A model generated the notes under the pieces. It was given only the letters and a program-made list of their open reading frames with translations. It made no database searches and was not told the DNA's origin. This document shows, one piece after another, positions 1-64,000 of a stretch of DNA of 64,000 nucleotides (positions are counted from its first letter, which is position 1; every line of letters starts with the position of its first letter). Source of the DNA: Niastella koreensis GR20-10 (GTDB lineage Bacteria > Bacteroidota > Bacteroidia > Chitinophagales > Chitinophagaceae); assembly GCF_000246855.1 (NCBI RefSeq), contig NC_016609.1, positions 3,100,001-3,164,000 of the forward strand. Direction: 5' to 3'. The position numbers and the translations under genes were made by a program.

Positions 1-76
1 CTATTACGCATCAATACCCACACACCATGAATGGGTTAAGGAAAGTTATAAACTATAACCGTTACAGACAGTGATT

Positions 77-1501
77 TTACAGGTATTCGCTATCTACAAA
101 TTTGTTCCACGCTTTACTGAGATGTGTCAACGCAGTTTTTTTCTCTTCTTCAGATAAGGAAGAATATACAATTGAGTTGGTAATCAGTTTTTTTAGCCTG
201 GCTACGTCCAGATCCCAGGCCATAAAGGCTACCCAAAAATCATAACTCAGCCCGTCATAACCATAAACACCCGGATCATCACTATTAATAGAGCAAGCTA
301 CCCCATTGGCCAGTAATACTCTTGCGGGGTGATTTCTCAGGTCACTTACATAATTTAACTCCTGATTACTGATGGGGCTTACTTCTACCAGGTTATCGGC
401 TGTTTTTACCCGTTGCATAATGTCGGGGAAATATACCAGGTTCAGGCCATGCCCTATACGCTTGTTGTATTGAAAAGGCACCTCCGCCAGGTTGGTATTG
501 GACGTGCTGCTGCTCTCTCCTGCGTGTAAATATAAAGGCATGGTAATGCCATATTGTTTTTCCAGGGCGCCGATCGAATTCCATACAGGATTGTAATAGC
601 CAACAGTATGATTGGTTGCTTCGTCGGCCACCAGGTCAAAACCAGTAATCAATTCAGGATATTTTTTCTTTAGTTCAAAAGCCGCTTTTAGTTTTTCTGA
701 AACAGCCGTTGTATCTAAAAACTTAAAGCTGCTATAAATCAATTTTAAAGTAAAGGCAGGCTGTGTGTTTTGTATTTCGGCAACCAGTTGCTTTAGATCA
801 GCGATGGCCGTATCTGCCGGGTAATTCCCGTTCTTTTCATCAAACAGTTTACCAAAACCATATCTGATCTCCACATGCTGCACCTGGTCTTTAACCAGCT
901 CATTAAAAGCCTCGCGGTAATATTCTTTAAAGAAAGGACGGTAGGCCACTAACATCCCAACCCGTTTAAAACGTTTTTCAAATTCAACCCAGGTATCCAT
1001 ATAATCGGTCAGGTCACTTCTGTTCAACGTAAGCAGTTTTAATAAACTGCCTGCGGCATTTTTATCAAACTTCAGGTATTGCTGCAATGACAAAAAATCT
1101 TTCGGCGCCGGGCCTTTCGCAAAAACAACTAACTGACCATAAATGTAATTGCTGTTGTCTTTTCCAATATATATGTAACAATTATTGTATTTAGCTGCTG
1201 CGTTGATTAACCATTTGGGATTGGCCATACCGCCGTTGTGTAAATGCAGCACCCCGCCCTTGGGCATTGATTGAAATAACTTATATAGTTCAGACGACTC
1301 AATAAACGGTCTGAGCTGGGTAAATGAACTGCTATAGATCGAGAGTTTATTCTGACTGGCTTTTGCCAGCAGCTCATTTTTTAAGTTGCTTAGTTTTTTG
1401 TCGAGTGAAATTTCCTGTGCGGTAAGCAGGGTGGAATCATTTGCATAAACAGATAAAGAAATAATAAGGCCTGTAAAGAAAACGAATGTACTTTTAACCA
1501 T
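77..1501 (-). CDS. Secreted adenosine deaminase family protein (ADGF-like)
   Basis: The 474-aa protein begins with a signal peptide (cleavage near residue 20, after VYA), so it should act in the periplasm or outside the cell. The amidohydrolase metal site is visible: HLH at residues 86-88 following MPKGG, then LHAGES, RIGHG and SINSDDPG toward the C-terminus, which are the adenosine deaminase signatures. The length and the MPKGGxLHLH pattern resemble secreted adenosine deaminase growth-factor-type enzymes more than the shorter cytosolic Add. The likely reaction is deamination of adenosine or a related nucleoside, perhaps for nucleoside scavenging; the substrate is inferred. It is transcribed alone, away from the AraC gene. 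Confidence 0.85.
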   Translation of the reverse strand: MVKSTFVFFTGLIISLSVYANDSTLLTAQEISLDKKLSNLKNELLAKASQNKLSIYSSSFTQLRPFIESSELYKLFQSMPKGGVLHLHNGGMANPKWLINAAAKYNNCYIYIGKDNSNYIYGQLVVFAKGPAPKDFLSLQQYLKFDKNAAGSLLKLLTLNRSDLTDYMDTWVEFEKRFKRVGMLVAYRPFFKEYYREAFNELVKDQVQHVEIRYGFGKLFDEKNGNYPADTAIADLKQLVAEIQNTQPAFTLKLIYSSFKFLDTTAVSEKLKAAFELKKKYPELITGFDLVADEATNHTVGYYNPVWNSIGALEKQYGITMPLYLHAGESSSTSNTNLAEVPFQYNKRIGHGLNLVYFPDIMQRVKTADNLVEVSPISNQELNYVSDLRNHPARVLLANGVACSINSDDPGVYGYDGLSYDFWVAFMAWDLDVARLKKLITNSIVYSSLSEEEKKTALTHLSKAWNKFVDSEYL

Positions 1502-1677
1502 ATGTTCAGATAATTATAGCTGGTTGGCGAAATTAGCAAAGTTCAGGCCAACCAATGATGGCGGTATGCATATTAATTTTCGCAGCTGGAATATGCGGCC
1601 AAACCCCGGAAATCATCGAGGTGTGAAGAGCCCAGGGCCTGTTGCCAGAGCCTTAATTTTGTTGTACCTTACTGCCA

Positions 1678-2628
1678 ATGATCTTCCACGAATTTCCCGA
1701 TCTTACCTGGTTAAAAAGCCAGATAGCCCAGGGGTTTAACAACCGGCTGGGCTGGGGCAATCTGCCGCTCGATAGCGAAGGTTTTCCCAGTGTGATCATT
1801 CATACGAAAGTCCGGGAATGTTATCGTCCTGAGATCAAGGGGCCTTTTTCTTTTTTTCTGAATCTACGGGGTAATAGTTTGTGCAGTGTGGAGCGGCAAA
1901 CCACCTGCATTGATGAAGACAACTATTTTGTAAGTAACCGCTCGCAATTATATACCCTGCAGGTGGAGGAACATGCAGGCGATACGGAAACGTTTAACAT
2001 CCATTTCGGAGAATTCTTCAGCGAATCGGTACTGAACTCCCTGGTAACACCGGCAGATAAGATCCTGGATGCCGGCACACAAAGGCAATTGTCGCCGGTT
2101 TTATTCTTTAACCAACTGCACCGCCGGGATGCAACTTTCAATTCCCTAATCAAATCAATCCTGACTTCACATAAAGAAACAGGCTTTAACAAACTCCGGT
2201 TCGAGGAACAGCTCACCGCCCTGTTGAGTTATCATTTACTGCAACACCAACATATAGGCCAGATTGTAAACAAACTGCCGCCTGTTCGCAAAGCCACGCG
2301 GGTTGAATTGTACAAACGCCTTTCCCGGGCTATGGATGTATTGCGTTCGGGTTTTTGTGGTGAGGTAAATCTTGACCAGCTGGCTGCTGAAGCCTGCCTG
2401 TCAAAATATCATTTTTTGCGGTTGTTCCGTTCGGCTTATGGCTTGTCGCCCTATCAATACATGCAGCAGCTTCGCATGGAGAAAGCCAGGGTTTTACTTA
2501 CTGATTCCGGGATGTCAATAGCAGAGCTGTCAACTCTGTTGGGTTTTGATAACAGCCAGTCATTCAGCCGGCTGTTTTACCAGAAAACGGGACTCTACCC
2601 TACCCAATACCGGCTCGACTCAAAATAG
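1678..2628 (+). CDS. AraC family transcriptional regulator
   Basis: A 316-aa protein with an N-terminal ligand-sensing region of about 200 residues and a C-terminal double helix-turn-helix at about residues 215-312. Typical AraC features are seen in the second half: LAAEACLSKYHFLRLFR, GLSPYQYMQQLRMEKA, then LLGFDNSQSFSRLFYQKTG. It is expected to bind DNA as a one-component regulator. The target is not evident; the following membrane-protein gene on the same strand is one candidate. The ATG at 1678 lies 17 bases after a TAATTTTG sequence (1654-1661) that matches the Bacteroidota -7 box, giving a very short leader. Confidence 0.88.
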   Translation: MIFHEFPDLTWLKSQIAQGFNNRLGWGNLPLDSEGFPSVIIHTKVRECYRPEIKGPFSFFLNLRGNSLCSVERQTTCIDEDNYFVSNRSQLYTLQVEEHAGDTETFNIHFGEFFSESVLNSLVTPADKILDAGTQRQLSPVLFFNQLHRRDATFNSLIKSILTSHKETGFNKLRFEEQLTALLSYHLLQHQHIGQIVNKLPPVRKATRVELYKRLSRAMDVLRSGFCGEVNLDQLAAEACLSKYHFLRLFRSAYGLSPYQYMQQLRMEKARVLLTDSGMSIAELSTLLGFDNSQSFSRLFYQKTGLYPTQYRLDSK

Positions 2629-2690
2629 CAATTTTGGTTATGGGGTAAACGGCGCATCCTACGGAACTTTGGGCTCTCAAATGATTTGTT

Positions 2691-3320
2691 ATGTCAAGAA
2701 CATTAATTCGCAATACGGCTATTGGGCTTACCGCCTGGTTGGTGCTGCTTGGTATTTTGTCGGCCCGGGGTTTTTTCAGCGATTTCTCCCGCGTACCACC
2801 CCGCATTACGCTGGCGCTTTTGACGCCTTTGCCGGTAGTGCTTTTCTTTACCCGTTCCCGCGCAGGCAAACAGTTTTTATCGCAGGTGCAGCCCCAATGG
2901 CTGATTTACCTGCAGTCATTCCGCATCCTGGTGGAAGTTGGCTTATGGCTCCTCGTGCGTAATGGATCATTGCCTGAACAAATGAGTTTTGAGGGGCGTA
3001 ATTTCGACATCCTCACCGGTTTGTTTGCCTTCCCTGTAGGTTATTATTGTTTTGTAAAGAAGACCTGGCCGCCAGTGATAGCGTTATTGTATAATATTGC
3101 CGGTCTTTTGTTGCTGGTGAACATTATTGCGGTTTCAGCTTTATCCCTGCCCTCCCCGCTGCGTGCCTTTCACAACGGGCCCGACAGTTCCCTGATAACC
3201 ACTTTTCCTTTTATTTACCTGCCCGGTTTGCTGGTGCCGCTGGCGTATACGCTGCATATCTTTTCGCTCAGGCAATGGAAAATGTGGGTTCGGTACCCTG
3301 TGGTTTCCTCACAAACCTAA
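2691..3320 (+). CDS. Integral membrane protein of unknown function
   Basis: A 209-aa hydrophobic protein with about six membrane segments (roughly residues 10-28, 40-55, 70-90, 105-125, 130-152, 172-192). No catalytic motif was recognised. The ATG at 2691 follows the AraC gene by 62 bases on the same strand, so co-transcription is possible. The pattern is like small uncharacterised membrane proteins common in Chitinophagaceae; no function is assigned. Confidence 0.7.
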   Translation: MSRTLIRNTAIGLTAWLVLLGILSARGFFSDFSRVPPRITLALLTPLPVVLFFTRSRAGKQFLSQVQPQWLIYLQSFRILVEVGLWLLVRNGSLPEQMSFEGRNFDILTGLFAFPVGYYCFVKKTWPPVIALLYNIAGLLLLVNIIAVSALSLPSPLRAFHNGPDSSLITTFPFIYLPGLLVPLAYTLHIFSLRQWKMWVRYPVVSSQT

Positions 3321-3372
3321 TTTGCTACCTTTCTTTAAGTATGTTATCCGGCCTTTCTGGCGCAGCCTTTGA

Positions 3373-3380
3373 TATATTTG
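3373..3380 (+). promoter_or_regulatory. Candidate Bacteroidota -7 box (TATATTTG)
   Basis: TATATTTG is a perfect match to the TAnnTTTG -7 consensus of the Bacteroidota primary sigma factor and lies 19 bases before the ATG at 3399. No good TTTG -33 box is present at the usual spacing, so this is a partial promoter match. Confidence 0.4.
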
Positions 3381-3398
3381 CCACCAGAAAACCTGATT

Positions 3399-4070
3399 AT
3401 GAAAAGAAAGTCGTTCCTGCTTGTGCTGACACTGTCAATATTATTATCTGCTGCAATATGTGAAGCACAAAGCAGTGTTCAAACAACTGTTACTCCCTGT
3501 GACTCTACCCTGTCGGCTAAATTATTAAATAGTGAAAGGATAGAGAAAAAGTTTGGCAGCTACGGTATAGATGTGTTGTACAACACGGCGCAGCTACGGG
3601 TATCCAACCTGTATGATGGCAAAAAAATAACCCGCACCCTGGCGGTGGTGGATTATCCTGAAACCATCGATAGTTCCTTCGCAAAAGAACACCAATTAAT
3701 TGTAGCCGGTGGGTCTATCGGAAACGTGTTTAAGTCACATGGGTGGATTATCGAGAAGAAAAATATCTTCCTGGGCGAGCTGGCGCCATCTGCAGACTAT
3801 AAAAAGTTATACGCGTTAATGGGAAATATTCCCCCTTCAAAATTGTCCATCTGGATCTATGTTTTTTATATCCGGAAAGAGGGAAAATCTTTTCCTTATG
3901 CCACTATTTCGGAGATCTACCATCCCGATTATCTTTCCCTGGCAAATATTAAGTGTATTGCCAATGTTGCCGGCACCGAACTACCGGTAACAAAAGCGGC
4001 TTCTGCAGAGTTAAAAAAAGTAACAAAATTAGCCGCCTTGAATTTTACTCCCCGGCCGGTTGAAAAGTGA
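3399..4070 (+). CDS. Secreted hypothetical protein
   Basis: A 223-aa protein starting MKRKSFLLVLTLSILLSAA with cleavage expected near CEAQ, so it is exported. The ATG at 3399 was chosen over an upstream TTG at 3369 because it gives a clean signal peptide and sits just after a TATATTTG box. The mature part has no cysteine pair, repeat or enzyme motif that I recognise. Short hydrophobic strands suggest a compact beta-rich periplasmic protein. It stands between the membrane protein at 2691-3320 and the kinase remnant. Confidence 0.7.
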   Translation: MKRKSFLLVLTLSILLSAAICEAQSSVQTTVTPCDSTLSAKLLNSERIEKKFGSYGIDVLYNTAQLRVSNLYDGKKITRTLAVVDYPETIDSSFAKEHQLIVAGGSIGNVFKSHGWIIEKKNIFLGELAPSADYKKLYALMGNIPPSKLSIWIYVFYIRKEGKSFPYATISEIYHPDYLSLANIKCIANVAGTELPVTKAASAELKKVTKLAALNFTPRPVEK

Positions 4071-4081
4071 TAACTCCCTAT

Positions 4082-4112
4082 TTTGCGCTCTTGCCATAAA
4101 ACCGTATCTTAA
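4082..4112 (+). promoter_or_regulatory. Candidate -33/-7 promoter for the histidine kinase gene
   Basis: TTTG at 4082-4085 is followed after exactly 19 bases by TATCTTAA at 4105-4112, six of eight matches to the TAnnTTTG box. It would give a leader of about 75 bases before the ATG at 4195. A short inverted repeat (ACCGG / CCGGT, about 4153-4175) lies in that leader. Confidence 0.4.
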
Positions 4113-4194
4113 TCCCGTTTCTGGCTCCGATTAAGGTTCGATTAGTAGGGTTACCGGTCTTTCTTGCAGGCCGGTTTAAAGACAATGACTGATT

Positions 4195-5376
4195 ATGCAG
4201 CAGCAAATCCCTACTATACATAAACCCGCTACACTGTCGGGCGCCGCAATTTTAAATGCCTATACGGTTATTGCGATTGCGTATTGCGGCTCTTTTAGCT
4301 TTCTTTATTATTTCGTGGCTTCCAATGTTTTTTTGGCTGTATTGCATTTCCTTGCCTTGTTAGGGGTTATAACCAATTACGTGTTGCTGAAACGCAGCAA
4401 AGAGTACGATCGAACCGAATTCATCATGACCATTGGCACTGTTGTGGTGATCGGGATGTTTGCTTCGGGTGGTTGGGACGATACCGGTTTTTTATGGCCA
4501 TTTGCCTTTTTGCCATTTGTTTTTTATTTGACCGAACCGGGCAAAAGCATCTACTGGATCGGGGCGCTGATTATTGGTTGTGGCATTGCAACGGGCCTTC
4601 AGTTCGCCGGCATCATCCGGCAGCCATGGTCGGGAATTGCCGTAATGAATTTTTTCGCCTGTTTAACGGTGTTCCTGGCCTGTAATTTTTTCATCAAAAG
4701 AAAAGCGCTTAATTATAAAGAAGTGCTGGATTATACCCACCGGTTGCTTCAATCGAGCATCGATCCGTTCTTTACCATTGACGAGCACGGCAGGATCAAA
4801 GATGTTAACCTGGCCTGCGAAAAAATAACCGGTATTGCTGCCGATGAGTTAAAAGGGTCCAGCTTTGCTGTTCATTTTAATAGTCCTGTGTTGGCAGAGA
4901 TCTTCTGCCGGCTAGCTTTAACCGATGGTAAAGTGGTTAATTACCGGTTGGTGATTACTCCCGAAAATGAGGAACCGGTAGAGTTGTTATTCAATGCTGC
5001 GTTGTACCGCGATGAAAAAGGCAGGTTCCGGAATATTTTTGCGGTTGGCCGTGATATTACGGAGGGCCGTAAACTGGAAAAACAATTACGGGAATTTAAT
5101 GAAGAACTGGAAGCGCAGGTAAAAATGCAAACAAAGCAACTGGCGCAAAAGGCGGCCGAACAGGAACAGTTCTCTTATTTCGCTTCCCATGATCTGCAGG
5201 AACCGCTTAATACCACCGCTGGTTTTGTAAGACTGCTGCAACAAAAATATAAAGACCGGTCCGATCCTGAATCGGAAAAGTATTTTAACTACATCATGCA
5301 ATCTACCGAGCGCATGAAAGCGCTTATCCGGGAGTTGTTGGAACAACATACCGGCGGTGACTCGCCTCCACGCTGA
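4195..5376 (+). CDS. PAS sensor histidine kinase lacking its ATPase domain (probably decayed)
   Basis: A 393-aa protein with five or six N-terminal membrane segments (residues about 15-165), a PAS domain (about 175-285), a coiled linker (about 290-325) and a HisKA dimerisation domain with phospho-acceptor His332 in YFASHDLQEPLN. A complete kinase of this type continues for about 110 residues with N, G1 and G2 boxes, but here the frame ends in HTGGDSPPR just after HisKA. A fragment of the missing ATPase domain survives in another frame directly downstream. The protein can still be made, but it could not bind ATP. A decaying gene is the simplest reading; a stand-alone dimerisation partner is possible. 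Confidence 0.75.
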   Translation: MQQQIPTIHKPATLSGAAILNAYTVIAIAYCGSFSFLYYFVASNVFLAVLHFLALLGVITNYVLLKRSKEYDRTEFIMTIGTVVVIGMFASGGWDDTGFLWPFAFLPFVFYLTEPGKSIYWIGALIIGCGIATGLQFAGIIRQPWSGIAVMNFFACLTVFLACNFFIKRKALNYKEVLDYTHRLLQSSIDPFFTIDEHGRIKDVNLACEKITGIAADELKGSSFAVHFNSPVLAEIFCRLALTDGKVVNYRLVITPENEEPVELLFNAALYRDEKGRFRNIFAVGRDITEGRKLEKQLREFNEELEAQVKMQTKQLAQKAAEQEQFSYFASHDLQEPLNTTAGFVRLLQQKYKDRSDPESEKYFNYIMQSTERMKALIRELLEQHTGGDSPPR

Positions 5377-5446
5377 GTACAGCGATGATAGGTGGACGTT
5401 TGTTGTGAATGACTACCTGAAACGAATATTTAACGTTTTTGGGTAG
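5366..5446 (+). pseudogene. Remnant of HATPase domain of the preceding kinase
   Basis: The +1 frame relative to the kinase reads AEYSDDRWTFVVND followed by YLKRIFNVFG and a stop at 5444-5446. In intact phytochrome-like kinases the corresponding stretch is W-F-V-x-DNGIGI, about ten more residues, then RIFxIFQRLH. Both flanks of the G1 box are thus present while the glycine motif is deleted, and everything between HisKA and this point is missing. This alignment is from memory of the family; a profile search would settle it. Confidence 0.5.
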
Positions 5447-5555
5447 TGCATGAGTAATGCAATTGTTGTAACATTGTGATATAAACCAGTAAGATCAGAA
5501 GGCCGGGGGAGAATCAGCAATTGTTAAACATTATTTCGTTCTCAAACCCCTAACA

Positions 5556-6176
5556 ATGAAAAGGTACATTTGCATTCTCGTAGCCAGCACATTTTTAGTT
5601 TCCACAGTAAAAGCCCAGATTTCGTATGGTGTAAAAGCGGGCGGTAATATAACGGCAATGCTTGGTACGTATACCTATACCAGTGATAAAGTCGGCTTTA
5701 ATGCCGGCGTTTTCGGTGCTCTTCCGTTAAATAAATCATTCAGTTTACAGGCAGAATTATATTACTCCGCCCAGGGTGAAAAGCAATGGTATTATACCAG
5801 TAATAGCTGGGACCCTGTTTCAGGATCTTTTACTGACGGCCACTATATAAAAATCCCTAACCGGATGAGTTATCTCAATCTTCCTGTATTGGTTAAATTT
5901 AAAACAACCTGTGGCTGTTTTATTGAAGCCGGTTTACAGGCAGGTTGGCTTATTAGTGCTCATTCAAAAACTCCGGATGGAAAGGTTGATGAGAAAGACT
6001 TATATAGGTCATTCGATTTTTCGGGAACAGCAGGTTTGGGCTACCAGTTTCCCTTTGGCCTGGGCGTAGACCTGCGTTATAACCGCAGCCTGATGAGTGT
6101 ATTAAAATCGAATGCGTATTCAACCTATAACAGCGTAGCCCAGCTCGGTTTGTTTTATGTATTGAGTAAGCATTAA
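5556..6176 (+). CDS. PorT-family outer membrane beta-barrel protein
   Basis: A 206-aa protein with signal peptide (MKRYICILVASTFLVSTVKAQ) followed by alternating amphipathic strands and the usual opening YGVKAGGN of the outer-membrane beta-barrel (PorT-like, PF13568) family. Mid-protein elements FSLQAELYYSAQG and LPVLVKFK and the C-terminal YNSVAQLGLFYVLSKH fit an eight-stranded barrel. It should sit in the outer membrane; such small barrels are abundant in Bacteroidota and mostly uncharacterised. It appears monocistronic. I see nothing gene-like in 5447-5555. Confidence 0.8.
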   Translation: MKRYICILVASTFLVSTVKAQISYGVKAGGNITAMLGTYTYTSDKVGFNAGVFGALPLNKSFSLQAELYYSAQGEKQWYYTSNSWDPVSGSFTDGHYIKIPNRMSYLNLPVLVKFKTTCGCFIEAGLQAGWLISAHSKTPDGKVDEKDLYRSFDFSGTAGLGYQFPFGLGVDLRYNRSLMSVLKSNAYSTYNSVAQLGLFYVLSKH

Positions 6177-6249
6177 ACGAATATTTTAACTAACCGTACT
6201 TAATAAAGGCCTTGAATTGTACAGGGCTTTTATTATCTTTCTGCAAAAA

Positions 6250-6708
6250 ATGTTTTTTGTTGTAAGGCTATCCTTCGTGGTTATTATGGCAATGCCTGTT
6301 ATGGTGCTGGCCCAACAAAAATTCTCCCCTAAGGATGAATCACTAAAGCTGTTTAACAAATACAAACCTGTTATTGAAAAAAGGCATGAGGCTATTGTTG
6401 ATCCTTCCGGTCCTGTCTCAGGCGATATAAATGGGGATGGTAAGGAGGATTGCATTATCTCTTTTATTATGTACCCGCAGGATGGAGGAAATCTCCATAT
6501 TGGGTCCGGATCAGCCATCTATTTAAATACAGGAACCGGAATGAAGGTGGTGGGCGCCTTTCCGGAATTTAAATTTTGTTATTACCTGGACCATATTCGC
6601 GATCAGATAATTTTTGGAAAGGAGTATGAATGCGCCCCTCCGTATAACAAGTTTATACAGACCAGAAAGTTTAAATATGTGAATGGAAAGATAATGGAGA
6701 TCCACTAA
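6250..6708 (+). CDS. Secreted hypothetical protein with a DxNxDG motif
   Basis: A 152-aa protein. ATG at 6250 gives a signal peptide (MFFVVRLSFVVIMAMPVMVLAQ) and is preferred to a TTG 33 bases upstream. The mature part contains SGDINGDGKEDCII, a calcium-loop-like pattern seen in FG-GAP/VCBS-type and EF-hand-like segments, then a beta-rich region ending MEIH. Its function is unknown. It follows the PorT-like gene by 73 bases on the same strand. Confidence 0.65.
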   Translation: MFFVVRLSFVVIMAMPVMVLAQQKFSPKDESLKLFNKYKPVIEKRHEAIVDPSGPVSGDINGDGKEDCIISFIMYPQDGGNLHIGSGSAIYLNTGTGMKVVGAFPEFKFCYYLDHIRDQIIFGKEYECAPPYNKFIQTRKFKYVNGKIMEIH

Positions 6709-6718
6709 GGCCGGGAGC

Positions 6719-7012
6719 TTACCACACCTTATAGATCTCTCTCGATCCGGTCAGATACATGTCGGTATAGTTGGCCATTTTCTCCTTCATTTTTTTCATC
6801 TTTTCTTCATCCTTCATATAGTCTTCCCAGCTTTTTTCATAAGCGGAAAGGTCGTTGTACTGGCTTACCATTATTACCCGGTTAAACTGACCCGTCATAT
6901 CAGTGAGGATATTGACAAACTCCTTATTATCGGCCATCACTTCTTTGAACAGTTTCGCCAGTTTGGACGCATTGCCGGGTTTGCAAATAAAAATGTCGTG
7001 TACAATAATCAT
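6719..7012 (-). CDS. Small alpha/beta-barrel-like protein (NIPSNAP/ABM-like)
   Basis: A 97-aa cytosolic protein. It opens with the beta strand MIIVHDIFICKPG, has a helix, a second strand RVIMVSQYNDLSAYEKSW and a charged helix, then ends in a strand. This order is typical of dimeric ferredoxin-like (NIPSNAP/antibiotic-biosynthesis-monooxygenase) proteins. No catalytic residue can be named. It is convergent with the gene ending at 6708, with only ten bases between. Confidence 0.6.
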   Translation of the reverse strand: MIIVHDIFICKPGNASKLAKLFKEVMADNKEFVNILTDMTGQFNRVIMVSQYNDLSAYEKSWEDYMKDEEKMKKMKEKMANYTDMYLTGSREIYKVW

Positions 7013-7182
7013 GGTGTTTTATTTTAATATAAAAGGTAGGCTCTTTTTACCAGAGCACCATAACCGGGATGTTTTAAATCCATAATTGAAGTGATGAATC
7101 CTGATAAAAAAGGGATAGGGTATCTTCTTCTCCGCGCGTCTTATAATAAAGCCCTTAATTTAGGGCACATCAATCCGAAAAA

Positions 7183-7509
7183 TTGGAAAACAGCGATCTC
7201 CTGGTAATAGAACAGATCAGGGCTGGTGATGAAACCGCCTTTGACGCTTTGTTTACCGCCTGGTATGGTAAACTGCAGGCCTATGCCTTTTCTGTATTGC
7301 AAAACGAAGCCCAGGCCGAAGAAGTGGTGCAAACCGTTTTTTGCCGTATTTGGGAAAAACGTCGGCAATGGGAAGTAACCACCAGTCTGAAGGCCTACCT
7401 GTATGGCAGTGTGTACCATCGATGCATAGATGGTTTGCGGCGGCATAAACATGCGCAAAAGTACCAGCGGTATGTGTTGCAGAAAAGAGAAGGAACAGGC
7501 AGTTTATGA
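7183..7509 (+). pseudogene. Truncated ECF sigma-70 factor (region 2 only)
   Basis: The 108-residue frame starts at a TTG and reads IEQIRAGDETAFDALF, then YAFSVLQNEAQAEEVVQTVF and IWEKRRQW, a clear sigma region 2 of the Bacteroidota ECF family. It continues through SLKAYLYGSVYHRCIDGLRR, then ends in QKREGTGSL without the linker and region 4 helix-turn-helix needed for -35 recognition. Intact relatives are about 180-200 aa. The stop is followed immediately by an inverted-repeat element. No FecR gene follows. I read it as a deletion remnant. Confidence 0.75.
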
Positions 7510-7520
7510 AGTTGTAGGAT

Positions 7521-7604
7521 GGTCAGTGGTGAGTGGGTTCCTAGTTGCTCAGACGTCTAAACAATCGCGAGCTAACTCACTACAGACTACTCACTACTGA
7601 CTTA
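7521..7604. repeat. Inverted-repeat element with 38-nt core (copy C)
   Basis: Left arm 7521-7535 and right arm 7574-7601 are built from the words GTCAGTAGT and GAGTAGTCTG-like variants and are reverse complements of each other over about 14 bases. The core is 7536-7573 (38 nt) and runs GGTTCC...GCGAGCT, i.e. in reverse orientation to copies at 12044 and 22341. The outer edge abuts the TAA stop of the short-chain dehydrogenase (7602-7604, minus strand). It sits between two convergent reading frames. Confidence 0.75.
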
Positions 7605-8324
7605 AGGATTCATCCTGGCAAACATTTCCGCAATGCCCTCGTTATTCGCATTCACCCTTCCTTCGCTGAAACCAAATGACAATTCATTTTTTCCTTCTTT
7701 CATTTGTTGAAATATAGATTCAATGAATTCGCTTACCGCTGGATGTCCGTCGTGAATGCCTTTGCCGCCCAGATCGGTATTCAGGGCCGGTGGAATGATC
7801 TCTATTACTTCAACATTGGTGTCTTTTAACTGGTGCCGGAGCGATAAGGTGAACGAACGCATAAATGCTTTGGTGGCACTATAAACCGGCACTTTTGACA
7901 ATGGAACAAACGCCAACCCTGAGGTAACATTCATGACCGTAGTCAGTGATTTCAGTTTCAAAAAGAGTTTGGTAAGGTGAATGGGCGCTGTGATGTTGAT
8001 GTCAATTTCGCTTTGGGTGCGGTCGTAAAAATCGTCGTTCGTTATATTCATCCAGTTTTGGATACCTGCATTGTTAACCAACACATTCAGATCGGGATGG
8101 TTGGCTGCCACCCAGTTGAACAAATTAATGCGGTCGGCCTCGATGGCCAGGTCGCATACCTGGGTTATAACGCCGGGAAATTTATCGGCCACTTCCTGTA
8201 AGGCCGTTTCCCTTCTGCCGCAAACAATGACCGTGTTGCCTTCTTTTACAAATCTTTCCGTTAGTCCCAGGCCTATGCCGCTTCCCCCGCCGGTGATCAA
8301 AATTTTGTTGTTCGTTAGTTTCAT
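7602..8324 (-). CDS. Short-chain dehydrogenase/reductase (DltE-like)
   Basis: A 240-aa classical SDR. The NAD(P)-binding TGGGSGIG is at the N-terminus (residues about 10-18), NNAG is at about 87-90, and the catalytic YSATK follows a serine in NVTSGLAF. The sequence style (DltE/COG3967 group) is often seen in Bacteroidota. The substrate cannot be told from sequence. It is divergent from transketolase; the 150-bp gap contains GTTGGCCAAC (palindrome, 8364-8373) near a possible TAATTTTA -7 box. Confidence 0.85.
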   Translation of the reverse strand: MKLTNNKILITGGGSGIGLGLTERFVKEGNTVIVCGRRETALQEVADKFPGVITQVCDLAIEADRINLFNWVAANHPDLNVLVNNAGIQNWMNITNDDFYDRTQSEIDINITAPIHLTKLFLKLKSLTTVMNVTSGLAFVPLSKVPVYSATKAFMRSFTLSLRHQLKDTNVEVIEIIPPALNTDLGGKGIHDGHPAVSEFIESIFQQMKEGKNELSFGFSEGRVNANNEGIAEMFARMNP

Positions 8325-8475
8325 TGTTGTAAAGTTTGGGCAGTAAAATTACCTATAATGAGCGGTTGGCCAACTATTTAAAATGGGAGTGGCTAATAAT
8401 TTCTACAATTCCTGTTAACAAAGGATGGCACCTTAATTGTGCGCTTACCTTATTTATCATTTGAATATCATTTAT

Positions 8476-10347
8476 ATGAAAAATACAAGCGCCTGGGAAG
8501 AAAAGGCAAAATTATTGCGCAAATGGTGTCTGGTGTCAACAACTGCTGCAGGATCGGGACACCCAACCTCTTGTTTATCGGCTGCGGATATCGCCACGGT
8601 GTTATTTGATAAATATTTTACTTACGATGTTACAAACCCGTTGAACATTTACAACGACCGGTTTGTATTGTCCAAGGGGCACGCTGCTCCCCTGCTGTAT
8701 GCCCTGTTTGGCATGAGCAACGCTTATGATCTCAACGAATTAAAAACATTACGAAAACTTAACAGCAGGTTTGAAGGCCACCCGGTGCCTAAATACAAAT
8801 ATGCCGAAGCTGCAACGGGTTCGTTAGGACAGGGACTTTCCGTTGGGGCCGGTTTGGCCATTGCAGCCAAAAGAGAAAACCTGCCTTTTACCACGTATGT
8901 GTTGTGCGGTGATGGAGAACTGGCGGAAGGCCAGGTATGGGAGGCTGCCAATTTTGCATCGTATCACAAATTGAATAACCTGGTGGTTATTTTAGATATC
9001 AACCGCCTGGCACAAAGCGGCGAAACCATGTTTGGTCATCACATGAATGAATACGAACAGCGGTTCCGGGCTTTTAATTTCCGGGTATTTAATATCGATG
9101 GTCATAATTTCGATCAGATAGACCAGGCCCTGGAACAGGCTCATAGCCATGCAGGCCTGCAACCGGTGGCCATTATTGCCAGAACCGAAAAAGGCAAAGG
9201 CGTTTCTTTTATTGAAAATAAAGAAGGCTGGCATGGTAAGGCGTTAAAAGAAGACGAGCTGAAAAAAGCGCTGGATGAATTGGGACCCATCAACGACAAC
9301 GCCCGGTTTGAATTGCGGAAACCAGCCACTACCACGGTCCCTTCTGCCGAAGTAAAAATAAATACCGACATTAAAATGGATTTTGATAACGCCAAATCCT
9401 ATGCGACCCGCGAAGTATTTGGCGAAGTGTTGGCGCAGATCACCCAGCATACACCTAACATGTATGTGCTGGATGCCGATGTAAAGAATTCCACTTTTAC
9501 CGAAGACGCATTGAAGGTAACGCCTGAGCGTTTTGTAGAATGTTTTATTGCAGAACAGAACATGGTATCCGTAGGCGCGGGGTTATCAAGAATTGGGAAG
9601 ATCCCGGTAGTTGCCACTTTTGGCGCTTTCTTTATGCGTGCTGCCGACCAGATCAGGATGGCCCGTATTTCTGAAGCCAATATAAAATTGGTGGGATCGC
9701 ACGTAGGCGTTTCTATCGGGGAAGACGGCCCTTCGCAAATGGCGTTGGAAGATATTGCTTTCTTTGGCGCCCTGCCCGATGTGGTAGTGCTGCAGCCATG
9801 CGAAGCTGTTTCAACGGCCAGCCTGGTACCTCAAATGGTAAAACACAACGGTATGGTGTATATGCGCACGCTGCGACCGAAAACAAAACTGTTATATAAA
9901 CCTGGCGAAGAATTTAAGATCGGCGGTTCTAAAATAGTCCGGAAGTCAGATGATGATATGCTTACCGTTGCCGCTACCGGTATTACGGTGTACGAAGCAC
10001 TGCAGGCTGCTGACATGTTGAAGCAGGAAGACATCAACATCCGCGTAGTGGATTGTTATTCGATCAGTCCGATTGACAGGGAAACCTTGCAGGATTGCCT
10101 CCACACCACGCATTACAAATGCATTATTTCGGTGGAAGATCATTTTTCGCATGGCGGTTTGGGTGATTTTATTTCCGCAGCCGTTAGCGCCGAAGGGGTG
10201 TATGTAGAAAAGATGGCAGTGACACACATCTCCCAATCGGGTAAACAGGAAGAATTATTGAAAGACGCAGGCATCGATGCAGCTAGTATTGCCGCGAAAG
10301 TAAAGGAATTGGTGCGGTCAATGGAACAGGTGCATAGCCATGCTTAG
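8476..10347 (+). CDS. tkt: Transketolase
   Basis: The protein is 623 aa from ATG 8476, chosen over a TTG 39 bases upstream because transketolases begin just before AKxLRxxxLxxT. Thiamine-diphosphate signatures are clear: SGHP (27-30), KGHA (67-70), GDGELAEGQ from 145 and the closing N of the motif in VILDIN (176). The pyrimidine-binding domain has EDGPSQM, and there is a C-terminal transketolase domain. It transfers two-carbon ketol units between sugar phosphates in the non-oxidative pentose phosphate pathway, in the cytosol. The single-chain length of about 620 resembles the vertebrate-like class rather than the 660-residue E. coli type. The stop codon TAG overlaps the edge of a repeat element. 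Confidence 0.95.
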   Translation: MKNTSAWEEKAKLLRKWCLVSTTAAGSGHPTSCLSAADIATVLFDKYFTYDVTNPLNIYNDRFVLSKGHAAPLLYALFGMSNAYDLNELKTLRKLNSRFEGHPVPKYKYAEAATGSLGQGLSVGAGLAIAAKRENLPFTTYVLCGDGELAEGQVWEAANFASYHKLNNLVVILDINRLAQSGETMFGHHMNEYEQRFRAFNFRVFNIDGHNFDQIDQALEQAHSHAGLQPVAIIARTEKGKGVSFIENKEGWHGKALKEDELKKALDELGPINDNARFELRKPATTTVPSAEVKINTDIKMDFDNAKSYATREVFGEVLAQITQHTPNMYVLDADVKNSTFTEDALKVTPERFVECFIAEQNMVSVGAGLSRIGKIPVVATFGAFFMRAADQIRMARISEANIKLVGSHVGVSIGEDGPSQMALEDIAFFGALPDVVVLQPCEAVSTASLVPQMVKHNGMVYMRTLRPKTKLLYKPGEEFKIGGSKIVRKSDDDMLTVAATGITVYEALQAADMLKQEDINIRVVDCYSISPIDRETLQDCLHTTHYKCIISVEDHFSHGGLGDFISAAVSAEGVYVEKMAVTHISQSGKQEELLKDAGIDAASIAAKVKELVRSMEQVHSHA

Positions 10348-10413
10348 TGAGTAGTGAGTGGGTTCCCGAATGTTATGAAGCCCGAATAATCGCGAACCAT
10401 CGACAGCAAGTGG
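10345..10413. repeat. Inverted-repeat element with 38-nt core (copy D)
   Basis: The tkt stop TAG (10345-10347) is the first triplet of the left arm TAGTGAGTAGTGAGTG (10345-10360). The core 10361-10398 is again 38 nt, beginning GGTTCCCGAA and ending CGCGAACC, in the same orientation as copy C. The right arm (10399-10413) has degenerated. Confidence 0.65.
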
Positions 10414-10471
10414 AAGTTCACCACAAAAACAGTAAAAAAATAAAGGCATATTGCTTACTTTTGAAAGCAAT

Positions 10472-11050
10472 ATGACCGCCGCATTTGAAACCTATTTACG
10501 CAGCCACACCAGCCTGACCGATGCTGAAATTGAACAGATCGTTTCGGCAGCAATACCTGTTTCATTACAACGGAATGAAACGCTGTTGCAACAGGGCCAG
10601 GTATGCCGGCATAAAACGGTTATCGTAAAAGGGTTGCTGCGCATATATGGTACAGCAGCAGATGGCAGCGAGCACATTTTGCACTTCGCCCTTGAAAACG
10701 GATGGGCGGTAGATGCTGAAAGCTATCACCAGCAAACACCTTCCCAATTCACCATAGCCGCTGTTGAACATAGCGAATTGCTGCTATGGACCAAACCCGA
10801 TTTTGATCGCCTGTTAAAAGATATTCCGGAACTGAATGTATTGTCGGAACAGTTGGTGATCCGCAGTAATTTCAGCAATCGCAAACGGCTTTTTGCCTCA
10901 TTGAGTGCCACACCTGAAGAGAAATACGAAGATTTTGTAAAAACCAATCCCGATCTGCTGGCCCGTCTTCCCTTACACATGATAGCCGCTTATTTAGGCA
11001 TTTCACTGAAAACACTTACCCGCATCCGCCACGCACAGGTACGCCGTTAA
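10472..11050 (+). CDS. Crp/Fnr family transcriptional regulator
   Basis: A 192-aa protein with a cyclic-nucleotide-binding-like beta roll (residues about 20-115) and a C-terminal helix-turn-helix ending HMIAAYLGISLKTLTRIRHA. There are no cysteines typical of FNR clusters. Such short members are common as one-component regulators in Bacteroidota. The ATG at 10472 follows a TACTTTTG -7 box (10456-10463) so closely that the transcript would be nearly leaderless. The next gene on the same strand, an epimerase, is preceded by a perfect palindrome and is a natural target. Confidence 0.85.
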   Translation: MTAAFETYLRSHTSLTDAEIEQIVSAAIPVSLQRNETLLQQGQVCRHKTVIVKGLLRIYGTAADGSEHILHFALENGWAVDAESYHQQTPSQFTIAAVEHSELLLWTKPDFDRLLKDIPELNVLSEQLVIRSNFSNRKRLFASLSATPEEKYEDFVKTNPDLLARLPLHMIAAYLGISLKTLTRIRHAQVRR

Positions 11051-11059
11051 TTTAAATTA

Positions 11060-11073
11060 TGGTCAAATGACCA
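11060..11073. promoter_or_regulatory. Palindromic operator candidate TGGTCA-AA-TGACCA
   Basis: A perfect 6-bp inverted repeat with a 2-base spacer lies ten bases after the Crp-family gene and 56 bases before the epimerase ATG. The dyad size suits a Crp/Fnr dimer, so binding by the upstream regulator is a reasonable inference. Confidence 0.45.
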
Positions 11074-11128
11074 CGTTTTCGCGGATTGGTTGGCTGAATT
11101 TTGTACCATAAAATCAAGTCAATTAATT

Positions 11129-12016
11129 ATGCGAGTATTTGTTACAGGAGCTTCCGGTTTTGTAGGCTCCGCCGTTGTTAAAGAACTCCTGCAGGCCGGT
11201 CACCAGGTGTTGGGGATGGTGCGGAGCGACAGTGGCGCTGAAGCGGTAAAACAGGCAGGCGCAGAACCTTTTCGCGGCGATATCTATGACCTGGACAGTC
11301 TGAAAAAAGGCGCATCACAATGCGATGCAGTTATTCATACTGCCTTCAACCACGATTTTACCAAATTTAAAGACAATTGCGAAACCGACCGCCAGGTGAT
11401 CATGGCATTGGGCGCTGCATTAGCCGGCACCAATAAACCATTGGTGGTAACCTCCGGCGTGGGGTTGTTAAACTATGGCCGCGAGGTAAATGAAAACGAC
11501 AAGGCGCCTGGTTCAGATGTGATCCCCAGAGCGGCTTCTGAAGAAGCAGCTTATGCTGTTGCGGAGCAGGGTGTAAATTCTTACATTGTTCGTCTCCCAC
11601 CCTCTGTACATGCAGCCGGAGATCATGGGTTTGTACCTGTTCTTATTGGCATTGCCAAAGAAAAGGGCGCCGCTGCTTATATTGGCGAAGGCAATAATCA
11701 ATGGCCTGCCGTTCACCGGTTAGATGCTGCTGTTTTATACCGGTTGATCATTGAAAAGCAGCCTGCCCAAAAAGTATATCATGCTGTTGGTGAGCAAGGT
11801 ATTCCCTTTAAACAAATTACCGCTGCAATTGGTAAAGCATTACAGGTGCCGGTGGTGAGTAAAGAGGGTGCAGATGCCGAAGCCCATTTCGGTTGGTTTA
11901 AATATTTTGCATCAATTGGTTGTCCGGCTTCGAGTGAACAAACCCAGGCTACATTAGGTTGGAAACCGGTTCATCCCGGATTGATTGAGGAGTTGGTGCC
12001 GGGAATTTATTTTTAG
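11129..12016 (+). CDS. NAD-dependent epimerase/dehydratase family protein (extended SDR)
   Basis: A 295-aa protein starting MRVFVTGASGFVGSAV, the extended-SDR Rossmann motif, so ATG 11129 is preferred to the TTG at 11090. The typical active-site tyrosine (YxxxK) is not evident, since the region around residues 130-150 reads GLLNYGREVNENDK. This suggests an atypical SDR that binds NAD(P) but may not catalyse the standard reaction. The C-terminal half (AVYRL, KVYHAVGEQGIPFKQI) matches proteins annotated as NAD-dependent epimerases of unknown substrate. It lies downstream of a Crp-type regulator. Confidence 0.82.
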   Translation: MRVFVTGASGFVGSAVVKELLQAGHQVLGMVRSDSGAEAVKQAGAEPFRGDIYDLDSLKKGASQCDAVIHTAFNHDFTKFKDNCETDRQVIMALGAALAGTNKPLVVTSGVGLLNYGREVNENDKAPGSDVIPRAASEEAAYAVAEQGVNSYIVRLPPSVHAAGDHGFVPVLIGIAKEKGAAAYIGEGNNQWPAVHRLDAAVLYRLIIEKQPAQKVYHAVGEQGIPFKQITAAIGKALQVPVVSKEGADAEAHFGWFKYFASIGCPASSEQTQATLGWKPVHPGLIEELVPGIYF

Positions 12017-12095
12017 TCAGTAGTGAGTAGTCAGTAGTGAGTGAGCTCGCCATTATTCAGACCTTCGATTAATCGGGAACCCACTCACTACTCAC
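12014..12095. repeat. Inverted-repeat element with 38-nt core (copy A)
   Basis: The epimerase stop TAG (12014-12016) is the edge of the left arm (12016-12043), made of two copies of GTCAGTAGTGAGT. The core is 12044-12081 (AGCTCGCCAT...CGGGAACC, 38 nt). The right arm 12082-12095 (CACTCACTACTCAC) pairs with the inner 14 bases of the left arm with one mismatch. The right arm also contains the stop of the small minus-strand frame at 12092. Confidence 0.8.
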
Positions 12096-12292
12096 TTCTT
12101 CACATAAATAAACCCCTTCCTCCCCGACTGAAACTTGGTTTCAATTATTTTATAATCAGCTACTTGGTTTTTATCTCCCCTTTTAGTCTTCTTCCAAATG
12201 TCTCTATTTGAACTTGTTCCAGCTGTAAGGTGCCGTACGAGAATAAATAAGGCATATACTGTTATAAATTGGTGATAAAGGTAATTTCTCAT
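12092..12292 (-). pseudogene. Small frame, possible gene remnant
   Basis: A 66-codon frame whose C-terminal part (VADYKIIETKFQSGRKGFIYVKK is the region, residues about 44-66) looks like real coding sequence, while the N-terminal part does not. The start codon lies inside a 14-bp palindrome and the stop lies inside a repeat arm. It may be the surviving 3' end of a lost gene. No family was recognised. Confidence 0.25.
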
Positions 12293-12360
12293 GAGAAAAG
12301 ACGCATCCTTGTAAAGAAATGACTCATTCTTTTAAAGAAAAGGAAATTTCCCATGAGAAA
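12285..12360. repeat. Pair of CATGAGAAA palindromes
   Basis: TTTCTCATGAGAAA (12285-12298) is a perfect 14-bp palindrome. TTTCCCATGAGAAA (12347-12360) repeats it with one mismatch just before the stop of the phosphodiesterase gene. Between them AAAGAAATGACTCATTCTTT (12314-12333) is also near-palindromic. The stretch carries no convincing gene. Confidence 0.5.
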
Positions 12361-12363
12361 TCT

Positions 12364-13314
12364 TTAAAAACTCAACAATTTACCCTGCTCCGGGAAAACC
12401 AGCTTTACATGTAGCGGATTGTTTGCCTTTAATTGCACATGGATCATTTGTTCGCGATTACCGCCGGGTTTAATGTGCGTAATAACTACCGGGAAATTAT
12501 TTAATGCATCGGCGCCGGAAAGTGCTGCCAGGTCTTGTAATTCGCTCATTAACCAATGTGGGGTAAGATGACCGAACAATTGTTTATCCGATTGTTCATT
12601 GGCGAAAGACACTTCAATAAACAACGCTTTTAATTTTTTAGCTTTTAACAAGGGCGCTACCTGTTGCCAGAGCTGGTGCATTTTATCGGAATGTTCTACT
12701 GAATCGGCGCCGGTATCACCCAGGTACAATATGTACGATTCATTATGCCGAACCAGGAACGCGGTGCTTTGATAGGGCGCGGAATGGCTGAGTGAAAAAG
12801 CCGTTACCTGCATCTCGGTATTTTGCAGCGGCGTTTCGCTGCCGGGGGTAAGTGTGGTATAATGATATTTACCCAATGCCGGTTTCTCGCCTTCATTGGC
12901 AAAGTTGGCCCAACTCTTCCAGGAAAAGTATTTATCCTTCAGTACTTCCAAACAATAATCAAGCCCGTAGATGGCCTTGGTGCTGTCATCGGGTGAGTTG
13001 ATGATCAAACCTGCCAGGTGATCGAGGTGTGCATGTGAGATCAGGTAGCCTTTTATATCTTTCTTCAACACCTCCGCCGAAGTACCTTTTAACAATTTCG
13101 CCTGAATGGCTTTTTCAATCCCATAATGTATAGTACCTGCATCCAGGCAAACCCAGGCATCGCTGCCGGTTGGCGCTATCATGTAGGCCGATAAATTACT
13201 TTCGTCAATTCCGCCTTTTACGCCAAGCGGAATAATCTTAAAGGATGATTGAGAGAATGAATGATTGCAAAAAAGTAAACAGGCAAATGCAAGGGTAACA
13301 AAAACTGGCTTCAT
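12364..13314 (-). CDS. Secreted class II 3',5'-cyclic-nucleotide phosphodiesterase
   Basis: A 316-aa metallo-beta-lactamase-fold protein with a signal peptide (cleavage near SFSQ). The motif SHAHLDHLAGLIINSP matches the class II cyclic-nucleotide phosphodiesterase signature (H-x-H-L-D-H-x-x-G-x-x-x-x-S-[AP]) and gives the dinuclear metal ligands. Further ligands are in SLSHSAP, YLGDTGAD and the late FGHLTPHW and THIKP. The family hydrolyses cAMP or cGMP; the signal peptide points to an extracytoplasmic location, as for Vibrio CpdP. The physiological substrate outside the cell is unclear. Confidence 0.85.
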   Translation of the reverse strand: MKPVFVTLAFACLLFCNHSFSQSSFKIIPLGVKGGIDESNLSAYMIAPTGSDAWVCLDAGTIHYGIEKAIQAKLLKGTSAEVLKKDIKGYLISHAHLDHLAGLIINSPDDSTKAIYGLDYCLEVLKDKYFSWKSWANFANEGEKPALGKYHYTTLTPGSETPLQNTEMQVTAFSLSHSAPYQSTAFLVRHNESYILYLGDTGADSVEHSDKMHQLWQQVAPLLKAKKLKALFIEVSFANEQSDKQLFGHLTPHWLMSELQDLAALSGADALNNFPVVITHIKPGGNREQMIHVQLKANNPLHVKLVFPEQGKLLSF

Positions 13315-13340
13315 GGGGTAAAGCTAACAATAAATCATAA

Positions 13341-13547
13341 TCACTCCATTACCGGCAACTGAATATGTGAAGGGGCATTGGCCGAATACAGGTCCTTTTG
13401 TTTGGCCTGCCGGGGTGGCCAGCTGTCGTAGCTTTTCCAGGGATTACTACCGGTTTGAAACGTGATGGCTTCGGCAAAATTTCCATCGCCTTTTCCTTTC
13501 AGGTAGAAGGCATATCCTAAAATAAAAATTATTACGCAGTCAGTCAA
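13341..13547 (-). pseudogene. C-terminal fossil of a CocE/NonD (glutaryl-7-ACA acylase-like) hydrolase
   Basis: The 68-codon frame contains KGKGDGNFAEAITFQTGSN followed by PWKSYDSWPPRQAKQKDLY, which is the conserved late region of X-Pro dipeptidyl peptidase/CocE-type hydrolases. After DLY it jumps to SANAPSHIQLPVME and a stop, so a piece is missing there too. Intact enzymes are about 600 aa and secreted. Only this terminal fragment remains, next to the phosphodiesterase. Confidence 0.6.
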
Positions 13548-13577
13548 ACGAATTTTGCCTGCTTATTACACACTGCT

Positions 13578-13739
13578 TTAAAGATTCAATCTTCCTTTCA
13601 TATCATCATTGCCGGGCTTGTTGTTCTGGATGGCGGTTTTGCCAAACTTGTAGGTCAATGCAATTACAAACTGACGGCTGTCAGTGTAATGGTCACCCCA
13701 TAGTTGAATATTACCATTATTGGAACGGAAAGTATAACC
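13578..13739 (-). pseudogene. C-terminal fossil of an outer-membrane beta-barrel (TonB-dependent-receptor-like) protein
   Basis: Read on the minus strand, 13739 down to 13578 gives YTFRSNNGNIQLWGD, then SRQFVIALTYKFGK and finally DDMKGRLNL with a TAA stop. This is the form of the last two strands and tail of CarboxypepD-regulatory/outer-membrane-receptor barrels. There is no start and no upstream coding sequence. It breaks at 13740, where a plus-strand fossil begins. Confidence 0.5.
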
Positions 13740-13968
13740 CATGGATGAATTGTTGCCGCCGCAGGATTTTATGCGGGTACATAAATCCTACACGGTTGCA
13801 TTGGCTGCCATCGATTCGGTGTATGGCAATACGTTAGAAATTGGAAAAGTGCAGGTGCCGATTGGCTCTAATTATAAGGCTGATTTTATGAGCAGGATTG
13901 CGCGGTGCTGCCGGGCCGGGGCATTTCATATTTACCGTCGGCAAAATCATAGGGAGCGATCTCTATAG
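13738..13968 (+). pseudogene. Fossil of a LytTR-type response regulator DNA-binding domain
   Basis: The frame reads MDELLPPQDFMRVHKSYTVA, then IDSVYGNTLEIGKVQVPIGS and NYKADFMSRI, matching the second half of a LytTR domain (FxRVHRSYIV, IxxIxGNxxxIGxxxxPIGxxY). The receiver domain and the first half of LytTR are absent. The last 20 or so residues do not look like the family, so the 3' end is also damaged. Confidence 0.6.
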
Positions 13969-13983
13969 TATGTATTAGTTGCA

Positions 13984-14661
13984 TTAATTGTTTTTCTGTT
14001 TTATAAAGACTGTAGGCCTATCCGTATCCCAACCAAAATCATAAGGATCTGTTGACGTTAATCTGTTTTTATCTTTTATCAACTTAAAAGTGTGAGAGTC
14101 AAAGTCCCATTTGGAACCTGGGCCGAAAAGCCAGTTTTCCGGTGTGTTCAGGTAGATCTTAATGAGCGTCGCGTTGCCGGTATTGATCTGGGTCTTTAGT
14201 TTTAGCATTTTCTGTAATGACCCCAGCACGATCGTGCTGTTGGTTTCCTTAATACAGGTTCGTTTTGTATTGGCACTATCAAGGGGCATGTTGATGCGGT
14301 GGTTGTTTTTCAGGTGCTGGATAACTGTTACCTGCCAGGTAATATTATTTCCTTTTTTGTCGAAAATACTAACGGTTAATAAGCTGTCATTTGTTGCGAA
14401 CGTGTCTATTTTTGAAATTGGGTTGAATGTGGTGGAGTTGACGGGTGTACATGTAAGGGTGTTTTGTTTTTGAGTCCATTTCCCAAAGGAAAAATAAGAG
14501 GAGGATTCACCACCATGTTCCAGGCACCAGGTACTGTCCTTGTATAAAACAATCCTTCCGTTTCGTAAGCTGCCCCCCGTTTTATACAACTCGTAGTCCG
14601 GCTTTTGTGAAAAGATAGTTTGGGATAGCGCCAAAAGCAATATAGTAATGATCGTTCTCAT
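13984..14661 (-). CDS. Secreted hypothetical protein
   Basis: A 225-aa protein with a signal peptide (MRTIITILLLALSQTIFSQ). The mature region opens with a strand-rich segment (GRIVLYKDSTWCLEHGGESS, FGKWTQKQNTLTC) resembling small lipocalin-like or DUF-type periplasmic proteins, in which a reported value is compared with a detailed display string. No motif was recognised. It is transcribed toward the fossil region and is probably monocistronic. Confidence 0.65.
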   Translation of the reverse strand: MRTIITILLLALSQTIFSQKPDYELYKTGGSLRNGRIVLYKDSTWCLEHGGESSSYFSFGKWTQKQNTLTCTPVNSTTFNPISKIDTFATNDSLLTVSIFDKKGNNITWQVTVIQHLKNNHRINMPLDSANTKRTCIKETNSTIVLGSLQKMLKLKTQINTGNATLIKIYLNTPENWLFGPGSKWDFDSHTFKLIKDKNRLTSTDPYDFGWDTDRPTVFIKQKNN

Positions 14662-14779
14662 ATTTAAGGTTTGGGGTTAAGATCCCGATATCCATTCTAA
14701 CTCAATATACTTCCTACAATTGAGATTTTTATCCTGGAAGTTGTCTAATAAAATTGCTGCACCTCCCTTTTATAACGTT

Positions 14780-16021
14780 CTAGAATATCTCACCCAAATT
14801 TACAAAGAACCCGCGGGAGCCGTTTTTACCAAAGCCATAATCGATGCACAAATTGGCGCCGGAATGTTTGTTAAGCTTTAAGCGCAGACCGAGCCCGTAG
14901 CCGGGAAAGATGGTGTTATAAGCCGCAGAAATATCTTGTGAAAAATGTTGCAGGTTGATGAATGCCACGCCGCCCAATAAACCATTGTTGGTGATGCCAA
15001 AGCGGTATTCGGTTTCAAAATACGTCATGTTATTACCTCTGAACCGGCCCTGAATGTAACCGCGGCCGGTGTTGTAGTTATCATCCCAGCCCGTGCTGGG
15101 CATCAATAAATAAGGCGACGTACCGCCTGCTACAAACCATTGCATGAACCAGAACGCTAATACATTCTTCGAACTTTTGGGGAATTGAATATACTTTCTG
15201 GCATCTATTAATACCGAGTGCCAGGTGCTGTCGCTGCCGAATGCTTTAGGACTGTAGCGGTAAGCTACGTTGAAATACAGGCCCTGTTGCGGATTGATCT
15301 GGTTAAGCCGGTTATCATATAAAAAACGAAACACCACCCCTGAAGCGGTTTCTGTGGTACCTAATTTTTTTGTCAGTTGATCCTTTAGATCCAATGATAA
15401 AGAATCGGTTGCCCGGATGTCCCAGAGTTTATCAAAGTAATAGCCCAGTCCAACATAGAAGTTATGCGACAGTGCTTTCATCACCGTCTGGTGTACTTTT
15501 ATGCCGGTGAAATCGATGGTATATCCCTGGTTGGGATCTGTTTCTCCCCCCAAACCATAGATAACGGAGGGGTATTGCAGAAACCTGAAATCGGTAATGA
15601 TGTTATAGCGGTTGCCTTTTGTCCAGCTGTTTATCTGAAAGGGAATGAGTATTTGCCTGTACTGCGAATACGTAATGTTGGTATTTACGCTGGAAATTTT
15701 GGTGTCTTCAGCGGTGTCGGTATACCAGGCCATATTGCCGCTTAAAATACCGGCGAACCCGGTTTGCAGGGTATAACCTACTGCAGGCACAATGGAGAAA
15801 TGTTTGCGGGTATCTTTTTTCAAACCCGCATCAACCTGTAATGGTGCGTGCCGGTAAAACCAATGATGTATCACATCGCCCATATCTTTTTCAGGGGCTA
15901 TGGCTGCTGGAATGCTATCGGAAGGATTTTTGGGGGGTAATTTATCTTGTTCAGGAACCTGAGCGTAATTTTTTAGAACCAACACTATCACCAGAATCAT
16001 TAAAATCAGCTTACGTATCAA
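14780..16021 (-). CDS. BamA/TamA-family outer membrane protein (Omp85 barrel without POTRA domains)
   Basis: A 413-aa protein with signal peptide (cleavage near NYAQ) and a short linker, then a 16-strand-type barrel. The closing GSRGFFVNLGEIF with terminal phenylalanine is the usual C-terminal beta signal, and GRGYIQGRFRGNN resembles the RGY/RG region of loop L6 in the surface-antigen D15 domain. POTRA repeats are absent, so this is not BamA itself. In Bacteroidota such short Omp85 proteins may export or anchor a single substrate; the partner is unknown. Confidence 0.8.
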   Translation of the reverse strand: MIRKLILMILVIVLVLKNYAQVPEQDKLPPKNPSDSIPAAIAPEKDMGDVIHHWFYRHAPLQVDAGLKKDTRKHFSIVPAVGYTLQTGFAGILSGNMAWYTDTAEDTKISSVNTNITYSQYRQILIPFQINSWTKGNRYNIITDFRFLQYPSVIYGLGGETDPNQGYTIDFTGIKVHQTVMKALSHNFYVGLGYYFDKLWDIRATDSLSLDLKDQLTKKLGTTETASGVVFRFLYDNRLNQINPQQGLYFNVAYRYSPKAFGSDSTWHSVLIDARKYIQFPKSSKNVLAFWFMQWFVAGGTSPYLLMPSTGWDDNYNTGRGYIQGRFRGNNMTYFETEYRFGITNNGLLGGVAFINLQHFSQDISAAYNTIFPGYGLGLRLKLNKHSGANLCIDYGFGKNGSRGFFVNLGEIF

Positions 16022-16110
16022 AAGTCGGTAATTTAGGTAATGACGTACGGTTTAAACCCGTAATATTATAACAAAACCATATAATTGTTGTGCCCGGCTA
16101 AACATTTTAA

Positions 16111-16338
16111 CCGCATCTTAACCACAACAGACGTTATTTTAAAGATTATCATGCGTTTGTAGACGAATTGCTACAAAATAAATGGGGGCGGCAGTATGCC
16201 ACCGTAACTCCTCTGGGCTTTGCTTGTGCTATTATGTGTATGGAGGACAATAATAAATTACGGGTGGTTGGTCGATTCATTTTTTTAATAATAAAAGCTT
16301 TTTACCAGGCTCGGTTAGATATTTTTCCAGTTGTTTGA
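16111..16338 (+). pseudogene. Possible gene fragment
   Basis: A plus-strand frame without start codon reads NHNRRYFKDYHAFVDELL, QNKWGRQYATVTPLGFA and CAIMCMEDNNKLRVVG between 16123 and 16266, with a composition like real protein. After that it overlaps the 3' end of the minus-strand gene at 16277. I do not recognise the family. The rest of 16022-16276 shows nothing else. Confidence 0.25.
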
Positions 16339-17002
16339 TCTTACATACAACATCCAGATCTGTGTCATAAGGCCGGGCGACATGCGGAAAACAATATTCT
16401 TTATAAAAGACAATTTCATAAGCCGCGATCGAGATGTTGTTTTCATCTGCTTTCTCATTACACTCCTTATAGGTGTCTTTTATTAAGGTACTGTCTTCAG
16501 ACTTTGAATATTCCTCACTGATGAACTGGTTGATCCTGCTGTTTCGCTCGTTCGACAGGAATTTCCGGAGATAGTTTAATCCGGCCGTTGTAAAAAGATC
16601 TTTTGCTGCGATCAGGTTTCCGGTATGCAGGTTGAAATTGTAATATTCTTTATAGTGTTCCGGATGGGCGCCCATGCTCTCTATGTCAAATGACAGGGAC
16701 AGTATCTGCGCGTTGTTTACTGCTACTTTATAGTTAAGCCCGGTGTAGCCTGCCTGTTGATTGCTGTCTGTATTTATATATTTAGAATTTTCAAAAATCT
16801 TAGTGGGACTGGTCTCCATTTTTTCATTGCTCAATATGTTGCTTTGCAGATACCTGTTTATGTTATTGGCTATGGTTGTATTTTTTGCATGGATAAGCGG
16901 AAATGAGTGATCGTTCTTATCCGTAAGCGTAGAGATCTGAACCTGGGCTTTGGCCGGATAAGAGGTTAGTATAAACAGGGTAAGGCATACGTTTATATTC
17001 AT
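16277..17002 (-). CDS. Secreted protein of the DUF3298/RsiV-like type
   Basis: A 241-aa protein with a short signal peptide (ending AKAQ). The central part has LSLSFDIESMGAHPEHYKEY, YNFNLHTGNLIAAKDLF and NYLRKFLS, the layout of DUF3298 domains, in which a tyrosine-rich strand precedes a gain-of-structure helix. The family is found in RsiV-like and peptidoglycan-deacetylase-associated proteins; here it is free-standing and its role is unknown. It is divergent from the gene at 17070. Confidence 0.6.
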   Translation of the reverse strand: MNINVCLTLFILTSYPAKAQVQISTLTDKNDHSFPLIHAKNTTIANNINRYLQSNILSNEKMETSPTKIFENSKYINTDSNQQAGYTGLNYKVAVNNAQILSLSFDIESMGAHPEHYKEYYNFNLHTGNLIAAKDLFTTAGLNYLRKFLSNERNSRINQFISEEYSKSEDSTLIKDTYKECNEKADENNISIAAYEIVFYKEYCFPHVARPYDTDLDVVCKIKQLEKYLTEPGKKLLLLKK

Positions 17003-17069
17003 AATGGTGAGTTTAAACCAACGGGCTTTTGTTTACATTCGAAGTAAACTTATTAAAAAATCAGGTATT

Positions 17070-17681
17070 ATGTTACAAAACCGGGTAAATCCATTGGGTG
17101 AAATTATCCGCACGGCTGCCAGGGGCGCCTGGATGGGCAACCGGGGCCTGCTGCATAATGACAGGAAGGAAATCGTTCGGCCATTCCGGTTACTGGCCTG
17201 GATTACCTGTGTGCTTTCATTTAAAGACAGGAAGCGAACGGTAATGTCACCGGGCTTATATACCGAACTGTTTTTTATGGATGAAGCCACTGCTTTTGCG
17301 GCGGGCCATCGCCCCTGTTATGAATGCCGGAGGGAAGATTATAAACGATTTAAAGAATACTGGCTAAAAGGGAATTCCGCCTACCATTTCAATGATAAAA
17401 CCAGCATCAATGAAATTGATGCGATCCTTCACAAGGAGCGCATGGGAACAGGTAATTCCAAAGTAACATTCGCCGCGGACATCAGCGAATTGCCCGATGG
17501 AACGTTTGTGTGGTTCGACGAAAGGCCTTTTTTAATAAAGGGTGATTGGTTGTACCAATGGTCACCGGCCGGTTATGGTACCGGTATTGCGAAACCTGGT
17601 AAAATGGAGGTGGTTGTGCTTACGCCTGCTTCAACAGTAAATGCATTTAAGGCTGGTTATCTTCCGCAAACGGGGGTGTGA
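17070..17681 (+). CDS. Conserved protein of unknown function with an HRPCxECRR motif
   Basis: A 203-aa cytosolic protein. ATG 17070 was chosen because MLQNRVNPLGEIIRTAARG is the conserved opening of this family. The block FMDEATAFAAGHRPCYECRR, with two cysteines and a nearby histidine, suggests a small metal site. The C-terminal half is beta-rich (GTFVWFDERPFLI, WSPAGYG). The function is unknown; homologues are present in many Bacteroidota and Proteobacteria as hypothetical proteins. Confidence 0.75.
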   Translation: MLQNRVNPLGEIIRTAARGAWMGNRGLLHNDRKEIVRPFRLLAWITCVLSFKDRKRTVMSPGLYTELFFMDEATAFAAGHRPCYECRREDYKRFKEYWLKGNSAYHFNDKTSINEIDAILHKERMGTGNSKVTFAADISELPDGTFVWFDERPFLIKGDWLYQWSPAGYGTGIAKPGKMEVVVLTPASTVNAFKAGYLPQTGV

Positions 17682-17915
17682 TATGGGTATAAAAATCCTG
17701 CTTTCGGAGATGTGATAAATCCTTTCCCCGAAATGGATCGATCATCGGTGTTAAAAATAATGTCTCAATTGGGTCTAAAAGAAGCGCGTTGTTATCCGTA
17801 TATGTCCTGGCTCAGCATTCATTTATCAAAAGAGGTAAACCGAAGGGTAACGGCCGTGTTTGAATTTTTGGCCCAATGTTTTCGGAAGGGAGGATTATTT
17901 ATAGAACACGACTAA
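17682..17915 (+). pseudogene. Possible C-terminal remnant of a LysR-type regulator
   Basis: In the frame of the preceding gene, right after its stop, the sequence runs YGYKNPAFGDV, then VLKIMSQLGLKEARCYPYMS, LSIHLSKEVNRRVTAVFEFL and AQCF. The stretch YPxxxxLSxxVxRxxxFLAxxF is like the end of LysR substrate-binding domains. No helix-turn-helix part exists upstream. Its last 21 bases overlap the small gene on the other strand. The assignment is weak. Confidence 0.3.
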
Positions 17916-18056
17916 TGAAATGATCCAAATGGTTGCAATGATCATGAGGGCCTGATAATAACTCCAGCCTTCGCTAAGGCCGTTTTCCTTATCATAATTA
18001 GCCAAACTGATAAAGGCCCCGATTACAGGGATCCAATAAACTGATTTGTTAGCCAT
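17895..18056 (-). CDS. 53-residue membrane protein at the end of the ECF42 operon
   Basis: The minus strand from 18056 reads MANKSVYWIPVIGAFISLAN, then YDKENGLSEGWSYYQ and a second hydrophobic stretch ALMIIATIWIISLVVFYK before TAA at 17895-17897. There are two hydrophobic segments (residues about 5-19 and 34-52) with a short charged loop. The ATG lies only ten bases after the sigma-factor stop, so it is almost surely co-transcribed. No family was recognised. The position suggests a partner or regulator of the sigma factor, but this is inference only. Confidence 0.6.
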   Translation of the reverse strand: MANKSVYWIPVIGAFISLANYDKENGLSEGWSYYQALMIIATIWIISLVVFYK

Positions 18057-18066
18057 AAAGAACTGA

Positions 18067-19302
18067 TTATTGTTCCATCAATTTAAGTATTTTATTGGAG
18101 ATTATCAACTTGTCTGCTGTTGATTTGGTTAACGCCAATGCTTTATTAAAATGCTCAATGGCTTTTGTGTTGTTGATACCTGTATACAATTCACCCAACA
18201 GGGAGTGGTATAAATGGTGCCCGGTCAGGTTTATCTTTTCCGCTTCAATAATGGCTTCTTTTTTTCCGCGGGCTTTGGCCAGGGCATAGGTTCTGTTTAA
18301 GGCTGCAATGGGTGAATACTCAATGAGCAACAGATGATTATACATAAATAAAATACTTTCCCATTTGTTTTCCGAATCGGCTTTAATTGTGTGCCAGTAA
18401 GCAATGCCGGCCTCCAGGTGATACTTTGAAAGGGTGTTTCCTTCTGATGCCTGGTTCAGGAAGTACTCCCCTTTTTCAATCAGTTCCTGGTTCCAAAGGG
18501 TGGTATCCTGGTCCTGGTACAGCACTATTCCGCCATGCTGGTTCAGTCTTGAATCAAATCTTGATGAATGAAAACACATCAGGGATAGCAGGGCATTGAC
18601 TGCCGGCTGGTTCAGGTGCTCGTTCTCAATAAGCATATAAGTCAGGCGCATGGCCTCCAGGCAAAGGTCCTGGCGAAGGGTAATGTCCTGGCTGGAGGAA
18701 TAATAGCCTTCGTTAAAAAGCAGGTATAAGACGGTTAAAACGGCTGGTAAGCGGTCGTTTATTTCTGATGAGGTTGGTTGTTCTATTTTTATTTTCTCGG
18801 TTCTTAACTTTTCTTTCGCCCGTTGCAGGCGTTTATAAATAGCCGTTTTATTGGTGAGAAAGGCGTTCGCAATTTCATCAACGCCAAAACCGCAAAGCAG
18901 GTTTAGTGCCAGGCCTATTTGCGCTTCGGCAGCATTGCAGGGATGGCAAACCACAAACATCATTGCCAGCTGGCTGTCGTTTATATTTTTAACTGACAGG
19001 TCAATTTCTATTTCTTCTGAAGTGGTAGCGGTATATTTTATTTCTTTTGAGATATTCTGAGCAAACAAGGTGTTGCGCTTCAGGTAATCTTTTGTTTTGT
19101 TTTTGGCAACGGTATACAACCAGGCCGTAGGGTTTTCGGGAAGCCCTTTCAACCCCCATAATTCCGATGCTAAAAGAAAAGTGTCGCTTACGATGTCTTC
19201 CGCAATTTCAATATGGTCAATGCCAAATAATTTACTGAGTACAGAAACTATCTTCCTGTACTCGGTCCTGAATAAATGCGGTATTAATTCGGCTTGTTGC
19301 AT
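18067..19302 (-). CDS. ECF42-type RNA polymerase sigma factor with C-terminal TPR-like extension
   Basis: The protein is 411 aa from ATG 19302 (MQQAELIPHLFRTEYRKIV), chosen over an upstream start that would add 26 residues encoded by an inverted repeat. Sigma region 2 is at about 10-75 (EIAEDIVSDTFLLA, NPTAWLYTVAKNKTKDYLKR) and region 4 at about 120-170 (LLCGFGVDEIANAFLTNKTAI). A roughly 220-residue helical extension follows with LLFNEGYYSSS and TPR-like repeats near the end (ALNRTYALAKARG, HLYHSLLGELY). This architecture and the adjacent YciI/DGPF gene are diagnostic of group ECF42, in which the extension replaces a classical anti-sigma factor. Confidence 0.9.
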   Translation of the reverse strand: MQQAELIPHLFRTEYRKIVSVLSKLFGIDHIEIAEDIVSDTFLLASELWGLKGLPENPTAWLYTVAKNKTKDYLKRNTLFAQNISKEIKYTATTSEEIEIDLSVKNINDSQLAMMFVVCHPCNAAEAQIGLALNLLCGFGVDEIANAFLTNKTAIYKRLQRAKEKLRTEKIKIEQPTSSEINDRLPAVLTVLYLLFNEGYYSSSQDITLRQDLCLEAMRLTYMLIENEHLNQPAVNALLSLMCFHSSRFDSRLNQHGGIVLYQDQDTTLWNQELIEKGEYFLNQASEGNTLSKYHLEAGIAYWHTIKADSENKWESILFMYNHLLLIEYSPIAALNRTYALAKARGKKEAIIEAEKINLTGHHLYHSLLGELYTGINNTKAIEHFNKALALTKSTADKLIISNKILKLMEQ

Positions 19303-19311
19303 AAAAGTGTG

Positions 19312-19383
19312 AAGATGACCTGTCGGGTGCGCGCAAACCCTTTGATAATTCAAGCTCAAATGGCGCACCTGACAGGTCATCTT
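19312..19383. repeat. 21-bp inverted repeat between DGPF gene and sigma gene
   Basis: Arms 19312-19332 (AAGATGACCTGTCGGGTGCGC) and 19363-19383 are reverse complements with a single mismatch at position 14. Each arm also contains an imperfect ACCTG/CAGGT palindrome. The 30-base loop lies in the leader of the sigma cistron, whose ATG is only nine bases downstream on the minus strand. In RNA it would form a long hairpin next to the start codon. Confidence 0.7.
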
Positions 19384-19401
19384 TGCGTTTTCAAAATTAC
19401 G

Positions 19402-19743
19402 CTATAATACACTAATCTCTCTTATCTCAACATTGCCACCTGCCGCCAGGATGGGGCAGCCTTTTGCCAGTTCTGTTGCCTCTTCTTCCGTATTGGCTTT
19501 TACAATGCTATACCCTACAATAGATTCTTTTATTTCGGTGTAAGGACCGTCGGTAATCACATTGCCGGGGTTCAATACCTTACCGGTTTGCACCAGTCTG
19601 TTGCCGCGGTCGGTTAATTTGTTTTGAGCAGCAATGCCGCCTATCCAATCCATCCAGCGTTTGGTGCTGGCTTGCATTTCTTCGGGTGAACGTTTGGGCA
19701 TGGCTGCGATATCGGTTCTGAATATTAAAAGAAAATCTTTCAT
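19402..19743 (-). CDS. YciI/DGPF-domain protein
   Basis: A 113-aa protein of the YCII-related (DGPF) family, opening MKDFLLIFR and carrying ITDGPYTEIKES, a DGPY variant of the motif that names the family, then GYSIVKANTEEEA. The fold is ferredoxin-like with a conserved His/Asp pocket, but the biochemical role of stand-alone members is unresolved. These genes are the standard neighbours and targets of ECF42 sigma factors. The start at 19743 is preferred because it precedes the conserved first strand. Confidence 0.88.
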   Translation of the reverse strand: MKDFLLIFRTDIAAMPKRSPEEMQASTKRWMDWIGGIAAQNKLTDRGNRLVQTGKVLNPGNVITDGPYTEIKESIVGYSIVKANTEEEATELAKGCPILAAGGNVEIREISVL

Positions 19744-19795
19744 TTTATTTAGCATTTAAATTTTTTTGAAAAATAGCATCGGACGGTAAACGAAT

Positions 19796-20359
19796 TTACT
19801 GTACGCTCGTGTAATGGATAATGTGAACGCCGTTTTTTAACTGCCGGCTGTCCTCATATTTTAGCAGGCGCATGGCATCCAGGGTCAGCTTGTCGAAAAG
19901 CCTGCTATCACCGTTACCCGCAATCAGGGGCTGAAAGCAAAAGTAATAATCGTCGACCAGGTTCATGTCTGTTAATGACGCTACCAGGCCCAGGCTGCCG
20001 ATTGTGAGTAATCCTTTCTGAGCTTTTTGTTTATACCTGTTGATCTTTTCGGCATCCACTTTAGGTTCAATGGTTGAATTGTTCCAGGTGGCCGATTTCA
20101 GGGTTGATGAATAAGCAGCTTTGTGTTTGTTGTGCAGTGCAGCGGCCATTTTTATCTGGTGGTCCGGGCTGTTTTCATCTTCCAGCCTGGCCGGCCAGAT
20201 GTCCTGGAACATCGTGAACGTATTGCCGCCAAAGGCTACCGTTTCGGTTTCTGCCAGCAGCTCGTGTACAAATTCATAAAACTCTGCATCGGTGGTGGCG
20301 TATTTGCCGTCGGTAAACCCATCGGGGGTGATGTTGACCATGCATATTACTCGTCCCAT
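19796..20359 (-). CDS. Dihydrofolate reductase/RibD C-terminal family protein
   Basis: A 187-aa protein of the RibD_C fold: MGRVICMVNITPDGFTDG at the start, AFGGNTFTMFQDIWP in the middle, and DYYFCFQPLIAGNGDSRLFD near the end, which binds NADPH in relatives. It lacks the residues that define true folate reductases, so the substrate is open. It begins the YciI-sigma-small-protein transcription unit; 36 bases separate it from the YciI frame. A candidate ECF promoter ends 30 bases upstream. Confidence 0.85.
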   Translation of the reverse strand: MGRVICMVNITPDGFTDGKYATTDAEFYEFVHELLAETETVAFGGNTFTMFQDIWPARLEDENSPDHQIKMAAALHNKHKAAYSSTLKSATWNNSTIEPKVDAEKINRYKQKAQKGLLTIGSLGLVASLTDMNLVDDYYFCFQPLIAGNGDSRLFDKLTLDAMRLLKYEDSRQLKNGVHIIHYTSVQ

Positions 20360-20375
20360 TTGTTGAAATTTTGGT

Positions 20376-20440
20376 GTTTAAAAACTAATGACGATCGGCT
20401 TTCGGGGATTGGACAGCTTTGGGAAAGTTTTTTCAGCAGG
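20376..20440. repeat. Direct repeat, copy 1 (shared promoter block)
   Basis: About 62 bases starting GTTTAAAAACTAATGACGAT recur at 20938-21000 with roughly 80 percent identity, the differences lying mostly at the far end. Each copy is directly upstream of a minus-strand gene, so this is a duplicated promoter region and not a mobile element. Confidence 0.7.
20390..20415 (-). promoter_or_regulatory. Candidate ECF42 promoter TGTCCA-N16-CGTC (copy 1)
   Basis: On the minus strand TGTCCA (20415-20410) is followed after 16 bases by CGTC (20393-20390). The whole surrounding block of about 60 bases is repeated upstream of the NTF2-like gene with the same spacing. CGTC-type -10 and TGTC-type -35 elements are those expected for ECF sigma factors of this group. 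The leader to the reductase ATG would be about 24 bases. Confidence 0.6.
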
Positions 20441-20920
20441 TTAATTTTTCCCGCGGTCGCTGCTAAACGATTCCCGGAACATTTTCCAGCCGGCCGGGGT
20501 TTTCTTCCACAACACCTGGAATTTGCCATTGTCAAAAAGCTGGTTATTGGCGCCATATGTTTCCCAAAAACCTACTTCGGTAACATATTCAGCGGCATCG
20601 CCAAATACGTCTATAGTAATAAACTTACCATTTCTAAGGCCAAACTTATTATAGGCGATGTTGAAGATCTGGTGCGGCGCCTCTATACCGCAAAGTGTAG
20701 GCATGTTGGGGATCATGATCCAGCAGTCTTTTGTATAGCGGTCAATCAGCAGGGCTGAGTCGTTTTTGGCGAAAGCCTGGAAATATAATTCATTGCTGGC
20801 TTCAATTTGCTTTTTGGCTTCCTGCAGGTTCTTGTTGGCGGTTTGCTGCGCCATGCTTTTTAAAAACAAAAATGACATCAGTAAGCATTGGCCTGATGTC
20901 ATTATTAATTTCTTCTTCAT
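20441..20920 (-). CDS. Secreted NTF2-like (SnoaL/DUF4440) protein
   Basis: A 159-aa protein with a signal peptide (ending KSMAQ) and a cystatin-like NTF2 fold: IEASNELYFQAFAKNDSALL at the helix, DRYTKDCWIMIPNMP, then the strands YVTEVGFWETYG and FQVLWKKTPAGWKMFRESF. Members act as small-molecule isomerases or binding proteins. A specific ligand cannot be named. It has its own candidate ECF promoter and so probably belongs to the ECF42 regulon together with the reductase and YciI genes. Confidence 0.82.
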   Translation of the reverse strand: MKKKLIMTSGQCLLMSFLFLKSMAQQTANKNLQEAKKQIEASNELYFQAFAKNDSALLIDRYTKDCWIMIPNMPTLCGIEAPHQIFNIAYNKFGLRNGKFITIDVFGDAAEYVTEVGFWETYGANNQLFDNGKFQVLWKKTPAGWKMFRESFSSDRGKN

Positions 20921-20937
20921 TAGCTAAAAACTTTAAT

Positions 20938-21000
20938 GGTTTAAAAACTAATGACGATCGACTTTGAGGGATTGGACAGGTTTGCAGAAATATTTTTAAG
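20938..21000. repeat. Direct repeat, copy 2 (shared promoter block)
   Basis: Second copy of the block at 20376-20440; identical over TTTAAAAACTAATGACGATC and conserved through GGATTGGACAG. It is located between the NTF2-like gene start and the end of the membrane protein gene. Confidence 0.7.
20953..20978 (-). promoter_or_regulatory. Candidate ECF42 promoter TGTCCA-N16-CGTC (copy 2)
   Basis: Minus-strand TGTCCA (20978-20973), a 16-base spacer and CGTC (20956-20953), the same arrangement as copy 1. The predicted leader to the NTF2-like ATG at 20920 is about 26 bases. Confidence 0.6.
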
Positions 21001-21652
21001 CCACTTGTTTGGTATTCCTGTCAGCCCAATACGCCAGCAGCACAAATAACCATTGAAATTGCGCGCTCCAGGCCAGAGCGGTTTCGCTGGCTGGCGCTGG
21101 TCCCCAGGTGCTGGACAATTGTACCAGTACAAACAGTGCGATCAGCACGCCAAAAACTACTTTGCCCAGCGTATTTTTGAATTGAACAGTGCGGAGATAG
21201 AGCACCATGCCGGTTACAAAGATTATGATCTCTATAATAATTTCAACCATGGGTGAACCCCACAAACCTAACCCCACATGGGTAGAATTGTTAGTTGGCA
21301 ACAGTGGCAGATCGCCAAAGTGAACAAAGAAATCGAGCGCCCAATGGCTGAATACCGCTGCGCCCAATATAAACGCATTCCTGGCATTCTTTTTAACCAG
21401 AAGGTATATACCCCCAAATAATACCGACCAGCCCAATGCGCCTATAAGACTGTGTGTATAGGGATAACTTTTAAACTCCAAAATGCGGTTGCCACTGAGT
21501 TCGGGATGGATAATAACATTCTCTATATGCAACAGTAAGAAGGTTGGCCAGATCAGGTCCAACAATTGAACTGCAATAAACAAAGTTCCGAGAGAGATAG
21601 CGGGTGCGGTCTTTTTAAGCCCCATGCCTACGCCGAAATGTCCTATAAACAT
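20996..21652 (-). CDS. Integral membrane protein (YdjM/DUF457-like hydrolase fold)
   Basis: A 218-aa protein with about six membrane segments. The opening MFIGHFGVGMGLKKTAP and the histidines in YPYTHSLIGALGW and FSHWALDFFVHFGD resemble the membrane-bound metal-dependent hydrolase family (YdjM/DUF457), in which conserved His/Asp face the membrane. Activity is uncertain. It is downstream of a Crp-family gene on the same strand with a 60-base gap, which suggests co-transcription or regulation by it. Confidence 0.65.
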   Translation of the reverse strand: MFIGHFGVGMGLKKTAPAISLGTLFIAVQLLDLIWPTFLLLHIENVIIHPELSGNRILEFKSYPYTHSLIGALGWSVLFGGIYLLVKKNARNAFILGAAVFSHWALDFFVHFGDLPLLPTNNSTHVGLGLWGSPMVEIIIEIIIFVTGMVLYLRTVQFKNTLGKVVFGVLIALFVLVQLSSTWGPAPASETALAWSAQFQWLFVLLAYWADRNTKQVA

Positions 21653-21712
21653 GTATCATATGATTTAGGATTCAAATATCATCGAAAAGAAAATTGCATC
21701 GCTTGACTTTTG

Positions 21713-22285
21713 TCAAGAACTTATTCTTTTCCGGATCCGGCTCAGCGTTTCGGGCGACATCCCCATCATGGAGGCCAGGTATTGCAACGGCACTTCATTA
21801 AAAAGTGCAGGATTGTAATTGAACAGCCATTTGTAGCGGTCTTCTGCGCTCATTGACAACAGGGAGAACACGCGCTGTTCCATAAATACAAAACAACGGG
21901 CAATGAAGAGTTTTTCGAGCTGGTGCCATTTGGGAACAGCCTTCTCCATAGCATTATATTCCGTACGGTTGAGGGTATAACATTCGCAATCGGTGAGGGC
22001 CTGGATATACCATTTTGAAACGTCGTGAAACAGCATGCCTGCCAGATCGGTGATAAAACCGCCCTTGCCTGCGATCCACTGGGTAATTTCCTGGCCACTG
22101 TCATCGATCAGGTATACCCGCATTAAGCCCGACTGCAAAAAGCTGAGTGAATTACAAACTTTGCCAGGCTTTAAATAATATGAGCCTTTTTGAATGGTTT
22201 CGGGTTGAAAAAAGGAGGCGACCAGTTGAAGGTCTGTTCCCGTAATATTCCAGAACGATGAGATATAGGTTTCCAGTTCATTCAT
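21713..22285 (-). CDS. Crp/Fnr family transcriptional regulator
   Basis: A 190-aa protein with cyclic-nucleotide-binding-like beta roll (about 25-115; KGSYYLKPGKVCNSLSFLQS, GLMRVYLID) and a C-terminal helix-turn-helix (LQYLASMMGMSPETLSRIRK). It is a second, distinct relative of the protein at 10472. The arrangement regulator then membrane protein is common for this subfamily in Bacteroidota. A repeat element lies 28 bases upstream of its start. Confidence 0.85.
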   Translation of the reverse strand: MNELETYISSFWNITGTDLQLVASFFQPETIQKGSYYLKPGKVCNSLSFLQSGLMRVYLIDDSGQEITQWIAGKGGFITDLAGMLFHDVSKWYIQALTDCECYTLNRTEYNAMEKAVPKWHQLEKLFIARCFVFMEQRVFSLLSMSAEDRYKWLFNYNPALFNEVPLQYLASMMGMSPETLSRIRKRISS

Positions 22286-22312
22286 AGGGTCAAATATAAG
22301 AATAGTTAATAA

Positions 22313-22406
22313 GTGAGTAGTGAGTAGTCAGTAGTGAGTGACCTCGCTATCATTCTGACCTTCCAACAATCGGGAACCCACTCACTACTGACTACTCACT
22401 ACTGAC
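22313..22406. repeat. Inverted-repeat element with 38-nt core (copy B, best preserved)
   Basis: The arms at 22313-22340 and 22379-22406 are 28 bases each and pair in 27 of 28 positions. Both consist of the word GTCAGTAGTGAGTA repeated twice. The core 22341-22378 is 38 nt (ACCTCGCTAT...CGGGAACC). The arm ends four bases before the TAG of a minus-strand coding tail (22410-22412). The arms hold stop codons in all frames. Confidence 0.85.
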
Positions 22407-22409
22407 TAT

Positions 22410-22496
22410 CTAATCCACAACACCACTTTGTTTGCCTCTGGTTTGGGAAGGGAAACGAACATCCTGATAATAGTCGGGAGTTTTGTTTTCGAAAAC
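22410..22496 (-). pseudogene. Possible 3' tail of a lost gene
   Basis: The minus strand reads ENKTPDYYQDVRFPSQ, TRGKQSGVVD and then a TAG stop. The composition is protein-like, but upstream it runs straight into a word-repeat array and the pectate-lyase stop codon. The family was not recognised. It could be what is left of a gene that once followed the pectate lyase. Confidence 0.25.
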
Positions 22497-22497
22497 C

Positions 22498-22538
22498 AGC
22501 CTTCAGCCTTAGGCGTTCAGCGTTGAGCGTTTGGCCTA
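22498..22538. repeat. Word-repeat array at the pectate-lyase stop (AACGC / AAGGC type)
   Basis: On the minus strand the pectate-lyase TAG (22538-22536) is followed at once by GCCAAACGCTCAACGCTGAA, then CGCCTAAGGCTGAAGGC. It is built from the words AACGCT-GA/TA and AAGGCTGA. Related arrays occur at 39671, 41818, 42642 and 60611. Confidence 0.7.
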
Positions 22539-24167
22539 CATTTTGTCTTTTACTACGCTGTTAATAAACTCTTCGATGTTGGTGTAACCATCGCCATCGC
22601 GGTCTTTTACTGCGTCAGAAGCGTCTTTGGGATTCAGTTTGTGGGCTGTTTCCCAGGCATCGGGCATACCATCGTTATCACTGTCTTTATAAGGCGTTCC
22701 TTTGTATTCAGGATAACCACCTACCTGGCTGGGATCGGTAATGATGCCTTTTTTGTAAGAATCAACCGGTAAACGCTGGTGAACATATTTTTCACCGGGG
22801 TGCGTTAGAATACCACCTTCTGTATAATAGATCTTGTTTTCCTTAACCTGTTTAACAATACGGGCATCAACCGGATCACGTTTTGGCAAAGTAGCCCCTA
22901 CATGCTCGAGCACATAGTTGTAAGCTTCCTGAGCCGGCATGATATGGATCTTTGGCATGGGGAATGGCTGGTCTACACGGATCTTTGATGTGAACTCGCC
23001 GCAATCGGGTAATTCACGCACCTGTACGCCACCGGCCCAGTTGTCTTTGGTAACGGCTTCGTTGCCTTCTACAATGTTACCGTGTACATACGCTTTACCA
23101 AAATCATCGGGGTGTGCTTTATCACGGCTGGCTTCCGGTTTCAGAATGCGGTGACCGATCGGTTGATCCAATGGGGTAATGGGACCGGGTTTGTAATAGT
23201 TGTTGATGAAATTGAACAACGATTTATCATCCCCACCATCGGCGCTGCGGTTCCACCAGTTATATACTACGTTGTTGGCGAAGTTAAAGTCACCATCCAT
23301 CCCAACTGACGGGCTGCGGCTGATGTTGCTCGACCACAGGTTACGTACAAACGCGCTGTTGTGTCCGCCAATGGTGCTTCCGAAGGCATGGTTATAAGTA
23401 TCCAGTGCTTCGGAGAAAATACAGTTAGACATGGTAATGTTCACTGTAGGTAATTTCTCTGGTTTTGAACCGTCGCCTTTTGTATATACGTGACGGTACA
23501 TGCTCATGTTCTCATCCAGGCCCCAGCTGGCGGATACGTGGTCGAAGATGATGTTACCAACACCATTGCCACCCAACGCATCGTCGCGACGGGTAACTTC
23601 GGTAGCCCCGCGACGGAAACGCATAAAGCGTACAACTACGTCGTGGGTATCTATCCATACAGATTCACCGGCAATGCAAACGCCATCGCCGGGAGCAGTT
23701 TGTCCGGCAATAGTAACATACGGTGCACGAATGCTTACCGGACTGGTTAAATGTATAATACCTGATACGTTGAATACGATAATACGGGCGCCTCCCTGTT
23801 CGCAGGCATCGCGGAATGAACCGGGACCACTGTCGTTGAGGTTGGTAACCACAATTACTTTACCGCCTCTGCCACCGAATGTAAACGCGCCGCCACCTTC
23901 TGCGCCGGGGAAGGCCGGGATTTTCGCCTGTGGCAGATCGGATGGTTTGGAAGCCCAGGGTACATACGGTTTTCCTTTTTTGGCATCTGCTTCTACAATG
24001 GGTAATGCTTTTGCCCAAGCTTCATCAGACTTTTTCTTTACTTCTGCCATTACCTGATCGGCTGAATCTTCCACTGATTTTGGGATCGTGGGATATTGTG
24101 CACGTGTAACCGTGCTGAATCCTATACAAGCCAGTGCCAGAACAGAAACCCGAAGGCCATTTTTCAT
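22536..24167 (-). CDS. Secreted pectate lyase (polysaccharide lyase 1-like)
   Basis: A 543-aa protein with signal peptide (ending VTRAQ), a helical stretch, then a right-handed parallel beta-helix: FPGAEGGGAFTFGGRGGKV opens the catalytic domain, followed by NDSGPGSFRDACEQGGARII, SIRAPYVTIAGQTAPGDG and VVVRFMRFRRG. The C-terminus carries a calcium-loop domain (DSDNDGMPDAWE and DRDGDGYTNIEEF), frequent in exported lyases. It should cleave polygalacturonate by beta-elimination outside the cell. A perfect LacI-type palindrome lies 16 bases upstream and the LacI gene is directly upstream on the same strand. Confidence 0.9.
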   Translation of the reverse strand: MKNGLRVSVLALACIGFSTVTRAQYPTIPKSVEDSADQVMAEVKKKSDEAWAKALPIVEADAKKGKPYVPWASKPSDLPQAKIPAFPGAEGGGAFTFGGRGGKVIVVTNLNDSGPGSFRDACEQGGARIIVFNVSGIIHLTSPVSIRAPYVTIAGQTAPGDGVCIAGESVWIDTHDVVVRFMRFRRGATEVTRRDDALGGNGVGNIIFDHVSASWGLDENMSMYRHVYTKGDGSKPEKLPTVNITMSNCIFSEALDTYNHAFGSTIGGHNSAFVRNLWSSNISRSPSVGMDGDFNFANNVVYNWWNRSADGGDDKSLFNFINNYYKPGPITPLDQPIGHRILKPEASRDKAHPDDFGKAYVHGNIVEGNEAVTKDNWAGGVQVRELPDCGEFTSKIRVDQPFPMPKIHIMPAQEAYNYVLEHVGATLPKRDPVDARIVKQVKENKIYYTEGGILTHPGEKYVHQRLPVDSYKKGIITDPSQVGGYPEYKGTPYKDSDNDGMPDAWETAHKLNPKDASDAVKDRDGDGYTNIEEFINSVVKDKM

Positions 24168-24182
24168 ATTAGTGAGATTTTT

Positions 24183-24196
24183 TGTAAACGTTTACA
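24183..24196. promoter_or_regulatory. LacI-type operator TGTAAACGTTTACA
   Basis: A perfect 14-bp palindrome centred on CG, the typical LacI/GalR half-site arrangement, 16 bases before the pectate lyase ATG. A near copy lies before the LacI gene itself. Confidence 0.75.
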
Positions 24197-24220
24197 GAAT
24201 TATTCAAAAAAAGAGATTGC

Positions 24221-25264
24221 TTATGGAGTGCCTGGTTTAAATCCACACGATCTGCGAACCATCAGATCGGTATTGATGATAATATTGGCAGCCGGCCGCG
24301 AGGGGTCTTCGATACGCTGGTACAGCAGCTCGATGGCTCGTTTACCGATCTCAAAACCGTGTTGCCTGACTGCAGTGAGCGCCGGGTTAAGGGAGGCTGC
24401 CCAATACATATCGTCGAAACCTACGATGGCTATCTGATCGGGAATGCTCACGCCCCGTTCATGGATCTTTTCCAGCGAACCCAGCGTAAGCAGGTTGTTG
24501 GCGGTAAAGATGGCACCGGGCGGTTCGGGCAGATCGAGCAGTTGTGCCGTAATATCGATCCCACTCTGGAAATCGGAGGCGCGACCGCGGATAAGTGTTT
24601 CATCTACAGGTAAATCGTATTTACGCAAGGCGGCTATATAACCCGCAATACGCTCGTGCGTGGTGGGGATGGACAGGTTACCGGTGATATGCGCAATGCG
24701 TTTGTGACCCAGTTTTATCAGGTGCTCTACCGCATTGAATGCCCCGCGCTCGTTGTCAGATTTCACTACATCGGTACTGCAGTTGGCCAGTCCGCGGTCA
24801 ATGCAAACCACCGCATGCGTTTGCTCAATCAGGTCCTCGACGTATTTGTCGTGCCCGTGGTGCGGCGCTATGATAAACCCGTCTACCGACTCGGATTTCA
24901 AAATGTTGATATACATTTTCTCCTTCTCGGGGTCCTGGGAAAAGTTCCCGATCAGTACGGCTGAGCCATTGGCATAGGCCGACTCTTCAATGCCCCGGAT
25001 CACATCGATATAATAGGGGTTGCGAATGTCTGGAATTACCAGGCCAATAAGTCTGCCCGATTTGTAGGAGGAACGTAAACGCTGGGCAACGCGGTTGGGA
25101 TGATAGCCAGCTGTTTTAATGGCTTTTTCCACCGCCAGTTTGGTTTCCGGTTTTACAACAGGGTCCCCGTTCAGTACTCTCGAAACAGTAGCAATGGATA
25201 CCCCGGCCATCTTGGCGACCGATTTTAAACTCGCAGGTTGTTTTTGGGAAGTATTCAAAAGCAA
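24221..25264 (-). CDS. LacI family transcriptional regulator
   Basis: A 347-aa protein beginning at a TTG (25264 or 25258; no ATG precedes the helix-turn-helix). DNA-binding domain: LKSVAKMAGVSIATVSRVLNG (residues about 13-33), followed by the hinge helix and a periplasmic-binding-like sensor (IGLVIPDIRNPYYIDVIRGI, GAIFTANNLLTLGSLE, IVGFDDMYWAASLNP). It most likely senses a pectin-derived sugar and controls the adjacent pectate lyase and itself, since both have TGTAAACGTTT operators. The effector is inferred from context. Confidence 0.9.
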   Translation of the reverse strand: MLLNTSQKQPASLKSVAKMAGVSIATVSRVLNGDPVVKPETKLAVEKAIKTAGYHPNRVAQRLRSSYKSGRLIGLVIPDIRNPYYIDVIRGIEESAYANGSAVLIGNFSQDPEKEKMYINILKSESVDGFIIAPHHGHDKYVEDLIEQTHAVVCIDRGLANCSTDVVKSDNERGAFNAVEHLIKLGHKRIAHITGNLSIPTTHERIAGYIAALRKYDLPVDETLIRGRASDFQSGIDITAQLLDLPEPPGAIFTANNLLTLGSLEKIHERGVSIPDQIAIVGFDDMYWAASLNPALTAVRQHGFEIGKRAIELLYQRIEDPSRPAANIIINTDLMVRRSCGFKPGTP

Positions 25265-25273
25265 TCGTTTTTT

Positions 25274-25287
25274 TGTAAACGTTTTCA
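25274..25287. promoter_or_regulatory. LacI-type operator TGTAAACGTTTTCA
   Basis: Differs from the perfect palindrome at 24183 by one base (T for A at 25285). It is located ten bases upstream of the LacI start, consistent with autoregulation. Confidence 0.65.
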
Positions 25288-25452
25288 GGATTCTAATTTA
25301 AATAACAAATTCAGAATATCTAAAAGCCGTTTCTTAAAAGTTTGAATTTTAATCAGCGATTAATGAAAACTACTTACTAATAAATGTCGAATTTACACCT
25401 GAAGAGGTTGCACGGGGGGAATAAATTATGGAGAATGCCCGGTTTTATCAGG

Positions 25453-26007
25453 CTAATTTAAATAGCAGGAAACGGTAAACTGTGCTTTGGGCCTCCCCTG
25501 CACTAATTCTTTGGAATTTATCCGTAACAGGATCTTATTGGTGCTCTTTATTTTACCAACATCAACCTGGGTTGACTTTTTTGTTTGTTTATCGATGATT
25601 ATAACCTCATTCTGGTCTGTATTGGAAGTTGTTTTTAACCAGGTATAGCCATTCCATTCGCCAAAAACGCTGGACGGCATATATACTTCATCTAAAAAGG
25701 GCAAGGTGTCATTTTTGAAGAGTACCATTTCATTTTGGAGATCAATTTTAAAGGACTCCAGGAATTCAAGGCTTTTATCAGAAGTTGAGAACGTAATCAC
25801 ATTGGCATTGCGATTAACCTGCACTGACCCGGTTGCGCGAACTGCCGGAGGTTTCCTTTCGATATTAAGCAACTCTACGCGATAACTGTCTTTGGAAAGA
25901 AGGGAGTCAATAAATTTAAACTGGCTGCTGTTAGCCTGTTGGCTAAAAGTAGATTGACTGGCAGCAAGGAAGATAATCGTTGAAATAATCAGGTTTTTTA
26001 AACGCAT
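25453..26007 (-). CDS. Secreted hypothetical protein
   Basis: A 184-aa protein; ATG 26007 gives MRLKNLIISTIIFLAASQ and cleavage near TFSQQ. The mature part is rich in strands with DUF4251-like features (VELLNIERKPPAVRATGSVQ, FLDEVYMPSSVFGEWNG, and a final strand QFTVSCYLN). I believe DUF4251 is the nearest family but cannot confirm it. No operon partner is seen. The gap 25288-25452 between this gene and the LacI operator holds nothing I can name. Confidence 0.6.
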   Translation of the reverse strand: MRLKNLIISTIIFLAASQSTFSQQANSSQFKFIDSLLSKDSYRVELLNIERKPPAVRATGSVQVNRNANVITFSTSDKSLEFLESFKIDLQNEMVLFKNDTLPFLDEVYMPSSVFGEWNGYTWLKTTSNTDQNEVIIIDKQTKKSTQVDVGKIKSTNKILLRINSKELVQGRPKAQFTVSCYLN

Positions 26008-26095
26008 TGGCACTATAATTCAGGAAACGAAATACCGGTTTTGTTATTTTATTTACAGCTACTGTAAAATCAGTTAGCTTACATTTCTTAAATGT

Positions 26096-26521
26096 ATGGA
26101 ATTCAATCAAGATAACAAAGTGGTGCAACTTTGCGCCAAAGGAATGGAGCAGGAAGGAAACGGCCAGCCAGCCGAAGCTGCCCGGTTGTTCAATGAAGCC
26201 TGGTCTGTTGCGAAAACAGATTTTGAGAAGTTTACCGCCGCGCATTACGTGGCCCGGCATCAGAAAACTGTTTTCAATAAATTATTGTGGGACTTAAAAG
26301 CTTTACAGCATGCCTTAAATATCCAGGATGAAGGTATTAAAGCTACCCTGCCTTCGCTGTATTTAAATGTCGGGAAATGCTATGAAGATCTTCACGATGT
26401 GGGAAATGCAAAATTAAATTACCAGGAGGCTTTATCCTATGCCGGTTTTCTGCCCAATGATGGCTATGGGAATATGATAAGGGCCGGGATTGAAAAAGGA
26501 CTTGAAAGGGTGGCTTTATAA
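26096..26521 (+). CDS. TPR-like hypothetical protein
   Basis: A 141-aa all-helical cytosolic protein. Helix pairs such as GQPAEAARLFNEAWSVAKTD, KALQHALNIQD and LYLNVGKCYEDLHDVGNAKL, NYQEALSYAG show tetratricopeptide spacing (about 34 residues). It is probably a protein-protein adaptor; no enzyme signature is seen. Transcribed alone, divergent from the DUF4251-like gene. A TACATTTC -7-like box lies just upstream. Confidence 0.65.
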   Translation: MEFNQDNKVVQLCAKGMEQEGNGQPAEAARLFNEAWSVAKTDFEKFTAAHYVARHQKTVFNKLLWDLKALQHALNIQDEGIKATLPSLYLNVGKCYEDLHDVGNAKLNYQEALSYAGFLPNDGYGNMIRAGIEKGLERVAL

Positions 26522-26523
26522 AA

Positions 26524-26658
26524 TTATTTTGGAATGATTTTCCCCGTTGGCGTTCTTCTGAAGAGCTGAATTGTATTCTGTAAAATATCACCTACATATA
26601 CGTTGTCATCGTTGTCAACAGCCAGGGCATGGTACCAGGTTGCAGGCCCCTCATATAA
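26524..26658 (-). pseudogene. Fossil of an NHL/SMP-30-type beta-propeller protein
   Basis: The minus strand reads LYEGPATWYHALAVDNDDN, then VYVGDILQNTIQLFRRTPTG and KIIPK with a TAA stop. The pattern AVDxxxNVYVxDxxNxxI is an NHL repeat blade and the ending suits the C-terminus of such a propeller. Upstream sequence to 26707 shows no start or further blade. Confidence 0.45.
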
Positions 26659-26707
26659 TTGTTAACGGGAGGCTTTTATGATCTCGACCTGAGAACATTG
26701 CACCGGC

Positions 26708-27361
26708 TTAAATAATATCTGTATATTTTCCCCAGAAGCTATCTGCCCTGTCAAAAACAGTTGGCACAGTTTCCTGTATGGCGTCTTTAAAGGTTTTATC
26801 GTTCCCACTGCTACAGTGGATCACTTTTTTCATTTTTCCTTCTGCCACCTCCGACACTATTCCCACATGACCAATTTGCGCACCGGCTCCATACACAACT
26901 ATGCAGCCTGCAACCGGGGTATTTAATTTTTCAAAGATGCCTGCATTACTATTGATATCTGCAACCATGGAATCGGTAAAGATCCAGCCGCCGAATTTCT
27001 TATAAAAAGGAATATCTGTTTTCCGGTTCAGGCCTAATGCCCAGCATACAAAACCACTGCAATCGCATTGGTTATGCTGATCGGGCAATTTTGCCGATGG
27101 ATTGGTGCCGCCCATCCCCAATTTATACCTGATTCCTTTATTGATAGCCGATTTAGCTTTTTTAATGATAGCGTCTTTAGTTACGCCCGTAAGAAATGCA
27201 GCATCGGCAGGGATATCCTCCAGGTTAGGGACTTTTATAAGGTCTCCGGTATAAAGTGATCCGTTTACATGTGGGTTAAATGCCTTAAGCACGTTTTCCG
27301 GAAGGGAGAATTTTTTGGCTAATTTGCTCAGCGTGTCTGTGGATCTTGTCTTGTAATACAT
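26708..27361 (-). CDS. LysM and NlpC/P60-type cell-wall peptidase
   Basis: A 217-aa protein with a LysM domain (residues about 2-47; YKTRSTDTLSKLAKKFSLPE, HVNGSLYTGDLIKVPN) and an NlpC/P60-like cysteine peptidase domain (about 70-217) containing the nucleophile in QCDCSGFVCWAL and the histidine in IGHVGIVSE. Expected to cleave peptide stems of peptidoglycan or act on imported wall fragments. No signal peptide is visible, so it may be cytosolic or leave by a phage/contractile-type route; this is unusual for a LysM protein. Confidence 0.8.
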   Translation of the reverse strand: MYYKTRSTDTLSKLAKKFSLPENVLKAFNPHVNGSLYTGDLIKVPNLEDIPADAAFLTGVTKDAIIKKAKSAINKGIRYKLGMGGTNPSAKLPDQHNQCDCSGFVCWALGLNRKTDIPFYKKFGGWIFTDSMVADINSNAGIFEKLNTPVAGCIVVYGAGAQIGHVGIVSEVAEGKMKKVIHCSSGNDKTFKDAIQETVPTVFDRADSFWGKYTDII

Positions 27362-27484
27362 AACGGTTAGTTTTTGTAAAGAAATCCAGGTAAAAATAAC
27401 TTTAATTTTTGCCTCCTGGCTACAGGTGTTTTTCCCGTATTTTTGGCGCCAGGAACGTATTTTTCGTAGCTATAGAAAACAACT

Positions 27485-27988
27485 ATGATCCTCGCAATTG
27501 ATGTTCATTATAAAGAAACAACCGCCAAAGCGGTTGGCGCCTTTATTCAACATTGGGAAGATGCTGTTGCACAGCAATATGTAATCAGGTATATTAATGA
27601 AGTGGCAGCATATGTGCCCGGCGCTTTTTATAAGCGCGAGCTGCCATGCATTATGGAGATCTGTGCAGCGGTAGACTTAAGCAGCCTAAGTTTTATAATA
27701 ATTGATGGTTTTGTGGTGCTGGACGATTCGGGTAAACCCGGACTGGGTGCGTATTTATATGAAAGTATTCAGCAACAGGTACCGGTGATAGGTGTGGCCA
27801 AAACCAATTTTCATCAGAATACACAACAGGTAATTCCAGTGTTGCGTGGCGCCAGTGCCAATCCATTATATGTAACCGCAGTTGGTACTGATCTGCAACA
27901 GGCGGCTGAACATATCAAAACCATGCATGGTGAGTTCAGATTGCCCACGGTGTTAAAAGAAATGGATAGGATAACGAAAGAGCCCTGA
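27485..27988 (+). CDS. Endonuclease V-like protein (compact)
   Basis: A 167-aa protein, shorter than the usual 220. The four motifs of endonuclease V are recognisable: AIDVHY (Asp6), YVPGAFYKRELP (Glu52), IIDGFVVLDDSGKPGLGAYL (Asp74) and VIGVAKTNF (Lys106). The DGHGxxHPRxxG histidines of the classical enzyme are replaced. It should be a nuclease acting on deaminated (inosine-containing) nucleic acid, or a relative that has changed specificity. It has TATTTTTG (27438-27445) as a possible -7 box. Confidence 0.72.
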   Translation: MILAIDVHYKETTAKAVGAFIQHWEDAVAQQYVIRYINEVAAYVPGAFYKRELPCIMEICAAVDLSSLSFIIIDGFVVLDDSGKPGLGAYLYESIQQQVPVIGVAKTNFHQNTQQVIPVLRGASANPLYVTAVGTDLQQAAEHIKTMHGEFRLPTVLKEMDRITKEP

Positions 27989-28006
27989 TATTTCCAGGCC
28001 CCTTAA

Positions 28007-28420
28007 TTATAAATACGCTCCTTTATTTTTTTGATTGGGCTGCAGCAGGTCCCACTGGTTGCCATAGAGGTCTTCAAAAACCGCTACCGTTCCATACTCT
28101 TCCTCTTTTGGCGGCCTTACAAAATGAATTTGCTGAGCGACCATGTTATTGTAATCACGCCAGAAATCGTCGGTAAATAAAAACAGGAATACCCGTCCGC
28201 CGGTTTGGTTGCCGATGCTGGCCGCCTGTTGTTCATTGACTGCTTTTGCTAATAACAAACTGCATTCTGCAGCGCCTGGGGGCGCCACCAGCACCCATCT
28301 TTTATCTTCACCCATTTTAGTGTCTTCGAGCAACCTGAACCCCAGTCTTCCGGTATAAAACTGAATGGCTTCATCGTAATCTTTTACCACTAATGCAATG
28401 TGTGCTATCCGTTGATTCAT
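28007..28420 (-). CDS. VOC family (glyoxalase/bleomycin-resistance-like) protein
   Basis: A 137-aa protein with the two-beta-alpha-beta-beta-beta repeats of the VOC superfamily: IAHIALVVKDYDEAIQFYTG at the start and TVAVFEDLYGNQWDLLQ at the end, providing likely metal ligands His7 and a late Glu. Typical members isomerise, dioxygenate or bind small molecules; no specific substrate is implied. Transcribed on its own, convergent with the endonuclease V-like gene. Confidence 0.82.
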   Translation of the reverse strand: MNQRIAHIALVVKDYDEAIQFYTGRLGFRLLEDTKMGEDKRWVLVAPPGAAECSLLLAKAVNEQQAASIGNQTGGRVFLFLFTDDFWRDYNNMVAQQIHFVRPPKEEEYGTVAVFEDLYGNQWDLLQPNQKNKGAYL

Positions 28421-28585
28421 TGGTTGAAATTTATTGATAATTAATTACACCTTGATCCAGGACAAGATTATTGCTAAAATTATGACTTACCTGCTAAATT
28501 TCTTGTACTTGCTGTAATTGTTCACTAGCTTGCTGCCGCTTACTGTTCCAACCACATGTATACATACAGGGATACCCTTTTCAAC

Positions 28586-28601
28586 GTCAACCTTTGTTGA
28601 C
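28586..28601. promoter_or_regulatory. Inverted repeat GTCAAC-CTTT-GTTGAC upstream of the giant adhesin
   Basis: A perfect 6-bp dyad with a 4-base loop, 27 bases before the adhesin ATG. It is suited either to a regulator or to a small hairpin in the leader. The rest of 28421-28627 shows only AT-rich intergenic sequence. Confidence 0.35.
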
Positions 28602-28627
28602 CAAACCCTATTCCCCTAAACTTTTTT

Positions 28628-31600
28628 ATGAAAAGGATATTCGCATTTATCCCTGTTTTGTTATTGGTGTATTCTGTTTCTTTTGGTCAAACAATTCAGC
28701 TTATCCGTTTTGATAACAGTTTGCCTTATGCGGCAGGCTCCGGGGTGTCGGTTCATTTCAAACCTAATTTATTCCGGATCGGGAATGTTTTCACCTTGCA
28801 GTTGTCCAATGCCAGTGGCAGTTTTGCAGCCCCGGTAACTATTGGTACGGTAACAGATTATTTTGCCCCGGTGATTAATGGGGTCATTCCGGCTGGTACG
28901 CCTGCGGGTAGTAACTATCAGCTTAGGATAATAGCCAGTAATCCTGGCTATACTTCTGCGCCTACCAGTGCGTTTACTATTACCGGGAGTACCAATATAA
29001 CTCAGCCGGCTTTTAATATTGTTAGTCCCTCCAATATTCAGATCAAATGTTTAACCCAGGGAAATATGTTCGGGTATTTGAATATTGCCAATGGTGGTAC
29101 TTCTGGGACTATAAGTTTTAATTTTTCTAATAGTAGTCCTGGAGATGTTTATACAATTAACCTGGTTAACAGTGCCGGAACCATTTTGTATTCTTTGCCA
29201 ATTAATGGAACTACAGTAACTATACCCAGTCTTACTATAGGATATTATGTACTTGAATTGGAAAAAACCAATGGCGTCGTAGCTACTGTATTTTCTTATA
29301 CTGTTTTAGTTGAAAGGGATGGTACGGGATTGCTCAATTTGTCTTCTGAAAGTGTTTGTACCGGTTCTCCTGTGCAATTCAAAATCGAAAACATCAACGA
29401 CAATTATCCTGGGTCTCAATACCTGGTTAATTTTGGGGATGGTAGCGGTACAGAAACTTATACCCACGATTCTTTAATAGTCAATCCCTATCTATCGCAT
29501 ACATTTGTTAATCCTACCTGTCGTAGTTCTTCCGCTACAACCGATCCCAATACCGGCAAAAAGGCTTTTGGTGTAGACCTGCAATTATTGAATAAAGGAC
29601 TTGGAAATACCTGCATTAATTACACCACAAATTCTGAGAAAAAATCGTTTGTAAATGCCAGTACGCCTCCAGTGGCTAACTTTACTGCGGGGCCATACAT
29701 TTGTAAAACAGCTGGTATTAAAGCAACAAACACCTCTTTACCGGGTTCGTATGGAAGTGGAGCTACCTGTAAAACTGATTTTTTAAGTACCTGGCAGTAT
29801 AAAGCGCCTTCCGGTTCATTTTATAATTATGCCGATCCATCGTGGGTTGATGCTTCAGGAAATTTAACTATACCATCCAGCGCTGTTACAGAAGCCGGTT
29901 GCTGGATGTTGAAATTAGAAGTACAGAACCCCGAAGGCTGTCAAACAGTTTCCACGAAAGAGCAGCAGGTAAGTGTGGAATCACCAGCTACTCCCAACTT
30001 CAGTGTGAACCCGCCCGGCATTTGTGTGGGACAAAGCGTTCAACTAACCGATCTTTCCAATGCGCAGGGTTCCTGTCAAAACCCCGCTTATTCCTGGAGT
30101 GTAACGCCCAATAGTGGCTTTACGCCAAATCCAGTAACCGGAGCAAATCCGCAGATCACGTTTAATACCGGTGGCATCTATAACGTTGTTCAAAGCATTA
30201 CAAATAGTTGTGGTATTAAATTGTCAGCACCACAAGCAATTACGGTGGGCGGAGCGCCTACGGTTAACTTTTCTTCTTCGCCACAGAATGTATGTAAACC
30301 GGGAGCGTTGAATGAGGTGATAGACTTTTCGCAAAGTCCGTATAAACCCATCTACAGCACTACCCCATTTGCGCCGCTTTCCTATTCCTGGACGGTCAGC
30401 GGCGATCCGGCAGATTATGATTTTATAACCTCCAATACAGTTGATTATCCGAAAATAAGGTTCAAAACTTTCCGCTGTTATGATATAACTGTTACGGTGA
30501 ACGGCACTTGTACACCGGCGAATAACAAAACCCTTCAACTGTGTTTTAAACAGTCGCCACAGATCACCAATAGTACGCTGTCGCAGGTAATTTGTTCGGG
30601 TGGCGCCACAAACGCCATCACTATCAATTCCGATATAGTGGGCGCTACGTACAGCTGGCAGGCAATATATAGCGGGGTAAACCCGGCATCGCCACCTGCA
30701 GGGACAGGCCCACTTATTCCGGCTCAAACCTATTCGGTAACCGGCAGTACTGCTGGTACTATTAACTATACCTTTCAGGCAGCTTTCAATGGTTGTACGG
30801 GGGCTGCTAAACAATATCTTGTTACGGTAACACCGGCAGTCTCTGCTAATATTGAATATGAAACGCCATTGTGTAATACCGTTGTTTCCAAACAAGTGAA
30901 ATTGACCGGAACGGCAGGCGGGACCTTCTCTGCTCCGGCGGGGCTGGTGATCGATGCCAACTCAGGGACCATTTCACCTGCTGCCAGCACACCCGGTACG
31001 TACATAGTTACCTATACTATCAGTCCTTCTCCACCTTGCGCCGGGGTTACAGCTACTGCAACGGTGGTGATTAACCAGGGCAATAGCGCAACAGCCAGTA
31101 TCAGTTACCCGGCCGATTTGTGTAATGTGGCCAATACGACTGCAACGCCAAATCCGCCGGTACCTGTTGTGCAAACGGGAACAAGCGGCGGGGTGTATTC
31201 GATTGCGCCTGCAACCGGACTGGTCATCGATGCGGGTACAGGTACTATAGAACCAGCAGGGGCAATACCCGGTACTTATACTGTTACCTATACTTTAGCT
31301 AATACGCCCGGTTGTGCTGATTTTACAAAAACCGCTACCGTAACCATTCATGGCGCTGCCACCGCGGCTATCAGCTATGCCGGTCCGCTTTGCACCTCTA
31401 TGACTACCGTGCCGGTTAACAGAACCGGAACAGCGGGTGGAACTTATAGCGCCGGTACGGGTCTGGTAATAGATGCAAACACGGGTACCATTAATGCGGC
31501 AGCGAGTATACCCGGGAATTATACGGTAACATACACGGTTGCTTCAGCTGGCCCCTGCCCTGGTGTAACTGTAACAACGGCTGTGGTGGTAAATGCGGCG

Positions 31601-34594
31601 CCGGTTGCGGCTATCAGTTATCCGGCTGTTTTATGTAATGTCACAAACACTTCTACAACGCCTAATAATCCTGTGCCGGTCACTTTCTCGGGCAGTACGG
31701 GCGGTGCTTATTCCATCTCTCCGGTGAAAGGATTGCCCCTGGATGCCGTTACGGGCACGTTGGACCCTTCAGGCGCTGTACCCGGTAATTATACCATTAC
31801 GTACACCATTGCCGCTGGTGGTGGTTGTAGTCAATATACAACAACTGCTACCGTGTCTGTAAGCGGCACACCTGTAGCGGGCATTCAGTATGCCAGTCCG
31901 GTCTGTAATACAAGCACCGCTTCGGCAGTTACTATAACCGGCACCAGGGGCGGCACGTTCACTGCCACGCCTGCCGGCCTTGTTATTGACGCCGCTACCG
32001 GTGTAATCAATGCCCAACAAAGTACACCCGGTTCCTACCAGGTAACGTATACGATTGCACCTTCCCCACCTTGTCCGGGTACAACTGCAGTAACCACGGT
32101 GGCAATTACCCAGGCGGCAGTGGCAGCTATCAGCTATCCCCCTACATTTTGTAATGTGGTGAATACGGCGAATACGCCAAATCCGCCGGTGCAGGTTACG
32201 TTTTCCGGCAGTACAGGCGGTACCTTTTCTGTTTCACCCAGCAATGGTTTGCCCCTGAATACCGGCACGGGTACACTCGATCCTTCGGGCGCCACACCGG
32301 GTAACTACACGGTTATATACACCCTGCCTGCGGGCGGCGGTTGTCCGGTTTATACTACTTCGGCTGCTGTGGTGGTTAATAGCACACCGCAGGCCACCAT
32401 CAGTTATCCGGGTTCGCCTTATTGTAATGGGCTTACCCAATTGCAACCGGTATCAAGAACCGGTAGTACCGGCGGGGTATATTCTTCCACCACTGGTTTA
32501 TCTATTGACCCTTCCACAGGCGCAATTAATCCCGCTGCAAGCAGTGCGGGTACCTATACGGTTACCTATACTATTACGCCGCCTGCGCCCTGTTATTCAT
32601 TCAGTACTACTGCTACGGTAGAGATCACAGCAGCGCCGGTGGTGCAGTTCAATAACCCGGTACAGGCCATCTGTTCAGGTGATAAGGCTACCTATAAGGC
32701 CACCTCCACTTTATCGAACACCAATTTAAACTGGTTGGTGGTGGGCGCATTGCCAGCCGGGGTGGCAGGCGTTTCGTCAGGGACTGTTACATCACCTTTA
32801 ACAGATATTGTATTGAGCTTTACCAATATGGGCGCTACTGCTCAAACTATTTCTGTAAATGTAATTCCGGTTAACCCGGCTCAAAATCCCTGCCCTGGCG
32901 CACCGGTTGTTTTGAAGTTGACCGTTAACCCCATTCCTCCCACTCCACAGATCAGCGATACCATACAACTTTGCCAGGGAAGCCCGGCCTCTGCTTTAAT
33001 TGCGATTGCTGCTGCAGGTAATCATTTGATCTGGTACAATAATAATCAACAGCCGTTGCCGGCAGCGCCAATTCCGTTAACCACCACACCAGCACAGTTT
33101 GTTTATTACGTAAGCCAGGCGAACGGGTTTAATTGCGAAGGCCCTAAGAAGAAAGTCGTAGTGGTGGTCAATGCAACACCTGCTATTAGTTTTGATGCGG
33201 TTAAAGATCCTACAGACTGCGGCCTGCCCAGTGGCGCTATTGTTGTTACCGTAAAAGACCTGTATGGCAATACACCGTTACCCAATTTACCGCTGGAGGT
33301 TTTTTATAATAAAGATTTTTCTACCAATGTATCCGGACCGTTTACTGTAACTACTGACGCATCGGGGCAGTTAGCCATTCCATTGGCTGCAGCTGCTTAT
33401 GCCAATATTCAGGTGCGGTCAACCGGATGTTCGTCAAATATAGTTGCCGGACCATATACCCTTAAAGACCCTACGCCCCCCAGTCAGCCAACTGCTGGTT
33501 ACAATGCCAACCTGTGTAGTAACGATACGCTGCGATTAACAGCACTATCGGTGCCAGGTGTGTTGGGCAATGGATCGCCCAATGGATCGGTGCCCGTAGT
33601 GTATGTATGGGCCGGTCCTGCATTTGGTAATGGTAATTATACTACTTCTTCCAGCACCATCAACCTGGCGCCGCCGCTCGATCAAAAAGCCGGGTTCTAC
33701 ATTGTTTATGCCAAACAGGGCAATTGCCGTTCTGTTAATACCAGCTTTTCTGTAACAGTAAAACAAGCGCCTTCCAAACCGGCCATAGTTACCCGTAGCC
33801 CGCTTTGTGTGGGGGATGTACTGAATATGCAGGCCAGCAGTTCTATTCCGGGGAATAACCCGCTGCTTGACTATACGTGGACAGGCCCGGGACTGAACGG
33901 CCCGGTACATACGCAAAACTTCAGCATCAATAATGTGGGGGTGAAAGATGGCGGGTTGTATTCCATTACAGTTACTTCTCCTGTAACGGGGTGCAGCGCC
34001 AAAACCGACACCATGATCGGTATTGGTAATTATCCCGACATCTCTTTAACGCCCGGTCCACTCACCTTGCCTACCGGTACGCAATTGCCTTTAACGCCCA
34101 CTTTACTGAATGCCGGGATGGCGAACGTATTACCCATGAAATCCTACACCTGGACGCCTGCCGCCAATATACAATGTAATGACGCCATTTGCGAAAAGGC
34201 GGTAGCCACCGTAAGAAAGGATGTTTGTTACCAGGTAAAGGCTACCAATATTTATGGTTGCAGCGATACCGCGAGTTTATGTATTGTGGCATTTTGTGAA
34301 AGCGCCCAGTTGTTTATTCCCAATGCGTTTACACCTGATGGCGATGGCCTGAACGATGTATTTATGGTGCGTGGAACCGGCATTGCCAATGTGCGATCGT
34401 TTAGGATCTTCAACCGGTATGGTGAGATCGTATTTCAACGGTTCGATGTTCAGCCTAATTCACCAGCCAATGGCTGGGATGGTTCTGTAAGAGGGAAAAA
34501 AGGTACGCCGGCCGTATACGGATACATTGTAGAAGTGGAGTGTGAGAATGGCACCAGGTATACTAAAAATGGTAACGTAACACTGATAAGATAA
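28628..34594 (+). CDS. Giant T9SS-exported repeat adhesin with gliding-motility C-terminal domain
   Basis: A 1988-aa protein with a signal peptide (ending VSFGQ). Residues about 20-735 hold Ig-like/PKD-like modules (YLVNFGDGSGTETYTH). Residues about 742-1337 contain seven tandem beta-sandwich repeats of about 82 or 90 residues with alternating sequence types. Further Ig-like modules follow, and the last roughly 95 residues are a gliding-motility-associated (CHU_C) domain starting IPNAFTPDGDGLNDVF and ending YTKNGNVTLIR. That domain is the type B sorting signal, so the protein is exported by the type IX system and held on the surface. The next gene encodes its usual PorP/SprF partner. Confidence 0.9.
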   Translation: MKRIFAFIPVLLLVYSVSFGQTIQLIRFDNSLPYAAGSGVSVHFKPNLFRIGNVFTLQLSNASGSFAAPVTIGTVTDYFAPVINGVIPAGTPAGSNYQLRIIASNPGYTSAPTSAFTITGSTNITQPAFNIVSPSNIQIKCLTQGNMFGYLNIANGGTSGTISFNFSNSSPGDVYTINLVNSAGTILYSLPINGTTVTIPSLTIGYYVLELEKTNGVVATVFSYTVLVERDGTGLLNLSSESVCTGSPVQFKIENINDNYPGSQYLVNFGDGSGTETYTHDSLIVNPYLSHTFVNPTCRSSSATTDPNTGKKAFGVDLQLLNKGLGNTCINYTTNSEKKSFVNASTPPVANFTAGPYICKTAGIKATNTSLPGSYGSGATCKTDFLSTWQYKAPSGSFYNYADPSWVDASGNLTIPSSAVTEAGCWMLKLEVQNPEGCQTVSTKEQQVSVESPATPNFSVNPPGICVGQSVQLTDLSNAQGSCQNPAYSWSVTPNSGFTPNPVTGANPQITFNTGGIYNVVQSITNSCGIKLSAPQAITVGGAPTVNFSSSPQNVCKPGALNEVIDFSQSPYKPIYSTTPFAPLSYSWTVSGDPADYDFITSNTVDYPKIRFKTFRCYDITVTVNGTCTPANNKTLQLCFKQSPQITNSTLSQVICSGGATNAITINSDIVGATYSWQAIYSGVNPASPPAGTGPLIPAQTYSVTGSTAGTINYTFQAAFNGCTGAAKQYLVTVTPAVSANIEYETPLCNTVVSKQVKLTGTAGGTFSAPAGLVIDANSGTISPAASTPGTYIVTYTISPSPPCAGVTATATVVINQGNSATASISYPADLCNVANTTATPNPPVPVVQTGTSGGVYSIAPATGLVIDAGTGTIEPAGAIPGTYTVTYTLANTPGCADFTKTATVTIHGAATAAISYAGPLCTSMTTVPVNRTGTAGGTYSAGTGLVIDANTGTINAAASIPGNYTVTYTVASAGPCPGVTVTTAVVVNAAPVAAISYPAVLCNVTNTSTTPNNPVPVTFSGSTGGAYSISPVKGLPLDAVTGTLDPSGAVPGNYTITYTIAAGGGCSQYTTTATVSVSGTPVAGIQYASPVCNTSTASAVTITGTRGGTFTATPAGLVIDAATGVINAQQSTPGSYQVTYTIAPSPPCPGTTAVTTVAITQAAVAAISYPPTFCNVVNTANTPNPPVQVTFSGSTGGTFSVSPSNGLPLNTGTGTLDPSGATPGNYTVIYTLPAGGGCPVYTTSAAVVVNSTPQATISYPGSPYCNGLTQLQPVSRTGSTGGVYSSTTGLSIDPSTGAINPAASSAGTYTVTYTITPPAPCYSFSTTATVEITAAPVVQFNNPVQAICSGDKATYKATSTLSNTNLNWLVVGALPAGVAGVSSGTVTSPLTDIVLSFTNMGATAQTISVNVIPVNPAQNPCPGAPVVLKLTVNPIPPTPQISDTIQLCQGSPASALIAIAAAGNHLIWYNNNQQPLPAAPIPLTTTPAQFVYYVSQANGFNCEGPKKKVVVVVNATPAISFDAVKDPTDCGLPSGAIVVTVKDLYGNTPLPNLPLEVFYNKDFSTNVSGPFTVTTDASGQLAIPLAAAAYANIQVRSTGCSSNIVAGPYTLKDPTPPSQPTAGYNANLCSNDTLRLTALSVPGVLGNGSPNGSVPVVYVWAGPAFGNGNYTTSSSTINLAPPLDQKAGFYIVYAKQGNCRSVNTSFSVTVKQAPSKPAIVTRSPLCVGDVLNMQASSSIPGNNPLLDYTWTGPGLNGPVHTQNFSINNVGVKDGGLYSITVTSPVTGCSAKTDTMIGIGNYPDISLTPGPLTLPTGTQLPLTPTLLNAGMANVLPMKSYTWTPAANIQCNDAICEKAVATVRKDVCYQVKATNIYGCSDTASLCIVAFCESAQLFIPNAFTPDGDGLNDVFMVRGTGIANVRSFRIFNRYGEIVFQRFDVQPNSPANGWDGSVRGKKGTPAVYGYIVEVECENGTRYTKNGNVTLIR
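30847..32640 (+). repeat. Seven tandem repeats inside the adhesin gene
   Basis: Units begin near residues 742, 823, 914, 995, 1085, 1167 and 1257. Even units carry CNVxNTxxTPNxPV and odd units a shorter form. All share TGGxxS, GLxxDxxTGxxxPxxS/A and GxYxVTYTxxxxxxC. The alternating 82/90 period means the evolutionary unit is a pair of about 172 residues. Confidence 0.85.
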
Positions 34595-34606
34595 AAATAA
34601 TGGGGT

Positions 34607-35662
34607 ATGAAAATATTTCTTAGTGTAGGGTGTATGGTTATAATGCTATGTGAAGGTGTTGGCCTGAGGGCGCAGGACGCGCATTTCAGCCAGTTTTACG
34701 CCATGCCCGTGCTGCGTAATCCTGCTTTAACGGGGCTGTTCCCGGAAGACATTCGCGGAACTGTTGCGTACCGCGATCAATGGAGCCCGATCAACGTGCC
34801 CTATAAAACAATGGCGTTGGGCGCCGAATTTAATGTGCCGGTACAGCCGGGTGAATACCATTGGATAAAGGAAAGTTTTGGGTTGCAGATCACCCATGAT
34901 GTAGCAGGTGATTCAAAACTAAGCAAAACGCAACTGATGCCGGCCATGAATTTTCATTTTCCGCTTTCGCCCTACACCGATGTCAATTCGCAGTTATCAA
35001 TCGGCATAAACGGTTCGATGGTGTTAAATAGTTTTAATACCAAAGACCTTCAGTTCGATGATCAGTTTGTAAATAGCCCGGTACTGGCGCCTTCGCGGCA
35101 GGCATTTACTACTACCCAACGCACTTACTTTAATGGGCTCGGGTTAGGCGTTGTATATAATTATGGCAACTACGAATTGGATGAGGCGCGCTATTATGTG
35201 GGCGCCAGTATTGTCAACTACCAGTTTGCCAAAAAGCAGCAATATTTTCAGAATACTTATATTGATTCGGCCCGCAATTACCGCATCGGTGTCAACGCCG
35301 GTGGAACGTATCCCACCGGCGAAGATTCCCGGCTAAATATATATGCAGATTATTTCAGGCAGGCCAGAAATAACCTGTTGCAATTTGGCGCCATGATGAC
35401 ATTTGACCTTCCCACCTGGGACCTGGCCCTTACCGGTGGTTTGGTTTGCCGCTGGGACGATGCGTTGGTGCCCATAGTAAACCTGGAATACAGAAACCTG
35501 TTTATTGGATTGAGCTATGATGCCAATATCAACAACAGACTGGTGATTGCCGGCCGGACAAAGAACGTATTTGAACTGATGTTATCGTATAAAGGCTTTT
35601 TAAACATCCTGGATCGTCAATATCGTTGTCCTGACCGGCCTGCTCAAACCCAGGTTTGGTAA
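34607..35662 (+). CDS. PorP/SprF family type IX secretion outer membrane protein
   Basis: A 351-aa protein with signal peptide and the family's opening QDAHFSQFYAMPVLRNPALTG, then RDQWSPI and a barrel of many strands ending before a short tail. PorP/SprF proteins are needed for surface delivery of type B-sorted cargo in Bacteroidota. The start lies 12 bases after the adhesin stop, so the two are an operon, and this copy is probably dedicated to that adhesin. Confidence 0.92.
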   Translation: MKIFLSVGCMVIMLCEGVGLRAQDAHFSQFYAMPVLRNPALTGLFPEDIRGTVAYRDQWSPINVPYKTMALGAEFNVPVQPGEYHWIKESFGLQITHDVAGDSKLSKTQLMPAMNFHFPLSPYTDVNSQLSIGINGSMVLNSFNTKDLQFDDQFVNSPVLAPSRQAFTTTQRTYFNGLGLGVVYNYGNYELDEARYYVGASIVNYQFAKKQQYFQNTYIDSARNYRIGVNAGGTYPTGEDSRLNIYADYFRQARNNLLQFGAMMTFDLPTWDLALTGGLVCRWDDALVPIVNLEYRNLFIGLSYDANINNRLVIAGRTKNVFELMLSYKGFLNILDRQYRCPDRPAQTQVW

Positions 35663-35668
35663 TCATTC

Positions 35669-38389
35669 TCAATGCGCCCTTGTAATCACAAAATGATACT
35701 TTCCCGATCCTGTTTTTACCACTATATACTGGTCATCGGAGCCGGCCACTTTTATATCTTTCTGAGCCGACAGGACCATGCCGCTTTCTGTAATGGTGCC
35801 TTCTGATGACGCCGGTAAATAAATATCTGCGGTGGTATTGGCCGGGATCTCTATATCCAGCGTAAGGTCGTTGCCATTTACTGTCCAGCCGCTGCTGGCC
35901 GTTCCATAATACGTTTGCAGGGTGGCGGTAGCGTTGGTTAATCCGCCACCGGGGTGTGGATGGATCTTTATATGCTTATAACCAGGTCCATCTTCGTAGG
36001 TATCCAGGCCGGCAATAATGCGGTACATCCAGTCGCCAATGGCGCCATAGGCGTAATGGTTAAAGGAATTCATGCCCGGAGTTTGAAAGGTGCTGTCGGG
36101 TTTTTGCCCGTCCCAGCGTTCCCAGATGGTGGTAGCGCCCATTTTAACGGGATATAACCACGAGGGGTACGATTCCTGTAACAGCAAGCTATAGGCTATA
36201 TCGGTATAACCAAAGCGGCTCAATACATGGCAGAGGTATGGTGTTCCCAGAAAGCCGGTTGTTAAATGGTTTCTATAATCCTTGATGTTCTCTACCAGTC
36301 GTGCTGCGGCCTGTGCCCGCAAAGCTTCGGGTAACATATCAAAGTTTAAGGCCAGCACGTAAGCTGTTTGGGTGCCTGAAACCAGGCGGCCATTGGGGGT
36401 GAGGTACTCATTTACAAAGGCCGCTTTTATTTTTTGTAACAGTTCCCCGTAAGTGGTTACGTCTTCGGTTCTGCCCAATTGTTTGGCGGCATTGATCAGC
36501 AGCTGGGTGGAGTGTGCATAGAAACATTGGGCGATCAGGTATTTGTCGGTAACAGCGGCTTTGCCGTCATTGTCGTCAAAAGGCCGGTAAAAAAGCCAGT
36601 CGCCAAAATGGAAACCGGTTTGCCACAGGTTGTTCTTGCTTTGCGCCTGCATATAACCTACCCAGGCCTTCATACTGCTGTATTGGTCTTCGAGGATGCG
36701 TTTATCGCCATAAGCCAGGTACATGTTCCAGGGCAGAATGGTACATACATCTGCCCAGCCGGTTGAACCGCCTGCATTTGGGCCCAGTACATTGGGAATT
36801 ACATGGGGCACCGAACCATCGGCTTTTTGATCAGCGGCCACGTCGTGCAGCCATTTGGCAAAGAAATTATTGACGCCGAAATTAAACGAGGCCGTGCGGG
36901 AAAATGCCTGCGCATCGCCCGTCCAGCCAAGGCGTTCGTCACGTTGGGGGCAGTCAGTAGGCACATCGAGGAAGTTGCCGCGTTGTCCCCATTGAATATT
37001 ATGTTGTAATTGATTGAGCAAGGGTTGCGAACAGGTAAAGCTGCCCGTGGGTTGCATATCAGAGTACAGGGCAACTGCGGTGAAGTTGTCGGGGTTGATT
37101 TCACCGGGATAACCTTCCACCTGAATATACCGGAAGCCGAACCAGCTGAAATGCGGCTCCAGCGTTCTTTCTTCTTTACCATCCAGAATATAGGTAGCCG
37201 TTGCTTTGGCTGCACGCAGGTTTTCGGTATAAAAATTACCATTTTTATCCAGCACTTCGGCATGCTTTATCACTATGGAATCGCCGCTGTTGCCTTTTGC
37301 TTTTACCATTACCCAGCCAACGAGGTTCTGGCCAAAATCGAGTACGGTTTTTCCATTGGGTGTGGTAAGCACTTTTACCGGTTTGAAGGTTTCGTGTTTT
37401 CTTACCGGTTCATTATACGTGGGGATCAATACCTCTTTGGAGTAATCGCCGGTTTGTACGGCACTCCAGCCTGCCTCGTTGCAGGCGGCATTTGCCCAAC
37501 CGGCTTTTTCTTCGCGGGTATCTACGGTTTCGCCATGGTATATTTCGTCATAACGGATAGCACCGGTAGAAGATTTCCAGGCGCCATCGGTTATTAAATT
37601 CTGGGTTGAACCGTCGGTGAATGTGATGGCTATTTGTACCAGCAGGGCGGCATCGCTGCCCCAGGAATTTTTATTGCCATTCCAGGCCAGGGAACCGCGG
37701 TACCAGCCATTGCCAACCGAAACGCCTATAGCGTTGGCGCCGGCAACCAGTAACGGCGTTACATCATACACCTGGTACTGCAGGCGTTTGTTGTAGCTCG
37801 TCCAGCCTGGAGTAAGGTAGGCATCCCCTACCCGCTGTCCGTTGATCTGGGCTTCGTACAGGCCATGTGCGGTTATGTAAGCGGTGGCCGTACGGATCTT
37901 TTTGGGCAGGGAGAATGTTTTGCGATACAGGATGGCCGGGCGGGTATCGGCATCTTCGGTAAAGCCCGGTGTTATCCACTGGGCTTTCCAGTCGGCCGCT
38001 GTTGCCAGTGCTGTTTGAAAACTGGCCGGTGCGCTCCAGGGCGTTACATGGCCGGCAGTATCCCAAACCCGTACCTGCCAGCTGTATTTAGTGGCTGGCT
38101 GCAGTGGATTACCTGCGTATGGCACCTGTACCGATTGGGCAGAATTGATCTTTCCGCTGTTCCACACGGCCGTTTTGCCGGTGGTAACTTTTATTTCCCA
38201 GGCTGATTGTTGTACGTTACGCCGGGAGCCCGAAAGCTGCCAGCTAAAGCGTGGTGTTGTTACGTTTATCCCCAGTGGATTTACCAGGTTTTCTGTGAGC
38301 AGGTGTTGCAGCTGCAGCGTAACCTGGCCGCTTGCACCCAAGGTACCTAACAGGATGCAGCTGCCAGCAATGAGCAGTTGTTTTTTCAT
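35669..38389 (-). CDS. Secreted alpha-L-rhamnosidase (GH78)
   Basis: A 906-aa protein with signal peptide (ending GASGQ). N-terminal beta-sandwich domains (RWSWQLSG-like FSWQLSGSRRNVQQSAW, VGNGWYRGSLAW, GQNLVGWV) come before an (alpha/alpha)6 catalytic domain containing DCPQRDERLGWTGDAQ, the GH78 region with the general acid Glu. A C-terminal beta domain follows. It should release alpha-L-rhamnose from rhamnogalacturonan or flavonoid glycosides outside the cytosol. ATG 38389 is preferred to an upstream TTG that adds two residues. Its end is six bases from the convergent PorP gene. Confidence 0.93.
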   Translation of the reverse strand: MKKQLLIAGSCILLGTLGASGQVTLQLQHLLTENLVNPLGINVTTPRFSWQLSGSRRNVQQSAWEIKVTTGKTAVWNSGKINSAQSVQVPYAGNPLQPATKYSWQVRVWDTAGHVTPWSAPASFQTALATAADWKAQWITPGFTEDADTRPAILYRKTFSLPKKIRTATAYITAHGLYEAQINGQRVGDAYLTPGWTSYNKRLQYQVYDVTPLLVAGANAIGVSVGNGWYRGSLAWNGNKNSWGSDAALLVQIAITFTDGSTQNLITDGAWKSSTGAIRYDEIYHGETVDTREEKAGWANAACNEAGWSAVQTGDYSKEVLIPTYNEPVRKHETFKPVKVLTTPNGKTVLDFGQNLVGWVMVKAKGNSGDSIVIKHAEVLDKNGNFYTENLRAAKATATYILDGKEERTLEPHFSWFGFRYIQVEGYPGEINPDNFTAVALYSDMQPTGSFTCSQPLLNQLQHNIQWGQRGNFLDVPTDCPQRDERLGWTGDAQAFSRTASFNFGVNNFFAKWLHDVAADQKADGSVPHVIPNVLGPNAGGSTGWADVCTILPWNMYLAYGDKRILEDQYSSMKAWVGYMQAQSKNNLWQTGFHFGDWLFYRPFDDNDGKAAVTDKYLIAQCFYAHSTQLLINAAKQLGRTEDVTTYGELLQKIKAAFVNEYLTPNGRLVSGTQTAYVLALNFDMLPEALRAQAAARLVENIKDYRNHLTTGFLGTPYLCHVLSRFGYTDIAYSLLLQESYPSWLYPVKMGATTIWERWDGQKPDSTFQTPGMNSFNHYAYGAIGDWMYRIIAGLDTYEDGPGYKHIKIHPHPGGGLTNATATLQTYYGTASSGWTVNGNDLTLDIEIPANTTADIYLPASSEGTITESGMVLSAQKDIKVAGSDDQYIVVKTGSGKYHFVITRAH

Positions 38390-38464
38390 TAACAAGCCTT
38401 TTTTAGTTTTAAGCTGAACAAGTTAAGGAAAACCAACGATGTGCCATCCTGCCTAATCCTGACA

Positions 38465-38498
38465 GCCCCCTCCCGGCCTCCCCCGGTAGGGGGAGGAG
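38465..38498. repeat. GC-rich hairpin CCTCCCCC-GGTA-GGGGGAGG
   Basis: A perfect 8-bp stem with a 4-base loop (38477-38484 and 38489-38496), extended by flanking CTCCC/GGAG. G-rich intergenic palindromes of this kind are scattered in many Bacteroidota genomes. It is upstream of the rhamnosidase, so not its terminator. Confidence 0.6.
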
Positions 38499-38502
38499 TT
38501 TT

Positions 38503-38560
38503 GCAACCTCGCTATTATTCTTAACCTGTTAACCTGTCAACTTGTTAACTCCGTCAACGC
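38503..38560. repeat. AACCTGTT word array with a core-like start
   Basis: AACCTCGCTATTATTCT (38505-38521) closely matches the first part of the 38-nt core of copy B. It is followed by repeats of TTAACCTG (38521-38548) and GTCAACGCCATCAAC. It appears to be the core joined to a different arm word. Confidence 0.5.
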
Positions 38561-38588
38561 CATCAACTTTGCTTTTATTCAAAAAAAA

Positions 38589-38610
38589 GCCCCGACGATT
38601 CTGTCGGGGC
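38589..38610 (-). terminator. Intrinsic terminator of the DUF2278 gene
   Basis: GCCCCGAC and GTCGGGGC form a perfect 8-bp stem with a 6-base loop, and on the minus strand the hairpin is followed by eight T (38588-38581). It is 31 bases past the stop of the gene ending at 38641. Confidence 0.85.
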
Positions 38611-38640
38611 CCCTGTTTGTCCCTGTTTTGAATATCCCGA

Positions 38641-39651
38641 TTACAATTCTACTAATTGGCCTTCTACTGCGGCGTCTTCCTTTGTATAGGTAACGCCGTC
38701 TATTTTCACATGTTCTTTATTCAATAAGGTAATGTTGCCGCCTTTGTTGCTTAACTGGGCGCCCTGTCCGGTTAATTTGATCCGCACGGTATCGCCGGCT
38801 GGCACCACCTGGTTGCCGATGGTGTCGGCTTTTTTCAGTTTGTCAACTATTTGCCAGCCGGATAAATTAACGTCCTGGCTGGTTTTATTAAGCAGGATCA
38901 CATATTCCTTACCTACCTCATCCCCATTGGGATTTACCATAGCGGCTATGATGCGGATGTTTGCTTTTGATTGATCTGGCGGTGTTGGCTCGCTGACGGG
39001 ATTGCCATGCACATCGTCTGTATGAAATGATTGCGATTGAAAAGCGGTAAATACGGCCGCCCAGCGGTTGCGGCTGGCAAAATGAAACAGTAAGCCCCCA
39101 TCCTGCCAAATGCCATTGTCGCCAAAGAAACTACCGGCCGGGTTACCCTGGTTCATATGAATATCGTGAATACCGGTACTGGGGTTTATTTCGGCGAAGT
39201 ACTTGTCTTTTCCGCTATTGTCCTGCCAGTGTTGGCCAAAAGCGTATACAACAGCCGAGTCGTCGCGGATGGCCTGTTGTACAAAAAAATCGAGCCGGTC
39301 GTTTAAGTCGTCATTGTCGCCGGGGCCACGGGAAGGCAGCGGGATCATTTCGGTATGGTCGAACAGGTTGCGCCGGATGAAATCGAGCGCCAGACCGCCT
39401 GGTTTTGACTCGAGCGCAGTAAAACCAACGGCCAGGTTAGCCTGTTGAATGGCATCAGTGATCTCATGATGAAAATCATCGCTGGCATAATATAATACCT
39501 GGCTGGGCGCTTCGCTCGATTTGGTATTAATGGCAATGCGGTGGGGATTGTTACCGTGGTTGATGAGTATCTGATAGTGCTCACTTTGTGCTGTGGCGCG
39601 CAGGCTGGCTGATGCTTTGCCCTTCAGTACGCCATAGTGTGCTATAGGCAT
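38641..39651 (-). CDS. DUF2278 (YukJ-like) protein with C-terminal lamin-tail domain
   Basis: A 336-aa protein. The N-terminal 220 residues match DUF2278 (MPIAHYGVLKGKA, QVLYYASDDFHHEIT, VYAFGQHWQDN, GIHDIHMNQGNP). From about 225 there is a beta-sandwich with NPNGDEVGKEYVILLNKTSQ and LSGWQIVDK, typical of a lamin-tail domain, which in bacteria is usually attached to extracellular enzymes. No signal peptide is present. The molecular function of DUF2278 is unknown; the conserved DIHMNQG suggests a catalytic or metal site. Confidence 0.8.
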   Translation of the reverse strand: MPIAHYGVLKGKASASLRATAQSEHYQILINHGNNPHRIAINTKSSEAPSQVLYYASDDFHHEITDAIQQANLAVGFTALESKPGGLALDFIRRNLFDHTEMIPLPSRGPGDNDDLNDRLDFFVQQAIRDDSAVVYAFGQHWQDNSGKDKYFAEINPSTGIHDIHMNQGNPAGSFFGDNGIWQDGGLLFHFASRNRWAAVFTAFQSQSFHTDDVHGNPVSEPTPPDQSKANIRIIAAMVNPNGDEVGKEYVILLNKTSQDVNLSGWQIVDKLKKADTIGNQVVPAGDTVRIKLTGQGAQLSNKGGNITLLNKEHVKIDGVTYTKEDAAVEGQLVEL

Positions 39652-39670
39652 AAATAATGGGTTTAATTGT

Positions 39671-39799
39671 TACGCTGAATGTTGAACGCTGAACGCTTAA
39701 TGCAAAATACAACCTCGCATTTCGAGTGTTCGCCTTTTTACATAAAGCTTGAACACTCGGGTGCTGGCGTTAGGCTTTACGCGTTTGGCGTTAAGCTTT
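39671..39799. repeat. Word-repeat palindrome between DUF2278 and DUF2461 genes
   Basis: The left arm (39671-39700) uses ACGCTGAA and GAACGCTTAA words, and the right arm (39765-39799) is their approximate reverse complement. The middle contains CCTCGC and a perfect 9-bp hairpin CGAGTGTTC/GAACACTCG (39723-39731, 39751-39759), then CTCGGG. This resembles the core of copies A-D at both ends. The remainder of 39652-39914 is AT-rich sequence with no gene. Confidence 0.6.
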
Positions 39800-39914
39800 A
39801 TTTATATAAATTTACCAATGAACCCCATTATAAAAACAGGTATTTATACCTTTTTTAGCTTATTAACCTACTGGTAATATTGATTGAAATCAGCCTATTC
39901 GTTTTAGTGAGTTA

Positions 39915-40616
39915 TCAGATCTCCAACCCATTGGTGTCGGTAGTGAGCACTTCACTCATATAATCGAAGAACGGGCGCATGTTTTTATAAGTTGCGCTGG
40001 CTACTGCCAGGAACTGATCGCTCAATACCTCCTTATCGGAAAAACGCCTGATGAGCAGGTACTGTTTAAAGCGTAACAGGTCAATGGCCTCGTGAGCGGC
40101 ATCGAAACCCTTGGGGGCGGTTTTTACCTGTTCGCCGGTGAGGGCGCCAAAGGTGGTAGTAAAGCTTTTGCTTTTGAGGATCTTTCGCAAGGGGGCGGCA
40201 TCAAAAGCTATTTCATCGCGAATGCGTTTCAGGTCTGGTGAATTGGGCGCCCAGAAACCACCGGCCAGGTAACTGTTGCCCGGTTCCAGGTGAAAATAAT
40301 ATCCACCGCGGCGAAATTTGGTAGCACGTTTGAAATTACCGCTCCAGTTTGTTTTATAGGGTGTTTTATCACTTGAAAAACGAATGTCGCGGTAAATGCG
40401 GTGCAGGCTTTTTTTGCCCGATGGAGTTTCTATTTCATCGTGTTTGTTCAGTTCCCGCAACAGGGCTTCGGCAAACAGCTCCAGCTGCTCCTGTTCCTGT
40501 TGGTACCTTTCTTTATGGGTATTGAACCAATCCCGGTGATTGTTCTTTTTTAATGCCTGTAAAAAATCAAAGCCTGATTTACGAACTACTGGTTGCGCTG
40601 TTGTTTGTTTTGCCAT
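39915..40616 (-). CDS. DUF2461 family protein
   Basis: A 233-aa cytosolic protein of the DUF2461 (TIGR02453) family: LKKNNHRDWFNTHKERY at the start, YRDIRFSSDKTPYKTNWSG in the middle, GGYYFHLEPGNSYLAGGFW and RRFSDKEVLSD later. The conserved RF.DKTPYK block is the family's hallmark. No biochemical activity is established. It follows the HxlR gene with a single base between (40617), so they may be co-transcribed. Confidence 0.88.
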   Translation of the reverse strand: MAKQTTAQPVVRKSGFDFLQALKKNNHRDWFNTHKERYQQEQEQLELFAEALLRELNKHDEIETPSGKKSLHRIYRDIRFSSDKTPYKTNWSGNFKRATKFRRGGYYFHLEPGNSYLAGGFWAPNSPDLKRIRDEIAFDAAPLRKILKSKSFTTTFGALTGEQVKTAPKGFDAAHEAIDLLRFKQYLLIRRFSDKEVLSDQFLAVASATYKNMRPFFDYMSEVLTTDTNGLEI

Positions 40617-40617
40617 A

Positions 40618-40977
40618 TTACTCTTTTGTCATCACTTTTTTGCGGTGTTTGGTGCCCCATTTATACAACTCCGAGATCAGGTCGTCCAACGACTCGCCAT
40701 ATTCAGTCAATGAATATTCCACTACTACCGGAACGGAGTCGTACACGGTGCGCTTTATCAGTTTGTTCATTTCCAGGTCACGTAATTCTTTTGACAACAT
40801 ACGGTCTGTTATTTTAGGAATGTCTTTGGCTATTTCGCTGAACCTTTTGTTGCCAAACTGTAATGATATTATGATCGGTAATTTCCATTTACCGCTTAAT
40901 ACGCTGATGGCGTCTGATACCGGTAAGATCAGTCCCAGACATTTATGGTATTCCTTTCCTTCTTTTTTTGTTGACAT
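40618..40977 (-). CDS. HxlR family transcriptional regulator
   Basis: A 119-aa winged-helix protein with the HxlR signature: AISVLSGKWKLPIIISLQFG, RFSEIAKDIPKITDRMLSKE, LRDLEMNKLIKRTVY, VVEYSLTEYGESLDDLI. Members usually sense reactive electrophiles through cysteine; the lone Cys here is near residue 13 (KCLGLILPV). It is divergent from an azoreductase gene over a striking operator array and almost certainly represses or activates it. Confidence 0.9.
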   Translation of the reverse strand: MSTKKEGKEYHKCLGLILPVSDAISVLSGKWKLPIIISLQFGNKRFSEIAKDIPKITDRMLSKELRDLEMNKLIKRTVYDSVPVVVEYSLTEYGESLDDLISELYKWGTKHRKKVMTKE

Positions 40978-41010
40978 GTTGTTGCTTTTTTATTGTCCTG
41001 CTATATTCTG

Positions 41011-41098
41011 GTATAGTGCTATCCATGCGTATAGTGCTATATCTCCGGATAGTACTATACACCCGTATAGTACTTACAAATGTATAGTAAAGGTACAT
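41011..41098. promoter_or_regulatory. Tandem operator array of 18-bp palindromic units
   Basis: Units start at 41011, 41029, 41047, 41065 and 41082, each GTATAGTRCTAT plus six bases; spacing is 18, 18, 18 and 17. The cores ATAGTGCTAT or ATAGTACTAT are palindromic (41013-41022, 41031-41040, 41049-41058), degrading in units 4 and 5. The array fills the gap between the HxlR and azoreductase genes and overlaps their promoter regions. Confidence 0.8.
41077..41084 (-). promoter_or_regulatory. Candidate -7 box of the HxlR gene (TACATTTG)
   Basis: Perfect TAnnTTTG match on the minus strand inside the operator array. Transcription would start near 41073 and pass through units 1-3 as a leader of about 95 bases. 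Confidence 0.4.
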
Positions 41099-41105
41099 AG
41101 CTTTG
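41098..41105 (+). promoter_or_regulatory. Candidate -7 box of the azoreductase gene (TAGCTTTG)
   Basis: Perfect TAnnTTTG match immediately after the operator array and 55 bases before the ATG at 41160. The -33 region falls within the last array unit, so a bound regulator would block or recruit polymerase. Confidence 0.5.
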
Positions 41106-41159
41106 TTGTACAAAACAAAACACGGTTTAATACTCAGGCAATAACTAAAATTGATTAAG

Positions 41160-41768
41160 ATGAAAAAGATACTGAACATAGTGTCGAGCGCTAAAGGAAA
41201 CAACTCCTTCAGCATTAAATTATCTAACGCTATTATTGACAAATTGTTAGCGGCTTACCCCGGCAGCCAGGTAAAAACTCACGACCTGACCGCCAATCCG
41301 CTGCCGCATTTACACGAGAACCAGTTGAATGCGTTTTTTACTCCGGAGGAAAAACGTACCGACAGTCATAAACAACTGGTTGATTACTCTGACCAGGCTA
41401 TCCAGGACCTGAAAGATGCCGATATTGTGGTGATTGGTGTGCCTTTTTACAATTTCAATATTCCTTCTGCCTTAAAAGCATGGGTAGATCATATTGTACG
41501 GGGTGGCATTACCTTTAAATATGAAAATGGAGCGCCACAAGGGCTGGTTACCAATAAAAAAGTATACCTGGCCATGGCAAGCGGCGGAGTTTATTCGGAT
41601 GGCCCCATGAAACAGTATGATTTTGCAGAACCATTTCTGCGATTCATCCTGTCGTTTATCGGGTTGAATGATATCACCACTTTCCGGGTTGAAGGAACGG
41701 CGTACCCTGATCTGGCAGATGCGGCGTTTCCCAAAGCTGTGGAAGCGGTGAATGAGTATGCCTTCTAA
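41160..41768 (+). CDS. azoR: FMN-dependent NADH-azoreductase (AzoR-like)
   Basis: A 202-aa flavodoxin-fold protein: MKKILNIVSSAKGNNSFSIK binds FMN phosphate, DADIVVIGVPFYNFNIPSALK is the typical MYNF-like motif, then AWVDHIVRGGITFKY and LAMASGGVYSDGP. It should reduce quinones or azo compounds at the expense of NADH, acting in electrophile defence in the cytosol. ATG 41160 is preferred over a TTG nine bases upstream. It is divergent from HxlR, a common pairing. Confidence 0.9.
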   Translation: MKKILNIVSSAKGNNSFSIKLSNAIIDKLLAAYPGSQVKTHDLTANPLPHLHENQLNAFFTPEEKRTDSHKQLVDYSDQAIQDLKDADIVVIGVPFYNFNIPSALKAWVDHIVRGGITFKYENGAPQGLVTNKKVYLAMASGGVYSDGPMKQYDFAEPFLRFILSFIGLNDITTFRVEGTAYPDLADAAFPKAVEAVNEYAF

Positions 41769-41817
41769 TAGTAATGGTAAATTCAGGCATAATTAAAAGC
41801 GATGATAAATCATTAAA

Positions 41818-41850
41818 AACGCCGAACGCTTAACCCAAAACGCGGAACGA
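41818..41850. repeat. Short AACGC word array after the azoreductase
   Basis: AACGCCGAACGCTTAACC-type words (41818-41835) followed by AAAACGCGGAACGA. Same vocabulary as arrays at 39671, 42642 and 60611. It directly precedes a terminator hairpin. Confidence 0.55.
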
Positions 41851-41861
41851 AAAATACAATT

Positions 41862-41901
41862 GGGACCATCTTCGAGTTGGAACGAAGGCGGTCTCTTTTT
41901 G
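41862..41901 (+). terminator. Terminator-like hairpin downstream of the azoreductase
   Basis: GGGACCATCTTCG pairs with CGAAGGCGGTCTC (11 of 13 positions counting one G-T) and is followed by CTTTTTG. It lies 94 bases past the stop, after the word array. Confidence 0.6.
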
Positions 41902-41968
41902 TTTCGAATAAGCACTAATTCTTTCGTTTTGCTGTTTTTTGCGGCTTATAGAATGCAAAAAATAACCA

Positions 41969-41982
41969 TGCAAACGTTTGCG
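41969..41982. promoter_or_regulatory. LacI-type palindrome TGCAAACGTTTGCG
   Basis: GCAAACGTTTGC (41970-41981) is a perfect 12-bp palindrome centred on CG, the same core AAACGTTT as the operators of the pectate-lyase/LacI pair. It lies about 80 bases upstream of the FecI -7 box. The remaining bases of 41902-42077 hold no gene. Confidence 0.55.
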
Positions 41983-42050
41983 CAACCTTTTGAAAGTGAT
42001 GCAGCTTAAAAAAACTTAAACATTTGGTAAAACAACTTCTTTTATGGGCT

Positions 42051-42058
42051 TATATTTG
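42051..42058 (+). promoter_or_regulatory. Candidate -7 box of the fecI-like gene (TATATTTG)
   Basis: Perfect TAnnTTTG match 19 bases before the ATG at 42078. A TTTG at 42023-42026 is 24 bases upstream, somewhat far for a -33 box. Confidence 0.5.
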
Positions 42059-42077
42059 GTTGGTAAGTTTGCGCCAT

Positions 42078-42644
42078 ATGAATTTTCAACCAATTGTTCC
42101 CGACGACGGAGAATTGTTACTGCAATTGAGAAAAGGGGACCGAATTGCTTTTGATGAACTCTTTAATCGCTTTGCCGAACCCATCCACACGTATGTAAAA
42201 ATGCGTTTGAATGGTTCGGAAGAGGCCGATGACGTGCTGCAGGAAGTATTTATACGACTGTGGAATAAACGTCAGAGTATTGTTATTCATACCTCTTTCC
42301 GTAATTACTTATATACTATTGTTCAACATTGTATCTGCGACCATCAGCGGGCATCTAAACGAAAAAGGTATACTTTAACGGCTGAAATGCCCGATCATAC
42401 CGAAGAACGCCCCCAGCCTGACGAGCAATACCAATACAAACAGGTTTATCACATCTGGAAGAACGCCACCAACAAATTACCCGGACAAATGCGCCGGATC
42501 TATTCCATGAAGAATGAAGAGCAACTTTCGGTAAAGGAGATCGCTTCAGAACTGCAGCTGAGCGAGCAAACCGTAAAAAACCAATTGCATACGGCCGGGC
42601 AACGGATTGTAAAAATGTTGCGCCAGGTGCAGGCGTTTTTTTGA
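42078..42644 (+). CDS. ECF sigma factor (FecI-like, Bacteroidetes family)
   Basis: The protein is 188 aa from ATG 42078; an upstream TTG would add 18 residues. Region 2: LLLQLRKGDRIAFDELFNRF, ADDVLQEVFIRLWNKR and FRNYLYTIVQHCICDHQR. Region 4: LPGQMRRIYSMKNEEQLS, VKEIASELQLSEQTVKNQLH. It should direct transcription of the SusC/SusD operon downstream when released by the FecR anti-sigma. The TGA stop is followed without gap by a word-repeat array, leaving 268 bases before FecR. Confidence 0.9.
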   Translation: MNFQPIVPDDGELLLQLRKGDRIAFDELFNRFAEPIHTYVKMRLNGSEEADDVLQEVFIRLWNKRQSIVIHTSFRNYLYTIVQHCICDHQRASKRKRYTLTAEMPDHTEERPQPDEQYQYKQVYHIWKNATNKLPGQMRRIYSMKNEEQLSVKEIASELQLSEQTVKNQLHTAGQRIVKMLRQVQAFF

Positions 42645-42815
42645 CGCGGAACGCTTAAGGCAGAAGGCAGAAGGCTTAAGGCTTAAGGCTTAAGGCTTAA
42701 GGCTTAAGGCTTAAGGCTTAAGGCTTAAGGCAGAAGATTTCCGGCGACGCAAGGTAATTATTAATTTAAAAGTTCGCGAGCCCTATTTGCCGTTTGCCGT
42801 TTCACGTTTGCCGGT
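42642..42815. repeat. Composite repeat in the fecI-fecR gap, with GGCTTAA x 8
   Basis: The sigma stop TGA (42642-42644) starts the array: CGCGGAACGCTTAAGGCAG, then eight perfect tandem copies of GGCTTAA (42673-42728), then GGCAGAAG. A core-like segment follows, ending TTCGCGAGCC (42769-42778), whose reverse complement GGCTCGCGAA matches the start of cores C and D. Beyond it are TGCCGTT words (42785-42812). The rest of the gap to 42912 has no gene. Confidence 0.85.
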
Positions 42816-42912
42816 CCCATTATGACCAAATTGTTAACTCCCGTTTTTTTCTAAATTCCCTCTAGTACCAATTCATTTCTTTAACCGTCTATTAACAAAA
42901 GCTATTTTTTGC

Positions 42913-43761
42913 ATGCCCCGTAACTCAAGGCGACATAAGAAGAATCTCAGTAATCAGGATGCGCAATGGCAGCAGGCATGGCATTCACCCGATCAAATGG
43001 GCATGCAGAAAAAGCAAATATTGCTGAACAGCATCAATGACCGGATCGACAACCGCCGTCGTCAGAAAAAGCAATTGTTCTTTATAGGAATGAGCGCCGT
43101 AGCTGCCATTGTGGTAGCCATCTTTTTCAAGATGCCTGGCAGCACCGCTGGTGTAACCACCAACGCCTGGCAGGAACTGACCAGCGCAGGCAGTTCAAAA
43201 AAGATCCTGTTGGAAGATGGATCTGTAGTTTGGCTGGCGCCCAATTCATCAGTAAAGGTGTATACAAACTTTTTAAAGAAGCGTACCACCGTTCTGGCTA
43301 AAGGATCTGCATTTTTCAGTGTGGCTAAGAACGCCGAACGTCCCTTTACCATTGGGGTTAACCGGCAACTGGTTACTGTTGTAGGAACTGCTTTTACCAT
43401 TCATAAACTGGATTCGGTTGATCTGCAGCTGACCGTTAAAGAAGGTAAAGTAGCCCTGAATAACCCCAGCGGTATTCAACTGGTAACAGCCGGCCAGCAG
43501 GTAATTACTTCACAGGCAAATACCAGCCTGGTACAGGTAATTGACCCCGCTGCGGCAGACTGGTGGTTACATGCACAGATGCGGTTACAGAATATTACAT
43601 TGGGAGAATTGCTGAACAGAATAGAAACATATTACCAGGTTAAGCTAACGCACGGCACTATAAACAGGAATGAAAAAGTGACGCTTACCTGGGACCTGAC
43701 GATTTCCTTGCAGGAAAATTTAATGGTGCTGAACACATTGACCGGCTACAAGATCCACTAA
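42913..43761 (+). CDS. FecR-type anti-sigma factor
   Basis: A 282-aa protein with a short cytosolic N-terminus, one membrane segment (residues about 55-72, LFFIGMSAVAAIVVAIFF) and a periplasmic FecR domain: KKILLEDGSVVWLAPNSSVK, RTTVLAKGSAFFSVAKNAER, VVGTAFTIHKL and the C-terminal DUF4974 region (LGELLNRIETYYQVKL). It transmits the signal from the SusC N-terminal domain to the sigma factor. Length is a little short of the usual 320-400. Confidence 0.88.
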   Translation: MPRNSRRHKKNLSNQDAQWQQAWHSPDQMGMQKKQILLNSINDRIDNRRRQKKQLFFIGMSAVAAIVVAIFFKMPGSTAGVTTNAWQELTSAGSSKKILLEDGSVVWLAPNSSVKVYTNFLKKRTTVLAKGSAFFSVAKNAERPFTIGVNRQLVTVVGTAFTIHKLDSVDLQLTVKEGKVALNNPSGIQLVTAGQQVITSQANTSLVQVIDPAAADWWLHAQMRLQNITLGELLNRIETYYQVKLTHGTINRNEKVTLTWDLTISLQENLMVLNTLTGYKIH

Positions 43762-43824
43762 CCTCCTTATCAATCAACAGTTCATTTTTCTGCTGAAAAG
43801 CGGACAGGCATTGTATTGTTTATA

Positions 43825-46800
43825 ATGTATATGAAATATATGAAATACTCTAAACTATGTAAGGTATTTACTGCACTTGCACTGCTGCTGATGACAGGTA
43901 TGATGCAGCTGCATGCGCAGAAAGCGCAATTGCATTACCGGCATGCCCCCGGTAACCTTGCTGCAATTGCAGAGGATTTTGGCCGGGTATTTAATGTGAA
44001 ACTGGCTTATGCAAATGATGAACTGTCGGCTGTAAAGGTGCCCGGTGCTTCTTATGAAGCAGGCAGTGTGGGTGAATTATTGAACATGGTATTGGCGCCC
44101 GGTGGTTTTGCAGCTACTGCTGCCGGTAACAGCTGGGTGATTAAAAAGAGTGAGGCGCCTAAAAAAGCACCCACTATGGTATTGAAAGGTATTGTTACAG
44201 AAGGCGGAATTCCTTTACCCGGCGCTACTGTAGTTATTAAACAGGAAGGACAAAGGCAGGTGATTGCCATTGCCGATGACGGCGGCCGTTTCAGCAAAAC
44301 CCTTCCTGCTATTGCAGAAGGATTTGTTGAGATCTCCGCGGTTGGTTATCAACCGGTGAAAAAGAAATTCCCTGCTGAAGCGCAACCCTCATTAAGCATT
44401 GTATTGCAGAAAGACGATCAGCAAATGCAGAATGTGGTAGTGACCGCATTAGGTATTAAAAAATCTGAACGGTCGCTGGGTTATGCGCTTACCAAAGTGG
44501 ATAGCACGCAGCTGACCCAGGCTGCCAGTTTAAACTGGACGGATGCGCTCTCCGGTAAAGTAGCCGGTTTAAACCTGATCCGTTCCGGTTCAGGCCCTGC
44601 CGCTTCCGCAAAAATTATTCTCCGCGGCGAAAACAACCTCACCGGTGATAACGAAGCGCTCATTGTAGTGGATGGTGTGGTGATCAACAATAGTAGTGGT
44701 AAACGTTCTGCCAACAAAAGCGACCAGGTGTATGCTACGGGTTCCGATAACCTGCCGGCTGACTACGGCAGTTCGTTGAACGATCTTAATCCGCAGGATA
44801 TTGAAAGCGTATCTGTATTGAAGGGACCTGCTGCTTCGGCCCTGTATGGTTTGCGGGCGGCAAACGGCGCCATCATTATCACCACCAAAGCTGCAGCCCA
44901 GAAAAAGAAAGGCCATTTTACCATTCGCTATACCGCCAATGGAAGCATGGAGGAAGTGAACCGGTATCCCGATATGCAATATGAATATGGACAGGGTTTG
45001 GGCGGGGCTCAATATTATTCTTACGGCACCACCGAAGATGGCGCCAGCACCAGCGGTACCAGCTCTGCTTATGGACCTAAGTTCGATGGTCAAATGTTTT
45101 ACCAGTACGATCCCGTGCGGCAGGCTGTTGGTACAGAGCGCACTCCCTGGAGGCCTTACGATAATATCAACGATTTTTGGAACAAGGGCTATGACATGAG
45201 GCACAGCCTTAGCATAGACGGCAAAATTGGTGAAACCGGCGTCCGCCTCAGTGGAGGTACGGAAAATAACAACTGGATTGTTCCCAACACCGGGTTCACG
45301 CGTAGAAACCTTTCCTTATCTACCACTTCAGACATTACTAAAAAATTAAAACTTTCTACCAAAATAAACTATGGCTGGCGCGGTAGTGATAACCTGCCCG
45401 CTGCAGGCTATGGAAACCAGTCCCTTATGTACTGGTATATTTTCTGGCAGCCCAGTGCGGATTATAACTGGCTGCGCAATTACTGGCGCGGTGGTGGAGA
45501 TGGCAGCATTTACAAGGATACCAGCTTATACCGGACCATCCAGTTCCCGTTCTCTTCTTTCCCTGAAAACCCATTTGCCATCGTAAATGAGTTTCTGAAC
45601 AAAACAAGAAGAAATAACGTAACCGGCAACGTAACCCTGAACTACCAGCTTACCAAAGACCTGAGCTTTTTGCTGCGTGGCAACCTTGACTGGATGAACG
45701 ATAAACGGGAGCAGGACCGGCCTTATGATGCGGGTTCCCGACTGCCCAGAGGTTCCATCAGACAACAGAACATCCATAGCTGGGAAAAAAGTTTCGACTT
45801 CATGGCAAAGTATACTAAAGAACTAAGCCATGATATGAGACTGGGTGTAACCGTTGGAGGCAGCCAGTTGAGAAATGAGTATAATAAATCGGATATCAGG
45901 GCCGACGGATTAATATGGCCCGACTCATTGAAGGGCGCCAGTCCCTATCCCCAGATCTATAACCTGAACAACGCTTTGTTTGGGTTGACTTATTTCCCTG
46001 ATACAAGCCGTTACCAGATTAACAGTTTATACGGAGTTGTAAATCTCAGTTATAAAAATTACCTGTTTGCAGAATTAACGGCCCGGCAGGACTGGAACAG
46101 TGTACTGGCCAGCCCGGTAAGAACGAACGGTGTAGGATTTTTCTATCCTTCTTTGAACACCAGTTTCATTTTGTCGGAAGTTGCCAAACTGCCACATGAG
46201 ATCAGCTATGCCAAGTTAAGGGCCTCGGTTGCCGGGGTTGGTAGTGGTGGTACCACGCCATACAGAACTGCCTTTACTTATGGTACAGCAGTAAACGGGG
46301 GGATTTATCCGGACAGTTCTCAGTCAGCTCCAAGCATTCTGCCCAACCCTAATTTGAAACCGCTTATTACTACCACCTATGAGTTCGGTACAGAAATGCA
46401 GTTCCTCAATGGCAGAATAGGATTGGATGTGGCTGTGTACTTTGGAAATACCAGGCACCAGATCCTTACCAGAGCAATAGATGCTTCTTCCGGTTACAAT
46501 TCTTCAATTATCAATGCAGGAAGGGTTAGGAACAACGGGATTGAAATACAGGTGAATGCCAAACCCATTACAACCAAAAGCGGTTTTAGCTGGAGCCTTT
46601 TCGGAACTTTTTCCCGCAACCAGAACAGGATCATGTCTATGCCGGATAGCATGGTGTTACTACGAGCCGGTAATATAGCCAGCGGACAAATTGTGGCAAC
46701 CGTAGGTGGCAAAATGGGCGATCTGTATGGGTTGGGTTATCAGCGCAGTCCTGATGGACAGGTGGTTTATGACCCTGCGACCGGGTTCCCCAAAATTACA

Positions 46801-47367
46801 AGTAATATCATTTACCTGGGAAATACCACGCCTAAATACAAATTCAGCCTTGGTAACAATTTCCGTTATAAGAACTTTAGTTTAAATGTGTTGTTCGACG
46901 CACAGATTGGCGCTGTGGCTTACTCGCTAACCCATTACAAAATGGTAGAACAGGGTAAATTGAAAAGTACCCTACCGGGCAGGTATAATGGCATTATTGG
47001 CAATGGCGTGGTACAAAACCCGGATGGGTCTTACCGCAAAAATGATGTGGTGGCTACCGATGTTGACCAGTATTATCAATATAGTATGGGCAGTTACAAT
47101 GCAGAGGGAAGCACTTTCAGTACTGACTTTGTAAAATTCCGCGAAGCTAATTTGAGCTACACATTTAAACCAACGTTGCTGAAAAAGATTGGTTTATCAT
47201 CAGCAAGCATAGGTATTTACGGTCGCGACCTGTTCATCTGGAGTCCCTGGCCAATCTTCGATCCTGAATTTGGCACCCTGCAGGGATCGGATATTGTAAC
47301 TGGTTTTGAAACCGGACAGTTTCCTTCTACCCGTAGTATGGGCTTTCAATTATCAATCGGATTATAA
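43825..47367 (+). CDS. SusC/RagA family TonB-linked outer membrane receptor with STN domain
   Basis: A 1180-aa protein. Signal peptide (cleavage near LHAQ), then a secretin/TonB short N-terminal (STN) domain at about 30-110 (LHYRHAPGNLAAIAEDFGRV), which marks transducers that speak to FecR. Next come a carboxypeptidase-regulatory domain (about 120-190; LKGIVTEGGIPLPGATVVIK), the plug (VVTALGIKKSERSLGYA, ADYGSSLNDLNPQDIESVSV) and a 22-strand barrel. It should import a ligand bound by the SusD partner using TonB energy. The ATG at 43825 follows an in-frame TTG; the start among several close ATGs is uncertain. Confidence 0.93.
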   Translation: MYMKYMKYSKLCKVFTALALLLMTGMMQLHAQKAQLHYRHAPGNLAAIAEDFGRVFNVKLAYANDELSAVKVPGASYEAGSVGELLNMVLAPGGFAATAAGNSWVIKKSEAPKKAPTMVLKGIVTEGGIPLPGATVVIKQEGQRQVIAIADDGGRFSKTLPAIAEGFVEISAVGYQPVKKKFPAEAQPSLSIVLQKDDQQMQNVVVTALGIKKSERSLGYALTKVDSTQLTQAASLNWTDALSGKVAGLNLIRSGSGPAASAKIILRGENNLTGDNEALIVVDGVVINNSSGKRSANKSDQVYATGSDNLPADYGSSLNDLNPQDIESVSVLKGPAASALYGLRAANGAIIITTKAAAQKKKGHFTIRYTANGSMEEVNRYPDMQYEYGQGLGGAQYYSYGTTEDGASTSGTSSAYGPKFDGQMFYQYDPVRQAVGTERTPWRPYDNINDFWNKGYDMRHSLSIDGKIGETGVRLSGGTENNNWIVPNTGFTRRNLSLSTTSDITKKLKLSTKINYGWRGSDNLPAAGYGNQSLMYWYIFWQPSADYNWLRNYWRGGGDGSIYKDTSLYRTIQFPFSSFPENPFAIVNEFLNKTRRNNVTGNVTLNYQLTKDLSFLLRGNLDWMNDKREQDRPYDAGSRLPRGSIRQQNIHSWEKSFDFMAKYTKELSHDMRLGVTVGGSQLRNEYNKSDIRADGLIWPDSLKGASPYPQIYNLNNALFGLTYFPDTSRYQINSLYGVVNLSYKNYLFAELTARQDWNSVLASPVRTNGVGFFYPSLNTSFILSEVAKLPHEISYAKLRASVAGVGSGGTTPYRTAFTYGTAVNGGIYPDSSQSAPSILPNPNLKPLITTTYEFGTEMQFLNGRIGLDVAVYFGNTRHQILTRAIDASSGYNSSIINAGRVRNNGIEIQVNAKPITTKSGFSWSLFGTFSRNQNRIMSMPDSMVLLRAGNIASGQIVATVGGKMGDLYGLGYQRSPDGQVVYDPATGFPKITSNIIYLGNTTPKYKFSLGNNFRYKNFSLNVLFDAQIGAVAYSLTHYKMVEQGKLKSTLPGRYNGIIGNGVVQNPDGSYRKNDVVATDVDQYYQYSMGSYNAEGSTFSTDFVKFREANLSYTFKPTLLKKIGLSSASIGIYGRDLFIWSPWPIFDPEFGTLQGSDIVTGFETGQFPSTRSMGFQLSIGL

Positions 47368-47406
47368 TTATTGTAAAAATCTTATCAATAATAAACGAAT
47401 AAAGGG

Positions 47407-48993
47407 ATGAGAAAGAACTTAATAATTGTATGTATGGTGTTGATGGCTGTGCCAACACTGTATTCATGCAAAAAGGGATTTGATAAGTTGAATACAGATC
47501 CTATCAGTTTTTTGAGCACTACGCCTGCCAAACTGCTGGCGCCCGCGCTGGTAAACTCACTAACGGCAGGTATGGTGCGTAACAGGAGCTTTAACAATGA
47601 ACTGATGCAGGTAACCGTATCGCAAAGCGATGGAGACAACACGGTGTTCAGATACGCTTTCAAAAACAGCCAGTCGGATTATTTATGGAACAGCTGGTAT
47701 TTGCAGCTGACTGACTTTAAACTGATAGATAGCCTGGCACGTGGATACGGAAAAGATAATGTTATCAACGCCTCTTACCAGGGTATTGGAAAAATATGCA
47801 AAGCATGGCTGTTCTCGAATCTTACAGATATCTATGGCGATATCCCCTACTCCCAGGCGCTGCAGGGCGATGCAAACCTGGCCCACCCTAATGTAACACC
47901 AGCCTTTGACCGGCAAAAAGACATTTATCTTGACCTGTTTGATCAGTTGGAGCAGGCCAACATCCTGCTTTCCAAAGGCGATACCATAGGAAAAACCAGC
48001 GATCCCGTTTACTTTGGAGATCCAGCCAAATGGAGAAAATTTGCCAATTCATTATACCTGCGCCTGCTGTTACGCATCTCGGGTAAAGCAGATGTACAAC
48101 AGCAATGTATTGCCAAAATAAAACAGATAGCAGAGAACCCCGCTCAATATCCCATTTTTCAAAGCAATGCAGACTGCGCCAGGTTACTTTGGAATGGTGG
48201 TACCAGCACTACTGATCCTTATACCAACCCTTATGTAACAGCGGTTCGTGTTCAGGATTTTCGTGCTCCGGCTGTTTGCAGTTTCTTTTTAGATTACCTG
48301 ACTACCTGGGCCGACCCACGTGTGGTTTCCAACACGCCCTATGGTTCAGGCGGCATAGGACGGTTGGGTATTTCACAGGCCAGTGGCGGAGGATTTTTTG
48401 GGGTAAAAAGCGGTTATTCGCCCGGGACAGGCGATCTGAAAGGTTGTTATTTTCAAAGCTATGATAATACCAGTACCGGTGGGGTTTGGTCGCTGCAGCA
48501 AAATCCGTGGACAGGTATTCTGATGCAATATTCCGAAGTACAGTTTATCCTGGCGGAAGCGGTAGTAAAAGGTTGGATCAGCGGCAATGCACAAACGTAT
48601 TGGAACCAGGGCATAGCATCTGCCATCAATTATTGGGTACCTGCTTTTCCTGAAAGTACTACTTCTACTCAATTTACCACGCATATCGCGAACCTGGCTG
48701 CCGGCAGTGAGATCTGGAATGATGCGCTTTCCCTGGATGAAAAAATGGAAATGATCCACTTACAAAAATACTATGCGTTGTTTTTGACCGATCTGCAACA
48801 GTGGTTTGAATACAGACGCACAGGACACCCTGTACTGCCCAAAGGACAAGGTTTAGCAAACGGCGGTGTAATGCCTGCACGACTGGTTTACCCGGTGTAT
48901 TTACAGGCTGCCAACCCAACAAACTATAAAAATGCGGTAGCTGCGCAGGGCCCTGATGAAATAAGTACCCAGGTTTGGTGGCAACGCCCTTAA
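47407..48993 (+). CDS. SusD/RagB family surface lipoprotein
   Basis: A 528-aa protein with a lipoprotein signal (LYSC at residues about 18-21). SusD-like features: FDKLNTDPISFLSTTPAKLL, YQGIGKICKAWLFSNLTDIY, GDIPYSQALQG and the C-terminal WFEYRRTGHPVLPKG. The sequence type is nearer the SusD-like 2 group. It caps the SusC barrel and captures the ligand. It lies 39 bases after SusC. Confidence 0.92.
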   Translation: MRKNLIIVCMVLMAVPTLYSCKKGFDKLNTDPISFLSTTPAKLLAPALVNSLTAGMVRNRSFNNELMQVTVSQSDGDNTVFRYAFKNSQSDYLWNSWYLQLTDFKLIDSLARGYGKDNVINASYQGIGKICKAWLFSNLTDIYGDIPYSQALQGDANLAHPNVTPAFDRQKDIYLDLFDQLEQANILLSKGDTIGKTSDPVYFGDPAKWRKFANSLYLRLLLRISGKADVQQQCIAKIKQIAENPAQYPIFQSNADCARLLWNGGTSTTDPYTNPYVTAVRVQDFRAPAVCSFFLDYLTTWADPRVVSNTPYGSGGIGRLGISQASGGGFFGVKSGYSPGTGDLKGCYFQSYDNTSTGGVWSLQQNPWTGILMQYSEVQFILAEAVVKGWISGNAQTYWNQGIASAINYWVPAFPESTTSTQFTTHIANLAAGSEIWNDALSLDEKMEMIHLQKYYALFLTDLQQWFEYRRTGHPVLPKGQGLANGGVMPARLVYPVYLQAANPTNYKNAVAAQGPDEISTQVWWQRP

Positions 48994-49015
48994 GCAGATC
49001 AACACTAAAAAAATC

Positions 49016-50632
49016 ATGAAGATGAAATACTTTGTAAATCTTTTTTTAATAATAACCCTGGCTGTAATTGTAAACAGTTGCACCAAAAAGACCTACGAAA
49101 ATTATCCGGGTGGTACGCCTAACGACGTAATTTCAATCCTGGATGTTCGTCCGATCTATAAAGACCAGGATGTGGTTCTTTCCAAAGACATCTTATATGG
49201 CGCTACCAAACTGGCTGGTATAGTTATATCGGACCATACCGAAAAAAATCTTCCTGCGGGCCTGCTGGTGATACAGGATAACCGACGCCTGGCAACACTG
49301 CGTGGTATATCCGTAGAAATTGGCGACGCTGCTGCCAAATACCATCCGGGCGACTCGGTAGTGATAGATGTTACCGGTGGTACATTAACCCGTAAAAATG
49401 GCATCCTGGTTATTACAGGGGTAACAGATGCTAACGTTACCGCTGCGGGTAAAGGAGCGGTTGCTATAAACGCTGTAACCGTAGCGCAACTACAGGCGAA
49501 CCCTGCTTTATATGAAAGCTCTCTTTGCCTTGTTAACAAAGCCAGTTTCAATCCCGCTCCGAAGTCAGGAGAAGTATTAAGTGGCGTTAAAATGATCAAT
49601 GATGGTTTTGGCGATCTGGCTCTTTATACTGATCCCGGTACAAGTTATGCCCAACATACGCCTTATGGACTGGCTGCTTATGTAGGCATTCCTTTTGGTA
49701 CTGCCGAAGGTACTTTGCAGTACAGAACAAGAAACGGAGATGACATAATAAATATGGGATCTTCTGCGCAGGATTTGCTTATAACCGGTTTTATGGGTGA
49801 TCCTAAAGGTGGAGACGGCGGCTATGAATATGTGCAAATGCTGGCCACCAGGGATATTGACTTTACCGTTACTCCATACAGCATTGTATTTTCTTCCAAT
49901 GCAGGTACCAACAACACGGCTACTCCGCTGGCTGCCGGCTGGGCAACAGGCGGGCAGCGTACCATCAAGTGGGATATTACATCGGGCGGTGTACAAAAAG
50001 GACAATTCTTTTATTTTGGTTTCCAGGGTAAAAAAATCAATGGATCTGCCGGCACCTATGCTTTTCCCGCTACTACCAACTGGTATCAAAAAACATATAA
50101 CAATGCTACCGGTGCCACCAATACCGGCGATGGCGGGCTTGCCAAGGCAAGTGCTTTCACTAACTCCGGTCCCTTTGCCAACAGTGGAAACACCTGTGGT
50201 GTAGCCATCTTTCAGGGAACTACTGTTACAGAAACCTCCGTGCCGGAAGATGTATTGTTTGTGGCCTCGGGTGGCGGTACCGATATTTATAATCCTGCAA
50301 AATCGCCCATTTTAGGCTACAGGATCACTAATAACGACTGGTACTCTATGTATTCGGTAAGTATAGATCCTGTTTCTTATAAACCTGTAGTAGTTCCTTA
50401 CCTGTATTATCGTTCAGCTGGTAATACTACCAATATGCCGTATGCGGTAAATGCCGCCCACCCTACCGCCTCTACCGATGCGGGCTTGTTTAACATGATG
50501 GGCGGCGTATATAATATAACCCTCGGCCGTTGGACAACTGCCCGTAAACAGAAGGTAGTAGAACTGTTTCAGCCTACTGCTACTATCGATGATATTGAAA
50601 AAGATTCCAGTGTAACCAAACTGGTGGAGTAA
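49016..50632 (+). CDS. DUF5689-domain surface lipoprotein
   Basis: A 538-aa lipoprotein (VNSC at about 19-22) with an N-terminal DUF5689 region (residues about 35-245: ISILDVRPIYKDQDVVLSKD, LAGIVISDHTEKNLPAGLLV, VEIGDAAAKYHPGDSVVIDV) resembling an OB-fold. A beta-rich C-terminal half of unknown type follows (SIVFSSNAGTNNTATPLA...). Such proteins often follow SusCD pairs and are thought to bind the ligand at the surface. It is the last gene of the operon, 22 bases after SusD, and is followed by a terminator. Confidence 0.88.
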   Translation: MKMKYFVNLFLIITLAVIVNSCTKKTYENYPGGTPNDVISILDVRPIYKDQDVVLSKDILYGATKLAGIVISDHTEKNLPAGLLVIQDNRRLATLRGISVEIGDAAAKYHPGDSVVIDVTGGTLTRKNGILVITGVTDANVTAAGKGAVAINAVTVAQLQANPALYESSLCLVNKASFNPAPKSGEVLSGVKMINDGFGDLALYTDPGTSYAQHTPYGLAAYVGIPFGTAEGTLQYRTRNGDDIINMGSSAQDLLITGFMGDPKGGDGGYEYVQMLATRDIDFTVTPYSIVFSSNAGTNNTATPLAAGWATGGQRTIKWDITSGGVQKGQFFYFGFQGKKINGSAGTYAFPATTNWYQKTYNNATGATNTGDGGLAKASAFTNSGPFANSGNTCGVAIFQGTTVTETSVPEDVLFVASGGGTDIYNPAKSPILGYRITNNDWYSMYSVSIDPVSYKPVVVPYLYYRSAGNTTNMPYAVNAAHPTASTDAGLFNMMGGVYNITLGRWTTARKQKVVELFQPTATIDDIEKDSSVTKLVE

Positions 50633-50654
50633 TGTATTTTAAGGCGATTCCCGC

Positions 50655-50688
50655 CGGGTGGCCCGCCAATTGGCAGGTCACCCTTTTT
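50655..50688 (+). terminator. Intrinsic terminator after the SusCD operon
   Basis: GGGTG...CACCC (50656-50660 and 50679-50683) enclose the palindrome GCCAATTGGC, followed by TTTTT (50684-50688). It lies 23 bases after the last stop of the operon. Confidence 0.75.
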
Positions 50689-50691
50689 CAT

Positions 50692-51063
50692 TTAGTCACC
50701 TGTAGGTACGATATCACTTGTTTCTACCATTAGCATCACTGTTTTTTGCAGGGCCCTTGTTCGGTGAAGAATACCTTTGGTAATGGTAAATCCTTCCCGG
50801 GGATTCAGCGCAATGGTTTTGTCTTCAAGATCAATTAACAATTGACCATCCAGCACAAAAAAGAATTCATCATCGTTATCGTGTTTGTGCCAGTGGTACT
50901 CCCCTTCTACAATGGCAACCCTTACCACACTGCTGTTTACCTGCGTTAAGGTTTGGTTGAACCATTTATGTGTATTGGCCTTAACAATAGCGGGCACGTC
51001 AATCAACTCCAGGTGATTGTATTTAACATCGAGCCTGGTATCGTAGGGATAGCTGTTTTCCAT
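50692..51063 (-). CDS. Cupin-domain protein
   Basis: A 123-aa single-cupin protein with the metal motif HWHKHDNDDEFFFVLDG (residues about 57-73) and a late strand LHRTRALQKTVMLMVE. It resembles small mannose-6-phosphate-isomerase-like or unknown-ligand cupins of Bacteroidota. The role cannot be assigned. It overlaps the terminator side of the SusCD operon and is convergent with it. Confidence 0.8.
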   Translation of the reverse strand: MENSYPYDTRLDVKYNHLELIDVPAIVKANTHKWFNQTLTQVNSSVVRVAIVEGEYHWHKHDNDDEFFFVLDGQLLIDLEDKTIALNPREGFTITKGILHRTRALQKTVMLMVETSDIVPTGD

Positions 51064-51075
51064 ATGTTTACATTT

Positions 51076-54003
51076 CTATAAATGTAACTTTGTTTTGCCA
51101 TTGTTCCAGGCATCTTCATAGTAAAAAACGTTTTCAATTTGAACCCTGGTGGCATTATGGAGCTTTATTACCTCGTTATTATCTGCAGGGCGAACCATTT
51201 GAACATCTGATATTTGAGCCCCGATCACGTCATCGAGGTAAATGGGATAACGGCTGTCGCGTTTTTCGTAATTAAAAGAACATCCCTTTACGGTGAGGTC
51301 CATTACATGGCGGGCCCACAAACCATAGGAAGGCTCTGTTTTCAGATTAGAGGCATTGTATTGCCCTACGCCTAATTCAGGCGGAGTAGCCGACGTGTCT
51401 GACAATGGATTTCCACCCTTTACCAGCACCTGTACATCGTTGAATGTAATATTTTTTACATACCCGGTGTGCTTCCCATTAGGTAAGGTAAAGTTAAGTG
51501 CACCGGTAACCTGGTCGTTGGCGGGCAAGCTGTAACCTGCCACTATAGGTGTTGCCCGGCGTTGCTTACCATCGTAGCCGGCCCATCTTTTTCCATTGAA
51601 GGAACTGCCTGCGTACACTTCGTATATATCTATTCCGTTCAGGATGATGTTTTCCACCTGGCCGATGTTTACGTTTTTCACCAGCAGTTCATTGTGCTGT
51701 TCGCCATTATCAGTAAACCGGTATTTACCCACCTCCGCGCCTATTACGCGGCCGCGGTTACTGATAGAAATAAAGAATGGTGCAAAGGTCCGGTACATAA
51801 CCGACCGGTGATGCAAGGGGCCGGTATGCCCGCAATTAAGATGAATGTTGTTTATATGACCGCCATCGTTGGTAGATATGGAAAACCCTGCTTTGTTTGA
51901 ACCGAGCACATAGATGTTATCTACACAAATATCGGTAATGTCATCAGCTGTTTCTGAACCTATCTGGAACAAATTGCAATTGGTATCGCCAATTACATTG
52001 CGCACCTTATAATCGTGCGCCGGGCGGGTAAAACCCAGGGAACAATCAGAGCCGGGTTTTACAATATCGTCGGAACTTATTTTTGAATAAATATTGGTGA
52101 CCGTTACATGGCTGCAGGCCATAAAATCATAGATGTCGCGCACGCTGGATGTACTGCGCCAGGAAAAATAAGTATTGTGAACGTTTATGGAATCGGTACC
52201 GGTGGCCAGTAAGGCAAAATGTCCTGTGCGATCTATGTGCAGCATGTTGCCGGTTTCAAAATCAGCTGAAGCGTCTTTACTGATGTAATAAGGTTCGTCT
52301 TTGGTGCTATCGTACCACAGATCAGCATCACGGTAAATACCACCTATTTCCAAATTGGTACATAATTTAAAGGAGAACATTTTATCGCTCCGGTTATCGG
52401 GGTTGTTGTTCATTACCTTGTCGCCGGTTACCAGGTTGCCGTTGCCGGTAATGTAGCCATTGCCAATGATCTTTACATTGTTGAGCCGTTCACCAACAAA
52501 CATAGCGTTGTTGAAATACTGGTGGCCCACATCCTGCTTGGTTAAATAATTCTCCGGATCTTCATAAGGGCCAGCATCGGTAGGTGATAACCCGGAACGG
52601 TATTTTTTATCACTGAACCAGGTGGTTTCGGGTGCATCGCCGCCTTTTAATGCTTTAATGGTGGCGTCTTTTTCAATGTACAAATACACATTGCTTTTTA
52701 AGTGCACGGTTCTAACTGAATATATCCCCCTGGTAAAAAGCAGGGTGCCGCCTCCTATGCGGTTCAGGAAATTGATGGCTTTATTAATGGCCTGGGTACA
52801 ATCCTGGCTGCTGTCGCCGGTAGCGCCCATTGTCTTTACATCCAGCTTGCCTGCGTACAATTGTGCGGTATTTGAATACCCCTTGTGCAAGCCATCTTTA
52901 ACCAGTAACCGGAATGTATATAATTGGTCTCTTTGCAATCCGCCAATGAGCGCAGTTGACTTTTTTACATCGATGGTGGCATTAGCGGGTGTAAAGGTTT
53001 TACCGGAGTCAAGGGATTGTTGTAACTGAATTGTGTTGGCGGGTATGGTGCTCCAGGAAAATTGAGCGGTGGTGTAGGTGGAGGCTGTTTCCCGGTATTG
53101 CAATGCGGGGGAAATGGTTCTGGCAAAATCAGCTACCCTTGTGCTTATGGTAAGCGTTGCACTTTCTCCGCCCGTACCGGCACTGGTTAATACTTCAGGT
53201 TTTGATGTAGTACAGGTTGCTTTGAATGCATAGTCACCCGTTTTTGTAAAGCGTACATTCCGGATTACGATTGTCAGGTCAGCGCCATTGGCCGGCCGAA
53301 GATCGAGGTGACTGAATTGCAAAACAGCACCTCCACTGGTCAATGGAGTAATGGACACCGCTCCTACTTTGTTATAAGAATACTTAGTCCCTGTTCGGCC
53401 AATAGATTGTTGCGAAAGATTTTGCAATATAACATCGCCCCGGCCAATCACATTTACCGTTGTGTTTTGCAAAGTGGCATGAATGCCTGCGGGCAGATAA
53501 ATTTTCACTGTTGCATCGGGACTTCTTTGACCAGCCGTGTAATAAAGCACCAGGTCTTTTGAGGTGTTTACCGTCATCTGCGCCTGTTGTAAAACAAGCC
53601 GGCCACTCAACGCCAGCGGTTGCAGGACCAGCAGGTATTTTTTCATGGCTATACCATCCTGCGCTGTCACCACCAATTGATCGCCTTCGGTAACATCGCC
53701 ATTGGTTTTTGTATTTCCCTGTTTGTCTGTAACACGGTATTGTTGTACGGAACCATCTTTTGAGGTGAGTTGTTCCAGTAATTGCTGGACGGTTGGCCGG
53801 GTTGATACCAGGCCCTGGTCTTCGGGTGTATCTACCGTAAAGCGAAACGTGCTTCCGGTTACTACTACAATCGTATTGTTTTTTATTTCGCTTATTTGCG
53901 TGGCCTGGGGTGTTGGTTGAATGTCGGTTGATCCATTGGCCCTGACTACAGGTATAATGAAGATACACGCGGCAATAAACAGCAATGCATTTTTTATGGG
54001 CAT
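51076..54003 (-). CDS. Secreted GH28-like pectinase (polygalacturonase fold)
   Basis: The protein is 975 aa from ATG 54003; MPIKNALLFIAACIFIIPVV forms a signal peptide, whereas earlier starts lack one. Residues about 20-380 are beta-sandwich and fibronectin-like modules. The right-handed beta-helix begins near LDVKTMGATGDSSQDCTQAI, with YSKISSDDIVKPGSDCSLGF holding the DD catalytic pair and KVRNVIGDTN and GHTGPLHHRS beyond. It should act on pectin or rhamnogalacturonan outside the cell. The catalytic motif is atypical, so exact specificity is unsure. It is 12 bases from the cupin gene. Confidence 0.82.
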   Translation of the reverse strand: MPIKNALLFIAACIFIIPVVRANGSTDIQPTPQATQISEIKNNTIVVVTGSTFRFTVDTPEDQGLVSTRPTVQQLLEQLTSKDGSVQQYRVTDKQGNTKTNGDVTEGDQLVVTAQDGIAMKKYLLVLQPLALSGRLVLQQAQMTVNTSKDLVLYYTAGQRSPDATVKIYLPAGIHATLQNTTVNVIGRGDVILQNLSQQSIGRTGTKYSYNKVGAVSITPLTSGGAVLQFSHLDLRPANGADLTIVIRNVRFTKTGDYAFKATCTTSKPEVLTSAGTGGESATLTISTRVADFARTISPALQYRETASTYTTAQFSWSTIPANTIQLQQSLDSGKTFTPANATIDVKKSTALIGGLQRDQLYTFRLLVKDGLHKGYSNTAQLYAGKLDVKTMGATGDSSQDCTQAINKAINFLNRIGGGTLLFTRGIYSVRTVHLKSNVYLYIEKDATIKALKGGDAPETTWFSDKKYRSGLSPTDAGPYEDPENYLTKQDVGHQYFNNAMFVGERLNNVKIIGNGYITGNGNLVTGDKVMNNNPDNRSDKMFSFKLCTNLEIGGIYRDADLWYDSTKDEPYYISKDASADFETGNMLHIDRTGHFALLATGTDSINVHNTYFSWRSTSSVRDIYDFMACSHVTVTNIYSKISSDDIVKPGSDCSLGFTRPAHDYKVRNVIGDTNCNLFQIGSETADDITDICVDNIYVLGSNKAGFSISTNDGGHINNIHLNCGHTGPLHHRSVMYRTFAPFFISISNRGRVIGAEVGKYRFTDNGEQHNELLVKNVNIGQVENIILNGIDIYEVYAGSSFNGKRWAGYDGKQRRATPIVAGYSLPANDQVTGALNFTLPNGKHTGYVKNITFNDVQVLVKGGNPLSDTSATPPELGVGQYNASNLKTEPSYGLWARHVMDLTVKGCSFNYEKRDSRYPIYLDDVIGAQISDVQMVRPADNNEVIKLHNATRVQIENVFYYEDAWNNGKTKLHL

Positions 54004-54098
54004 AGGTCGTAAATATAAAGCATTATTAAAACAGGCAGTAAAACCTATTGGCAATTGATGCATACATATTAGCATATGACAATCATACACTGAAAAAA

Positions 54099-54130
54099 AA
54101 GGTGCCTCAAATAACTTTTTGAGGCACCTT
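54099..54130. terminator. Bidirectional terminator between subtilase and GH28 genes
   Basis: AAGGTGCCTCAA (54099-54110) and TTGAGGCACCTT (54119-54130) form a perfect 12-bp stem with an 8-base loop, T-rich in the loop and flanked by A8 on one side and CCTTTTTA on the other. It lies 20 bases past the end of the subtilase gene. Confidence 0.9.
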
Positions 54131-54149
54131 CCTTTTTAAATCATATTAT

Positions 54150-57100
54150 TTACTGAATAACCAGTTTTTCAACTTTTTTGCCCTGATCGGTTATTACGAT
54201 TAAAAAATAAACCCCTTTTGTTAAATGCTGTACCGGCAGTTGTGTTTGCATTCCATGTACAGCAACCGATCTCACTGATCTGCCCGTCCCATCGCGCAAT
54301 TCAATCCGGTTACAGTTGGCAGTACTGTTGATGAATACAATTCCCTGGTTAACCGGGTTTGGACTGATGCTGACCGTAAAGTTGTTATCAGCGAAAGTTA
54401 CAGTGCGGACGGATGAATAGCTGATCTTCCCATCCAGGTCTATAAGTTTAATGCGGTAATAATTTTTTCCCGTTGCCGGCTGGTCGTCGGTGAAGCGGTA
54501 ATTTTTTAAGGTAGCACTATTGCCGCTTGCTGCTACCGTACCTACAGGAATATAATTTATTCCATCTGTACTTCTTTCAATAATAAACCGGCTGGTATTC
54601 GATTCGGAATAAGTAAGCCATTGTAATAAAGCAGTATTCCTGTTATTGATAACCGTGAACGCGCCCATTTCCATTGGCAGCGTGTTAGCCGGAGGAACGC
54701 TGCTGATCCAGAATTCGGAGAAGCTGGTCACTTCAAATTCGGCATAATATCCCTGATCGTAAGGAATAATATCAACCTGTGAAGGTGGTATAAAATGGTA
54801 GGTACCACTCTTATTATTACTTAACGAGCCATCTTCTTCTGCAGGGGCATTGCTGTATTCCGTAATGCCTGCGTCATATGCGCTTGAAAGTTTGATGCAT
54901 GTACTGCAATCTGTAGAATAGATTATGTTTTGAACATCCTGATCTGTAAAGTAATACCGGATCTTTACGGGCGCTGTAGGCGCATTGGTTGATTGAATCA
55001 CAATATTTCTTGCCACATAAAATTGATACCCGTCGTTATAAATGTTATACATTGGATAAACCCTTACCTCGGTATTGCCAAGGTTCTGCCCGTTTGGATT
55101 GATGGAGGCGATGAGTTTCATACCGGGATCGAATCCCCTGTCAGAGGTGAAATCGATCCAGTTATTGCCGTTCAGGGGGTGGGTGCTTCTGCCGGTAAGA
55201 CTATCACCTTCATAGATGGGATCTTTATCAAATATATGCACATCGTCAATACCTATTCCTTCTGCTGTAACTGATGCATTGCTGTGGAATACTATTCTGA
55301 AACGTATGGTGGAACCCGTTGCAGGTATATCAAAGCTGGCGACCTGCCAAAAAGGGTTTGAGTTTCCCCATGTGCTGTCCCCCTGGGTGTACCAGTTAAC
55401 ACCATCCCAAAAATTGCCCAGCTTTTTCCATATTTGTCCATCCGTACTGTATTCAACCCAGTGAACATCGTTGTTCTGCGTATTGTAAATATGGCTGAAT
55501 GACAATACCGGTTGTGTTAACTGGCTTAAGTCGAAACAGGGTGAGTACAGGTATGATAATTCATTGTTCTTATAACCGCTATTTAATCCGGTAATCCAGG
55601 CTTTATTCCCATTGGCAGCATTTTTGATAACGGCACCGGAGGGTTTACCGCATTGCCAGCTGCTATTGGCGCCACCGGTATACCAGTAACCGTTATTAGC
55701 CCCTTCAAACCCTTCGAGGTAAGGATAGCTGGTGATAACAGGTGAGGTATGAGCCGTTGCGGTAATGGTGTCGTTGGCTGAATTGGAGTCGGTATTATAA
55801 TGCGCCCATGCCGTAATATTATATTGATCCAACGCCGATAGGTCGGCGGGTTGAGTAAACGTATAATTTATGGTAGCAAAGGGGGCAATGGACGCTATAT
55901 TTTCAGTGACAGGCGTGCCATTGTTGAGCTGGTAGCTTACCGGAACATTTGAAAGCGTAACGGGGCTGTAGTTTTTAACCTTTATGGTCACAGGCCCGGC
56001 GGGACCGGAAGAACAGAGGGCCCCGGAGGGATTTACTACCTGCATCAAGCCTACCGCATCATTTTTTAGCGTGAAGGTTACATCATCATACGTGTAGCCA
56101 TTGGGTTGGTAGCTGTAATCGGCGGGGTAATATCCTTCCTCGCCAAATTTGAGCTGAAAGCTGCTGCTGAGAGATTGCGCAGGAGAAGCAGTACCTAAGG
56201 TTTCGGTGATGTTTACCGGTGGCATAGCGCGGTAAACGCCGGTATCTGCCAGGTTGTAGGGTAAGGCATATACAGGGATCCATGCATCCTGCTCGCTTCC
56301 GCGGATCCAGATCTTATTGCCGGCGGCTGAAAAGTTAATGCCGTGGTTCTTTGCATACAGGGATAACCATACCTGCCCGGTTGTACTGTAATTGGCCAGG
56401 TTGAAGGTGGCGATGAGGCTGTCGGCGGTGAGGTTACCAGGAAGCGTTTGATCAAGGGTAATAGCGCGGTTACCGGTTCGCGCCATACCAGTATTTACAA
56501 AAGTCCGGGCCCGGCCATATGGGTTGCTGCTGTTGAAGTCGCAGCGATCGAGCCCTTCAAAACCCATGGTGCCTTTATAATATGTATGGGCCGTTGCGCT
56601 TTCGAATCCTTCAGTATAGGAAGGGTTTAATACAACAGGGTCGTTTTGTAATTGTTTTATTATAGTAGTGGTGGTATCATTACCAGGTATGGTATCGTTG
56701 CTGTATTTGATCCAGGCTTTAACGGTATATGTTCCGGGTGCGCTGAAATCATAAGCAGTCGAAAACCGGTAGGTATAATTTGAATGGATGCCCAGGTTTA
56801 TGTTGGTAGTTTCTGTTACCGGTGTACCGCCATTTACCTGGTAGCTGATGGTAACAGGCCCGGATGCTGCTACATTACCCAGGTTGGTGACATGCACCTG
56901 CGGCGTCATAGTGCCCAGTTGCGAAGAAGTGTATTTACGCCCGGTATGAGCGCCTACCACCAGTGAGTCGGGGGTTACATCATAATTAAGTACCGGCAGC
57001 GTGCAACCGCCAGGTACCAATAAAGAAGGTTGAGCAATACTGCGGCGGCCAGTAACGTTTCCCATTACACAACGTACAGCCAGCCAGTAGGTGCTGTCTT

Positions 57101-59447
57101 TGTTCAATCCATTCACTAAATAACTCGTGTCGGTGGTGCTGGCAATAACCTGCATATCACCATCTTTGAACATCATTACGTCGTAGCTGGTAGCAGCGGG
57201 AATGCTTTTCCATAGCAGGGCGGCATATCCCTGGCAGCTATCGTTAACAGTAACGGCCGGAACGCCTAAGATGGTGAAGTTATAATCACTTACATCGTTA
57301 TAGGCTGTATTGTTGCGGCTCACACGTACCAATGCGGAACCGGTAGCTGCTGAGGCAGGAACCGTCCAGGTATAATTGCGGCGGATAGCGGCTACATTGT
57401 TGTCAATGGTTGTCCAGGTACTGCCATTATCCAGTGTATACTCAAGCGTAAAGGTGTTGGTATTGGCATCTGTTGCGTTCCAGCAAATAATTTCCGGCTC
57501 ACCTGGCGCCAGCGTTTCATTGCCGAAAGGATATTCAACAGTTACAGCCGGCTGAATTACCTGGTAAACTACTACAAAATCCTGCGGGCCCTGGGCAATA
57601 CCGGTGCCATGGACGGTTATGGTAAAGTTGCCTGCAGGGGGATTATTGATCACCACCTGTTCAATGTTATTTCTGTTGTCGACACCCTCTACAGCGATAT
57701 TATTAACGTTAGCCGGTGATGGGTCAAGTACCAGGGGGCGGTGCAGGATGGCATCAGGCGTGGTAACGGTAAGATCGAGATCGTTTACCAGTGCCGTTGT
57801 CGCGCCGTCAAATGCGGCCGGATCGTTCCAGTATAATAAGACTTTTATTTGTGCGGTACCAGGTGCAACCCCCGGAATGGTAAAGGTGGCTGAACTTCCA
57901 TTGGCAATGGAGCCCGTAAAATAGGTATTGTTTTCTATAGCCTCTACCGAGTTGCGCGCGTTTATGTTTCCAAAGCCATAGATATAATCGGGTCCGGGGT
58001 TGCCTTCATCAACTGCGCCATTACAGGCCACTGCTTTAATTAAAGTGGAAGAAGGATTGCTGCCGCCGTGCAGTTGCCGGTAGCGTTCGTATAATAACCC
58101 AAGAATACCAGTAGCCACGGGGGCAGCCATACTAGTGCCCCAATCATCGCCGTATTTGTTGTCAGGTAGTGTAGAAGTAATGCCCCAGCCGCCTGCAGTT
58201 ATCTCAGGTTTTAGCCGTCCATCTGAAACCGGGCCGCAGCTTGAGAATCCGGCAATGGTATACGTACTGTTATTTATTGCGCCTACGGTTAAAACATTTT
58301 TTGCTGCCGTATAACCAGATTCAAGAGTGGCAAATTGAGTAGGATACGGAGAGCAGATAGTATCATTAGCATTATTGCCTGCAGCAAATACATGCAATAA
58401 TGCTGGGATGTTATTCAATTGCTCGTCTACATAATTACTCGCAATATTGTAATCGCCCGGTTTGCCACAACTATAGCCGGTAACCCCATATGAATTGTTT
58501 GTAAGCACCATATTGTATTCGCTTACATAAGCGGGCGCGTTAGTGAGTATGAAATCATAATAATCATTAATGACAGTAGCCTGTGGGGCCATGCCTTTAT
58601 ACTTTGGATTGATGAGGCCTGCACCTGCGATAGAGCCGGTTACGTGTGTACTGTGAGCGACAGCACTTAAACTGCCTTTGGTAATTTGCCGGCCCTTGAG
58701 ATCGATATGTGTGGAGGCATCGCCTGCATCACCCACACCAATGGTAACATTCCTTCCCTGCAGGTTACGCCCCGAAAAAGCGCCCAATACGTTAACAGCA
58801 TGCGTCGCCCGGTTCCTGTAATTCAGGGGTACCGGTTTAACAGATTGGCTGCTTATGTATGCTACAAAGGGAAGCGTTGCTATTTTTTGTATTACCTTGA
58901 ATGAGGCATCGATAAAAACACTGTGTGTGGGTTGAATGGTTGTTTCAATAATTTGTGCGCCTGCCTGTTTTAGCTCGTCAATAACTGTGGCCTTATTGAT
59001 ATTCCCATAAAAACTTACTGCAATCAACTTATCAGGGTCATGCACGGGTTGTTGCATCTGCTGAATAAGGGCCGGGGAAATTTTAGCGCTTGCGTGCAGT
59101 GCCAAGACACCCGTTATATTATTGTTTTTTTTAAGCTGGTTCAGGTTGATACCATCACTTATTTCGGCGAGGTAAGTATTGTCTGGTATATAATAAAATA
59201 AGTTAATGCCCAGTTGTGAAAGCGCCTTACGCCCGGCCGCATCGGGTAACTTATTGAATTGAATGAGTGTATAGAACCGGTTTTTATATTGGAATTTTTT
59301 TAATGAGTCGATAAGGTGGGCATGATTACGCAGGTTGTTTGTATTGGTAAGTATGCCATTTTTTAATTTAATGGGTCGAATGGGTGCCTGAGCTGATACA
59401 AATGTAACGGATAGGTGCAGGAATAGGATCAGTAAACAGTTTTTCAT
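54150..59447 (-). CDS. Subtilisin-like (S8) protease with T9SS type A sorting domain
   Basis: A 1765-aa protein with signal peptide (ending VSAQ). After a roughly 210-residue prodomain come the catalytic residues Asp240 (IGVGDAGDASTHID), His268 (AHSTHVTGS) and Ser439 (WGTSMAAP), with the oxyanion asparagine in HVFAAGNNAND. Next are a P-domain-like region, fibronectin-like and CARDB-like repeats (VTISYQVNGGTPVTETTN, CSSGPAGPVTIKVKNYSP) and a MAM-like segment. The C-terminal 75 residues (VSISPNPVNQGIVFINST ... GVYFLIVITDQGKKVEKLVIQ) form a type A sorting signal. The histidine motif is STH, not the usual GTH. It should be a surface or secreted peptidase. Confidence 0.92.
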   Translation of the reverse strand: MKNCLLILFLHLSVTFVSAQAPIRPIKLKNGILTNTNNLRNHAHLIDSLKKFQYKNRFYTLIQFNKLPDAAGRKALSQLGINLFYYIPDNTYLAEISDGINLNQLKKNNNITGVLALHASAKISPALIQQMQQPVHDPDKLIAVSFYGNINKATVIDELKQAGAQIIETTIQPTHSVFIDASFKVIQKIATLPFVAYISSQSVKPVPLNYRNRATHAVNVLGAFSGRNLQGRNVTIGVGDAGDASTHIDLKGRQITKGSLSAVAHSTHVTGSIAGAGLINPKYKGMAPQATVINDYYDFILTNAPAYVSEYNMVLTNNSYGVTGYSCGKPGDYNIASNYVDEQLNNIPALLHVFAAGNNANDTICSPYPTQFATLESGYTAAKNVLTVGAINNSTYTIAGFSSCGPVSDGRLKPEITAGGWGITSTLPDNKYGDDWGTSMAAPVATGILGLLYERYRQLHGGSNPSSTLIKAVACNGAVDEGNPGPDYIYGFGNINARNSVEAIENNTYFTGSIANGSSATFTIPGVAPGTAQIKVLLYWNDPAAFDGATTALVNDLDLTVTTPDAILHRPLVLDPSPANVNNIAVEGVDNRNNIEQVVINNPPAGNFTITVHGTGIAQGPQDFVVVYQVIQPAVTVEYPFGNETLAPGEPEIICWNATDANTNTFTLEYTLDNGSTWTTIDNNVAAIRRNYTWTVPASAATGSALVRVSRNNTAYNDVSDYNFTILGVPAVTVNDSCQGYAALLWKSIPAATSYDVMMFKDGDMQVIASTTDTSYLVNGLNKDSTYWLAVRCVMGNVTGRRSIAQPSLLVPGGCTLPVLNYDVTPDSLVVGAHTGRKYTSSQLGTMTPQVHVTNLGNVAASGPVTISYQVNGGTPVTETTNINLGIHSNYTYRFSTAYDFSAPGTYTVKAWIKYSNDTIPGNDTTTTIIKQLQNDPVVLNPSYTEGFESATAHTYYKGTMGFEGLDRCDFNSSNPYGRARTFVNTGMARTGNRAITLDQTLPGNLTADSLIATFNLANYSTTGQVWLSLYAKNHGINFSAAGNKIWIRGSEQDAWIPVYALPYNLADTGVYRAMPPVNITETLGTASPAQSLSSSFQLKFGEEGYYPADYSYQPNGYTYDDVTFTLKNDAVGLMQVVNPSGALCSSGPAGPVTIKVKNYSPVTLSNVPVSYQLNNGTPVTENIASIAPFATINYTFTQPADLSALDQYNITAWAHYNTDSNSANDTITATAHTSPVITSYPYLEGFEGANNGYWYTGGANSSWQCGKPSGAVIKNAANGNKAWITGLNSGYKNNELSYLYSPCFDLSQLTQPVLSFSHIYNTQNNDVHWVEYSTDGQIWKKLGNFWDGVNWYTQGDSTWGNSNPFWQVASFDIPATGSTIRFRIVFHSNASVTAEGIGIDDVHIFDKDPIYEGDSLTGRSTHPLNGNNWIDFTSDRGFDPGMKLIASINPNGQNLGNTEVRVYPMYNIYNDGYQFYVARNIVIQSTNAPTAPVKIRYYFTDQDVQNIIYSTDCSTCIKLSSAYDAGITEYSNAPAEEDGSLSNNKSGTYHFIPPSQVDIIPYDQGYYAEFEVTSFSEFWISSVPPANTLPMEMGAFTVINNRNTALLQWLTYSESNTSRFIIERSTDGINYIPVGTVAASGNSATLKNYRFTDDQPATGKNYYRIKLIDLDGKISYSSVRTVTFADNNFTVSISPNPVNQGIVFINSTANCNRIELRDGTGRSVRSVAVHGMQTQLPVQHLTKGVYFLIVITDQGKKVEKLVIQ

Positions 59448-59471
59448 TTGCGGATTGGTACAATTGTCGGC

Positions 59472-59503
59472 CTAAAATAGAACATTTCATATTAAAATGC
59501 AAA
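59472..59503 (-). promoter_or_regulatory. Candidate promoter of the subtilase gene
   Basis: Minus-strand TTTG (59503-59500) is followed after 20 bases by TATTTTAG (59479-59472), seven of eight matches to the TAnnTTTG box. The leader to the ATG at 59447 would be about 20 bases. Confidence 0.5.
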
Positions 59504-59517
59504 CCAGGCACTTGCTT

Positions 59518-59562
59518 AAACGAAAAGAGGCTGTATCAACGTCGATGCAGCCGCTTTCGTTT
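59518..59562 (-). terminator. Hairpin terminator of the epimerase gene
   Basis: AAACGAAAAG-GGCTG pairs with CAGCC-CTTTCGTTT around a roughly 14-base loop, giving a 15-bp stem with two bulges. It is 15 bases past the epimerase stop and also overlaps the upstream region of the subtilase. Confidence 0.55.
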
Positions 59563-59576
59563 AATGGAAGTATTTA

Positions 59577-60563
59577 TTAATCCATTACCGGGAACGGCCC
59601 GTCGATGAATTTTTCGGTATGATACCCTTTGGCGCCGATCTGTACCGCCAATGGACTGCGCAGCTCATTGGTTGAATGTATTTGCTGTATGATGTATTTG
59701 AAATCGTATTTCGGTTGCCAGCCCAGTTCGTTACGGGCTTTTTCATTTACATACACGCGATCAATGGACGGAAACATTTTCCAGCTGCGTTGTTCGTAAA
59801 CAGGCAGGTATTCCGGTACCAGGCGTTTAACCACTTCGTTGGCATGAACCCGCAGGTCCCACAGTTCGGATTGTACAAATGGCGTGGTAGCGCTGATGAT
59901 ATAGGTGCCAAAGCCTATGGCCCGGGCACGGCTGGCAGCTGCCAGGTGCGCGCTCACTACATCTTCAATTTCTACCCGGCGATACAGGAATTCGTTTGCT
60001 TTTAAATTGCTATCGGGATAGACGGACCGCATTTTCCGGTTATCGTCTTCTTCAGGGAAGAACCGGGAGGTTCGCAATACGATACAGGGAAGGCCCGCAT
60101 TGCGATAATACAATTGACACAGATTTTCTGCGGCTGCTTTTGTAACCCCGTAAATATTCTTTGGCACCGGCATTACTTCTTCCGTTATCCAGGCAGCAGG
60201 TGCGCCTGTGGGTGGTACCAGGGCGTCGCCAAATACACTGGTGGTGCTGGTGAAAATAAAGGCTTCTACTTTGGCTGCCTCAGCTTCCTGTAACAGATTA
60301 AGGGTGCCGGTTATATTGGTATCAATAAATTGCTGGGGACTGTGTGTTACCACGTGCGGTTTGTGCAGCGTGGCGGTATGAAATACCTGTTGTACGCCCT
60401 GCATGCATTGCTTTACAAATTCCCGGTCGTTTATAGTACCGGGATGGGTGGTGAATGGAGTAGCCTGGATGTCGATACTAACCACTTCATAATTCAATTC
60501 CCTAAAGGTGCGCACAAGCGCTTCGCCTAAATGTCCGGCGCTGCCGGTGACTAAAACTCTCAT
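59577..60563 (-). CDS. NAD-dependent epimerase/dehydratase (extended SDR)
   Basis: A 328-aa protein starting MRVLVTGSAGHLGEALV. The active site shows SSS-equivalent FTSTTSVFG with YGVTK at about 136-140 (NIYGVTKAAAENL), a good YxxxK. The sequence fits the UDP-glucose 4-epimerase-like class of unassigned sugar epimerases. The substrate is probably a nucleotide sugar, acted on in the cytosol. Transcribed alone. Confidence 0.88.
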   Translation of the reverse strand: MRVLVTGSAGHLGEALVRTFRELNYEVVSIDIQATPFTTHPGTINDREFVKQCMQGVQQVFHTATLHKPHVVTHSPQQFIDTNITGTLNLLQEAEAAKVEAFIFTSTTSVFGDALVPPTGAPAAWITEEVMPVPKNIYGVTKAAAENLCQLYYRNAGLPCIVLRTSRFFPEEDDNRKMRSVYPDSNLKANEFLYRRVEIEDVVSAHLAAASRARAIGFGTYIISATTPFVQSELWDLRVHANEVVKRLVPEYLPVYEQRSWKMFPSIDRVYVNEKARNELGWQPKYDFKYIIQQIHSTNELRSPLAVQIGAKGYHTEKFIDGPFPVMD

Positions 60564-60610
60564 ATGATTAATTAATACTAAAAAATTACTTTGTGAAATA
60601 AAGCGGCTTT

Positions 60611-60701
60611 TACGCTGAACGCAAAATCCATTCGCGGTTTTCGCTTTAAGCCTTTAGCCTTCGGCCTTTAGCGTTAGGCGTTCGGCGTTGAGCATTAAGC
60701 G
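60611..60701. repeat. Word-repeat palindrome at the end of the 77-aa gene
   Basis: Left arm ACGCTGAACGC (60611-60621), a middle with TTCGCGG, and a long right arm (60645-60701). On the minus strand the right arm reads from the TAA stop of the 77-aa gene (60697-60695) into TGCTCAACGCCGAACGCC and on to AAGGCCGAAGGC. The last two sense codons GACGCT are themselves part of the repeat word. Confidence 0.7.
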
Positions 60702-60928
60702 TCCTTCACGTATTTATAAACATTTTTCTTATAGATGTTCAGGTCTTCCAGGGTTGAGATTTCTTCAAACCGGTACTCGGTGCCGTTTGCGTTTTGCCGA
60801 ACCAACGCCACTACTTCCCCACCCACTACAGCACTCTGTGCTTTACGAAATATGGCGTCCAGCGATTGCCTGTCATTCAACATCTGGTATTCTTCTATCT
60901 GTGCCACGTATATTATATATTCTGCCAT
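60695..60928 (-). CDS. 77-residue hypothetical protein
   Basis: The small cytosolic protein MAEYIIYVAQIEEYQMLND has a hydrophobic strand, a helix, a strand around VVALVRQNANGTEYRFEEIS and a helical tail KKNVYKYVKD. No family was recognised, but the composition is that of a folded protein and it is preceded by TATCTTCG on its own strand (about 60942-60949), a -7-like box. Confidence 0.6.
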   Translation of the reverse strand: MAEYIIYVAQIEEYQMLNDRQSLDAIFRKAQSAVVGGEVVALVRQNANGTEYRFEEISTLEDLNIYKKNVYKYVKDA

Positions 60929-60959
60929 AGGTAAATTATTAGCGAAGATAGTTTAAATG

Positions 60960-61010
60960 CCAATAGGCAATTGGCAATGAGAAAATTGCCTATTCCTTAT
61001 TGCCAATTGT
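60960..61010. repeat. GGCAATTGGCAAT inverted repeat in a divergent promoter region
   Basis: CCAATAGGCAATTGGCAAT (60960-60978) and ATTGCCTATTCCTTATTGCC-AATTG (60985-61009) are imperfect reverse complements made of the word GGCAAT. It sits between two divergent genes and includes the -33 box of the dehydrogenase. Confidence 0.65.
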
Positions 61011-61037
61011 CCCGTTCGCTGTTAAGATTTACTTTTG
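61007..61037 (+). promoter_or_regulatory. Candidate promoter of the D-2-hydroxyacid dehydrogenase gene
   Basis: TTG (61007-61009) and TACTTTTG (61030-61037) are separated by 20 bases, close to the Bacteroidota -33/-7 arrangement. The ATG follows at 61061, giving a roughly 20-base leader. Confidence 0.5.
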
Positions 61038-61060
61038 TCCCTTCATTAGAACAAAGAACT

Positions 61061-62011
61061 ATGATAAAAATAATTGTTACAGATGGCTATACGCTGAACC
61101 CCGGCGATTTAAGCTGGGATGAAATTAAATTGTTTGGCGACCTTACCGTTTATGACAGAACAAAACCTGAAGAGATTGTTGATCGTTGCCGCGATGCCAA
61201 TATTGTTCTCACCAATAAAGTGCCTTTTAATGAAGCTACGCTGGCGCAATTGCCGCAGCTGAAAATGATTGGCGTAACGGCTACCGGTTATAATATTATT
61301 GATGTGCAGGCAGCCGCAAAAAAAGGCATTGTGGTTTGTAATGTGCCGGCCTATGGTACTGACTCGGTTGCTCAGCATACCATTGCGTTGTTGCTGGAGT
61401 TAACGAATCAGGCAGGCAAACATGCCGCTTCGGTAGCAGCCGGCGATTGGGCAAAATCAGTTGATTTCAGTTACACGTTAACACCTATAACCGAACTGGC
61501 CGGTAAAACCCTGGGAATTGTTGGCTGGGGAAATATTGGTCAGCAAACTGCCCGCATTGCACAGGCCTTTGGCATGGAGCTGCTATATTATAATCCTTCC
61601 AAAAAAGAAAACGCGTTTGCCCAATGGGCGCCCCTGCAGGAATTATTTGCCAAAGCCGATTTTGTTTCGCTGCACTGTCCGCTGAAGCCGGATAATATGG
61701 GTTTTGTAAATAAACAGCTGATTGAGGTAATGAAACCCAACGCCTGTATTATAAATACTTCCCGCGGACAGCTGATCAACGAACAGGACCTGGCCGATGC
61801 CCTGAACACCGGCCGCATTGCCGGGGCTGCCCTGGATGTACTGTCGGTTGAACCGCCTTCGCTGAAAAATCCATTGCTTTCCGCCAAAAATTGCATCATT
61901 ACTCCGCACATCGCCTGGATAAGTAAGGAAGCGCGTAAACGGGTAATGGCGATGACGGTTGCAAATGTTAAAGCATTTTTAAATAGTAAACCAGTGAATG
62001 TGGTGGGGTAA
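61061..62011 (+). CDS. D-2-hydroxyacid dehydrogenase
   Basis: A 316-aa NAD-dependent dehydrogenase. Start ATG 61061 precedes MIKIIVTDGYTLNPGDLSWD. Catalytic residues: Arg in NTSRGQLINEQDL, Glu in DVLSVEPPS and His in NCIITPHIAW. The nucleotide-binding motif is LGIVGWGNIGQQTARIAQAFG. The family includes glycerate, lactate and glyoxylate/hydroxypyruvate reductases; LxVEPP-type sequences are often annotated as hydroxypyruvate/glycerate dehydrogenase. The TAA stop runs directly into a word array. Confidence 0.93.
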   Translation: MIKIIVTDGYTLNPGDLSWDEIKLFGDLTVYDRTKPEEIVDRCRDANIVLTNKVPFNEATLAQLPQLKMIGVTATGYNIIDVQAAAKKGIVVCNVPAYGTDSVAQHTIALLLELTNQAGKHAASVAAGDWAKSVDFSYTLTPITELAGKTLGIVGWGNIGQQTARIAQAFGMELLYYNPSKKENAFAQWAPLQELFAKADFVSLHCPLKPDNMGFVNKQLIEVMKPNACIINTSRGQLINEQDLADALNTGRIAGAALDVLSVEPPSLKNPLLSAKNCIITPHIAWISKEARKRVMAMTVANVKAFLNSKPVNVVG

Positions 62012-62048
62012 CTAAATAACTGAGAACTAAGAACTAAGAACTTAAAAC
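62009..62048. repeat. GAACTAAG word array at the dehydrogenase stop
   Basis: From the TAA stop (62009-62011) the sequence continues CTAAATAACTGAGAACTAAG, then AACTAAGAACTTAAAAC; the words are AACT(A/G)AG. It contains TAA and TGA in several frames. Confidence 0.65.
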
Positions 62049-62080
62049 AGAAAACCTTATCTTCGCTCAACTTTTTGAGA

Positions 62081-63343
62081 ATGAAGATTCTAATTCAACA
62101 GGTTACAATTACTGACCCATCATCCCCATTTAACGGCACAAAGCAGGATGTCCTTATTGAATCAGGAGTTATCAGGGATATTCAACCTGCTATTTCAGTG
62201 GAAGCAGATAAAGTTATCACAGGCAACCAGTTGCATTTATCGCCAGGCTGGGTGGATGTGTTTGCCCATTTTGCCGATCCCGGTTATGAATACAAGGAAA
62301 CACTGGAAACAGGCGCCCGGGCTGCAGCAGCAGGCGGTTACACCGATGTTTTTGTGATCCCCAATACCAAACCGGTTATCGATAGCAAAACCCAGGCAGA
62401 ATACATCAGCCAGAAGTCAAGATCGCTTCCGGTTACGGTTCACCCCATAGGGGCGGTCTCAAAAGGCGCCGAAGGAAAAGACCTGGCCGAGATGTATGAT
62501 ATGCGCAGCAGTGGCGCCATTGCTTTCAGCGATGGCCTGAACCCGATACAATCTGCCGGTTTGCTGCTGAAAGCCCTTCAATACGTAAAGGCTTTTGACG
62601 GTACTGTTATACAAATTCCCGACGATAAAAGTATAGGCGCCAATGGCCTTATGCACGAAGGCATTATCTCAACCAGGTTGGGTTTGCCCGGCAAACCAAT
62701 GATGGCTGAGGAACTGCAGGTGGCCCGCGACATAAAACTGGTACGGTATGCCGATTCAAAACTGCACTTCACCGGGGTAAGCGCGCCCAAATCGCTTGAA
62801 TACATTCGCCGCGCAAAAGACGCCGGACTGGCGGTAACCTGCTCGGTTACGCCTTACCATCTCTTTTTCAGTGATGAAGACCTGATGGAATACGATACCA
62901 ACCTGAAAGTGTATCCGCCCCTGCGTACAAAATCTGATGTGGAAATTCTGCGCCAGGCTGTGCTCGATGGAACCATCGACTGCATTGCCTCGCACCACCT
63001 GCCACATGAATATGACAGCAAGGTGCTGGAATTTGAATACGCCAAATACGGCATGACGGGACTGGAAACTGCGTATAGCGCCATTAAAACTGTTCTGCCC
63101 GGTATAACAGAAAGCCGTTGGGTTGAACTGGTGAGTATAAACCCAAGGAAGATCTTTGGGTTGGAATGCCCGGTTATTAAAAAAGATGCCCCGGCCTGCT
63201 TTACTTTGTTTGAACCCGGGGTTCCGGTAACTTTTACTACGGCATCTTTCCGGTCAAAATCAAAGAACTCGGCCTTTACAAACAGAGCACTACAGGGTAT
63301 GGTAAAAGGCATCATCAATAAGGAAACCTTAATTCTAAATTAA
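62081..63343 (+). CDS. Dihydroorotase-family protein with lost metal site (pseudo-enzyme)
   Basis: A 420-aa amidohydrolase of the dihydroorotase/allantoinase family. The overall plan is intact (GWVDVFAHFADPGYEYKETL; VIPNTKPVID; HPIGAVSKGAEGKDLAEMYD; AIAFSDGLNPI). The catalytic residues are not: D-x-H-x-H-x-R reads D59-V-F61-A-H63-F-A65, the metal histidine of xHVSTx is replaced in FTGVSA, and the TDHAPH motif reads SHHLPH. Such degenerate homologues accompany true PyrC in Bacteroidota and are thought to support carbamoyl-transferase assembly or to be regulatory. ATG 62081 is preferred to a TTG six bases upstream. Confidence 0.82.
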   Translation: MKILIQQVTITDPSSPFNGTKQDVLIESGVIRDIQPAISVEADKVITGNQLHLSPGWVDVFAHFADPGYEYKETLETGARAAAAGGYTDVFVIPNTKPVIDSKTQAEYISQKSRSLPVTVHPIGAVSKGAEGKDLAEMYDMRSSGAIAFSDGLNPIQSAGLLLKALQYVKAFDGTVIQIPDDKSIGANGLMHEGIISTRLGLPGKPMMAEELQVARDIKLVRYADSKLHFTGVSAPKSLEYIRRAKDAGLAVTCSVTPYHLFFSDEDLMEYDTNLKVYPPLRTKSDVEILRQAVLDGTIDCIASHHLPHEYDSKVLEFEYAKYGMTGLETAYSAIKTVLPGITESRWVELVSINPRKIFGLECPVIKKDAPACFTLFEPGVPVTFTTASFRSKSKNSAFTNRALQGMVKGIINKETLILN

Positions 63344-63354
63344 ATACCGATTGT

Positions 63355-63903
63355 ATGACCGTTGAAACCTCCTCCCCCAAAAATGCAGGGGTCCTTTATG
63401 GACTTATTAATGGCGGTGTATCTATTGTTTTTACTGTAATACTGTACCTCGGCGGCGCCAAAATGTTTGTAAGCCCAATTGCCTATTGCGGCATTGTTTT
63501 ACCAATTGCTGTTTGTGTAATAGGTGGCATCCAGGTCAGAAAACAACAGGGGTATCTTGAATTTGCCCAGGCTTTAAAAGTTACTTTTCTGATTCTTGTG
63601 CTAGGGGCTCTGATTGCGACGATATTCCAGTATGTCTTATTTAATTATATTGATGTGCCGTTCAGGGAAGCACTGGCCCAGGTAACGGCCGAAAAGCTGG
63701 AGCAATTCATGCATAAGTTAGGCGCATCGGATGATAAAATAGACGAAGCAGTACAGAAAACTTTAAGCAAGAACAATTACACCGTTGGAAACTTACTGCT
63801 TGGTTTTGTTATGTCCTGCATCGGATCGTTCATTATTGCTCTAATAGTATCGGCGATCATAAAAAGAAAGCGATCGCCGTTTGAAAATTCTTTTAACCAA
63901 TAG
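63355..63903 (+). CDS. DUF4199 membrane protein
   Basis: A 182-aa protein with four membrane segments (about 12-30, 37-55, 74-95, 150-172) and the DUF4199 features KNAGVLYGLINGGVSIVF and GGIQVRKQQGYLEFAQALK. It starts 11 bases after the dihydroorotase homologue. The family usually precedes a GT2 glycosyltransferase gene, as here. No activity is known. Confidence 0.88.
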   Translation: MTVETSSPKNAGVLYGLINGGVSIVFTVILYLGGAKMFVSPIAYCGIVLPIAVCVIGGIQVRKQQGYLEFAQALKVTFLILVLGALIATIFQYVLFNYIDVPFREALAQVTAEKLEQFMHKLGASDDKIDEAVQKTLSKNNYTVGNLLLGFVMSCIGSFIIALIVSAIIKRKRSPFENSFNQ

Positions 63904-63906
63904 ACT

Positions 63907-64000
63907 ATGGATATATCCATTGTAGTTCCTTTATTGAATGAAGAAGAGTCGCTGCCCGAATTGTGCGCCTGGATTGAGCGGGTGGTAGCTGCCAATAATT
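63907..64000 (+). CDS. Glycosyltransferase family 2 (partial, continues beyond window)
   Basis: The first 31 codons read MDISIVVPLLNEEESLPEL and then CAWIERVVAANN, the start of a GT-A fold (IVVPLLNEEESLPEL is typical of dolichol-phosphate-mannose-synthase-like GT2 enzymes). It starts three bases after the DUF4199 stop and is surely co-transcribed. Only the N-terminus is inside the window. Confidence 0.85.
   Translation, partial: MDISIVVPLLNEEESLPELCAWIERVVAANN

What the first reader, a model, noticed from the sequence alone, without database searches (positions are those of the whole stretch)
7521..22406. Four copies of an intergenic palindromic element with a core of exactly 38 nt
Copies A (12014-12095), B (22313-22406), C (7521-7604, reverse orientation) and D (10345-10413, reverse orientation) share arms made of the word GTCAGTAGTGAGTA and a core that is 38 nt in every case. 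The core begins RSYTCGC, has a conserved ATTATTC-like stretch, and ends CGGGAACC. Copy B pairs over 28 bp with one mismatch. Equal core length with diverged middle sequence suggests a constrained RNA or protein-binding structure, and not random decay. I know of no described family with this plan.
Basis: seen in the sequence. Interest (0 to 1): 0.8.

Follow-up and report, generated by a model that had tools for sequence, protein, structure and literature searches.

The report
Heptad-armed palindromes abutting stop codons
A soil bacterium's genome carries dozens of small hairpin-forming DNA elements, each with arms of short repeats around a middle of nearly fixed length, that have spread into the gaps right after genes end; they behave like a new branch of the known bacterial 'extragenic palindrome' repeats.

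Summary
The four copies belong to a family of at least 56 places in this 9.03-Mb genome. The canonical element is 94 nt: four 7-nt units (GTGAGTA/GTCAGTA), a 38-nt imperfect-palindrome core, four inverted units. The core is 38 nt in 36 of 55 places and 35-40 nt in 51 of 55. Copy D has lost its right arm.

The family is one of many in this genome and its relatives with tandem units of 7, 8 or 9 nt. Elements sit flush against gene ends: 49 of 60 flanking stop codons lie within 15 nt (44 of 56 places examined). In related species orthologous spacers lack an element, hold the same family, or hold an unrelated one; no target-site duplication was found.

Best reading: non-autonomous, REP-like palindromic insertions that spread into gene 3' ends, mobiliser unidentified. 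A Y1 transposase (TnpA) link is inconclusive. No compensatory base changes were found, so a conserved RNA structure is not shown. Inverted heptamer arrays near stop codons are known in Xanthomonas, paired tandem 7-8-nt arrays in Geobacter. New here: the core of held length, three unit lengths, and different families at orthologous sites.

The parts
12016..12095 (-). Copy A: four heptads (12016-12043), 38-nt core (12044-12081), two heptads (12082-12095). First base is the third base of the upstream gene's TAG stop. Strand given = GGTTCCC-first strand of the core.
22313..22406 (-). Copy B, canonical 94-nt element: four heptads (22313-22340), core (22341-22378), four inverted heptads (22379-22406)
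7522..7601 (+). Copy C: two heptads (7522-7535), core (7536-7573), four heptads (7574-7601); between convergent genes, 12 nt and 0 nt from their stops
10347..10398 (+). Copy D: two heptads (10347-10360) and core (10361-10398); right arm absent; overlaps the TAG stop (10345-10347) of the transketolase-like gene
42641..42813 (.). Element of another heptad family: long GGCTTAA array, core ending TTCGCGAGCCC, TTTGCCG units on the other side (limits by eye)
22496..22532 (.). Heptad array of another family (CAGCGTT)
39674..39712 (.). Heptad array of another family (ACGCTGA)
60605..60693 (.). Heptad stretch of another family (CTTTAGC / GCGTTAG units after an ACGCTGA-like start; limits by eye)
62013..62059 (.). 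Heptad array of another family (AACTAAG), 4 nt after a stop codon
38519..38551 (.). Octad array (GTTAACCT type)

Best explanation
The four copies are members of a non-autonomous, dispersed palindromic insertion family, REP-like in behaviour. The canonical element is 4 x 7 nt + 38 nt + 4 x 7 nt (94 nt). SHOWN: high copy number at unrelated loci; a filled-versus-empty comparison at one orthologous site with conserved flanks; strong placement directly after stop codons and between convergent genes, often overlapping the stop codon; no target-site duplication; persistence of some copies between species; different families at orthologous sites. INFERRED: a factor acting in trans copies the element through a single-stranded hairpin form (absence of a duplication fits HUH/Y1-type or repair-type copying better than a cut-and-paste DDE transposase); insertions survive mainly at gene 3' ends because they are tolerated there; once transcribed, the long hairpin forms an mRNA 3' stem-loop that may protect or end transcripts. 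The mobilising enzyme is not identified.
For: Copy number: 55 places by model plus copy D (only 150 of 2497 first-look candidates scored); matches in 8 of 10 genus genomes, own included.

Element size: arms of 4+4 units in 22 of 44 placed copies; 16 of 18 arrays of this family in the 864-kb sample have 4 units.

Placement: 49 of 60 stop sides within 15 nt (26 outside the element, 23 overlapping it) against 11% expected for uniform insertion; 1 divergent spacer of 43.

Insertion: at L188:10755 this genome holds a GTGAGTA element, G004 a GGCAATC element, G009 none; all three keep two opposed terminator hairpins on either side (by eye). Copy B is absent in G004 and G009; copy C is in G009, not in G004; G004 has an intrinsic terminator where D lies.

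Orthologous spacers (95 pairs): arrays on both sides 12, own only 16, relative only 6, neither 61 (OR 7.6, p 3e-4). Stricter filter 9/14/7/65, p 0.0025; only stretches not picked for a hit 5/9/5/42, p 0.04. By eye 8 of 11 credible co-occupied pairs hold different families, one of doubtful site equivalence (L039:13849).

No duplication: longest shared flank word 3.18 nt against 3.13 shuffled, 44 elements.
Against: No mobiliser is linked: reading the ORFs between neighbouring copies at four loci showed ordinary-looking genes (no family search was run on them), and the element beside the aro-locus tnpA is of another heptad family. No match in 50,697 phage or 72,556 plasmid records, and no exact match to one 23-nt pattern in viral contigs. 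No strain-level polymorphism could be examined, so current mobility is not shown. Only one clean three-way filled/empty site was resolved. Different families at one site could also reflect a need for some hairpin there. Start sides are also closer than uniform insertion predicts (8 of 27 within 15 nt against 10.5%, p 0.005, 3 of them negative distances), so part of the closeness is not specific to stops. Spacer pairs are not independent (some own spacers are compared with two relatives). ORF ends came from a simple ORF caller, and heptads contain stop codons.
Confidence: 0.6

Rival explanations
1. Mobilised in trans by the Y1 (HUH) transposase encoded between the aroG-like and aroB-like genes (142 aa, subclass-1.2-like TnpA), as REPs are by RAYTs.
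For: The gene gives one match in each of the 10 genus genomes and lies at the same place; a heptad palindrome (by eye) lies directly upstream in 9 of 10. Its tyrosine motif YLDKQEEHH fits the Y---Q--HH signature of subclass 1.2 (PMC6006769, section 18 read). Three genomes of other genera have both a TnpA relative and arrays (G020, G071, G076). Absence of target duplication fits a Y1 enzyme.
Against: No GTGAGTA unit pair occurs in the fetched loci of either Y1_Tnp place; the upstream elements are of other heptad families (GGCAATC or GTGAATG types); upstream post-stop spacers commonly hold such elements anyway; G009 has 54 R2 matches (both strands) but no element at tnpA. In ten genomes of other genera: both 3, TnpA relative only 2 (G010, G011), arrays only 2 (G042, G034), neither 3 (G013, G018, G038), on 20-80 kb each. 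Genus members G001 and G007 have TnpA and no array in 40 kb each.
Confidence: 0.15
2. A selected transcript-end structure: hairpins needed at gene ends, built or exchanged as terminators or mRNA stabilisers.
For: Placement after stops and between convergent genes; by eye an ordinary intrinsic terminator in G004 at the site of copy D, and terminator-like hairpins in G004 at sites A and B; B folds at -48.8 and -52.8 kcal/mol as RNA on its two strands; more G.T than A.C pairs on one strand (92 against 30 cells) and a more stable RNA on that strand in 17 of 25 copies, p 0.002.
Against: No compensatory changes; mixed orientation (27/22); no U-tract enrichment at the edges (TTTT within 10 nt outward at 7 of 88 edges, background 5.4%); at L188:10755 the element sits between two complete terminators and is absent in G009.
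Confidence: 0.15
3. Made in place by DNA slippage: small hairpins whose arms grow in 7-9-nt steps by foldback copying, with no transposition.
For: Many unrelated units share only the period: 7, 8, 9 common, others tested nearly absent (control periods 5, 6, 10-13 in 1 of 190 spacer sequences).
Against: The core is shared by 56 unlinked places; arm length centres on 4 units (22 of 44 copies 4+4) rather than being broad; filled/empty comparison.
Confidence: 0.08
4. Binding site for a chromosome-organising protein (the IHF/HU idea proposed for Geobacter arrays).
For: Paired inverted tandem 7-8-nt arrays in Geobacter metallireducens were annotated as putative global regulator sites (PMC2700814, passages seen).
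Against: Placement tracks gene ends, not promoters; units of different families share no sequence by eye. Binding itself was not testable here.
Confidence: 0.02

Closest known systems
REP elements (GTAG- and CGTC-tagged palindromic repeats; PMC3733652, section 15 and passages seen)
   Same: Extragenic, high copy, palindromic; in the two species diagrammed there most convergent copies lie within 20 bp of both ORF ends; termini often supply the TAG stop codon; some grouped or doubled
   Different: 94 nt rather than 20-40; arms are tandem heptads; no one-ended GTAG/CGTC tag (GTAG recurs at heptad joints on both arms); no linked RAYT shown
Inverted GGGAATC heptamer arrays of Xanthomonas (Rehm 2015, PMC4692102, passages seen)
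   Same: Tandem heptads, most arrays of four units, often as inverted pairs (70 and 75 cases in two species), intergenic, many within 50 bp of or overlapping stop codons; generally not found with mobile elements
   Different: Unit is G-tract-bearing and quadruplex-forming there, not here; no fixed core mentioned in the passages seen
Tandem octa-/heptanucleotide paired sites of Geobacter metallireducens (PMC2700814, passages seen)
   Same: Three to five tandem 7-8-nt units, mostly paired on opposite strands, multicopy
   Different: Distance between the paired sites is variable; interpreted as regulator sites; different unit sequences
TAACTGA heptamer repeats of Beggiatoaceae, cyanobacteria and some Bacteroidetes (MacGregor 2015, PMC4679880, abstract and section 10 read)
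   Same: Intergenic heptad arrays; author states no transfer mechanism is evident; indels mostly in 7-nt steps between two Cyanothece strains
   Different: Direct repeats, in the Maribeggiatoa genome mostly upstream of start codons; no palindrome with core described in the parts read
Foldback (FB/Galileo) elements of Drosophila (recalled, no call)
   Same: Inverted ends built of short tandem repeats around a loop
   Different: Eukaryotic, kilobase scale, DDE transposase with target duplications; analogy only

Membership tests
REP element | Multicopy extragenic palindrome | tested here: met
   56 places; the 44 with flanks lie at gene edges or in spacers; palindromic
REP element | Next to 3' ends of convergent or co-directional genes, often giving the stop codon | tested here: met
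   49 of 60 stop sides within 15 nt; 1 of 43 divergent; 23 stops overlap the element
REP element | Length 20-40 bp with GTAG or CGTC tag at one end | tested here: not met
   94 nt; GTAG recurs at heptad joints in both arms
REP element | RAYT gene flanked by members of the same family | tested here: not met
   No GTGAGTA unit pair within the loci fetched around the two PF01797 places (about 1.5 kb each side); L030 has another heptad family upstream of tnpA
MITE / IS terminus | Inverted ends with target-site duplication | tested here: not met
   Inverted ends yes; flank words no longer than shuffled (44 elements)
MITE / IS terminus | Autonomous relative with the same ends | tested here: inconclusive
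   ORFs between neighbouring copies at four loci read by eye, no transposase seen; genome not exhaustively searched
Inverted heptamer arrays (Xanthomonas type) | Inverted tandem heptads near stops, mostly four units | tested here: met
Inverted heptamer arrays (Xanthomonas type) | G-tracts able to form quadruplexes | tested here: not met
   Units GTGAGTA/GTCAGTA have no G-tract
Rfam structured RNA | Match above gathering score | tested here: not met
   No match in the 64-kb window
Conserved RNA structure | Compensatory base changes beyond chance | tested here: not met
   4 pairs; 480 of 500 shuffles as many

The most novel reading that the evidence does not exclude
Bacterial genomes of several phyla may share an unrecognised class of non-autonomous palindromic elements whose ends are about four tandem units of 7-9 nt around a short core. 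The unit sequence turns over freely while unit length and number are kept, and unrelated families colonise the same gene-end sites again and again. Constant unit number and length with free sequence would point to one shared copying machine that measures length rather than reads sequence.
Probability: 0.2. Interest if true: 0.85.

Novelty: new variant of a known kind. Interest (0 to 1): 0.55.

Why it matters
Heptamer arrays have been noticed piecemeal in cyanobacteria, Beggiatoaceae, Xanthomonas and Geobacter, with no mechanism of spread given in the parts of those papers seen here. In this genus they are organised as defined palindromic insertion elements. Comparison of species shows empty sites, inherited copies and different families at orthologous sites, so the question of how they move becomes testable. 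Many convergent gene ends are affected in the stretches compared (13 of 19 convergent spacer pairs hold an array in at least one of the two species, loose filter; 11 of 19 with the stricter filter; some stretches were chosen because they hold elements), which bears on how transcripts end there.

Tried and rejected
Rfam scan: nothing. Covariation as proof of an RNA element: failed. Target-site duplication: none. U-tract after the element: not enriched (7 of 88 edges, background 5.4%). TnpA/RAYT link: looked strong at first (element upstream of tnpA in 9 of 10 genus genomes), then weakened, since the upstream elements are of other families, post-stop spacers often hold elements, and across ten genomes of other genera the two do not clearly go together. 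Autonomous copy between neighbouring copies: none seen. Presence on phages, plasmids, viral contigs: none found. Heptads as backup stop codons: considered, not pursued, since several unit types carry few stops. The R1 model was built from the wrong alignment and never used. One of the 12 co-occupied spacers (L200:2734) is an AT-rich false positive and is left out of the 11; in another (L039:13849) the own spacer is 439 nt against 107 and holds coding-like sequence, so site equivalence is doubtful. The stricter filter drops some real elements (for example D, C, and the own copy at L188:10755).

Core-arm modularity: the GTGAATG-armed elements beside tnpA score above background for the GTGAGTA core in only 2 of 6 loci (L073, L075), so it is not claimed as shown. 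Tandem unit numbers: nonads in the sample mostly have 3 units (7 of 12), at the detection floor, so 'four units' rests on heptads and octads.
Full report
WHAT IS THERE. Reading the window and the repeat finder confirmed the four copies. Copy B is complete: 29-nt arms, 97% complementary, 38 nt apart. The arms are not one 14-nt word but tandem 7-nt units, mostly GTGAGTA and GTCAGTA, with A, T or G at the last place. The window lies at 3,100,001-3,164,000 of a single 9,033,684-bp contig; that size is the one I recall for Niastella koreensis GR20-10 (recalled).

FAMILY. blastn with copy B gave 93 matches on both strands (40 of 72 candidates scored). A covariance model of 25 copies (R2; 4 of 29 loci dropped beforehand as duplicate or odd) gave 104 strand matches at E up to 0.01, which are 55 places; copy D makes 56. 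Only 150 of 2497 first-look candidates were scored, so 56 is a lower bound; the three weakest places have E between 1e-4 and 4e-3. Core length from the model span: 38 nt in 36 of 55, 35-40 in 51 of 55, two of 72 and 74, one 56, one 16. Arms of 4+4 units occur in 22 of 44 placed copies. The canonical element is therefore 28+38+28 nt.

STRUCTURE. The core is itself an imperfect palindrome: 31 symmetric pairs around a 4-nt loop over 66 columns, 84.1% of cells paired. Compensatory changes are not above shuffles (4 pairs changed on both sides; 480 of 500 shuffles as many). The imperfections are conserved: a non-standard pair at columns 20/47 in 25 of 25 (C.C in 21), G.T at 15/52 in 20, T.G at 17/50 in 22. 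G.T cells outnumber A.C cells 92 to 30 on the GGTTCCC-first strand, and that strand folds better as RNA in 17 of 25 copies (p 0.002). Copies share ancestry, so these counts are not independent. They give the element a polarity, but the polarity is not aligned with the neighbouring gene: 27 same, 22 opposite.

PLACEMENT. Flanking DNA was in hand for 44 of 56 places. Of 60 stop-codon sides 49 lie within 15 nt of the element edge (23 overlap it, 26 outside); of 27 start sides 8 do, 3 of them with negative distances. Of 17 convergent spacers 10 abut both stops, so the element is nearly the whole spacer. Only 1 of 43 spacers is divergent. Uniform insertion would put 11% of stops and 10.5% of starts within 15 nt; the stop excess is large (p 2e-36), the start excess small (p 0.005). 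ORFs came from a simple caller. Checked against orthologues, the stop position is unchanged for A and D, while at C in G009 the element supplies the stop. T-tracts do not follow the elements more often than background (7 of 88 edges against 5.4%).

MANY FAMILIES. In 41 own-genome stretches (864 kb) period-7 arrays number 32 at a strict cut-off, none in a 3-mer-shuffled control; at a looser cut-off 67 of period 7, 28 of period 8, 9 of period 9, and at most 2 for the other periods tested (5, 6, 10, 11, 13). Units look unrelated between families. Non-GTGAGTA heptad clusters also favour stops: 17 of 34 stop sides within 15 nt against 5 of 33 start sides (of 51 clusters, those of the GTGAGTA type (13) and those inside ORFs (5) were left out). 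Units per array, with a detection floor of three: GTGAGTA family 4 in 16 of 18; other heptads 4-5 in 23 of 39; octads 4 in 13 of 32, 5 in 7, 3 in 8; nonads 3 in 7 of 12. Among relatives arrays were seen in G003, G006, G009, G004, G020, G034, G042, G071 and G076, and not in the 20-60 kb sampled from each of G001, G007, G010, G011, G013, G018 and G038.

RELATIVES. R2 matches occur in 8 of 10 genus genomes, own included; none in G005 and G006. In the family sample 5 of 79 genomes match, own and G007 among them. The hits shown from other genera (G042, G076, G089) have GTGAGT-type heptads but other or shorter cores.

ORTHOLOGOUS SITES. In the synteny of window 6.5-24.5 kb: C is in G009 with a shortened core and absent from G004; D is in G009 as five units beside a terminator, and in G004 there is only an intrinsic terminator; at A, G009 has a different heptad palindrome starting inside the stop codon; B is in neither. 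At the glyA-like locus (L188) one copy is kept in all three species with unit-number changes. At L188:10755 the own genome carries a GTGAGTA element and G004 a GGCAATC element, between the same two opposed terminators that in G009 stand without an insert (by eye). Over 95 orthologous spacer pairs, arrays in both 12, own only 16, relative only 6, neither 61 (Fisher p 3e-4). With stricter filters 9/14/7/65 (p 0.0025); non-divergent spacers of at least 40 nt 9/11/4/26 (p 0.02); stretches not picked for a hit 5/9/5/42 (p 0.04). Of the 12, one is an AT-rich false positive; of the other 11, by eye 8 hold different families (one of doubtful site equivalence) and 3 the same. For own spacers with GTGAGTA units: same type in the relative 5, other array 4, none detected 6, of 15 pairs. 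Control periods appear in 1 of 190 spacer sequences.

MECHANISM. Copies arrive at new sites and flanks show no duplication (3.18 against 3.13 nt), so a duplication-making DDE transposase is unlikely. A single-strand route is the likeliest (inference). The obvious candidate, a subclass-1.2-like Y1 TnpA between aroG-like and aroB-like genes, gives one match in each of 10 genus genomes and has a heptad palindrome directly upstream in 9. But these belong to other heptad families, and in ten genomes of other genera TnpA relatives and arrays occur together in 3, TnpA alone in 2, arrays alone in 2, neither in 3. NCBIfam scores it 53.8 against a 55 cut-off for IS200 and 24.2 against 80 for RAYT. A search with the tnpA-adjacent element gave 35 matches in the own genome (40 of 61 candidates scored), 30 of them 34 nt or shorter, that is, arms only. 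I leave the mobiliser open.

LITERATURE. REPs show the same placement and stop-codon supply (PMC3733652, section 15 read). Xanthomonas GGGAATC arrays are inverted in 70 and 75 cases, mostly four units, near stops, and generally not found with mobile elements (PMC4692102, passages). Geobacter has paired three-to-five-unit arrays (PMC2700814, passages). TAACTGA arrays: 'no mechanism is evident' (PMC4679880, abstract and section 10). The listings of searches showed no title or abstract start that describes this element; most subscription papers are not in that library.

VERDICT. A real, orderly family: REP-like in behaviour, a new variant of inverted short-unit arrays, mobile over evolutionary time, with unknown machinery.

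Noticed in passing
window 38519-38551; L036, L041, L044, L188 and others: Octad (GTTAACCT, GATAATGT, GTTATTGA) and nonad (GTTGATAGA) arrays form further families in spacers, often beside stop codons.
   Followed up: partly
L031:1183-1785 and 2145-2672 (minus strand): Tandem pair of RAYT-like proteins (NF047646, 75.6 and 58.2 bits, cut-off 80); no GTGAGTA units in the fetched locus.
   Followed up: partly
L225, L227, L228, L229, L231, L232, L233, L235: Relatives of the aro-locus TnpA in other genera stand beside short palindromes such as CCGCGGACTGAAGTCCGCGG (by eye); PMC6006769 says subclass 1.2 generally lacks typical terminal IS200 structures. Subclass assignment here is by motif only.
   Followed up: no
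L030:1435-1863 (minus strand): IS200-like TnpA gene, one match per genome, held between aroG-like and aroB-like genes in the 10 genus genomes, so apparently inherited vertically.
   Followed up: partly
L192:13972 orthologous spacer in G004 (L246): Roughly 80-nt units, each with GGCAGAG-like heptads and a CCGGACCTTCGCT..CAGGTCCG palindrome, repeated in tandem about four times.
   Followed up: no
window 20376-20433 and 20939-20996: A 58-nt direct repeat, 84% identical; the second copy has a counterpart in the orthologous spacers of G004 and G009.
   Followed up: no
window 40999-41089: Array of an 18-nt self-complementary unit (GTATAGTACTATACATCC), about 4 copies.
   Followed up: no
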